Source of the DNA: Clostridia bacterium
Lineage (GTDB): Bacteria; Bacillota; Clostridia; Acetivibrionales; STF1-152
Assembly: GCA_028280575.1 (NCBI GenBank)
Contig: JANQLN010000076.1
Location: forward strand, 1 to 34,412
Length of the DNA stretch: 34,412 bases
Reading direction: 5' to 3'
The notes under the pieces are model-generated. The model was not told the DNA's origin and ran no database searches. It worked only from the letters and a program-made list of their open reading frames with translations. Position 1 is the stretch's first letter. Each line of letters starts with the position of its first letter. Shown here one piece after another: positions 1 through 34,412 of this stretch. The translations under genes were made by a program, and so were the position numbers.

Positions 1-1
1 G

Positions 2-202
2 CTGCGTGCTTTTGAATATGTCTTAGTGCCTATGATTATAAGGAGTTTAAAGATTGCAGATGAGTTGTCAGCATCAGCGGTTGCAAGGGGCATTGAATGT
101 AAAAGAAAACGTGAGAGTTATTATGTTATGAGCATGAATAAAACAGACATAATAACCATGTTTATATCGGTGGTTGTATGTGCACTGCTGCTGATTTTTT
201 AG
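2..202 (+). CDS. ecfT: EcfT-type transmembrane subunit of an ECF transporter, C-terminal fragment
   Basis: The window opens inside this gene; only the last 66 codons are present, ending at TAG 200-202. The translated tail carries the motif SAVARGIE, matching the Ala-Arg-Gly coupling-helix motif through which EcfT subunits dock on their ATPases, and it ends with a hydrophobic helix (about the last 17 residues). In energy-coupling-factor transporters EcfT joins the ATPases to a small substrate-binding S component to import vitamins or metals. The next gene begins 9 bases downstream and encodes the matching double ATPase, so the two form one operon. The S component must lie upstream of the window, so the substrate is unknown. 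This fragment is too short for automatic ORF calling. Confidence 0.75.
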   Translation: MRAFEYVLVPMIIRSLKIADELSASAVARGIECKRKRESYYVMSMNKTDIITMFISVVVCALLLIF

Positions 203-211
203 GAGAGTTAT

Positions 212-1681
212 ATGGGAAATAAAATTAAATTAAAAAATGTTAGTTATACCTATAATGGCAGAGAAATGCAGTTAAAAAACATCAGCCTAAACGTTAAACA
301 AGGAGAAGTTGTTCTCCTAACAGGTCGGTCAGGCTGCGGAAAAACTACTCTTACCAGAATTATTAACGGACTTATTCCTCATTTTTTTGAAGGTGAATTT
401 TCAGGAGATATCTTTATTGACAAGAATAATGCTATCGATATGAAGATGTGGGAACGAGGCGAGATGATAGGAAATGTTTTTCAAGACCCGAGAAGCCAGT
501 TTTTTGCAAATGAAGTTGAAGGTGAGATTGCATTTAGCTGCGAAAATTACGGATTAACTCATGATATGATAAGAAAACAGGTCAATAACAGCATCAAGTG
601 GACTGATATTGTGCATTTAAAGGGCAGAAAGCTGGTAAACCTGTCTTATGGGGAGAGGCAGAAGGTGGCTATTGCATCTGCCAATGCTATTAACCCTAAA
701 ATATATGTTATGGATGAACCATCTGCCAATCTGGATATGGCATCTGCCAATCAATTTGCACTGCTGTTAAAGAAATTAAAGTCAGAGGGAGCTACTATTG
801 TAATTGCTGAACATAGGATATATTACTTGATTGATATTGCAGACAGGATTGTTTATATGACCAATGGCGAGATTTCAGCAGAGTTTACACCCAAAGAGCT
901 TATGGAAATGGACTATAAAAAAATTGAAAGTTTAGGTTTTAGGACACCTGATTTAAGCAGACTCAAACACAATTTTAAGAGCAGTGGATTTTCGGGAGAT
1001 AAGAGTATTTCGCTAAAAAATATAGATGTAACGCTGAATAGGAGTGAAATATTAAATGATATTTCTTTTTCTGCCGATGTCGGTGAAGTTGTTGCTGTTA
1101 TAGGCTCTAATGGAGCAGGAAAAAGTACTTTGGGCAGATTAATGGCAGGATTGGTTAAAGAAAAACAAGGAAAGGTAGTACTAAACAATAAGACCTTAAA
1201 AGCAAGAGCAAGAAGAGGGCTAATTTGGTATATAATGCAGGATTTAGACAGTCAGATGTTTGGTGAGAGCCTTTTAGCAGAGCTTCTTATCGGAAATACT
1301 AAACCCACAAAGGAGTTAGAAGATAAGGCAGTTAGTTTACTTAAAAAACTTGGACTATATAAGTTAAGGAATACACATCCTCAATGTTTATCAGGAGGGC
1401 AGAAACAAAGACTGGTTCTTGGTGCTGCACTGATGAGAGATACTAAGGTTTTGATATTAGACGAACCAACAAGCGGATTGGACGGTGTTAATATGCGAAA
1501 AGTCGCTAAACTTATCCGAGGCTTGTCTGATGAAGACAGGACTATATTTGTGATAACCCACGATTATGAGCTTATCATGAATTTATGTGACAGAATTATT
1601 CATTTAGAGGACGGTGTTACAAAAAACGATACACAATCTGCAAGTGAAAAAGAGATAATGGATATTATGATGAAACAATAA
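212..1681 (+). CDS. ECF transporter ATPase with two fused ABC domains (YkoD-like)
   Basis: A 489-residue cytoplasmic protein with two complete ABC ATPase domains in one chain. Domain 1 has Walker A GRSGCGKTT (residues 38-46), signature LSYGERQKVAIA and Walker B YVMDEPS. Domain 2 has Walker A GSNGAGKST (from residue 298), signature LSGGQKQRL and Walker B VLILDEPTSGLD. The length and tandem layout match fused ECF ATPases such as B. subtilis YkoD, which replace the EcfA1/EcfA2 pair. It energises import with the EcfT encoded just upstream. The ATG follows AGGAGAG at good distance. The substrate cannot be deduced because the S component is outside the window. It is probably unrelated to the sugar locus downstream. 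Confidence 0.9.
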   Translation: MGNKIKLKNVSYTYNGREMQLKNISLNVKQGEVVLLTGRSGCGKTTLTRIINGLIPHFFEGEFSGDIFIDKNNAIDMKMWERGEMIGNVFQDPRSQFFANEVEGEIAFSCENYGLTHDMIRKQVNNSIKWTDIVHLKGRKLVNLSYGERQKVAIASANAINPKIYVMDEPSANLDMASANQFALLLKKLKSEGATIVIAEHRIYYLIDIADRIVYMTNGEISAEFTPKELMEMDYKKIESLGFRTPDLSRLKHNFKSSGFSGDKSISLKNIDVTLNRSEILNDISFSADVGEVVAVIGSNGAGKSTLGRLMAGLVKEKQGKVVLNNKTLKARARRGLIWYIMQDLDSQMFGESLLAELLIGNTKPTKELEDKAVSLLKKLGLYKLRNTHPQCLSGGQKQRLVLGAALMRDTKVLILDEPTSGLDGVNMRKVAKLIRGLSDEDRTIFVITHDYELIMNLCDRIIHLEDGVTKNDTQSASEKEIMDIMMKQ

Positions 1682-1761
1682 CTATATTTTAATAAGATTG
1701 AAATAAGTGCAATTGGCCGCCGTTTCAAGTTGTTAAGAGAAATTATTACCGAGCTGTCAAA

Positions 1762-1892
1762 CCCTGGTAAACGAATATGAACTTGCCGGGGCAATTTGCG
1801 CTGTTAATTTTTTTTAAGCAATTCATACTAAATTTAGGAGATATGCTTGCAAAATTTCTGTTATACATGTAAAATCAAATTACCCGGCAAGT
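1762..1892 (+). promoter_or_regulatory. Leader with mutually exclusive hairpins upstream of the AraC-type regulator
   Basis: The 267-base gap between the ATPase and the regulator has no gene. CCCTGGTAA (1762-1770) can pair over nine positions, two of them G-T, with TTGCCGGGG (1783-1791). The overlapping ACTTGCCGGG (1781-1790) is also a perfect 10-base inverted repeat of CCCGGCAAGT (1883-1892). The middle segment can therefore pair with only one partner at a time, as in attenuators and riboswitches. A T-run lies at about 1808-1815. No known riboswitch class was recognised. It could also be a plain terminator or operator half-sites. Confidence 0.35.
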
Positions 1893-1954
1893 GTCCTAAT
1901 GTTTTTGGAATTTGTACAAGCCTTTGTAAATAAAAACTATGGAAGTGGTTGTCC

Positions 1955-4279
1955 GTGTATAAAATTTATGAGAATGTTTTGAAATATGTTAAAAAGGCAA
2001 ACCTGTTAATCAAGTTTTTCCTGCTTTTTTTACTCTTAATAATACTACCGCTGATTATATCCAATTTAATCAACTATAAATATTCTTCAAATATTCTGGA
2101 AGAAGAAATCCACAACAGTAATAAAGCAATGTTGAAAAACACAATAAAGATACTTGATGAAAAGCTGTCGAATTTAAAAGAATCAATGCTATTATTTACG
2201 CTTGACCAGGATTTAAATAAATGTGCCAATTACACAAAGCCCATAGACGGAACTCAACACTATGAGTTCAGCAAAATCATTTCTAAATTGAAGAATTTAA
2301 GGGCTGTTAAGGACAGCACCGAAAATATGTTTATTTACTTTTTTAAATCAGATTATCTGATTTCGTCTGAAGGGCGGTATTCACACGAGTATTTTTTTAA
2401 TAATACTTATAAATACAAGTATTATGACGCTGAATCCTGGCTGAATGAGTTTGCTTCCATAAAAGGTTTTAGAACAATTGAGACAAGGAAAGTGAGCAAT
2501 ACGGTTGAAGGCACCTCTAAAAACTTGATTAATATATATATCCCTGTTCTTATCCATGAAACACCTTCGGCTGTTTTTGCCGCATCTATAAATGAAAATC
2601 TTGTACATCAATATTTAATGAATATTGATGTACCCGAATCAGGCAATATAATTGTTTTCAACCAGAAAAATGAAATTATTTCCATGCTTAATCAAAATCA
2701 CCAAAAAGGGCTGATGGAAAACATCATGAACGTTATAAAAACGGACAATGCAAGAATCAGTCATTTTACAGCGGATGGAATGATTGTAACATACTCCAGG
2801 TCCCTTCTCACAGGCTGGTATTATGCAACGGTTATACCCAGAAGTGGAGTATTAGACCGGATAAAAAGTATAAAGACAAAAACATATATTATATGTTCGT
2901 TCTTTATTCTTCTCGGACTGGCACTGGCGCTGTTTTTAAGTAAGAATATGTACAAGCCCATAGGAAAAATCCTGAATGCCGTTGGGGGATACAGTTCTTC
3001 AAACGGCCAGGATGAATTGCAAAAGGAAAGTGAGTATAATTATATTTACAAAAAAATATGTAATTTAAAAGACGACATTACATATTTTAATAATTTTTTT
3101 AAGGGTAATATTAAAGTGCTGAAGTCCAGATTGCTGTACCAGATATTAACGGGAGAAAAAAATGATACGGCTTTAATAAAATTACAGATGCAGGAGCTGA
3201 AGATGGATTTTACTTACTGCAATTACATGGTTGTCATGTGCAAAATAGACTACTATAAACGCTATTTTAATGAATTTTCGGAAAAGCAAAGAGAAAATAT
3301 AGAAAGAAATATATTTGAATATTTTCAGACATGCCTGTCTGAGAACGCCTCATGCTTCATTTTGAACGTACAAAAGGACAGTGCCGTATTTGCCGTTGCC
3401 TCAGACAGTGAAATTCTGAAGCCGCAAATCTGTAAAAAATTACAGTATGCCCTTGATATTTTAAGGAAAGATGCCGTTTATGCCAGGTTATGCTTTGGAG
3501 TGGGCAATGTTTATAAAAAAATAGTCAATTTAAAGCTTTCCTATAATGAAGCTTTGGAGTCAATTAATCTGAGGCTATTTTCGAAAGCGCATCAAATTAT
3601 AGATTATTCGAAGGCGATTACAAATAAATTTGATGTATTCAGACCGGATGAACAAGAAAATGTAGTAGTCAACAACCTGCTTACAGGCAATTGTGACAAC
3701 GCAATTTCCGTTATTAACGATATGATTGATAAAAATATTCAAAATTCCGTCCCTTACAAGTATTTAAAGAGTTTTTTATTTGAAGTGGCCACATACTATG
3801 AAAAGGCGGCATATAGAAAAGGATACTTGAATGTTCTGTGTAAAGAGATCAATATTTACGATGAAATAGGAATATTGGCTTCATCTGCTGAAATAAAAGA
3901 GTATTTTGGCAATATTTTTTCAAGACTCAGTGAACATATAAGCAGGGAAAGGATATACAATAACCAGCAGCTGATGGAGTCGGTTCTAGATATTATTAAT
4001 GAGAAATACGGTGAAGATTTATACCTGGGAAAAATTGCCGAACAGTTTTCTATATCCCCACATTATCTTTCCAGACTTTTCAAGGATCAGATGGGCTTAT
4101 CATTTACCAAGCACCTGATGCAGGTGAGATTTTCCAAGGCAAATGAACTGCTCAAAAACTCTTCATTGAAGGTTGCCGATATTTCAAAAATGGTAGGGTA
4201 TAACAATGTTAACTCTTTTGTGAGGGCTTTCAGGCAGCAGGAAGGTGTTTCCCCGGGCAGTATAAGAAAGAATGTATAA
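1955..4279 (+). CDS. Membrane-bound AraC-family sensor-regulator
   Basis: About 774 residues. Layout: a short cytoplasmic tail, a transmembrane helix (about 20-42, LLIKFFLLFLLLIILPL), an extracellular Cache-like region of some 265 residues, a second helix (about 308-330, TYIICSFFILLGLALALFL), a cytoplasmic linker, and a C-terminal AraC double helix-turn-helix (about 675-774; SISPHYLSRLFKDQMG and VADISKMVGYNNVNSFVRAFRQ). Such one-component proteins in Firmicutes sense an extracellular sugar or loaded binding protein and switch on the adjacent ABC importer. An upstream in-frame TTG at 1949 directly abuts GGAAGTGG; GTG 1955 has better spacing (about 9 bases from GGAAG) and is preferred. It is likely the activator of the operon at 4419, which lies 139 bases downstream on the same strand. 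Confidence 0.85.
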   Translation: MYKIYENVLKYVKKANLLIKFFLLFLLLIILPLIISNLINYKYSSNILEEEIHNSNKAMLKNTIKILDEKLSNLKESMLLFTLDQDLNKCANYTKPIDGTQHYEFSKIISKLKNLRAVKDSTENMFIYFFKSDYLISSEGRYSHEYFFNNTYKYKYYDAESWLNEFASIKGFRTIETRKVSNTVEGTSKNLINIYIPVLIHETPSAVFAASINENLVHQYLMNIDVPESGNIIVFNQKNEIISMLNQNHQKGLMENIMNVIKTDNARISHFTADGMIVTYSRSLLTGWYYATVIPRSGVLDRIKSIKTKTYIICSFFILLGLALALFLSKNMYKPIGKILNAVGGYSSSNGQDELQKESEYNYIYKKICNLKDDITYFNNFFKGNIKVLKSRLLYQILTGEKNDTALIKLQMQELKMDFTYCNYMVVMCKIDYYKRYFNEFSEKQRENIERNIFEYFQTCLSENASCFILNVQKDSAVFAVASDSEILKPQICKKLQYALDILRKDAVYARLCFGVGNVYKKIVNLKLSYNEALESINLRLFSKAHQIIDYSKAITNKFDVFRPDEQENVVVNNLLTGNCDNAISVINDMIDKNIQNSVPYKYLKSFLFEVATYYEKAAYRKGYLNVLCKEINIYDEIGILASSAEIKEYFGNIFSRLSEHISRERIYNNQQLMESVLDIINEKYGEDLYLGKIAEQFSISPHYLSRLFKDQMGLSFTKHLMQVRFSKANELLKNSSLKVADISKMVGYNNVNSFVRAFRQQEGVSPGSIRKNV

Positions 4280-4350
4280 TAAAATGAATGTTTTTTAAAA
4301 ACTGTATACGGCAGAGGACATTTATTGAATATATATTTTAAAATTGAATA

Positions 4351-4379
4351 TTTACTTTTCCATTGGACCCATCTATACT
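4351..4379 (+). promoter_or_regulatory. Likely sigma-A promoter of the first importer operon
   Basis: TTTACT (4351-4356), a 17-base spacer and TATACT (4374-4379) lie 40 bases before the first permease start. The hexamers are close to consensus and the spacing is ideal. The region just upstream is AT-rich. A role for the AraC-type regulator here is inference from position. Confidence 0.45.
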
Positions 4380-4418
4380 TAATACAGTCGGGCAAGCGAT
4401 AATTTGCTGGAGGTTACT

Positions 4419-5348
4419 ATGGAAAGTCTTTACGAATTAAAGAAAAAAATTAAAAGAGATAGATACCTGTTTGTTTTGCTCTCAATGGGCCTGCTGTATT
4501 TTATCATATTTAAATATCTGCCGTATATTAATCTAACCATTGCTTTTCAGGAATATGACCTCGTTTATGGTATTTTAAAAAGTCCATGGGTAGGATTCAA
4601 ACATTTTAAAGATTTTATGAACAGTATTTATTTTGTGAGATTATTAAGAAATACGATTTTGTTGAATGTTTATGGTTTAATCTTCGGGTTTCCCATACCA
4701 ATCATTTTTGCTTTATTGCTAAATGAATTAAAAAAAATACGTTTTAAAAAGGTAATTCAAACCGTAAGCTACTTGCCACATTTTGTTTCCCATGCTATTG
4801 TGGTTGGCATGGTGCTGAGTTTTTTAAGCCCTTCTACAGGTATTGTGAATAAGATTCTGGTCGACGTATTTAGAATTGAACCCATTTATTTTATGGCGGA
4901 TCCCAAATATTTCAGACCTGTGTTTGTGACAATGCAGATCTGGAAATCTTTCGGATGGAGTTCAATTATATACCTTGCAGCATTAACCAATATTGATCCT
5001 CAACTATACGAAGCTGCTATAGTTGACGGCGCAGGCAGATGGAAGCAGCTCTGGCATATTACTCTGCCCGGTATTAAAAATGTAATAATAATTTTGCTGA
5101 TACTGCGGATGGGAAATATGCTGGATATAGGTTTTGAAGCGGTGCTTCTTATGTACAATCCTCTTATTTATGACACTGCCGATGTATTATCAACCTTCAT
5201 TTACAGGAGGGGAATAGCAGGAGAACATGGAATACCTGATTTTAGTTATGCGACGGCCGTAGGGTTGTTTAAATCGGTCATAAATTTAATGCTGGTATTA
5301 GCTGCCAATTATTTGAGTAAAAAATATACTGAAAAAAGTCTTTTTTAG
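4419..5348 (+). CDS. ABC sugar importer permease, LplB type (importer 1)
   Basis: A 309-residue inner-membrane protein of the binding-protein-dependent permease family, with about six transmembrane helices. The EAA loop that contacts the ATPase is visible as EAAIVDGAGRWKQLWHITLP. The start WVGFKHFKDF and overall form match the LplB/YteP group that imports poly- and oligosaccharides, including rhamnogalacturonan pieces. An in-frame TTG exists at 4404, but ATG 4419 follows CTGGAGG with normal spacing and is chosen. It pairs with the LplC-type permease 12 bases downstream. No ATPase is encoded in either importer cluster, so a shared MsmX-type ATPase encoded elsewhere is expected, as is usual for this family. 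Confidence 0.9.
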   Translation: MESLYELKKKIKRDRYLFVLLSMGLLYFIIFKYLPYINLTIAFQEYDLVYGILKSPWVGFKHFKDFMNSIYFVRLLRNTILLNVYGLIFGFPIPIIFALLLNELKKIRFKKVIQTVSYLPHFVSHAIVVGMVLSFLSPSTGIVNKILVDVFRIEPIYFMADPKYFRPVFVTMQIWKSFGWSSIIYLAALTNIDPQLYEAAIVDGAGRWKQLWHITLPGIKNVIIILLILRMGNMLDIGFEAVLLMYNPLIYDTADVLSTFIYRRGIAGEHGIPDFSYATAVGLFKSVINLMLVLAANYLSKKYTEKSLF

Positions 5349-5360
5349 GAGGAGCTTTCT

Positions 5361-6230
5361 GTGAGAAAAAAGGTGAAAGTTTTGAGAATATCCGATATTT
5401 TTATATATTCAGCAATATTGTTCTTTGCTGTTATAACGCTTTATCCTTTTGTCCATGTAACAGCAATATCTTTCAGCGGATATGTAAGTCTTATGGAAAG
5501 TAATATATTTATTTTTCCAAGGGATTTTACTCTGACTGCGTACAAATCCGTGTTGTCAAATAAATATATATTCAGCTCTTTGTTAAACAGCACTATATAT
5601 ACAGTGACCGGTACGCTGTTGAGTGTATTTTTTACCATGACCATGGCGTATCCGCTTGCCAAAAGGCATTTTACGGGAAGAAGGCTGTTTTCGTTTTTAA
5701 TTACCTTCACCTTACTGTTTTCGGCGGGTATAATACCGGTTTATCTTGTTGTTAACAAGTTGGGTTTAATGAATACAATCTGGGCTATTGTACTGCCTTT
5801 TCTTATAAGCCCGTGGAACCTGATAATAACCAGGACATTTCTGGAGGAATTACCGGTAAGTATTCAAGAATCCGCTATTATTGACGGGTGCAACGATATT
5901 AAAACATTCTTTTATATTATAGTGCCCCTGTCGTTTCCCATCATGGCAACAATAGGGATATTTTATGCCGTATACCATTGGAACAGCTATTTCTGGCCTG
6001 TAATATTTCTGAATACCCGTGAGCAATATCCTGTGCAGATTATACTCAGGGAAATTGTTATACAGGGAACTGTGGCGGATGCCTTGAACAATTCGGAAGA
6101 GGAAGTACTGTTAAGTGAAAGCATCAAGGGAGCAACAATTATGGTTGCGACATTACCTATACTGGTTGTCTATCCCTTTTTACAGAAATATTTTGTAAAA
6201 GGCATGCTAATCGGTTCAATAAAAGGATAA
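5361..6230 (+). CDS. ABC sugar importer permease, LplC/YtcP type (importer 1)
   Basis: A 289-residue integral membrane protein, the second half of the permease heterodimer. The EAA-type loop reads QESAIIDGCNDIKTFFYIIVPLS, and the C-terminus FLQKYFVKGMLIGSIKG is the typical ending of LplC/YtcP permeases. The start is GTG, six bases after AGGAGGAG; that ribosome site overlaps the stop codon of the preceding permease, so the pair is probably translationally coupled. A 173-base gap with regulatory-looking elements separates it from the binding protein gene. Confidence 0.9.
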   Translation: MRKKVKVLRISDIFIYSAILFFAVITLYPFVHVTAISFSGYVSLMESNIFIFPRDFTLTAYKSVLSNKYIFSSLLNSTIYTVTGTLLSVFFTMTMAYPLAKRHFTGRRLFSFLITFTLLFSAGIIPVYLVVNKLGLMNTIWAIVLPFLISPWNLIITRTFLEELPVSIQESAIIDGCNDIKTFFYIIVPLSFPIMATIGIFYAVYHWNSYFWPVIFLNTREQYPVQIILREIVIQGTVADALNNSEEEVLLSESIKGATIMVATLPILVVYPFLQKYFVKGMLIGSIKG

Positions 6231-6293
6231 CGATCCTGCTTGAAGGCTTCGATTTATTGCCCTGAAGAAAACTGAGATTTACTATAAATACCA

Positions 6294-6359
6294 GAAGGGA
6301 GGAGTTATATTGAATTGACTGTAAAACCGGTTGACGGTTTGAATTAATTGCTGAATGAT
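6294..6359 (+). promoter_or_regulatory. Orphan Shine-Dalgarno, hairpin and possible internal promoter before the binding protein
   Basis: GAAGGGAGGAG (6294-6304) is a near-perfect ribosome site, but what follows is only TTG AAT TGA (6310-6318), a start-stop mini-ORF. AAACCG/CGGTTT (6324-6340) forms a six-base hairpin with a five-base loop. TTGACG (6331-6336), 17 bases and AATGAT (6354-6359) could be an internal promoter with a weak -10. Orphan Shine-Dalgarno elements are known to stabilise mRNA in Firmicutes (the STAB-SD of cry3A). That would raise binding-protein yield over permease yield; this role is inference. Confidence 0.35.
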
Positions 6360-6403
6360 TAAATGTAAAAAAGATCTTAAAAGCAAAAAAGGAGGTAATT
6401 GAT

Positions 6404-8020
6404 ATGAAAAGTAAAAGGTTATTATGTGTTTTAATCACCCTGGTATTTGCAGTGACTTTAATTTTTACTGCTGCAGCGTGCTCTAAGAAGGATGAGGAAA
6501 AAACAGACTCCAATCAGACAGCTAAGCCTCAAAAAACACAAGGCGTAGGAGAGGAAAAAGGTTTATTACCTATTTCCGATAAAAAAATAACTATTAAATT
6601 TATGCTCGGCAACCATCCCAACTATCCGATAGACAATGAAGCAGTAACATTCCAGGAATTGATGAGGAGGACAAATATTACAATCAAATATGAAACCGTG
6701 CCCAACTCGGATTATGGCCAGAAAAGGAACGTTGTTATAGCTTCGGGTTCTCTTCCGGATATTATGACTATTAATGCGGAGGAGGCCAAGCTGCACGGCA
6801 GCAGAGGGTTGTTTGTTGAAATGGGTGATTTAATAAAAGAGCATGGAGCAAACTTGACAAAATTGTTCACAAAAGAAATGCTTGCACAGCAGATGACCGT
6901 GGATAAGAAACTCTATTCCATTCCCTATTACAGCGAAAAAATACAACAGGACGGCTGGCTGGTTAGGAAAGACTGGCTTGACAAGCTGGGACTGGAAAAA
7001 CCGGGAACACTTGATGATTTCTACGATATGCTGGTGGAATTCAGGGACAAAATCCCGGCTCTGACAGGCAAAGAGAACATTATTCCCTTTGGCTCCCGTA
7101 TAGGTTTTCGTGAACTGAGAAAGAACCTTTCGTTTGTATTCGATACGAGGTATGCGTGGAAAATTGAAAATGGAAAATATGTTTATACACCTGTAACCGA
7201 CGAATATAAAGAAATGCTTATATTCATCAATAAGTTGTACACGGAAAAACTGCTCAACCAGGAAATAATGACCGATTCCGTGCAGCAGGAGAATGAAAAA
7301 ATACAGAGCGGATTGGTTGGGGCCATAATAACTAAAACCAATGTACCCGATGTCTATGCTCCCGCTATACAAAAGAAAGCCCCGGAGACAGAGTATGTTA
7401 ATATGCCACCTCCTGCCGGATTAAATGGGGCCAGGGGTTTAAAGGTACGTGGCTATACATTGCCGGGATATTCACTGGCTATTTCATCCAAATCAAAACA
7501 TATTGAGGAGTGCTTCAGGCTCATAGATTATTCATTCAGTTCCGAAGGAATAACCTTGTTAAACTATGGCGTTGAAGGAGTAACCTATGACATGAAAGAC
7601 GGAAAACCGGTTTTAAAAGAGGAAGTTGTCGAAAGCATCAATAGTGCGGCCAATATTGCCAACGGTCTGTCAAAATATGGAATATTACCTTACCTCTATC
7701 CTTACTACCAGACTATGGATGCACAGATTCAAGTGGGTATGGTGGGAAAAACTTTTTTGGAGAGCATGGAGATAATAGACACTTATAAAGTGTTCCCCCT
7801 GCCCTCTCTTCCATATACAAAGGAACAATCTTTAAAGATAAAAACTATCCAGGCATCTATCCTAACCTTAAGGGAAGAGTACGAAGCAAAATTTGCCATG
7901 GGTATACTTCCGTTTGAACAGTGGGATGAATATGTAGAAGAAACAGAACAGCTTGGCCTGGAAGAGTATGTAAAGCTTCAGAATGAAGCTTATGAAGCGT
8001 ACAAGGAGCTCATTAAGTAA
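6404..8020 (+). CDS. Extracellular solute-binding lipoprotein of importer 1 (LplA/YtcQ type)
   Basis: A 538-residue secreted lipoprotein. The N-terminus has a basic start, a hydrophobic core and a lipobox with the lipidated Cys at residue 26 (TAAACSKK), followed by an acidic and Gln/Thr-rich linker. The body has features typical of cluster-B carbohydrate-binding proteins, such as LPDIMTINAEEAKLHG, GWLVRKDWLDKLGLEKP and the repeated Tyr/Trp residues. It captures the oligosaccharide outside the cell and passes it to the two permeases encoded just upstream. A very strong site, AAAGGAGGTAATTGAT, precedes the ATG. The ligand is unknown; the context suggests sulfated or uronic-acid-bearing oligosaccharides. 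Confidence 0.9.
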   Translation: MKSKRLLCVLITLVFAVTLIFTAAACSKKDEEKTDSNQTAKPQKTQGVGEEKGLLPISDKKITIKFMLGNHPNYPIDNEAVTFQELMRRTNITIKYETVPNSDYGQKRNVVIASGSLPDIMTINAEEAKLHGSRGLFVEMGDLIKEHGANLTKLFTKEMLAQQMTVDKKLYSIPYYSEKIQQDGWLVRKDWLDKLGLEKPGTLDDFYDMLVEFRDKIPALTGKENIIPFGSRIGFRELRKNLSFVFDTRYAWKIENGKYVYTPVTDEYKEMLIFINKLYTEKLLNQEIMTDSVQQENEKIQSGLVGAIITKTNVPDVYAPAIQKKAPETEYVNMPPPAGLNGARGLKVRGYTLPGYSLAISSKSKHIEECFRLIDYSFSSEGITLLNYGVEGVTYDMKDGKPVLKEEVVESINSAANIANGLSKYGILPYLYPYYQTMDAQIQVGMVGKTFLESMEIIDTYKVFPLPSLPYTKEQSLKIKTIQASILTLREEYEAKFAMGILPFEQWDEYVEETEQLGLEEYVKLQNEAYEAYKELIK

Positions 8021-8049
8021 CTAAATCAGCATAAAATGGAGAATGTGTC

Positions 8050-9297
8050 ATGAAATATAATTTTGATTCAATATTTCCAAGGTATACAAAGTATAATCCC
8101 TCAGTTCCGGTCTGGTGTGTTACACCGGATACAAGCCGTACCATACACCGGTTCTTCGATACTTCTCCCGTAAGTCCTTCCGGCCGTTATATGGCATTAA
8201 CCCGCCTGCCCTATGAAGACAGACTGCCGCAGGCGGGTGATGCGGCAGAAATAGTTCTTGTCGATTTGACTACGGGTGAGTGCAATGCAATAGCAAGTAC
8301 AAGAGGGTGGGATACTCAGCTTGGAGCACAGGTCCAGTGGGGAAAGGATGACAGCCAGCTTTTCTTTAACGATATGGATACAAAAACCTGGCGTCCTTTC
8401 GGGGTTAGGATGAATCCGGTTTCAGGCGGGATAAAAAAACTGGAAGGTACAATATACATGGTTTCAAGGGACGGCAGATTTTCACTGAGTCCCTGTCTTA
8501 TGCGTATGAGCTTAACTCAGGCAGGATACGGGGTTATCGTACCTCCGGAGCATATCCCCGCCAGCCGGGATATCTCTTCCGACGACGGAATTTATATTAC
8601 GGATAATGAAACTGGTAAAAAAAGTCTGTTAATATCTATAAAAGAGATAGTTGAAACGGCTGAACCGAAGATTGATATGAAAAAATACGGCAGGGGCACT
8701 TTTTACGGATTTCATGTAAAATGGAATTTACAGGGCAGCCGTATTATGTTTGTCTTGAGGTATCTCACCGGCAGCGGCAAAATTCCTATCCAGCTGGTAA
8801 CCGTGAATAAAGATGGAGGAGAGGTTTACGTGGCCATGCCGGCTTCCGAATGGACCGGTAAGGGCGGACATCATCCCAACTGGCATCCTGACGGAGAACA
8901 TGTTACGATGAATCTAAAAATTCGTGACGGTATTATGAGATTTGTGAAAGTTCGCTATGATGGAAGCAATTATGGGGCTGTCTCCGAAAATTTTGTCGGC
9001 TCGGGACACCCCAGTGTTCATCCGAACGGCTCTTTTATTATCACCGACGCTTATAATTATGAAAAGGTGTCCTTTGGAGACGGTACCGTCCCTATACGCA
9101 TGATTGATCTTGAGAAATGCGAGGAAAAAAATCTTGTAAGAGTTAAAACTCAGCCTCTATTCAACGGTCCGAAGGGACAGCTTAGAGTCGACCCCCACCC
9201 GGCATGGGACTACAGCTTCAGATATGTTGTTTTTAACGCCTGTCCCGAGGATACACGCAGAGTGTATATAGCAGATTTGTCGAGGGTCCTGGAATAA
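8050..9297 (+). CDS. Beta-propeller protein related to oligogalacturonate lyase (PL22-like)
   Basis: A 415-residue protein without signal peptide, so probably cytoplasmic. Repeated propeller blades are visible (PSGRYMAL, WGKDDSQLFF, NWHPDGEHVTM, VHPNGSFIITDA, RYVVFNA). The blade containing GGHHPNWHPDG (His274, His275) and the late motif RVDPHPAW (Asp381, His383) sit where PL22 oligogalacturonate lyases hold their manganese ligands. Compared with the QxxHxH pattern as I recall it for PL22, one His appears to be Asp here and the Gln is not obviously kept, so activity as a true PL22 lyase is uncertain. It lies 29 bases after the importer binding protein, which suggests it acts on freshly imported oligosaccharides. 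Alternatives are a glycoside-binding or isomerase-like propeller. Confidence 0.65.
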   Translation: MKYNFDSIFPRYTKYNPSVPVWCVTPDTSRTIHRFFDTSPVSPSGRYMALTRLPYEDRLPQAGDAAEIVLVDLTTGECNAIASTRGWDTQLGAQVQWGKDDSQLFFNDMDTKTWRPFGVRMNPVSGGIKKLEGTIYMVSRDGRFSLSPCLMRMSLTQAGYGVIVPPEHIPASRDISSDDGIYITDNETGKKSLLISIKEIVETAEPKIDMKKYGRGTFYGFHVKWNLQGSRIMFVLRYLTGSGKIPIQLVTVNKDGGEVYVAMPASEWTGKGGHHPNWHPDGEHVTMNLKIRDGIMRFVKVRYDGSNYGAVSENFVGSGHPSVHPNGSFIITDAYNYEKVSFGDGTVPIRMIDLEKCEEKNLVRVKTQPLFNGPKGQLRVDPHPAWDYSFRYVVFNACPEDTRRVYIADLSRVLE

Positions 9298-9346
9298 AGC
9301 ATTTTATTTTAGTATTTGGAAAAATAATTGTGAGGTTGTGACAGAA

Positions 9347-11236
9347 ATGAATGAAAAAGTGTTTAAAGCTGAGAGAATTAGTACACCTGAGTGGTATAAA
9401 CATACCCGTGAATGGAATGAAGCCGGTTATTGGGATGCAGAAGCATCCATATGTCCGGATAGAGCCTCCGCCGGGCAGGCACATCCCTGGGAGATCACCG
9501 TGAGGCTGGGAAGCATTTGCCTTCAACCCGGCGATCATGTGGCTGTAGAGTTTAACGTCGGGTGGACACCCCACGCCGGACGCCCGTTTGTTTACGGACG
9601 CCAGCCTTTTCTTGAGAAATGGAGTCCTGGATATGGCGCCACTCCTGGGTTTGATTTGCCCGACGGTGTTGAATGTGAATTTGCCGTATCCGAAGCCGAA
9701 AAAATGAACCGCTATTTTATTATTGATATGGTTATTATTTCAGGAGTAATACCGGCAGGGGGAACTTTCAGGATATTTCCGGCCAATCCGGAAGGTACGC
9801 TTTTAAAGTGCGCGTGGTTTGCCCAGGAAGTGCCTGTTCCGGTTGCCGTAAGGAAAAAAGATGACAAATTTTACAAAAGGCTTAGGAAAATACCGTTATT
9901 ACACGTGACCGGAGCACAGCCCCGTCTGTGGAAAGCTGCCGCAACTTTGCAGCCGGAACATGACAGGGTAGAATTCAGAATTGTTGCGGCAGACCTGGAA
10001 AACCTTAATCCCGTACAAAATGTACCGGAGCCTCAGCTGATGGACTGTGAAGGCTGGAAGGTACTGGGTATGAAGAGGTATGAGGGTTACCACGGAGCTC
10101 CCATGTGGAAGGGGACGGCCTCACGGAGTGAAAATGCCGCACCGCATATTGAGGTATTCAACAGGGAAGCAGGGCTGTACGGGCGCAGCAACCCTGTCGA
10201 TTCTTCGTTATACGGTGATTTGCAGGTTTATTTCGGTGATCTGCACGGACAGAGCAGCCGTTCAATAGGATTTGGCTCGGAGAGGGAATACTTCTGGTGG
10301 GGAAGGGATGCCGCGCTGCTTGACTTTGTGGCCCCTGCCAATCATTACGGAGGAAGGGAAAATATTACGGAAGAGATATGGCAGTATACCCTTGACCTCT
10401 GTGAAGAGTTTAATAAATCCGGCCGGTTTGTGACCCTGTTTTCATATGAATGGGGAGGTTTTGAAAATGCTCACAGGAATGTGTATTATGCCGAAAGACC
10501 GGGAAAGCTGTTTGTTGATTTGCATACCCATAAATATGAAAACATATTCCGTCTCTGGGACGCTCTTGAAGAGCAAAAGCTTAAAGCAATAACCATTCCT
10601 CACCATGTAAAGTTCATAAAGAGAATGGACTGGAATGAATTCCATACCGGATACCAGCGTGCTGTAGAAGTTTATTCCTGCTGGGGCAATTCGGAGATGT
10701 GCGGCCCCCACAGTGTGCAGGAGGGCTTAAAAATGGGACACCGTATCGGAGTTGTGGGAGGTACGGACACGCATTTTTCGCAGCCTGGAAGTTCAGCCTT
10801 CGGACCATTTGAAATGGGGGGCCTGACCGGAGTAATATGTGACAGGCTTGACCGTACTTCCATATGGCAGGCAATTTATAACCGGCGCTGCTATGCCACA
10901 ACCGGAGAGCGTATTTTACTAGACATCAGGGTTAACGGTCATCTGATGGGGAGTGAATTAAAATCTGACGGCGCAAGAAAGATTTCCGGAAAGGCGGTAG
11001 GAACCGCCGAACTGGAGCGGGTAGAAATAATCCGTAATAATGAAGTGTGGAAAAGGATTGTGCCTGACGGACAAAATATGGTCAAATTTGAATTGGAAGA
11101 CGGACAAAATATAGAAGAAATTCTGTTAAAACCCCGGATACCATCTCACCATGATTTTGCTTTCTATTATCTCAAGGTTTTGCAAAAAGACGGTCACCAG
11201 GCGATGTCGTCGCCAATATGGATTGCCGCGGATTAA
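9347..11236 (+). CDS. DUF3604 protein with PHP-type metal site
   Basis: About 629 residues, with no signal peptide. The first roughly 290 residues look like beta-sandwich (GDHVAVEFNVGWTPHAG, VIPAGGTFRIFP). The C-terminal half is a DUF3604 domain with PHP phosphoesterase-like motifs in order: FGDLHGQ (Asp298, His300), DFVAPANH, TLFSYEWGG, ITIPHH and GGTDTHFS (Asp474, His476). These His/Asp/Glu clusters would hold two or three metal ions and hydrolyse a phosphate or other ester. As far as I know no substrate is firmly established for DUF3604 proteins. ATG 9347 is preferred over GTG 9338, which is only two bases from its GAGG site. It is in operon with the propeller upstream. A role in releasing an ester group from the imported sugar is inference. 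Confidence 0.75.
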   Translation: MNEKVFKAERISTPEWYKHTREWNEAGYWDAEASICPDRASAGQAHPWEITVRLGSICLQPGDHVAVEFNVGWTPHAGRPFVYGRQPFLEKWSPGYGATPGFDLPDGVECEFAVSEAEKMNRYFIIDMVIISGVIPAGGTFRIFPANPEGTLLKCAWFAQEVPVPVAVRKKDDKFYKRLRKIPLLHVTGAQPRLWKAAATLQPEHDRVEFRIVAADLENLNPVQNVPEPQLMDCEGWKVLGMKRYEGYHGAPMWKGTASRSENAAPHIEVFNREAGLYGRSNPVDSSLYGDLQVYFGDLHGQSSRSIGFGSEREYFWWGRDAALLDFVAPANHYGGRENITEEIWQYTLDLCEEFNKSGRFVTLFSYEWGGFENAHRNVYYAERPGKLFVDLHTHKYENIFRLWDALEEQKLKAITIPHHVKFIKRMDWNEFHTGYQRAVEVYSCWGNSEMCGPHSVQEGLKMGHRIGVVGGTDTHFSQPGSSAFGPFEMGGLTGVICDRLDRTSIWQAIYNRRCYATTGERILLDIRVNGHLMGSELKSDGARKISGKAVGTAELERVEIIRNNEVWKRIVPDGQNMVKFELEDGQNIEEILLKPRIPSHHDFAFYYLKVLQKDGHQAMSSPIWIAAD

Positions 11237-11289
11237 TTAGAAATACCTTACATTAGTTTTAAAACAATAAAGTTAAGGGGGGCAGCTTT

Positions 11290-12432
11290 ATGCCTCAGAT
11301 GACTTCAAAAGAGAGGATTCTATCTGCATTTAAATCCGAAGAAGTGGATTATATACCGTGCAGCATATATTTTAACAAAAACCTGCGGATACAGAACTAC
11401 GACATGAACAGTGCGGAAGATGTTATTCGCTTGCATAAAGACCTCGGAGTGGACCCATACATTGATTTACCTGCCGTACACTCTTCCATGTCCCCGGAGG
11501 TTAAAACAAGGACCTGGGTTGAAGACATAAAAGATATGGAATATCCCATACTGTTCAAGGAATATGCCACACCTGCCGGAAACCTGCGCCAGGGGGTGAA
11601 GCTCACACCCCAATGGCCGTACGGTAAAGATATTCCTTTCCCCGGAAACGATTTTTGCGCAAGTCATAACTATGAGTCTTTGATTAAATCTGATGAGGAT
11701 GTTGAAGCTTTTAAATACCTGTTTTGCCCTCCTGCAAAAGATTCTTTTTACGCTTTGCGCGATAACATGGATGCGGTTAAAGGGATTTCCCGAAAATACG
11801 GAGTACCGTTAAGAGCGTTTGAGGGCGGGGGGCTGGCAATGCTCATGTTTGTAATGGGAGCTCAAAACCTTGTCTATTATGCAATGGACTATCCGGAAGC
11901 TTTTCAAAGGCTTGCCGGGAGAGTCAGTGAAGTGAGTATTGCCAGTATCAGACTTTTAAAGGAAGCGGGAGCGGATTTTATAAAACGGTTCGGGGGTTAC
12001 GAACAGACAAACTTTTTCAGCCCGGAGATATTCAACGGTGTTGTAGTGCCTCTGCTAAAAAGAGAAGTAAAAGAGGCAAAAAAGGTGGGGATTCCAATTT
12101 ATTACAGGGTTGTGACAGGAATGAAACCGCTGCTTGAGACAATTGCGGGTATAGGTTTTGACTGTGTTGAAGGCTTTGAACCGTGTTTGAGTGACTGTAC
12201 AAATCAAGATATATATAATGCACTTGGGAAAAAAACCTGTATATGGACAGGTATCAGCAGCCCCGGTCACATAGGGGGGCAGGATGAAGCCGGTGTCAGG
12301 AAGGCGGTGCGTGATGCGGTGCAAGTATTCGGCAGAAAAGGATTTATTCTCGGTATAACCAACAGTATCCGAAATCATTGGCCTTGGGCCAACACCCTTG
12401 CCATGATTGACGAATGGAAAAAGATCAGGTAG
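11290..12432 (+). CDS. Uroporphyrinogen decarboxylase-like (URO-D superfamily) protein of unknown role
   Basis: A 380-residue cytoplasmic TIM-barrel protein of the URO-D/MtaA superfamily. The opening TSKERILSAFKSEEVDYIPCS, the middle MFVMGAQNLVYYAMDYPEAFQRL and the end RKGFILGITNSI are typical. It is unlikely to make haem: the conserved uroporphyrinogen-binding N-terminus of HemE is absent. Corrinoid methyltransferases of this superfamily use a His-x-Cys zinc motif; the matching segment here reads IYYRVVTGMKPLL (from residue 270), with neither residue present. No corrinoid protein is encoded nearby. It sits in an operon between the DUF3604 and SGNH genes, so it probably acts on a sugar-derived compound, but the reaction is unknown. 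AAGGGGGG precedes the ATG. Confidence 0.75.
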   Translation: MPQMTSKERILSAFKSEEVDYIPCSIYFNKNLRIQNYDMNSAEDVIRLHKDLGVDPYIDLPAVHSSMSPEVKTRTWVEDIKDMEYPILFKEYATPAGNLRQGVKLTPQWPYGKDIPFPGNDFCASHNYESLIKSDEDVEAFKYLFCPPAKDSFYALRDNMDAVKGISRKYGVPLRAFEGGGLAMLMFVMGAQNLVYYAMDYPEAFQRLAGRVSEVSIASIRLLKEAGADFIKRFGGYEQTNFFSPEIFNGVVVPLLKREVKEAKKVGIPIYYRVVTGMKPLLETIAGIGFDCVEGFEPCLSDCTNQDIYNALGKKTCIWTGISSPGHIGGQDEAGVRKAVRDAVQVFGRKGFILGITNSIRNHWPWANTLAMIDEWKKIR

Positions 12433-12480
12433 TATTTATAAACATACAGCAGAATTATCCGGGAAAAAAGGAGGCCGTGT

Positions 12481-13479
12481 ATGAGATCTTTTTATTATAG
12501 GGACAATGTATTTTCATTTGAGGGATGCGTATCCGTTCAGACAGAAGATAAATGGTGCCGGCCCTGGCGCATAGAATTTTCACATATTGATTTGTTTCCG
12601 TTTGTCAGTGAACGTGCGGGTGAGGCATCAGGTATCAGGCTGTCCTTTGAGACGGATTCAAAAAATATTATGCTTCTGATGGAGGAAGGATACGAGGGGA
12701 TGAAGCTGGATTTGTTCATTAACGGAAGGATGTATGAGCAATATGCATGTGACGGAAATAAAAAGATTCTTTTCAGAGGTTTATACAGCTGTATGAAGAA
12801 AGTTGAAATATGGCTGGATCCCAATTTCCCATTCAAACTTCACGAAATCGGCATAGATGATAATTCTTCCATTAAAACATTGGTTTTCAACCAAAAGCGC
12901 TGGGTTCATTACGGAAGCTCTATCAGCCATTCAAAGCAGGCAGCTTCGCCGTCTGCAATATGGACCGGCCTTGTTGCACAAAAGACGAACCTGCACCTTA
13001 CAAATCTCGGATTTGGAGGAAACTGCATTCTTGAACCCATGGTCGGTAAAATGATCCGGGACCTTCCTGCCGACATGGTTACAATGAAACTGGGTGTAAA
13101 TTGTCATAGCGGAGCTTTATCTTTCCGGTCTTTTGAGCCCAATGCCATAGGATTGATAAGTATAATACGAGAAAAAAATCCTCAAATACCTATTGTGATA
13201 ATATCACCCATTTATGCGCCCGAAAAGGAAAATAACCGTGCATCTGATATTTCTCTGACTCTTGTAGAGATGCGGGATATTCTTAAAAAGGTTGTAGACA
13301 AATTTAGAGAATATGGAGATAACAATATAAGATATGTTGACGGGCTTAAACTACTTGGACCTGAACAGGAAAAATATTTGCCCGACAAAATCCATCCTGA
13401 CGCCGACGGCCAATATGTCATGGCTGATAATTTCATAAAGCATATAATTCCTCATAACTTTATACAAGATGAGCTATAG
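12481..13479 (+). CDS. SGNH/GDSL-type hydrolase, probable cytoplasmic carbohydrate esterase
   Basis: A 332-residue protein with an N-terminal beta-sandwich (about 1-135) and a C-terminal SGNH hydrolase domain. Catalytic blocks are visible: YGSSIS with Ser147 as nucleophile, GFGGN (block II Gly), LGVNCH with Asn207, and DKIHPDADG with Asp302 and His305. Enzymes of this fold often remove acetyl or other acyl groups from sugars. No signal peptide is present, so it would deacylate imported oligosaccharides in the cytoplasm. It is the last gene of the first operon. A strong AAAGGAGG precedes the ATG with normal spacing. The acyl group and sugar are not known. Confidence 0.8.
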   Translation: MRSFYYRDNVFSFEGCVSVQTEDKWCRPWRIEFSHIDLFPFVSERAGEASGIRLSFETDSKNIMLLMEEGYEGMKLDLFINGRMYEQYACDGNKKILFRGLYSCMKKVEIWLDPNFPFKLHEIGIDDNSSIKTLVFNQKRWVHYGSSISHSKQAASPSAIWTGLVAQKTNLHLTNLGFGGNCILEPMVGKMIRDLPADMVTMKLGVNCHSGALSFRSFEPNAIGLISIIREKNPQIPIVIISPIYAPEKENNRASDISLTLVEMRDILKKVVDKFREYGDNNIRYVDGLKLLGPEQEKYLPDKIHPDADGQYVMADNFIKHIIPHNFIQDEL

Positions 13480-13519
13480 TCAAGGGCAGCATATTATTAA
13501 AAATATGCATCCTCATGCC

Positions 13520-13564
13520 GGCACAAAATATATTACTCTTTAAAGTAAACTTCCTGTGCCTTTT
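13520..13564 (+). terminator. Possible terminator of the first importer operon
   Basis: GGCACA (13520-13525) pairs with TGTGCC (13555-13560), enclosing an inner TTACT/AGTAA hairpin, and TTTT follows at 13561-13564. It lies 40 bases after the SGNH hydrolase stop. The T-run is short and the outer loop is long, so this is a tentative call. Confidence 0.4.
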
Positions 13565-13615
13565 CAGCATGTCATTTTTTAAAAAGTCAGGTAATCTGCC
13601 AATTCAGGCTATATC

Positions 13616-13654
13616 ATATAAAAAGAGACACTATCATTTAAATAATGCCTCTCC
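13616..13654 (-). terminator. Rho-independent terminator of the minus-strand small gene
   Basis: Read on the minus strand, AGAGGCATTATT pairs with AGTGTCTCT and adjacent bases as a stem of about 12 pairs, including G-T pairs, with a short loop. It is followed directly by TTTTTATAT. It lies about 80 bases beyond the stop of the minus-strand gene at 13737. Confidence 0.65.
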
Positions 13655-13736
13655 TGTTGCTTTTTCGTATCGGTTTGGGTAGGATTCAGCAAAACTGCGC
13701 CTTTAAGCTTTCCTGCTTTTTAATTAAAATTATGCT

Positions 13737-14195
13737 TCATTCCATGGATTGTAAACGCTCTAAAATCCCAAGTATATTTTTTTTGACTTTATACCCCAGC
13801 ATATTACCCAATTTAAAATCCCTTGCTGCCCTTGCTTCATATTCTGCAATCCAGTCCCTTTTGCCTTCAGTATTTGCTTCAGTTAAACAGAAGTTAAACC
13901 CGGCTGGTTGGGAAAATTTGCTCGGATCAAAAATAAGTACTGCATGTTCAAATAAAGTTATTTGCCCTGCCAGATATAATCTCATTGACATATCGCAAAG
14001 CTCATCAAAAGAAGAATTACGTACATCATATTCCTCTCTTAACTCTTCCCAAATTTCCGGATTCTCATTAACTACATACTCTGCATTCTTTTTTTCTTCT
14101 ATGGAAGCGAAAGAATTCACATCATTGCTTTTTTCCAGTTTTATATTCGTTCCATTATTGGTTATTGGCGTACTGTATTGTGTATGAATATCCAT
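13737..14195 (-). CDS. Conserved-looking small cytoplasmic protein of unknown function
   Basis: A 152-residue protein. It has no membrane segment or signal peptide. It is acidic, with charged helical stretches (IEEKKNAEYVVNENPEIWEEL, SSFDELCDMSMRLYLAGQITLFEHAVLIF) and a basic C-terminal end. I do not recognise the family. An upstream in-frame ATG exists at 14213, but the ATG at 14195 has AAAGGGGG at the right distance and is chosen. The gene has its own terminator, an upstream AT-rich region and a palindrome, so it looks real and separately expressed. It lies between two catabolic operons on the opposite strand. A 180-codon opposite-strand reading frame over the same DNA is considered a shadow. 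Confidence 0.7.
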   Translation of the reverse strand: MDIHTQYSTPITNNGTNIKLEKSNDVNSFASIEEKKNAEYVVNENPEIWEELREEYDVRNSSFDELCDMSMRLYLAGQITLFEHAVLIFDPSKFSQPAGFNFCLTEANTEGKRDWIAEYEARAARDFKLGNMLGYKVKKNILGILERLQSME

Positions 14196-14213
14196 ATGTC
14201 CCCCTTTAAACAT

Positions 14214-14525
14214 ATCATTATAATATTATTATCGTAATAATGCTTTGAAAGCTTTAATAGAAAACCATGTTTTGAGCTATATCATTTGCAGCAGAAGAAA
14301 AGTTCAAAACATATAGATAGAAAGAATATACACAGGCTTTTATAGATTAAATTCATTTACATGTCCATACTACAGTCATATAATTTAAGCTGATAGAATA
14401 ACTTTCAGCAGGTATTTATTGATTATTTTTTGGCGAAGGATTTGCAGGATAAGCATTTTATCAATTTGCCAAAATACATGTAATATCTTTAGCACAAAAT
14501 ATATTATTAAAAGGAGCTGCCGATT
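14214..14525. promoter_or_regulatory. Divergent intergenic region with an operator-like palindrome
   Basis: This 312-base AT-rich gap between the minus-strand small gene and the first sulfatase holds no gene that I can see. ATTATTA-TCG-TAATAAT (14225-14241) is a perfect seven-base inverted repeat located 30-46 bases upstream of the minus-strand start. It overlaps a possible -10 (TATTAT) for that gene. Two TACATGT words occur at 14358 and 14475 on the sulfatase side. No convincing sigma-A promoter for the sulfatase was found, although one is expected here. Confidence 0.4.
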
Positions 14526-15956
14526 ATGAAAAAACCAAATAAAATAATACTATTTATTACCGATCATCAAAGGTATGATACATTTAGTGCACTTGGACAC
14601 CCTGTCATCAAAACCCCTAATTTTGACCGGCTTATGAGTGAGGGAGTGACATTTACAAGAGCATATTCCCATTGTCCTCTTTGTATTCCTTCAAGAGGTA
14701 ATTTGTGGACCGGTCTTCCTGCCCATGTGACAGGTGTTATTTCCAATAAGGGGAAAATACCTTTGGGCACTTTATGTATACCAGAGTTTTTTACAGACAA
14801 AAACTGGTACACGGTAAGTGTAGGCAGACTACATTTTTCTCCATTTAATAATCCCCATGGTTTTCAAAGAAATTATCTTTCAGAGGGAGCACCATTTATA
14901 AATGAAAGGTACATGCATGACAGTGAGAGTCCGGAAGCAATTACTGGAGATACGAAAATCAAAAGATCCGGAAAGCCGAATTTCAGGCGGGATGAGTACC
15001 TGATGCCTAATGAATGTGCCAGATGTAAAGATGATGAGGATGTTACAACCTGGGTTACAGGAACAGCCATTTCGCACCTGGAGAAAGCAGGAAGCCTGCC
15101 AACTTTTATGAATATGGGATATATAAGGCCCCATCCTAAATTTAGTGCGGTTGAAGGCTGGAACGATATGTACTTTCCGGATTCTATCCCTCTGCCTGAT
15201 AATAGGTCCCAGAAAAAAGGACTGGCAAGAGCTATAAAAAATCTTCAAAGCAGGCGTCAAGAGAATATGATAATTAATGATTATGTGCAAGACGATATAC
15301 TTAAAAAAAATCTCTCTCTATTTTATGGTGATATAAGTCACATTGACCATAATTTAGGCAAACTGGTAGAAGCATTGAAACAAAATGATATGTGGGAAGA
15401 TACTTTGCTCATATGCACATCCGACCACGGCGAGATGTTGGGAAATCATGGACTTTACTTAAAATCTAATTTCTATGAAGAGTCTTCACATGTGCCTTTA
15501 ATCATAACATGGCCTAACGGGCTCCCGGAGGGAGTCAAAGTTGACGAAGTTGTGTCTTTACAAGACATATTTACTACATGCGTGGAGTTGCTGGGTCATC
15601 CAATGGCAAAAAAATATCTTCCTTATCGTCATGCAAACCTGGTGGAAATGGCTTATGGCAGGATTATTGAAAATAATAGGGTATTTATTGAAACAGAAGG
15701 TGGATGCGAGTGGGGAATATGCAATGTCAGTAAACAGTATAAATACTCCTTCTATACATACCCTGACGGCAGTTGGGATCATTCTCTGTTTGACCTTTTT
15801 AGTGATCCGGGTGAAAACACAAATATTGCTGAGGAAAATCCTGAACTTGTAGGGAATATGAGACAGGAAATAGTGAACTATCTTGAACCTGATGTGGATT
15901 TTTCACATTTTCTTTATAAAAAACTAATGGTTTTGGAAAAGCTTGCCTGTGAATAA
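14526..15956 (+). CDS. Sulfatase 1, Cys-type, cytoplasmic
   Basis: A 476-residue type I sulfatase that removes sulfate from a sugar using a formylglycine made from Cys. The maturation motif CIPSRGNLWTG places the modified Cys at residue 53. Metal and substrate residues are visible: LFITDHQRYD at the N-terminus, RPHPKF in mid-protein and TSDHGEMLGNHGLYLK late. Where most family members have GKxH, this protein reads GRLHFSPF, so the usual active-site Lys is Arg. No signal peptide precedes the catalytic domain. The ATG follows AAAAGGAG. The next gene is a six-hairpin glycosidase-like protein 141 bases away. Sequence alone does not give the target sugar; a phosphonate-monoester hydrolase is a less likely alternative. 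Confidence 0.88.
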   Translation: MKKPNKIILFITDHQRYDTFSALGHPVIKTPNFDRLMSEGVTFTRAYSHCPLCIPSRGNLWTGLPAHVTGVISNKGKIPLGTLCIPEFFTDKNWYTVSVGRLHFSPFNNPHGFQRNYLSEGAPFINERYMHDSESPEAITGDTKIKRSGKPNFRRDEYLMPNECARCKDDEDVTTWVTGTAISHLEKAGSLPTFMNMGYIRPHPKFSAVEGWNDMYFPDSIPLPDNRSQKKGLARAIKNLQSRRQENMIINDYVQDDILKKNLSLFYGDISHIDHNLGKLVEALKQNDMWEDTLLICTSDHGEMLGNHGLYLKSNFYEESSHVPLIITWPNGLPEGVKVDEVVSLQDIFTTCVELLGHPMAKKYLPYRHANLVEMAYGRIIENNRVFIETEGGCEWGICNVSKQYKYSFYTYPDGSWDHSLFDLFSDPGENTNIAEENPELVGNMRQEIVNYLEPDVDFSHFLYKKLMVLEKLACE

Positions 15957-16038
15957 TAAGGGAGAATGTATTTTACTTTCAGATAAGAGGTGTATACCTT
16001 AAATATAATACATGAAATATACATGGCCTGATAGAATT

Positions 16039-16069
16039 TTTACATGTACATGAATAAGACGGTTAATAT
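16039..16069 (+). promoter_or_regulatory. Possible promoter before the six-hairpin protein gene
   Basis: TTTACA (16039-16044), 18 bases and TTAATA (16063-16068) fit a weak sigma-A promoter. The -35 overlaps a TACATGTA palindrome (16041-16048) also seen before sulfatase 1. Transcription from the sulfatase 1 promoter could also reach this gene. Confidence 0.3.
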
Positions 16070-16097
16070 ATGATTGATATAGTTTGGAGGCAATAAT

Positions 16098-18176
16098 ATG
16101 GACATGAAGCTAAGACCACCTGCAGTACCGCTTGTTACAATTGACCCATATTTAAGCGTCTGGTCAATGACTGACAACTTGTATGATGATACAACAAGGC
16201 ACTGGACAGGAAAAAGGCAAGGAATGACAGGGATTGTAATGATTGACGGTAAGGCCTACATTTTTATGGGAAAATTGTTAACGAGTAAAAGGAGCCAGGA
16301 GGCGTGTCTTGTTTTAAAACAGACCAATGTTGAAGTAAAGGCGCTGTCAAGTGTATATACATTTGAAGGAGGTGGTATAGAACTTGAAGCTGATTTTACT
16401 TCTCCGCTTTTGATGGATGATCTTGATGTACTGTCAAGACCTGCATCTTATATCACTTTTAAAGTTAAATCCATTGATGGAAGAGAGCATGATATAAAGA
16501 TATATTTTGATGTAACCGGTGAGTGGTGTGTAAACACGCCCGATCAAAATGTCACATGGGGACGAAAAAAACTAACTGACGGGTCGGAAGCTATGTACAT
16601 GGGAACAGATACGCAGGCTGTTTTAAACAGTGCGGGTGATGATGTCAGGATCGACTGGGGATATATGTATCTTGTTTTTCCGGGAAGCGTTAAGGCTGCT
16701 ACGGTTATTCATTCCTGGGATTTAAGAAGGGATTTTATTATCGGCGGCAGTTTGCCTGAACGTGATGACGATTTAATGCCCAGGGCAGTTGAAGAAAAAA
16801 TGCCGATAATGGCCGGTATTATTGATCTGCCTCTAATTGGACCCAAACAGGTCTCAACTTACCTGGTTGTGGCATATGACGATATTTATTCTGTAGAGTA
16901 TTTTGGAAAACCTGTTCCTGGTTACTGGAAGAGAAATGGGCTTGGTTTTGATGATATACTGGTTAAGGCTGTCTCTGAATATCAAGAGATTAAACAAAAG
17001 TGTGATTCCTTTAATAAGGAGCTGAAGGCTGATGGTATAAAGTCAGGCGGTGAAAAATATGCTGCAATGCTTAATCTTGCTTACAGGCAGGCTATAGCAG
17101 CCCACAAGCTGGTTGCTGATGAGAATGGGAAAATAATGTTCTTTTCAAAAGAGTGTTTCAGCAATGGCTGTATGGGAACTGTTGATGTGAGTTATCCTTC
17201 CATTCCATTGTTTCTTATTTATAACCCGGAACTGGTAAAAGGTATGATGCGGTTTATCTTTACATATTCAAAGATGCCCGGCTGGCCTTTTGAATTTGCA
17301 CCTCATGATATGGGCAGGTATCCAAAAGCAAACGGACAGGTGTACGGAGTAAATAAGAATTTTGAAGAGGACACACGTGAACTGCTTATGGGTAAATTTC
17401 TGATTGAAAAGCAAATGCCTGTTGAAGAATGCGGCAATATGCTTATAATGGCTGCAGCAGTATGCCTTGCGGAAAAAAAGGCTGATTTTGCACTGGAAAA
17501 CTGGGAACTGCTCACAAAATGGGCAGCTTATCTGAAAAAATACGGAATGGACCCGGGCAATCAGCTTTGTACAGATGATTTTGCAGGGCATCTTGCACAC
17601 AATACCAACCTTTCCATCAAAGCCATACTGGGAATTGCAAGCTATGCTGTCCTTTGCGGCATGGCTGGAAACACTGCTGACGGTGAGATATATATGTCTG
17701 CGGCTAAACTTATGGCTGTAAAATGGGAAAAAGCAGCAAATGAAGGTGACCACTACAGGCTAACTTTTGATGCGGCGGGTACATGGAGCCAGAAGTATAA
17801 TCTTGTATGGGACCATCTTTTCGGTCTTGAAATATTTCCATATGAGGTTACAAGGAAGGAGATTGAATTCTACATAAAGACGCAGAATCAATACGGACTT
17901 GCTCTTGACAGCAGAGATTCGTATACCAAGACAGACTGGATTTTTTGGAGTGCTGCAATGGCTGAATGCCAGGATGATTTTGAGAAGATGATAGCTCCTG
18001 TTTTCGACTCGCTTAACGACACCACCTGCCGAGTGCCGTTTACCGACTGGTATTATACTGTCAATGCACAGCAGGCACGGTGTATGTGCCACGAAGGAAA
18101 GAGAGGCTTTAGGAACCGTTCTGTTATAGGCGGAATATTTATTAAGCTTTTAAAAGACAGGCAGTTACTTAAATGA
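16098..18176 (+). CDS. Glutaminase A-like six-hairpin protein, probable glycoside-active enzyme
   Basis: A 692-residue protein with the full architecture of the GtaA family: an N-terminal beta domain starting LRPPAVPLVTIDPYLSVWS (seen in DUF4964/DUF5127 proteins), then a helical six-hairpin domain (DUF4965/DUF1793 type; NGCMGTVDVSYPSIPLF, DDFAGHLAHNTNLSIKAI, GTWSQKYNLVWDHLF, TDWYYT). The length is usual for the family. Although named after fungal glutaminase A, bacterial members commonly sit in polysaccharide loci and share the fold of many glycoside hydrolases. Here it follows a sulfatase and precedes a GH4 gene, so a role on glycans is more likely than on glutamine; this is inference. No signal peptide is seen. 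GGAGG lies at proper distance from the ATG. Confidence 0.75.
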   Translation: MDMKLRPPAVPLVTIDPYLSVWSMTDNLYDDTTRHWTGKRQGMTGIVMIDGKAYIFMGKLLTSKRSQEACLVLKQTNVEVKALSSVYTFEGGGIELEADFTSPLLMDDLDVLSRPASYITFKVKSIDGREHDIKIYFDVTGEWCVNTPDQNVTWGRKKLTDGSEAMYMGTDTQAVLNSAGDDVRIDWGYMYLVFPGSVKAATVIHSWDLRRDFIIGGSLPERDDDLMPRAVEEKMPIMAGIIDLPLIGPKQVSTYLVVAYDDIYSVEYFGKPVPGYWKRNGLGFDDILVKAVSEYQEIKQKCDSFNKELKADGIKSGGEKYAAMLNLAYRQAIAAHKLVADENGKIMFFSKECFSNGCMGTVDVSYPSIPLFLIYNPELVKGMMRFIFTYSKMPGWPFEFAPHDMGRYPKANGQVYGVNKNFEEDTRELLMGKFLIEKQMPVEECGNMLIMAAAVCLAEKKADFALENWELLTKWAAYLKKYGMDPGNQLCTDDFAGHLAHNTNLSIKAILGIASYAVLCGMAGNTADGEIYMSAAKLMAVKWEKAANEGDHYRLTFDAAGTWSQKYNLVWDHLFGLEIFPYEVTRKEIEFYIKTQNQYGLALDSRDSYTKTDWIFWSAAMAECQDDFEKMIAPVFDSLNDTTCRVPFTDWYYTVNAQQARCMCHEGKRGFRNRSVIGGIFIKLLKDRQLLK

Positions 18177-18189
18177 ATGTAAAGAGAGG

Positions 18190-18232
18190 AAAACTGTAAA
18201 ACCCCCATTTATGGCAGTTTTTATAGTTTTCG
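18190..18232 (+). terminator. Rho-independent terminator after the six-hairpin protein gene
   Basis: AAAACTG (18190-18196) pairs with CAGTTTT (18215-18221), with a smaller CCAT/ATGG stem inside, followed by TTATAGTTTT. It lies 14 bases after the stop codon and about 110 bases before the GH4 start, so it probably ends the sulfatase 1 transcript or weakens read-through. Confidence 0.6.
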
Positions 18233-18341
18233 TGATACATCTTTTCTCTATACGATTATCGCTGTTTATAAAATGAATGTGTTGATTCTATTGCAGCTTG
18301 TTTCAACAGCAATACTAAAAAAATATGAAAGGATGAAGATA

Positions 18342-19823
18342 ATGTCGTTTAAGGTTACTTTTATTGGGGCCGGCAGTATAGGATTTACAAGAGAATTACT
18401 GAAAGATTTATTATCGGTACCCGAGTTTCAAAATGTTGAAATTTCTTTCACGGATATCAACAAGGACAACTTGGATATGTCTGTGAAACTTTGCCAGAGG
18501 GATATTGATGCGAACAATTTGCCAGTAAAGATTCAGGCAACTACAGATCGGAAAGAAGCCTTGAAAAATGCAAATTATGCTGTGAACATGGTCAGGGTGG
18601 GCATGCTGGAAGGTTTTACTCATGATGTTGAAATCCCTATGAAATATGGTGTTGACCAATGTGTTGGTGATACATTAGGACCGGGAGGAATCATGTATGG
18701 GCAGCGTGGGATTGTTACAATGCTGGAGTTTTGTAAGGATATCCGTGAAGCTGCAGCACCGGGGTGTATTATGTTAAACTATGCAAATCCTAATGCAATG
18801 ATAACATGGGCGTGCAACAAATACGGAAAGGTTAAAACAATTGGGCTGTGTCACGGAGTTCAAAACGGACATAAACAGATTGCCGAAGCATTTGGAGTTG
18901 AAAGGAAGGATATTGATATTGTTTGTGCAGGTATAAATCACCAGACTTGGTATACCCAGATTAGGCATAAAGGTGAAGATATGACCGGAAAACTTCTGGA
19001 GGCGCTGGAGAAGCATCCTGTATTCAGCGTTCAGGAAAAGGTCCGTATTGATATGTTAAAACGTTTCGGCTACTATAGCACCGAATCAAACGGGCACTTA
19101 AGCGAATATGTTCCGTGGTATAGAAAAAGACCTCATGAAATTACCGATTGGATTTCGCTTGACCGGTGGATTCATGGTGAGTCGGGAGGATACTTAAGAC
19201 ACTGTACGGAGAGAAGAAATTGGTTTGAAACAGATTTTCCTGAGTGGCTTGCACAGCCACCGTTGAAATATAGTGCTGAAAATAGGGGATTGGAGCATGG
19301 TTCATATATTATTGAGGGACTTGAAACCGGAAGGATATATCGTGGTCATTTTAACGTGATGAATCATGGCGTGATATCAAATCTTCCTTTCGAGTGTGTT
19401 GTTGAAGTACCGGGGTATGTAGATGCAAATGGTATCCATATTCCTTTATATGGAGATCTACCTCATGGTTGTGCGGCTGTATGCAATGTGAGCATTAATG
19501 TCCAGCGGCTTGCAGTTGAGGCTGCAGTCAAAGGAGATGAAATGCTGCTTAGACAGGCGATGATGATGGACCCGCTTACCGGTGCTGTATTAAATCCTCC
19601 TGAAATCTGGCAAATGGCAGATGAAATGCTTGTAGCTGAGAAGGCATGGCTGCCACAGTATAAGACAGCCATTGAAGCTGCCAGGAAGCGGCTTGCCAAA
19701 GGAAATCTTATACCTGTGAAGGGGTATGGAGGAGCGGCCCGTTTGAAAACAAAAACAATAGAAGAAATTAGAAATGATGAAGAGGCAAAAAGGTTGTATA
19801 ATAAGGCGGCACATCAGAATTAA
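18342..19823 (+). CDS. GH4-family NAD/Mn-dependent glycosidase with CHGV motif (likely uronide-specific)
   Basis: About 493 residues. The Rossmann start MSFKVTFIGAGSIGF binds NAD. The metal-binding Cys is in CHGV (Cys170-Val173) and the His in AGINHQTW (His200); NYANPNAM is also typical of GH4. GH4 enzymes act in the cytoplasm through an oxidation-elimination cycle. The four-residue motif at the Cys differs among subgroups: CHSV in alpha-galactosidases, CHEV in alpha-galacturonidases (LplD type) and CHGF/CHGx in alpha-glucuronidases. CHGV is therefore closest to the uronide enzymes. Frames open upstream to 18273, but ATG 18342 has AAAGGA eight bases before it and begins exactly at the NAD fold. 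The gene leads the run of sulfatases 2 to 4. Confidence 0.85.
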   Translation: MSFKVTFIGAGSIGFTRELLKDLLSVPEFQNVEISFTDINKDNLDMSVKLCQRDIDANNLPVKIQATTDRKEALKNANYAVNMVRVGMLEGFTHDVEIPMKYGVDQCVGDTLGPGGIMYGQRGIVTMLEFCKDIREAAAPGCIMLNYANPNAMITWACNKYGKVKTIGLCHGVQNGHKQIAEAFGVERKDIDIVCAGINHQTWYTQIRHKGEDMTGKLLEALEKHPVFSVQEKVRIDMLKRFGYYSTESNGHLSEYVPWYRKRPHEITDWISLDRWIHGESGGYLRHCTERRNWFETDFPEWLAQPPLKYSAENRGLEHGSYIIEGLETGRIYRGHFNVMNHGVISNLPFECVVEVPGYVDANGIHIPLYGDLPHGCAAVCNVSINVQRLAVEAAVKGDEMLLRQAMMMDPLTGAVLNPPEIWQMADEMLVAEKAWLPQYKTAIEAARKRLAKGNLIPVKGYGGAARLKTKTIEEIRNDEEAKRLYNKAAHQN

Positions 19824-19997
19824 TTATAACAACACAAGAACCTTTAAGACACTTGCTGGCCGCAAAGCATAAAATTACATATAAATTTCTGCATATCGTA
19901 TTTTTTTTATTTTTTTGAGGATTCAATTCCTGGTAAAATATTAATAAGATAAATTATGAAAATATATGGTTAAGAGAGGAAAATTAAAAGGGCAGTT
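19824..19997 (+). promoter_or_regulatory. Intergenic region with long T-tract before sulfatase 2
   Basis: This 174-base gap has no gene. T8-A-T7 at 19901-19916 may act as a terminator tail with a weak upstream stem. Alternatively it may serve as an AT-rich element upstream of a possible promoter reading TTGAGG, 18 bases, TATTAA. Neither reading is strong. Confidence 0.25.
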
Positions 19998-21440
19998 ATG
20001 ATAAAGAGCAAAAGGCCGAATATACTACTGGTTTATCCTGATCAAATGCGTTATGATGTAATGAGCTGTTCCGGTAATCCGGTAATTAGAACACCTCATT
20101 TGGATAGAATGGCACAGGAAGGGGCGCTATTTTCAAATGCATATACTGCGTTTCCTTTTTGCTGTCCTTTTCGTGCTTCTGTTTTAACGGGAAAGTATGC
20201 ACATAAACATGGAATGAAAGCCAACCATTATGAAATTGAATTGGGACAGGATTTTTTGGCAGAAAGATTAAAACATCATGGTTATCAGACTGGCTTTGCA
20301 GGCAAATGGCATTTGGATGACGGGAGGAATGGGGGATTTGTGGAACCTGGCAAAAGGCGGCTCGGATTTGACACCTTTATTAAGAGTATGAAATGTCATT
20401 ATTACATAGATGGAATTTTTTACCGTGATAATGGAATTCCTTTAAGAACAGGCAGATATGAACCCGACCACCAGACGGACCATATTATTGAGTTCATGGA
20501 TAAGGCTTTGGACCATCCTGAAGGCCGTCCTTTTTTTGCTTACATTTGTTATGGTATTCCTCATTTTCCTAATGTTGGCCCGGATTATTACCTGGAACTG
20601 TATAAGCCTCATGAAATACCTATGCCGGCTGATGTACCGGAAATTTTACAGGAATCAACAAGAGCATTTTTAGCTAAGTACTATGGTATGGTCACATGCT
20701 TTGATTTCCAAATGGGAAGATTGCTGTCATGGCTTGACCATGCAGGTATTGCCGATAATACGATAGTAATGGTTGTATCCGACCATGGAGATACTGTTGG
20801 CCAGCATGGATCTCCTTCCATATGGAAAAAATCCTATCATAGGAGTAGTACACATGTTCCTTTTCTAATTCGTTGGCCGGGACTGGTACCTCCAGGGAGA
20901 ATAAATGACCACCTTGTAGACCCGTCCGTTGATATTTATCCGACTCTCTGTGATATAGCAGGTATTGATATACCGGATGAAGTGCAGGGGGTCAGTCTTA
21001 TTTCAATAATGGAGAATCTTAAAGCACCCGGAGCACATCATCAGCTTTATTATCAAATAGCCAGGGAAGAGCATGGGCCGGAAGCCTTTCCCCATCCGGA
21101 AAGGGGGCTTCGTACTAAAGAGTGGTTATATGTTGAAAGAGAGGGGAAACCTGTAGCACTTTTTGACGAAGTTAACGATTATCATGAGTGTCATAACCTG
21201 ATTGATGATGCAAATTACTCTGACATAGCAAACCAATTTCGTCAAAGGCTTTCAGATGAAATGGCAAGACTTGAAGATGACTGGTCTGAAGAGATGAAAT
21301 GGCCTCCTGAGAGCTGGATGCTTCCTCTTGAAAAACAGTATACATTAGAGTCAATAAAAAAAAGATCCATACTTGAGGTGACCCGGGATGCTGCAGGGGG
21401 AGTGTCACGGGTAAACGCTTCTAAGCAGCGTAAGAGGTGA
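19998..21440 (+). CDS. Sulfatase 2, Cys-type (CCPFR), cytoplasmic
   Basis: A 480-residue type I sulfatase. The maturation motif CCPFRASVLTG puts the formylglycine precursor at Cys55, with an extra Cys at 56. Other active-site landmarks are YPDQMRYD, AGKWHLDD (the usual Lys and His), GIPHFP and SDHGDTVGQHG. No signal peptide is present. It is clearly a paralogue of sulfatase 3: both share long similar stretches such as RYEPDxQTDHIIEFM and a C-terminal segment LEVTRDAA. The stop codon overlaps the ribosome-binding region of the small gene that follows, so the two are co-translated. The sulfated sugar position it recognises is unknown. Confidence 0.88.
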   Translation: MIKSKRPNILLVYPDQMRYDVMSCSGNPVIRTPHLDRMAQEGALFSNAYTAFPFCCPFRASVLTGKYAHKHGMKANHYEIELGQDFLAERLKHHGYQTGFAGKWHLDDGRNGGFVEPGKRRLGFDTFIKSMKCHYYIDGIFYRDNGIPLRTGRYEPDHQTDHIIEFMDKALDHPEGRPFFAYICYGIPHFPNVGPDYYLELYKPHEIPMPADVPEILQESTRAFLAKYYGMVTCFDFQMGRLLSWLDHAGIADNTIVMVVSDHGDTVGQHGSPSIWKKSYHRSSTHVPFLIRWPGLVPPGRINDHLVDPSVDIYPTLCDIAGIDIPDEVQGVSLISIMENLKAPGAHHQLYYQIAREEHGPEAFPHPERGLRTKEWLYVEREGKPVALFDEVNDYHECHNLIDDANYSDIANQFRQRLSDEMARLEDDWSEEMKWPPESWMLPLEKQYTLESIKKRSILEVTRDAAGGVSRVNASKQRKR

Positions 21441-21445
21441 TATTC

Positions 21446-21814
21446 ATGATTAAAAAGGATACTAAGTTTAAAAGTATTGTCTTGGATAAGGTCGGAACAG
21501 TTCTTTTCATCCTTGACCATGTTACAGGACGCTACGAAGAACTCGGTCCAATCCATGATAAGCTTGCCGAATGCATAAAATATATGGAAACAGAAGCGGT
21601 AAAAAGATTTGGGAAGGATATAAACAAACAATTTATATTAGAGCTTCAGTTTGTACAACGCCCTGAACCAAGATTTAACCATATTCTGTTTTCCCTTAAT
21701 CGACAAATTTTAAGGCACAAAGGAGGCAGGGTTATTGGTAATCCATATGAATTGCGGTTACCAAAAAACGACCCTTTTGTTACACCCAATACACAATGGT
21801 GTAAGAAAATTTAA
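21446..21814 (+). CDS. Small protein of unknown function, coupled to sulfatase 2
   Basis: A 122-residue protein, with no membrane segment and no signal peptide, basic toward the C-terminus (RHKGGRVIGNPYELRLP and final CKKI). I recognise no family. ATG 21446 lies eight bases after AAGAGG, which overlaps the sulfatase 2 stop, giving tight translational coupling. An in-frame GTG at 21437 is less likely. It ends 76 bases before sulfatase 3. Its position between two paralogous sulfatases suggests an accessory role, for example a subunit or folding helper, but this is speculation. It could also be a remnant of a larger gene, since its sequence shows no clear domain boundaries. Confidence 0.6.
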   Translation: MIKKDTKFKSIVLDKVGTVLFILDHVTGRYEELGPIHDKLAECIKYMETEAVKRFGKDINKQFILELQFVQRPEPRFNHILFSLNRQILRHKGGRVIGNPYELRLPKNDPFVTPNTQWCKKI

Positions 21815-21890
21815 TTTTATTTTTCAGTTTTACTGGGATTTTTAACCAGATTAGATATGAATAAAACAATATTGGAGGAAGGGATTAGAT

Positions 21891-23477
21891 TTGGCTAAAA
21901 CAACAAGTATTGAAAAACCTAATGTATTGGTAGTACTATGTGATCAAATGAGATATGATTGTATGGGTAATTCAGGTAACCGTTATATTCATACGCCACA
22001 CTTTGACAGACTTTCCGCCGAAGGAATAAGTTGTACGGAGGCCCACGTTGGTTGTCCGCTTTGTGCCCCATTCAGAGCTTCTATGTTTACCGGGAAATAC
22101 GCTACAAATAATGGAGTTTTGGTGAACTTTTTGCCCCTGGATCTTAATCAAATCTTTCTGCCGGAGTTTTTGAAAACACAGGGGTACACAACGGGTTACT
22201 CAGGCAAGTGGCATCTTAATGGAGGTAAGGAAGACCGCTACGTGGAGCCATATGAGCGATTGGGGTTTGAACACTTTGTTGGGTTATATGGCGGTCATAA
22301 TTATAAAAATGCAATATTTTATAGAAATAATGATCCCACCCCACGCAGATGTGAACGATATGAGCCTGATTTTCAGACCGATCATATTATTGAATTTATG
22401 GAAAATTCACTAAGTGCCGAAGATAAAAAGCCCTTTTTTGCTGTAGTATCTTACGGATTACCCCATAATCCTAACATTGCACCGTCCTGGTGGCTGGATT
22501 TATATAGTCCGGACGCAGTAGAGCTTCCCGAAGATGTAGATCAAGATATGGGAGAAGTTGCCAGAAAATTTCTAGCCGAGTATTATGGACTGATTTCATG
22601 TGTCGATTTTCAATTGGGGAGACTTCTTACATGGCTGGATCATGCAGGAATAACAAAGGATACAATAGTCATTGCAGTTTCAGATCACGGCGATTCCGCA
22701 GGACAACATTTTGTATTGCCGATGAGAAAGAATTGCCCATACAGATATGCGTCACAAGTGCCTTTTATTGTGAGGTGGCCCGAACATCTTGGCTGCGGTA
22801 AGAAATTAAATAATTTGATTGATCCGGCTATTGATTTCTTTCCAACTTTATGCGGCTTGCTTGGAATAGAAAATATGGACGGAGCTTTTGATGGCTTGGA
22901 TATTTCAAAACAGTTAATGAATCCAGATGATGAAGTTGAAAGAATATTACTTCATCAATCAGCCAGAAACGTACGTCCGGATAAGGATATATACTATCAG
23001 GGGCAAATAAGAGCCATTAGAACTAAAAAATGGATGTATGCTGAGAAAATGGGTAAACTGTACCAATTTTTTGATGAATTAAGCCATCCCGATGAAAGCA
23101 TTAATCTTATAGATAATGAAGATTATGATGATATTAAAGAAAAATACGCCAGTATGTTATCTGACAAAATGAAAGAAATAGGGGATAGCTGGAAGATAAA
23201 AATTAAATATGGCAAAATGGCTGTAGAAAAATGGAAAAAAGATCAAGCGCTTTCTGTATACAACACAAAAAATTCTGTTCTTGAAGTAACCAGGGACGCT
23301 GCTTTAGGAATAGCTCCCAAGAAAGAGAAGCCAAGCAGCACTTGGGATGATACCTGCAGATACTCTCTTCCGGGAAGACGCGGATTTCCAACCTGGCAGG
23401 GAGACTATGAGGAGAATATACAAAAATTCAAAGGTTACCAGCGCAGTATCTCAAAAGGAGAATGCAAGGCAAAATAA
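21891..23477 (+). CDS. Sulfatase 3, Cys-type (CAPFR), cytoplasmic
   Basis: A 528-residue type I sulfatase. The start is TTG after GGAGGAAGGG. CAPFRASMFTG gives the formylglycine precursor Cys58. VLCDQMRYD, SGKWHLNG, GLPHNP and SDHGDSAGQHF supply the metal and substrate residues; the usual HG after this last motif is HF. It is a paralogue of sulfatase 2 with a C-terminal extension of some 50 residues rich in Trp and Arg (after SVLEVTRDAALG). No signal peptide. It ends 33 bases before sulfatase 4 and is part of the same transcript. The different loop residues suggest a different sulfate position from its neighbour. Confidence 0.88.
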   Translation: MAKTTSIEKPNVLVVLCDQMRYDCMGNSGNRYIHTPHFDRLSAEGISCTEAHVGCPLCAPFRASMFTGKYATNNGVLVNFLPLDLNQIFLPEFLKTQGYTTGYSGKWHLNGGKEDRYVEPYERLGFEHFVGLYGGHNYKNAIFYRNNDPTPRRCERYEPDFQTDHIIEFMENSLSAEDKKPFFAVVSYGLPHNPNIAPSWWLDLYSPDAVELPEDVDQDMGEVARKFLAEYYGLISCVDFQLGRLLTWLDHAGITKDTIVIAVSDHGDSAGQHFVLPMRKNCPYRYASQVPFIVRWPEHLGCGKKLNNLIDPAIDFFPTLCGLLGIENMDGAFDGLDISKQLMNPDDEVERILLHQSARNVRPDKDIYYQGQIRAIRTKKWMYAEKMGKLYQFFDELSHPDESINLIDNEDYDDIKEKYASMLSDKMKEIGDSWKIKIKYGKMAVEKWKKDQALSVYNTKNSVLEVTRDAALGIAPKKEKPSSTWDDTCRYSLPGRRGFPTWQGDYEENIQKFKGYQRSISKGECKAK

Positions 23478-23510
23478 TGTTTGATAAATCCGGATATAAT
23501 GGGGGACTGT

Positions 23511-25154
23511 ATGAAAAAGAAACTTAATTTTATCGTTATCATGACCGATCAGCAGCAGGGATTAATGACTAAACGGATGGGATTTGGGGCAGATTTGACT
23601 CCGTTTTTGGATAGTTTGGCAGAAAAAGGAGCTTGGTTTGATAAGGCCTATACACCATGTCCTTTATGCACACCTGCAAGAGTAAGCTTTTTGACAGGGC
23701 GGTTTGCTTCATCACATCGCGTGATGCAAAATCCATGGCCATGGCCTGAAAACTCAAGAAAACCGGGGTCTATCACTGCCCATCCTGATGATGTCTTCTA
23801 TGAAAGAGATTTATTGGATGTACTTAAAAAGAGTGGTTATCAGACAGCTTTAATAGGTAAAAATCATTCGCATCGTACAAGTGATGAATTTGATTATTCG
23901 GTAGTTGGAAATAAATTAATGTTAAATGACGAAAAGACAGCCAAGGAATCTAAAAAGCTGCATGAATGGAGAAAGAATGGTATGGCCGGTGCCGTTAAAG
24001 CAGGAATCGAATCCATGAAATGCTGTAAGACGGTATCCGAAGGAATAAATTATATAGAAAATCAAAATAAGAGAGGTAATCCATTTATGCTCTGGCTTTC
24101 CATAGTAGAGCCCCATAATCCCTATATGTGTCCGGAACCTTATTATTCAATGTTTGATGGTGACGATTTTGTACTTTCTCATTCTGCCGAAGAAGATATA
24201 AAAAACAAAAATGAAAGATGGCATGTGTTAAATGAAATGTATAATGCAGGAACTTCACCCCAATGTGATGATACAATAACACGAAAAGAGTATGCAACAA
24301 GGACCAGAAAGACCTATATGGGAATGATAAGAATGGTAGATGACCAGATAAAGCGTTTTGTAACGAGACTTGAAGAGCTTGGAATGATGGAGGATACGGT
24401 TATTTGCTTTACCTCTGACCATGGAGACATGGGTGGAGAGTATGACATGATGGGGAAGGGCTTTGGTCTTTTAGAGGCATTAACTAATATACAAATGATA
24501 TTTGCAGGCGGCGGCATTAAAATTCAGGGTAAACTATCTGAAATTCATACAAACCTTGTTGATATAGCCCCAACGCTTATTGAGGCTGCCCAATGCCAGA
24601 TTCCGGACTCTATGCAGGGGAGGTCATTATGGCAGATTTTACAGGGGAATGATATACCGGAAAATGAATTTGAAAGTACCTACAGTGAATATGGCGTAGG
24701 CGGAAGCTTCCATAGTATGAAGTATTATAGAGAGCATAAAGAGGAACTTGATAAGCAAAATATGCATTTTGATCTGCATCATGTTGCCGTATCAGGTGTG
24801 ATGCGTATGGTTAGAATGGGTGATTACAAGCTTATTTTTGATTTTGACAACAGGGCAGAATTATATCATGTGGTTTTAGACCCGTCTGAAAAACAAAATT
24901 TATTTGGAAATCAAAAATATAAAAAAGTACAGGATTTACTTATGTCAGAATTACTTAAATGGTGCCTAAGAGCTCAGGACCCGGCAGTTATGCGTGAAAA
25001 CCACTGTATGAATCCTATTGACAGGCTTATAGATAGGCACCATTACCATAAGGGTACGGAATATAAACAGTATGACAGGTATTCTCCGCTTACAAAAGGA
25101 AGGGCAGATGAGAGTTATATTCATCCTTCCAGAAAAGAAGCAGATTGGCTTTAA
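23511..25154 (+). CDS. Sulfatase 4, Cys-type (CTPAR), cytoplasmic
   Basis: About 547 residues. The motif CTPARVSFLTG places the formylglycine precursor at Cys53. MTDQQQG, GKNHSHR, EPHNPYMCP and TSDHGDMGGEY supply the other active-site elements; the common G-x-H after the last motif is G-E-Y here, marking a divergent subgroup. Central inserted segments (residues roughly 130-260) are larger than in sulfatases 2 and 3, and it is not a close paralogue of them. The frame opens at TTG 23481, but ATG 23511 follows GGGGGA and starts directly at the catalytic fold. No signal peptide. The second importer follows 100 bases later. Confidence 0.87.
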   Translation: MKKKLNFIVIMTDQQQGLMTKRMGFGADLTPFLDSLAEKGAWFDKAYTPCPLCTPARVSFLTGRFASSHRVMQNPWPWPENSRKPGSITAHPDDVFYERDLLDVLKKSGYQTALIGKNHSHRTSDEFDYSVVGNKLMLNDEKTAKESKKLHEWRKNGMAGAVKAGIESMKCCKTVSEGINYIENQNKRGNPFMLWLSIVEPHNPYMCPEPYYSMFDGDDFVLSHSAEEDIKNKNERWHVLNEMYNAGTSPQCDDTITRKEYATRTRKTYMGMIRMVDDQIKRFVTRLEELGMMEDTVICFTSDHGDMGGEYDMMGKGFGLLEALTNIQMIFAGGGIKIQGKLSEIHTNLVDIAPTLIEAAQCQIPDSMQGRSLWQILQGNDIPENEFESTYSEYGVGGSFHSMKYYREHKEELDKQNMHFDLHHVAVSGVMRMVRMGDYKLIFDFDNRAELYHVVLDPSEKQNLFGNQKYKKVQDLLMSELLKWCLRAQDPAVMRENHCMNPIDRLIDRHHYHKGTEYKQYDRYSPLTKGRADESYIHPSRKEADWL

Positions 25155-25254
25155 ATTACATAATAATTTCTACACATCATAATTTTCTTCGGTTTTTTTA
25201 GAATATTAGACCTGATAAGATATGATTATAGACAAATGAAAAGGAGAGATATCT

Positions 25255-26199
25255 TTGGCTAAATCAGCAATTGTCCAAGGAAGCCCCATAAAAAAGTCCG
25301 AGTGGAAGAAGGATTTTAAACGACACAAGATGTTATATTTACTTAGCCTGCCCACATTAATATTTTTAATAATTTTTCATTATATACCTATTTATGGGAT
25401 ACAGCTCGCTTTTAAAGATTTCTTTGCTATGAGAGGCATATGGGGAAGTCCGTGGATTGGTTTTGAAAATTTTGAGCGTTTCTTTCGGTCATATTATTTC
25501 TGGGATCTGATGAAAAATACCCTGGGGATTAATATATATGAGCTGTTAGTCAGTTTCCCTGCTCCAATTTTCCTGGCTATTTTACTCAATGAGGTAACGA
25601 AATCCAAGTTTAAAAAAAGTGTCCAGATGGTGACATATGCACCTCATTTTATATCAACAGTGGTGCTGGTTGGTATAATAAGTATTTTCATGTCACAGGA
25701 AACAGGCTTAATTAACGTTTTAATAAAGTCGTTGGGGTTTGAGCCAATACCGTTTCTAACTTCAGCCAGGTGGTTTAAAACAATATTTGTATTCTCAGGC
25801 ATATGGCAGAGTGTAGGCTGGGGATCAATTATATATATGGCAACTCTTACAGGAATAGATCCACAGACTGTTGAAGCCGCCATAGTAGATGGCGCCACTA
25901 AATTACAGAGAATATGGCATATCAGCATTCCAGGTATAATGCCTACAGCTACCATCCTTTTGATACTAAAAGTTGGGCGTATTATGGGCGTTGGTTTCGA
26001 AAAAGTATTTCTTCTTCAAAATCCTCTTAATCAAAGCTCCTCAGATGTAATATCTACTTTTGTATATAGAGTAGGTTTGGTAGGGGCAGATTATAGCTTT
26101 GCTGTATCGGTTGGTCTATTTAATTCTGTAATAAACTGTATAATGCTTGTCGCTGTGAATGCAATATCACGTCGGGTTAGTGAAACAAGCTTATGGTGA
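25255..26199 (+). CDS. ABC sugar importer permease, LplB type (importer 2)
   Basis: A 314-residue inner-membrane permease with about six helices and the EAA loop VEAAIVDGATKLQRIWHISIP. It closely resembles the first importer's LplB-type permease in order and motifs (WxGFxxFxxF near residue 65, IYMATLTGIDPQ). The start is TTG, nine bases after AAGGAGAG; no ATG offers a better site. The N-terminus has a basic cytoplasmic tail. It works with the LplC-type permease 12 bases downstream and the lipoprotein that follows. No ATPase gene is nearby. Confidence 0.9.
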   Translation: MAKSAIVQGSPIKKSEWKKDFKRHKMLYLLSLPTLIFLIIFHYIPIYGIQLAFKDFFAMRGIWGSPWIGFENFERFFRSYYFWDLMKNTLGINIYELLVSFPAPIFLAILLNEVTKSKFKKSVQMVTYAPHFISTVVLVGIISIFMSQETGLINVLIKSLGFEPIPFLTSARWFKTIFVFSGIWQSVGWGSIIYMATLTGIDPQTVEAAIVDGATKLQRIWHISIPGIMPTATILLILKVGRIMGVGFEKVFLLQNPLNQSSSDVISTFVYRVGLVGADYSFAVSVGLFNSVINCIMLVAVNAISRRVSETSLW

Positions 26200-26211
26200 G
26201 GATGGGACAAA

Positions 26212-27117
26212 ATGAGTATAGTTAATAAAAATCCAAGGATATCAGATAAAATATTTGATATTTGCAATTACACTTTTTTAAGTCTGGTTTTAGTAACATT
26301 TATATATCCGCTGATCTTTATTATTAGTGCATCAATAAGTAACCCGGATATGGTTTTCCGTGGAGAGGTCTGGCTGCTGCCAAAAGATATAACCTGGGAA
26401 GGTTACCAGCTTATATTGGACTATAAGGATATATGGACAGGGTATAGAAACTCTCTATTATATGTTTTTGTAGGTGTACCCTTTTCCATGTTTTTAACCT
26501 TTACAGCTGCATATCCCTTATCCAGAAAGGATTTTAAAGCAAGAAACCTGATCATGTACATATATACATTTACTATGTTTTTTGGAGGTGGTTTAATTCC
26601 GACCTATTTGCTTATGAGAAATCTTGGTCTTATTAATAACTTTGCATGTATGGTTATTTTACCAAGCGCTGTTGGTGTATATAACATAATAGTTACCAGG
26701 ACATATTTCCAAACGAATATTCCCACAGAGTTAAGAGATGCTGCTGAAATAGACGGATGTAATGAAATCACTTTTTTTGTAAGAGTTGTTCTGCCGCTCT
26801 CACCACCAATTATCGCAGTTATGGGTCTTTTCTACGCGGTTGGGAAATGGAATATATTCTTTGAAGCTTTAATTTACTTAACGAACAGGCAACTTTTTCC
26901 TCTTCAGTTAATATTAAGAGAAATAGTAACAAGTGCCAGAATGAATCCTGAATTGCTTGAAGGAATGGACCCGTCAGTGATTGAAAAACTTACAAGAATT
27001 ACCAATAGCATAAAATATGGGGTTATTATTATAGCCAGTGTACCTGTTTTAATGGCGTATCCATTCCTGCAAAGATATTTTGTTAAAGGTATTATGGTAG
27101 GAGCGATAAAAGGCTAA
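26212..27117 (+). CDS. ABC sugar importer permease, LplC/YtcP type (importer 2)
   Basis: A 301-residue membrane protein, partner of the LplB-type permease. The EAA-type loop is LRDAAEIDGCNEITFFVRVVLPLS, and the C-terminus FLQRYFVKGIMVGAIKG is the family hallmark. ATG follows GAGGATGGG. A 210-base gap with a stem-loop separates it from the binding protein gene, the same arrangement as in importer 1. Confidence 0.9.
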   Translation: MSIVNKNPRISDKIFDICNYTFLSLVLVTFIYPLIFIISASISNPDMVFRGEVWLLPKDITWEGYQLILDYKDIWTGYRNSLLYVFVGVPFSMFLTFTAAYPLSRKDFKARNLIMYIYTFTMFFGGGLIPTYLLMRNLGLINNFACMVILPSAVGVYNIIVTRTYFQTNIPTELRDAAEIDGCNEITFFVRVVLPLSPPIIAVMGLFYAVGKWNIFFEALIYLTNRQLFPLQLILREIVTSARMNPELLEGMDPSVIEKLTRITNSIKYGVIIIASVPVLMAYPFLQRYFVKGIMVGAIKG

Positions 27118-27272
27118 CCTTGCTTAAAAACACTAATCTGCTGCGTTAGTTAAGAACATAAAAACCTAAAGCCTATGATGATACCGTATCGGAACCTGAC
27201 AACCCGCTGTTCTTTAGCTTAGCTTGCTTAAGACGACTCATGAAACGCAAAAAGCAATTGAATTATATGGTG

Positions 27273-27301
27273 ATATATTGAGAATGGATTTCTCATTATA
27301 T
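27273..27301 (+). promoter_or_regulatory. Stem-loop in the gap before the second binding protein gene
   Basis: TGAGAA (27279-27284) pairs with TTCTCA (27290-27295), and ATATA (27273-27277) pairs with TATAT (27297-27301) across a single T-T mismatch. The hairpin ends 26 bases before the start of the binding protein and has no T-run, so it looks like an mRNA-stability or processing element rather than a terminator. The rest of the 27118-27327 gap shows no gene. Confidence 0.4.
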
Positions 27302-27327
27302 GATAAAAAAATTTTGGAGGTTATAAA

Positions 27328-29049
27328 ATGAAAAGAGCATTAGTAATTATTTTATGTCTGGTGATGGCACTTTCTATGATGACAGGCTGTGGGACAGGTA
27401 AAGAGTCTAAAAGTGAAGCAACACAGGAGACGGACCAGACAGACAATGCAAACACAAATGAAGAAGAAAAGAAAATGGATGCTCGGCTTGAAAAAATTGG
27501 TTTTACACCTGATAGCTGGCCGTTGGTAGAACAGCAAATTAAAGTTGTACTTAGTGGTATGACGCATTCTAAACTACTAGGTTCGGCAGTTGATTGGGAC
27601 AAGAACAAGTTCTGGACCAGGCTTGAAGAAAGAACAAATATTGATTTTGAATGGTTAAGCCTTGTACAAGGCGGTAGAGCTTTTAAAGAGCAAATGAATC
27701 TTGCATTTGCTTCAGGTAGTTTGCCGGATATCTTTTTTAAATGTAAAATTGACCGGCTGGAAGAATTAAAGTATGGACGTGAAGGCGGCTTCATACAACT
27801 TGAAGGATATATTGCCGAATATATGCCTAATCTCAATAAGTTATTCGAGGAATATCCTGAAATTAAAAAATCTATAACAACACCTGACGGTCACATCTAT
27901 ACATTACCTGATATTAACGTCTCCGAGGCAGGTAAGGTTCAAACAAACCTTCTTATAAATAAGGTTTGGATGGATAAACTGAATATAAAAGATCCGGAGA
28001 CGATTGATGATTTTTATAACATGCTGGTTGCATTTAGGGACGAAGATCCAAATGAAAATGGTGATGCAGATGAAATACCGCTTTGTGTTGGGGATGGCGA
28101 AGCACCAAATTTAATACAATTGGTTACTTTATTTGGCTATCAGAATAATGAACATAATATGTTTCTAGATAAAGAAGCAGATGAGATTGTTTTCGTGCCA
28201 ACGCAGGACGCATATAAGGATTTTTTAAAATTTATGAAAAGGCTATATGATGAAAAATTACTCGACAATGAGTTTGTTACACTAAATAGAGACCAGGTCA
28301 AAGCAAAGGGCAGTATGGAAGACGCAAGACTTGGAGTTATAAGGGCGAATTCACCCGGTCTTGCAGTAGGTGGTCTTTCACAGGTCGCTACAAGTGATGA
28401 TTTAACGATTGAGACAAATGAGAGAAAAGAAGACTATAAATTTATGATTCCAATAAAAGCTCCAAATAATGGAAGACAAATATTGCAAGGTGCCCAAACA
28501 ACAACTCCAGGTAAATTTGCTATAACACCGAATTGTAAATATCCCGAAGTGATCATGGCTTTTATGGACTTCTTCTATACAGAAGAAGGCGGAACTTACC
28601 TCTGGGTAGGTGAAGAAGGCTCGGAATATGTGTTTGACGATAAAGGTAAATTCCGTTGGATTTTAGAAGATGGCAGCTACGCAACATCTGATAGATACAA
28701 TGATGTCCGCAAATCAGGTACATTACAGCCAGGTGGTCATGCACCGGGTTACACGCCGGAATTTAAAAAACATATTGACGGTCCTTTAAGAAAGATAAAA
28801 GAGCCTGTTGCCAAGTATACAAATGTTGCTGCGCCTGCATTTTACTTTGAAGAGAAAGATATTAAAAAAGTAGCCATCACCACAGCTGATATTAAACCTT
28901 TTGTAGAGCGGTTTTTTGCTGAGGCAGTAGTAGGTCAGGTAGATATTGATGCTGAATGGGATAACTATGTCGTGCAATTGAACAAGATGGGATTAGAAGA
29001 TCTAGTCGATATCTATAATTCTGCATATGATCTGTATAAACAAAACTAG
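27328..29049 (+). CDS. Extracellular solute-binding lipoprotein of importer 2
   Basis: A 573-residue lipoprotein with a signal peptide ending in lipobox MTGC (Cys21), followed by a Thr/Asn/Glu-rich linker. The mature protein shows large sugar-binding-protein features (GSLPDIFFKCKIDRLEEL, NKVWMDKLNIKDPETIDDFYNML, DPNENGDADEIPLCVGDGE). It delivers the ligand to the two permeases encoded upstream. It is only distantly similar to the first binding protein, so the two importers probably take up different fragments of the glycan. TTGGAGG precedes the ATG. The gene ends the long forward transcript; a terminator follows. Confidence 0.9.
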   Translation: MKRALVIILCLVMALSMMTGCGTGKESKSEATQETDQTDNANTNEEEKKMDARLEKIGFTPDSWPLVEQQIKVVLSGMTHSKLLGSAVDWDKNKFWTRLEERTNIDFEWLSLVQGGRAFKEQMNLAFASGSLPDIFFKCKIDRLEELKYGREGGFIQLEGYIAEYMPNLNKLFEEYPEIKKSITTPDGHIYTLPDINVSEAGKVQTNLLINKVWMDKLNIKDPETIDDFYNMLVAFRDEDPNENGDADEIPLCVGDGEAPNLIQLVTLFGYQNNEHNMFLDKEADEIVFVPTQDAYKDFLKFMKRLYDEKLLDNEFVTLNRDQVKAKGSMEDARLGVIRANSPGLAVGGLSQVATSDDLTIETNERKEDYKFMIPIKAPNNGRQILQGAQTTTPGKFAITPNCKYPEVIMAFMDFFYTEEGGTYLWVGEEGSEYVFDDKGKFRWILEDGSYATSDRYNDVRKSGTLQPGGHAPGYTPEFKKHIDGPLRKIKEPVAKYTNVAAPAFYFEEKDIKKVAITTADIKPFVERFFAEAVVGQVDIDAEWDNYVVQLNKMGLEDLVDIYNSAYDLYKQN

Positions 29050-29142
29050 ACGATGGAACTGTCCCCATGGCATAGCGGAAACACCCACAATGATAAAGTG
29101 TTCTTTTGTAATGCATGTTTTTCAGGGTAGCTAATATGGTTT

Positions 29143-29185
29143 GTTAAAATAGCATACTTATGGTATGCTATTTTAGCTTTTATTT
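29143..29185 (+). terminator. Strong intrinsic terminator of the second importer operon
   Basis: TAAAATAGCATAC (29145-29157) and GTATGCTATTTTA (29163-29175) form a perfect 13-base stem with a five-base loop, followed by GCTTTTATTT. It lies between convergent genes, and the AT-rich arms may also let it stop the minus-strand kinase transcript. Confidence 0.8.
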
Positions 29186-29256
29186 ATGTGCCCGGATAAA
29201 AAGCAATAAACAGTATACCTGCCGGAACATCCCACAAGCTCAATATCCCATATTTT

Positions 29257-31035
29257 TTAGTATGATTTGTTGGTGGTTAAAGACCCCTTATGTGCAGGTA
29301 TTTTAATTTTTACTGTAGTACCTTTTCCAGGTTCCGTTAAGAACGATAATCCATATTTATCACCATAAAAAAGCGAAATCCTTCTATTTGTGTTATTTAG
29401 TCCATAACCGTGGGGGGTGTCATCAGAAAATTTGGTTATTCTATCCACTGTTTTTTCATCCATACCAACGCCATCATCTTCTATTTCAATCATGATATCA
29501 CTTCCGGCCAGATATGAACGTATAATGATGGTACCGTTTTTTGAAGGCTTTTCAAGAATGCCATGAATGATGGAATTTTCAACAATGGGTTGTAACACGG
29601 TTTTTGCAATATAAAAATCATGAATATCTTGTTTAATATCAGTAATCAGTTGTATTTTATCTCCATATCTTAAATTCTGAATTTTTACATAGTATCCTAC
29701 ATGGTTTATTTCCTCGGTTATAGGTATAAAATCGTTTCCTTTGCTTAGACTGATTTTATAAAATTGCGATAAGGCATGTACCATTTCATTTATTTTATTT
29801 AAGTCATTCTCTATTCCGATACAGTTGATGAGTTCTAAGCTGTTGTATAAAAAATGCGGATTGATCTGGGCCTGTAAAAGTTTCATTTCCGCATTCTTGG
29901 CCGATAATTCAACCTTATATTTTTCGTTAATTAAATTATTGAGCTTTTTAGTCATTGAACCAAAATTTGCCATAAGCTGTCCGATTTCATCATACCTAAT
30001 ATTATCAAACGAAACATCAAAATTACCCTTAGCTACATCTTTCATTTTATTGTTTAGATCTGAAATATTTTTAATACCGGATTTCGTAAAAATAGCGGCA
30101 AGAATTACAATTAAGACAATAGTAAGTGCCATTATGATGATCATTTGGTTTTGTAAAATTATGTTTTCCAACATGATATCCCTGTATGGAATTATTGAAA
30201 CATAATGCCAGCCTGGAGAGATTATTTTTTTATGCTTAAAAATAACCTTTTCGTGATTTACATTAATTGTATGCCACTTATCTTCGGGATAACTATTTAT
30301 GTTATTTATAATATCAGCTTCCGGAATGATTGTTCCTTTAAGGGTTTTTTGAATAAAAGTTTTATTATTGTAAATGAGCATTACCGCACTATTCTCTGTG
30401 AGGCTGCCTTTATCCATTATATCAAGTATTTTTTCAAGCTTTACATCCATACGGATAATAGCAAGCCTATCTTTAAAACTGGTTGTCTTGTAAATTGTTC
30501 TTGCAATAGAAACAAAATTTTCATTTGTTTTTTTATTGTGAGGGAAACACCAAATTTTATTTGATCCTGTTAAAGTAGCATCATGAACAGTTCTGAACCA
30601 GGGCTTAAAGTATTCGCTGTATAATGGATAAAAAGATAATCTGTTGGTTGGAAGAAACCCTTGATTATCAATAAATATTGAAATGTTATCACACTGGGAA
30701 GTCTCGGAAATATAATTCATTAACTCACTAATTTCATCGTCATGTTCCAGCAGTTTTTCAACGTTGTTTTCTTTTATGGAATCTAAAAGAGCATCATATA
30801 TGATATAATTATTTGAAATCATAACATGGGCACGCTCTAACGAATGAAACCTGTTTTCAATAATGTTCTTTGATTGATAAAAAACCTGATCGGCAGATTT
30901 ATAGGTTTGTTTTAATACGATATTGGAAAAACTCCTGTAAAAAAGGGATGCAAATAAAAAAAGCGGGATCATTATTAACAAAAAGTATGAAAACAAAAGT
31001 TTTGTTTTAATGGAGATAAATTTCTTATTTTTCAT
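29257..31035 (-). CDS. Membrane sensor histidine kinase, YesM type
   Basis: A 592-residue kinase: transmembrane helix 1 (about 12-32), an extracellular Cache-type sensor region, helix 2 (about 295-317), a HAMP linker, then a His_kinase domain with the phosphorylated His394 in QINPHFLYNSLE and an ATPase domain with N-box VLQPIVENSIIHG and G-boxes EDDGVGMD and HGYGLNN. YesM-type kinases pair with AraC-type response regulators to control sugar importers. The frame extends 46 codons further upstream into the regulator gene, but the ATG at 31035 has AAAGAGG before it. It overlaps the regulator stop by 11 bases, a sign of translational coupling. The likely signal is an oligosaccharide or a loaded binding protein. 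Confidence 0.88.
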   Translation of the reverse strand: MKNKKFISIKTKLLFSYFLLIMIPLFLFASLFYRSFSNIVLKQTYKSADQVFYQSKNIIENRFHSLERAHVMISNNYIIYDALLDSIKENNVEKLLEHDDEISELMNYISETSQCDNISIFIDNQGFLPTNRLSFYPLYSEYFKPWFRTVHDATLTGSNKIWCFPHNKKTNENFVSIARTIYKTTSFKDRLAIIRMDVKLEKILDIMDKGSLTENSAVMLIYNNKTFIQKTLKGTIIPEADIINNINSYPEDKWHTINVNHEKVIFKHKKIISPGWHYVSIIPYRDIMLENIILQNQMIIIMALTIVLIVILAAIFTKSGIKNISDLNNKMKDVAKGNFDVSFDNIRYDEIGQLMANFGSMTKKLNNLINEKYKVELSAKNAEMKLLQAQINPHFLYNSLELINCIGIENDLNKINEMVHALSQFYKISLSKGNDFIPITEEINHVGYYVKIQNLRYGDKIQLITDIKQDIHDFYIAKTVLQPIVENSIIHGILEKPSKNGTIIIRSYLAGSDIMIEIEDDGVGMDEKTVDRITKFSDDTPHGYGLNNTNRRISLFYGDKYGLSFLTEPGKGTTVKIKIPAHKGSLTTNKSY

Positions 31036-32584
31036 TGACGCCTCTTTCCCAAATAGCTTTTGGCTTGAATCCAAAATAATCTTCAAATGTTTTTGAAAAA
31101 TATCTTGCATCTTTATATCCGACCATGAATGCAAGCTCAGTATTTTTGATATATTTTTTTGAAATGATTTCATGTGCTTTCTTCATCCGGCAATCCTTGA
31201 TAAATTGGTTGATAGTAGTCTTTGTTTCCTTTTTGAAAACCGCACAAAGATAAGTTGGCGTTATAAACAAATTTTCTGAAATCTTATTTATACTTAAATC
31301 AGCATCAGAGATATTTTTTTTAATATAATGAATGGTTTTAGTTGACAGTGTATCTTTGCTGTAAAGCTTTTCAAGCTCGTTAAACATATTATCAAGAAAA
31401 CTCAAAACAACTGCTTGCAGTTCACTCAGTTTAGATGCTTGAGATATACTATTCCATGAAAAATTATTATCAGGTTTTAGTAAATTAATATTCAGAGTGT
31501 TGGCAACTTCATTTATTGAAAGAATTATCCTGTAGAACATATCCTTTACAGAACCAATATGTGTATTTTTGTGCTTTCGAATATTGTTTGTAAGGCCCTT
31601 AATGATAATTTCTGCACAAATCCTGTCAACTGTTTTTAAGGCCTCGGTCAGCTTTATGAATATCGATTCATCCATTTCATAAGGCTTAGTCGTATCATTT
31701 TCATAAAAAATAATGGTTTGGTTTTCTTCGTAGAAAACCTTTTGAAGTGCCGTCACGGCTGTATTATATGATCTATACATGTGGCCTAAACTGTCAACGG
31801 TAGTGCCTATTCCTGCATGGATAAAATTGATATTGCCATTTGCTTTTTTTGTATCAAAAAAAACCATGTTTAATTCATCTGCAAATTTTTCTAAAAGTGA
31901 AGCATGTTCTAAAAATAAATGAATGATTATTGTTTCATCATTTCTAGGTGAACAAATGGCACGAATAGACAGTTTACTTAAAAGTGTGTTTATATCCTTT
32001 GCCAATGTATTGGTTACTTCTTTTTTAAGTTTATTAGAATCAGATATAGATAAAATACAGGAACAGAAAAAACGAGCTTTGTTAAGACTCATTTCTAAAG
32101 AGTTCAGCATATCAAATAAATCTTGTGAAAGCCGGCCGGGCAGAGTCAGCTTATAACAAATATCATTTATATCTCTGTCTCTGAGTTTTTTAAGTGTTTT
32201 CTTTTCATATTCATTTTCCTCTATGGCTTTATAAAGCACTGAGGTTATTTCCTTGATATTGATGGGTTTTTCTACATAACTCACTATTTTTAGCCGTATG
32301 GCAGATTTTAAATATTCCTTGTCAGAATATCCGGTTAACAGGATGAATTTACACAAAGGCAACTGTTCTTTCAAATTTTGTACCAGTTCAATACCATTCA
32401 TCCTGGGCATCCTTATATCGGAAATAATTATATCCGGCTGTATTTCCAAAGCCATTTTTAAAGCTTCTTCTCCATCTTCTGCCTCTCCCGATACAACAGC
32501 GTCAAAAGAATGCCAATCAATTTTGTTTTTAAGAACTCTGCGGGTCATATATTCATCATCTACAAGGAGTACTTTTTTTTTCAA
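31025..32584 (-). CDS. AraC-type response regulator, YesN type
   Basis: A 519-residue response regulator. The receiver domain (1 to about 120) has acidic residues Asp9-Asp10, the phosphorylated Asp56 in IISDIRMPRMNG, LLTGYSD and the conserved Lys in YVEKPI. A central region of about 290 residues with no clear domain precedes the AraC-type double helix-turn-helix (about 415-519; LFITPTYLCAVFKKET, ELAFMVGYKDARYFSKTFEDYFGFKP). The start is TTG with AAGGGGGG about 11 bases upstream; no ATG is in frame nearby. It is cotranscribed with the kinase and divergent from the third binding lipoprotein, so it probably controls that gene and the importer 2 operon. Confidence 0.9.
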   Translation of the reverse strand: MKKKVLLVDDEYMTRRVLKNKIDWHSFDAVVSGEAEDGEEALKMALEIQPDIIISDIRMPRMNGIELVQNLKEQLPLCKFILLTGYSDKEYLKSAIRLKIVSYVEKPINIKEITSVLYKAIEENEYEKKTLKKLRDRDINDICYKLTLPGRLSQDLFDMLNSLEMSLNKARFFCSCILSISDSNKLKKEVTNTLAKDINTLLSKLSIRAICSPRNDETIIIHLFLEHASLLEKFADELNMVFFDTKKANGNINFIHAGIGTTVDSLGHMYRSYNTAVTALQKVFYEENQTIIFYENDTTKPYEMDESIFIKLTEALKTVDRICAEIIIKGLTNNIRKHKNTHIGSVKDMFYRIILSINEVANTLNINLLKPDNNFSWNSISQASKLSELQAVVLSFLDNMFNELEKLYSKDTLSTKTIHYIKKNISDADLSINKISENLFITPTYLCAVFKKETKTTINQFIKDCRMKKAHEIISKKYIKNTELAFMVGYKDARYFSKTFEDYFGFKPKAIWERGVNEK

Positions 32585-32612
32585 TGCATAAATTCCCCCC
32601 TTCTTAAGAATG

Positions 32613-32641
32613 ATTATATTACAATTTTGTAAATAAGTGAA
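32613..32641 (-). promoter_or_regulatory. Sigma-A promoter of the response regulator-kinase operon
   Basis: On the minus strand TTCACT (32641-32636), 17 bases and TATAAT (32618-32613) form a good promoter 29 bases before the TTG start. It is back to back with the promoter of the third binding protein gene. Confidence 0.55.
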
Positions 32642-32650
32642 TGGATATGT

Positions 32651-32678
32651 TTGATTTTTTTTTATAAAATAGTATAAT
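32651..32678 (+). promoter_or_regulatory. Sigma-A promoter of the third binding lipoprotein gene
   Basis: TTGATT (32651-32656), 16 bases and TATAAT (32673-32678), with the ATG 25 bases further on and GAGGAGAGG between. The leader would be only about 20 bases. The promoter shares a 118-base divergent region with the response regulator gene, allowing joint control. Confidence 0.6.
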
Positions 32679-32702
32679 TAATGAGAGAGGAGAGGTACGG
32701 GG

Positions 32703-34289
32703 ATGAGCAAGAAATTTTTTTTAAAAAGTATCTTGGCAGTTACAACCTGTTTCCTAATTACTTCGTGTAATGGTCAAAAAAATAGTAGGAATATGGAAGA
32801 TCATTTAAATATGGTTCGTGCGGGATATGAGATAAATAGTGATCTTGATTATGTTAAATTAAATGTTTATTTAATAGGCGAACGGCCTTCTCATACAGAT
32901 TATATATATGAAGAAATCAATAAAATGCTGAACCGGAAGATAAATACTACAATTGTACCTAAATATTTAAGCTGGTCGGAACATGTTAAAAAGTACCCTG
33001 TCATACTTGCAGGCGGAGATGATGTTGATCTTATTACAGCAGCAGTTTGGACAAAATATTTTGAGCATGCAAGAAAAGGTGCTTTTCTTGCAATAACTGA
33101 TGAGATGATTGATCAATATATGCCGCTGACAAAAAAAAGAATGCCTGTTGATAAAATGAATAGCGGTGTCGTACCGGAAACAGGCAAAAGATATATGATT
33201 CCGGCTAATTTTACAAGTTATTATTCTCACTGCTATATTGTCAGGCAGGATTTAATGAAAAAATATAATATAAAACCAATTAACAACATGGACAATTTAG
33301 GTCTTTACCTGGAGGCTGTTAAGCAAAATGAACCTGATATGACGCCCTATAGCGGTTCCGGCAAATGGAATCATATTATGGCTTATGGGTATAGGGCAGA
33401 AGCTGAGATCACAGCAAGTATTCCAGGAGCAGCACCGGCTACGGCAGCTTTTGTATGTAAGAAAAAGGGACCCTATCAATTACTGACACATGAAGAAATT
33501 AAAGCATACCGGATACCATATTATCAAAGAATGAGAGAATGGTTTGAAAAGGGATTTTGGAATTCAAATGTACCTTTTGCTGCAAAAGACACAGATGAGG
33601 ATTTTATAAATGGTCATAGTGCTTTAACCATTACAAGCGGAGCTAATATAGATATGATATTAACATATGTAAACCAAAAGCATCCTGCATGGGAGGTAGG
33701 TGTCTATCCCGTATATCCAAATGGGAGTGCCGTTTTATCAAAGCCTGATTATCAAAACGGCATGGCGGTTCCTATCAGGGCAGAAAACCCTGAACGGGCT
33801 TTAATGGCCCTTGATCTTTTGAAAAATGATAGAGAGATCAACATGATTACAATGTATGGGATTGAAGGCGAGTATTTTGAATTAACTAAAAGAAATACAA
33901 TTAAGTTAATAGGCACTGAGGAACAGCTAAAAGGATTTCCTGTCAATCAAACCGGTGCCGGCGGGTGGAGAGACTCAGAATTTGAACTCCCATTGAATGG
34001 TTCATTTGAAAAGTATAAAGAAATACAAGAATTTTTTACTGAAAATGCAATTGACTATCCCCTCAAAAATTTTATTTTTAACCCGGTATCGGCTAAAGAC
34101 ATACATCAAAAACTACTTGAGATAACAGAAGATAAGCTCAATATGCTCTCATGGGGGTTAGTGCCTATGGAGGATATAGAAAGAACATTTGATGAGGTTT
34201 ATCAAGAAAGAGTAAATGCAGGGATTGAAGAATATAAATTGGAAATTAACAGGCAGATCCATGAATACCTTAAAATGGAACAAAAATAA
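32703..34289 (+). CDS. Solute-binding lipoprotein without adjacent permeases (DUF3502-type C-terminus)
   Basis: A 528-residue lipoprotein with lipobox ITSC (lipidated Cys22). The N-terminal lobe (DYVKLNVYLIGERPSHTDY, LAGGDDVDLITAA) and the C-terminal end (SWGLVPMEDIERTFDEVYQERVNAGIEEYKLEINRQ) match LplA-like binding proteins with a DUF3502 C-terminal region. No permease genes follow within the window. It may feed one of the two importers, have its own permeases beyond 34412, or act as the ligand sensor for the kinase encoded divergently. It is distinct from the two other binding proteins, so it probably recognises another fragment of the substrate. Confidence 0.85.
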   Translation: MSKKFFLKSILAVTTCFLITSCNGQKNSRNMEDHLNMVRAGYEINSDLDYVKLNVYLIGERPSHTDYIYEEINKMLNRKINTTIVPKYLSWSEHVKKYPVILAGGDDVDLITAAVWTKYFEHARKGAFLAITDEMIDQYMPLTKKRMPVDKMNSGVVPETGKRYMIPANFTSYYSHCYIVRQDLMKKYNIKPINNMDNLGLYLEAVKQNEPDMTPYSGSGKWNHIMAYGYRAEAEITASIPGAAPATAAFVCKKKGPYQLLTHEEIKAYRIPYYQRMREWFEKGFWNSNVPFAAKDTDEDFINGHSALTITSGANIDMILTYVNQKHPAWEVGVYPVYPNGSAVLSKPDYQNGMAVPIRAENPERALMALDLLKNDREINMITMYGIEGEYFELTKRNTIKLIGTEEQLKGFPVNQTGAGGWRDSEFELPLNGSFEKYKEIQEFFTENAIDYPLKNFIFNPVSAKDIHQKLLEITEDKLNMLSWGLVPMEDIERTFDEVYQERVNAGIEEYKLEINRQIHEYLKMEQK

Positions 34290-34375
34290 AAAAGCTGCAA
34301 AAACGAGTAAACCACTAGTGTAGCGTATCATTCACATTTATCATAATGTATTGTCAACGCATTTTCAAGAATAAC

Positions 34376-34401
34376 GGAGATTTTTGTTCTCCACTTCTTT
34401 T
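34376..34401 (+). terminator. Weak possible terminator at the window end
   Basis: GGAGA (34376-34380) pairs with TCTCC (34388-34392) over a seven-base loop, followed by ACTTCTTTT. It lies 87 bases after the third binding protein stop. The stem is short; nothing else is seen in 34290-34412. Confidence 0.3.
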
Positions 34402-34412
34402 AAATATAACTC

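Follow-up and report, generated by a model that had tools for sequence, protein, structure and literature searches.

The window analyzed here, an entire contig of 34,412 nt, probably contains a locus for the breakdown of sulfated oligosaccharides, in which import comes first and desulfation takes place inside the cell (Table 1). As far as its gene content allows us to infer, the substrate is most likely a sulfated glycan with α-galactose and possibly uronic acid as well. Desulfation after uptake, as put forward in an earlier note on this DNA, is well supported and extends genome-wide: the genome encodes 37 soluble sulfatases of full length, every one of them Cys-type and without a signal peptide recognizable by hydropathy, and LplBC permeases lie within 10 kb of 19 of its 33 sulfatase clusters.

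Table 1 Features of the sulfated-oligosaccharide locus and flanking genes (coordinates in the window).
Feature	Coordinates	Strand	Remarks
AraC-type regulator with dCache sensor domain	1949..4279	+	PF12833, PF02743; adjoins importer 1
Importer 1 permease, LplB-like	4404..5348	+	PF00528; ATG 4419 is the likely start
Importer 1 permease, LplC-like	5361..6230	+	PF00528
Solute-binding lipoprotein 1	6404..8020	+	PF01547; hydrophobic signal followed by AAAC lipobox
Beta-propeller, PL22/TolB superfamily, not a PL22 member	8050..9297	+	Predicted cytoplasmic
DUF3604 putative metallohydrolase (CehA/McbA-like, PHP-type)	9338..11236	+	PF12228
URO-D/MtaA-superfamily protein	11290..12432	+	PF01208; weak mtaA_cmuA match
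SGNH esterase	12481..13479	+	PF14606, PF13472, SsfX3_N
Sulfatase 1, Cys-type	14526..15956	+	PF00884; Cys53 motif CIPSR; no signal peptide
GtaA-like six-hairpin enzyme	16098..18176	+	PF16335, E 1e-134; no signal peptide
GH4, MelA-type (predicted α-galactosidase)	18342..19823	+	Start corrected from 18273
Sulfatase 2, Cys-type	19998..21440	+	PF00884; Cys55 motif CCPFR; no signal peptide
Conserved 125-aa protein	21437..21814	+	Overlaps sulfatase 2 stop
Sulfatase 3, Cys-type	21891..23477	+	PF00884; nearest solved relative S1_30A
Sulfatase 4, Cys-type	23481..25154	+	PF00884; Cys63 motif CTPAR; no signal peptide
Importer 2 permease, LplB-like	25255..26199	+	PF00528
Importer 2 permease, LplC-like	26212..27117	+	PF00528 slightly under cut-off; homologous to other permeases
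Solute-binding lipoprotein 2	27328..29049	+	PF01547; MTGC lipobox
YesM-like sensor histidine kinase	29257..31173	-	PF06580, HAMP, HATPase; 80% homologue in G060
YesN-like response regulator, AraC DNA-binding domain	31025..32584	-	PF00072, PF12833; 73% homologue in G060
Solute-binding lipoprotein 3	32703..34289	+	PF01547; 71% homologue in G060

Importers and predicted cytoplasmic sulfatases

The four sulfatases are Cys-type, as the earlier note had it: each matches PF00884 (E 6e-40 to 4e-56), has Cys as the nucleophile of its C-x-P-x-R-x4-TG motif and shows the DHG metal motif distally, i.e., all four combine the PF00884 fold with the activation motif (C/S-x-P/A-x-R) of S1 formylglycine sulfatases. 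One anSME in the genome, at C88, scores above the cut-off (411 bits vs 349).

Signal peptides were assessed by hydropathy (best 13-residue stretch within the first 60 residues) and not with SignalP. Peak values did not exceed 1.3 in the catabolic proteins and reached 2.1–3.1 in the three solute-binding proteins, in agreement with the view that only the latter are evident lipoproteins. Extending the starts of the catabolic proteins revealed no signal peptides, the in-frame upstream extensions being short or polar; for the sulfatases, the earlier note had named such peptides as adverse to its view. The sole doubtful case is GH4: translated from its first ATG, it would begin with a hydrophobic stretch (2.55), but the start at 18342 is favored by most homologues and by a ribosome-binding site. 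An ABC importer for oligosaccharides with neighboring sulfatases that, judged from hydropathy alone, lack signal peptides corresponds to the import-first arrangement of the Streptobacillus type. No extracellular depolymerase was found within the window. Non-classical export of the catabolic enzymes may be an alternative.

Both LplBC-type BPD permease pairs are followed by an SBP_bac_1 lipoprotein, the arrangement of LplABC/aldouronate-type importers. The two importers had been called complete, which holds for permeases and binding proteins and not for the ATPase, none being encoded for either importer within the locus; a search of the whole genome recovered one MalK/MsmX-type (OB_MalK) copy. 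Solute-binding lipoprotein 3 is followed by no permeases up to the contig end (34412), where the cluster is possibly truncated.

Conservation and accompanying genes

The same gene order was found elsewhere: a second Bacillota genome (G060) has most of the locus with its order kept and under purifying selection (dN/dS 0.05–0.21), and its version additionally holds GH43s and seven further sulfatases. The 125-aa protein, which the earlier note did not list, is 83% identical to its copy in G060, with the same flanking genes and a dN/dS of 0.11. The idea that a frameshift had cut it off from a sulfatase was rejected, because an alignment to sulfatase 3 failed (score 28) and the protein shows purifying selection of its own. 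It had no match in Pfam, NCBIfam or PHROG, and a two-sequence structural model (mean pLDDT 50) was too poor for a fold search. The URO-D/MtaA-like protein, likewise absent from that list, is one of 22 in the genome. A plus-strand ORF at 13645-14187 was discarded as a gene because an ORF that has a ribosome-binding site lies opposite to it on the minus strand.

Among the remaining enzymes, the SGNH esterase and the PHP-like protein were recovered as described before, the latter as a DUF3604 protein that scores 65.7 bits against the CehA/McbA model NF038032, under its cut-off of 80. A literature search for DUF3604 together with sulfatases found nothing. The six-hairpin enzyme proved to belong to the GtaA family, with DUF4964, DUF5127 and PF16335 in that order, and a 61% homologue lies among the sulfatases in G060.

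Candidate substrates

The GH4 enzyme, previously thought uronide-like, is MelA-type (NF011657, 594.7 bits vs a cut-off of 486), with 56% identity to Sinorhizobium meliloti MelA and 35% to E. coli MelA, and is by family membership a predicted α-galactosidase. It scores 123 bits against the α-galacturonidase LplD (3fef) and has CHGV where LplD has CHEV. The CHGx motif was dismissed as a mark of α-glucuronidases, CHGV being present in S. meliloti MelA as well. The S. meliloti agpT-melA-agp α-galactoside operon (PMC4254191) likewise places its MelA next to an ABC importer; it lacks sulfatases, uses another binding-protein and permease type and has its own ATPase. α-Galactose is a more likely sugar than the uronic acid first guessed.

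The propeller had been regarded as PL22-like, which stands at the superfamily level (hhalign to the PL22 set, 98.95%; profile matches to 3pe7, 3c5m and TolB) and fails at the level of PL22 membership, as there is no match to PF14583. PL22 enzymes carry the metal motif Q-x-x-H-x-H, which aligns to L-R-V-D-P-H in the propeller; one upstream His is retained. An AlphaFold2 model from the single sequence gave no usable fold (mean pLDDT 39).

With these two results, the idea of a probably uronic-acid-containing glycan lost its main support. On this reading, the substrate would be a sulfated glycan with uronic acid (ulvan-, GAG- or rhamnogalacturonan-like), for which the propeller would serve as a lyase and either GH4 or GtaA as the uronidase. 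This reading also has import first and is compatible with α-galactose being present; we consider it a credible competitor with somewhat less than an even chance. Uronic acid is retained as a candidate constituent because a GtaA homologue (52%) in genome G011 lies beside uxaA, uxaB, lacI, uxaE and uxaC; uxaE-uxaC is also present in the genome studied here, and the propeller does fall within the PL22/TolB superfamily. However, besides the GH4 and propeller assignments, the window has no GH88/GH105-like gene, and the GtaA homologues of two other genomes adjoin GH106, GH38 or GxGYxYP genes.

An unlikely alternative is an oligosaccharide from a sulfated galactan of red algae (carrageenan or a related one), imported after the secreted enzymes of other bacteria have cut the polymer. 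α-Galactose would fit the MelA-type GH4, and sulfatase 3 is closest to S1_30A (9ihk, 172 bits; runner-up 129), a link that reflects the nearest solved structure and not a SulfAtlas assignment. GH110 is an α-galactosidase family. S1_30 sulfatases occur in carrageenan-induced or carrageenan loci of Zobellia (PMC5698469) and in the Bacteroides CarPULs (PMC13168452), the latter resembling our locus further in their GH110. However, those are SusCD-based systems of Bacteroidota with GH16, GH127 or GH167, and none of these families, nor a β-galactosidase, is encoded in the window. Aryl sulfates or phosphonate/phosphate esters, instead of glycans, are highly improbable targets of the sulfatases: although the NCBIfam models that they match best are those for arylsulfatase, choline-sulfatase and PehA, and sulfatase 4 best matches 4upl among solved structures (a promiscuous 'sulfatase family protein'), all four lie far under those curated cut-offs, choline-sulfatase and PehA included (the placement that the earlier note had named as adverse), they cluster with GH4, GtaA and importers for oligosaccharides and, in G060, also with GH43s, and the four to eleven different sulfatases per locus suggest a multiply sulfated glycan.

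Proposed pathway

For the preferred substrate, a sulfated glycan with α-galactose, oligosaccharides released elsewhere would be captured by the lipoprotein binding proteins and imported by the two LplBC permease pairs, presumably powered by the sole MalK/MsmX-type ATPase of the genome. In the cytoplasm, the single clear anSME would mature the four sulfatases and these would take off the sulfate esters, after which the MelA-type GH4 would cleave α-galactosides. The SGNH esterase may remove acyl groups, and further linkages may be targets of the GtaA enzyme, the propeller and the DUF3604 protein. The substrate is probably sensed by the YesMN-like pair and the third binding protein; judging from its position, the AraC-type protein is a possible regulator of the locus.

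Comparison with known systems and implications

The contrast with Bacteroidetes systems that export their sulfatases, drawn in the earlier note, is right; it is not new, import before desulfation being already published for Streptobacillus (PMC5430744) and for Bacillota from Kyphosus guts (PMC11077953). For the Streptobacillus moniliformis GAG cluster Smon0120-0128 (PMC5430744), it was proposed that ABC import comes first and desulfation follows in the cytoplasm, with an aldouronate-type importer that binds sulfated disaccharides and a sulfatase predicted to be cytoplasmic; extracellular sulfatase activity was not found there. Unlike our locus, that cluster (from Fusobacteriota) has one sulfatase, PL8/PL12 lyases, a GH88 and its own ATPase, and lacks GH4, GtaA, propeller and DUF3604 genes. 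Sulfatase-rich Bacillota of Kyphosus guts (Vallitalea), proposed as scavengers of breakdown products, have fucoidan and agar enzymes that are mostly without signal peptides (PMC11077953); this is a trend over MAGs that concerns CAZymes, and the accessible part of that report describes no locus of such content. What is new here is the enzyme combination, the genome scale and the conserved 125-aa protein.

A broader and tentative reading, which we hold doubtful, is a Firmicute lineage with wholly cytoplasmic desulfation (about 37 sulfatases, many LplBC importers and one shared ATPase), together with an undescribed sulfated α-galactose glycan and new activities of the GtaA, propeller, DUF3604 and 125-aa proteins. 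Models of sulfated-glycan breakdown derive from Bacteroidota whose sulfatases are exported. If a Gram-positive bacterium keeps all of these enzymes in the cell, it would leave competitors no desulfated sugar, and would need other organisms, or secreted depolymerases of its own, to supply oligosaccharides. The locus places little-characterized families (GtaA, DUF3604, the propeller family and the 125-aa protein) in one pathway, and the identity of the substrate would aid their joint annotation.

Locus structure and conservation

The window is the full length of contig C135 in a 4.35 Mb genome of 143 contigs. Family scans bore out the gene list of the earlier note, gave the order tabulated below, and added a URO-D-superfamily protein that the note had not listed. 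All four sulfatases carry the Cys nucleophile motif. The URO-D/MtaA-like protein is one of 22 URO-D family members in the genome, well above the number needed for haem synthesis. In the gap that separates the SGNH esterase from sulfatase 1, a 158-aa open reading frame with a good ribosome-binding site runs against the operon direction; it had no Pfam, PHROG or plasmid match, and its presence may divide the cluster into two transcripts.

Features of the window, in order (SBP, solute-binding lipoprotein)
Feature	Position	Strand	Basis
Protein with two ABC ATPase domains	212-1681		upstream of cluster
Importer 1: permease, permease, SBP 1	4404-8020		family scan
Beta-propeller	start 8050		family scan order
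DUF3604 protein	start 9338		family scan
URO-D-superfamily protein	11290-12432		family scan
SGNH esterase	start 12481		family scan
158-aa open reading frame	13737-14213	minus	ribosome-binding site
Sulfatase 1	start 14526		family scan
GtaA six-hairpin protein	start 16098		family scan
GH4	start 18342		family scan
Sulfatase 2	start 19998		family scan
125-aa protein	21437-21814		between sulfatases 2 and 3
Sulfatase 3	start 21891		family scan
Sulfatase 4	start 23481		family scan
Importer 2: permease, permease, SBP 2	25255-29049		family scan
YesMN-like kinase and regulator	3' of SBP 2	minus	family scan
SBP 3	3' of YesMN-like pair		family scan

Counterparts of the locus were found on two contigs (C147 and C486), which we infer to join, of a second genome, Bacillota bacterium MAG.222 (G060). 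On C147 lie the end of sulfatase 1 and two further sulfatases, an AraC gene, GH4 and a GH43, sulfatase 2 and the 125-aa protein, a large GH43 protein, and sulfatases 3 and 4. C486 opens with the end of SBP 2, followed by the kinase, the regulator, SBP 3, and five sulfatases with a GtaA homologue among them. Across the nine genes for which it was computable, dN/dS between the two genomes was 0.05-0.21 (GtaA was saturated). This gene content and the range of dN/dS values show that the cluster is an evolutionary unit with a variable enzyme cargo. No counterpart of the propeller, DUF3604, URO-D, or SGNH gene turned up in the two G060 stretches, so these four may fall in the variable part. The 125-aa protein is 83% identical in G060, where it also lies between sulfatases 2 and 3 (dN/dS 0.11); it had no family match, and no copy turned up in 57 further genomes from the same order.

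Identity of the GH4 and propeller proteins

The GH4 protein, described in the earlier note as uronide-like, instead passes the NCBIfam alpha-galactosidase subfamily model PRK15076 (594.7 vs 486 bits). It is 56% identical over its full length to MelA of Sinorhizobium and 35% identical to that of E. coli, whereas the alpha-galacturonidase LplD is a much weaker match, with CHEV in place of the CHGV of this protein. The Sinorhizobium gene sits in an AraC-melA-SBP-permease arrangement, the genes of which are required for alpha-galactoside use (PMC4254191). By family, the enzyme is probably an alpha-galactosidase.

For the propeller, a likeness to PL22 (oligogalacturonate lyases) held at a distance, but membership in that family did not. 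A profile of eight relatives matched the PL22 set (hhalign 98.95%), and solved oligogalacturonate lyases and TolB were matched about equally. The protein had no PF14583 match, and it has L-R-V-D-P-H where the PL22 set has Q-x-x-H-x-H, with one upstream His retained. Judged from these alignments, it is a distant cousin of PL22 rather than a member, and its metal site possibly differs. A second member of this propeller family in the same genome (L095:9479-10768, contig C5 of G000; 49% identical) has a two-component system and LplBC-like permeases in its vicinity.

Predicted cytoplasmic sulfatases and a probable shared importer ATPase at the genome scale

Export was assessed by hydropathy, taking for each catabolic protein the segment of highest hydrophobicity within residues 1-60, together with in-frame upstream extensions. 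As in the earlier note, no signal peptide was visible in any catabolic protein, and the extended starts revealed none either; all three SBPs were clear lipoproteins. An apparent hydrophobic start of GH4 vanishes once the start is set at 18342, which has a good ribosome-binding site just 5' and is where most homologues begin.

The genome has 40 PF00884 matches, compared to a handful in most genomes of the same order. After three were set aside (two contig-end fragments and one LtaS-like membrane protein), all 37 remaining sulfatases were Cys-type, and none had an N-terminal hydrophobic segment on the scale of the SBPs. A single sulfatase-maturing enzyme (anSME) scored above the curated cut-off. 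LplBC-type permeases lie within 10 kb of 19 of the 33 sulfatase clusters, a raw count with no background rate alongside.

No ATPase for the importers was found within the window, and the genome encodes exactly one OB_MalK-type ATPase. Sharing of an ATPase among importers is known MsmX behaviour; given the single candidate, the window's importers would, by analogy, most likely have this ATPase in common. The double-domain ATPase protein upstream of the cluster resembles an ECF-type importer ATPase rather than the missing sugar-importer ATPase.

Candidate substrates and relation to known systems

Three indications bear on the substrate, none of them decisive. The GH4 protein points to alpha-galactose. 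A red-algal galactan is suggested by sulfatase 3, which resembles S1_30A, given that S1_30 is found in carrageenan loci (PMC5698469, PMC13168452). Uronic acid is indicated by a GtaA homologue in another genome (L136, G011:C431) that adjoins uxaA, uxaB, lacI, uxaE, and uxaC, a hint that this six-hairpin family may have a uronide-related role, and by the presence of uxaE-uxaC in the window's own genome. However, GtaA homologues of two other Bacillota lie near a binding protein/importer with GH106, GH38, and GxGYxYP proteins.

In Streptobacillus, ABC import of sulfated disaccharides followed by cytoplasmic desulfation has been proposed with binding and structural data (PMC5430744). For Bacillota from Kyphosus guts, the fucoidan and agar enzymes are reported mostly to be without signal peptides, and these bacteria may scavenge breakdown products (PMC11077953). 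Because of these precedents, the import-first strategy is already known; what goes beyond it here is the combination of enzymes and the genome scale.
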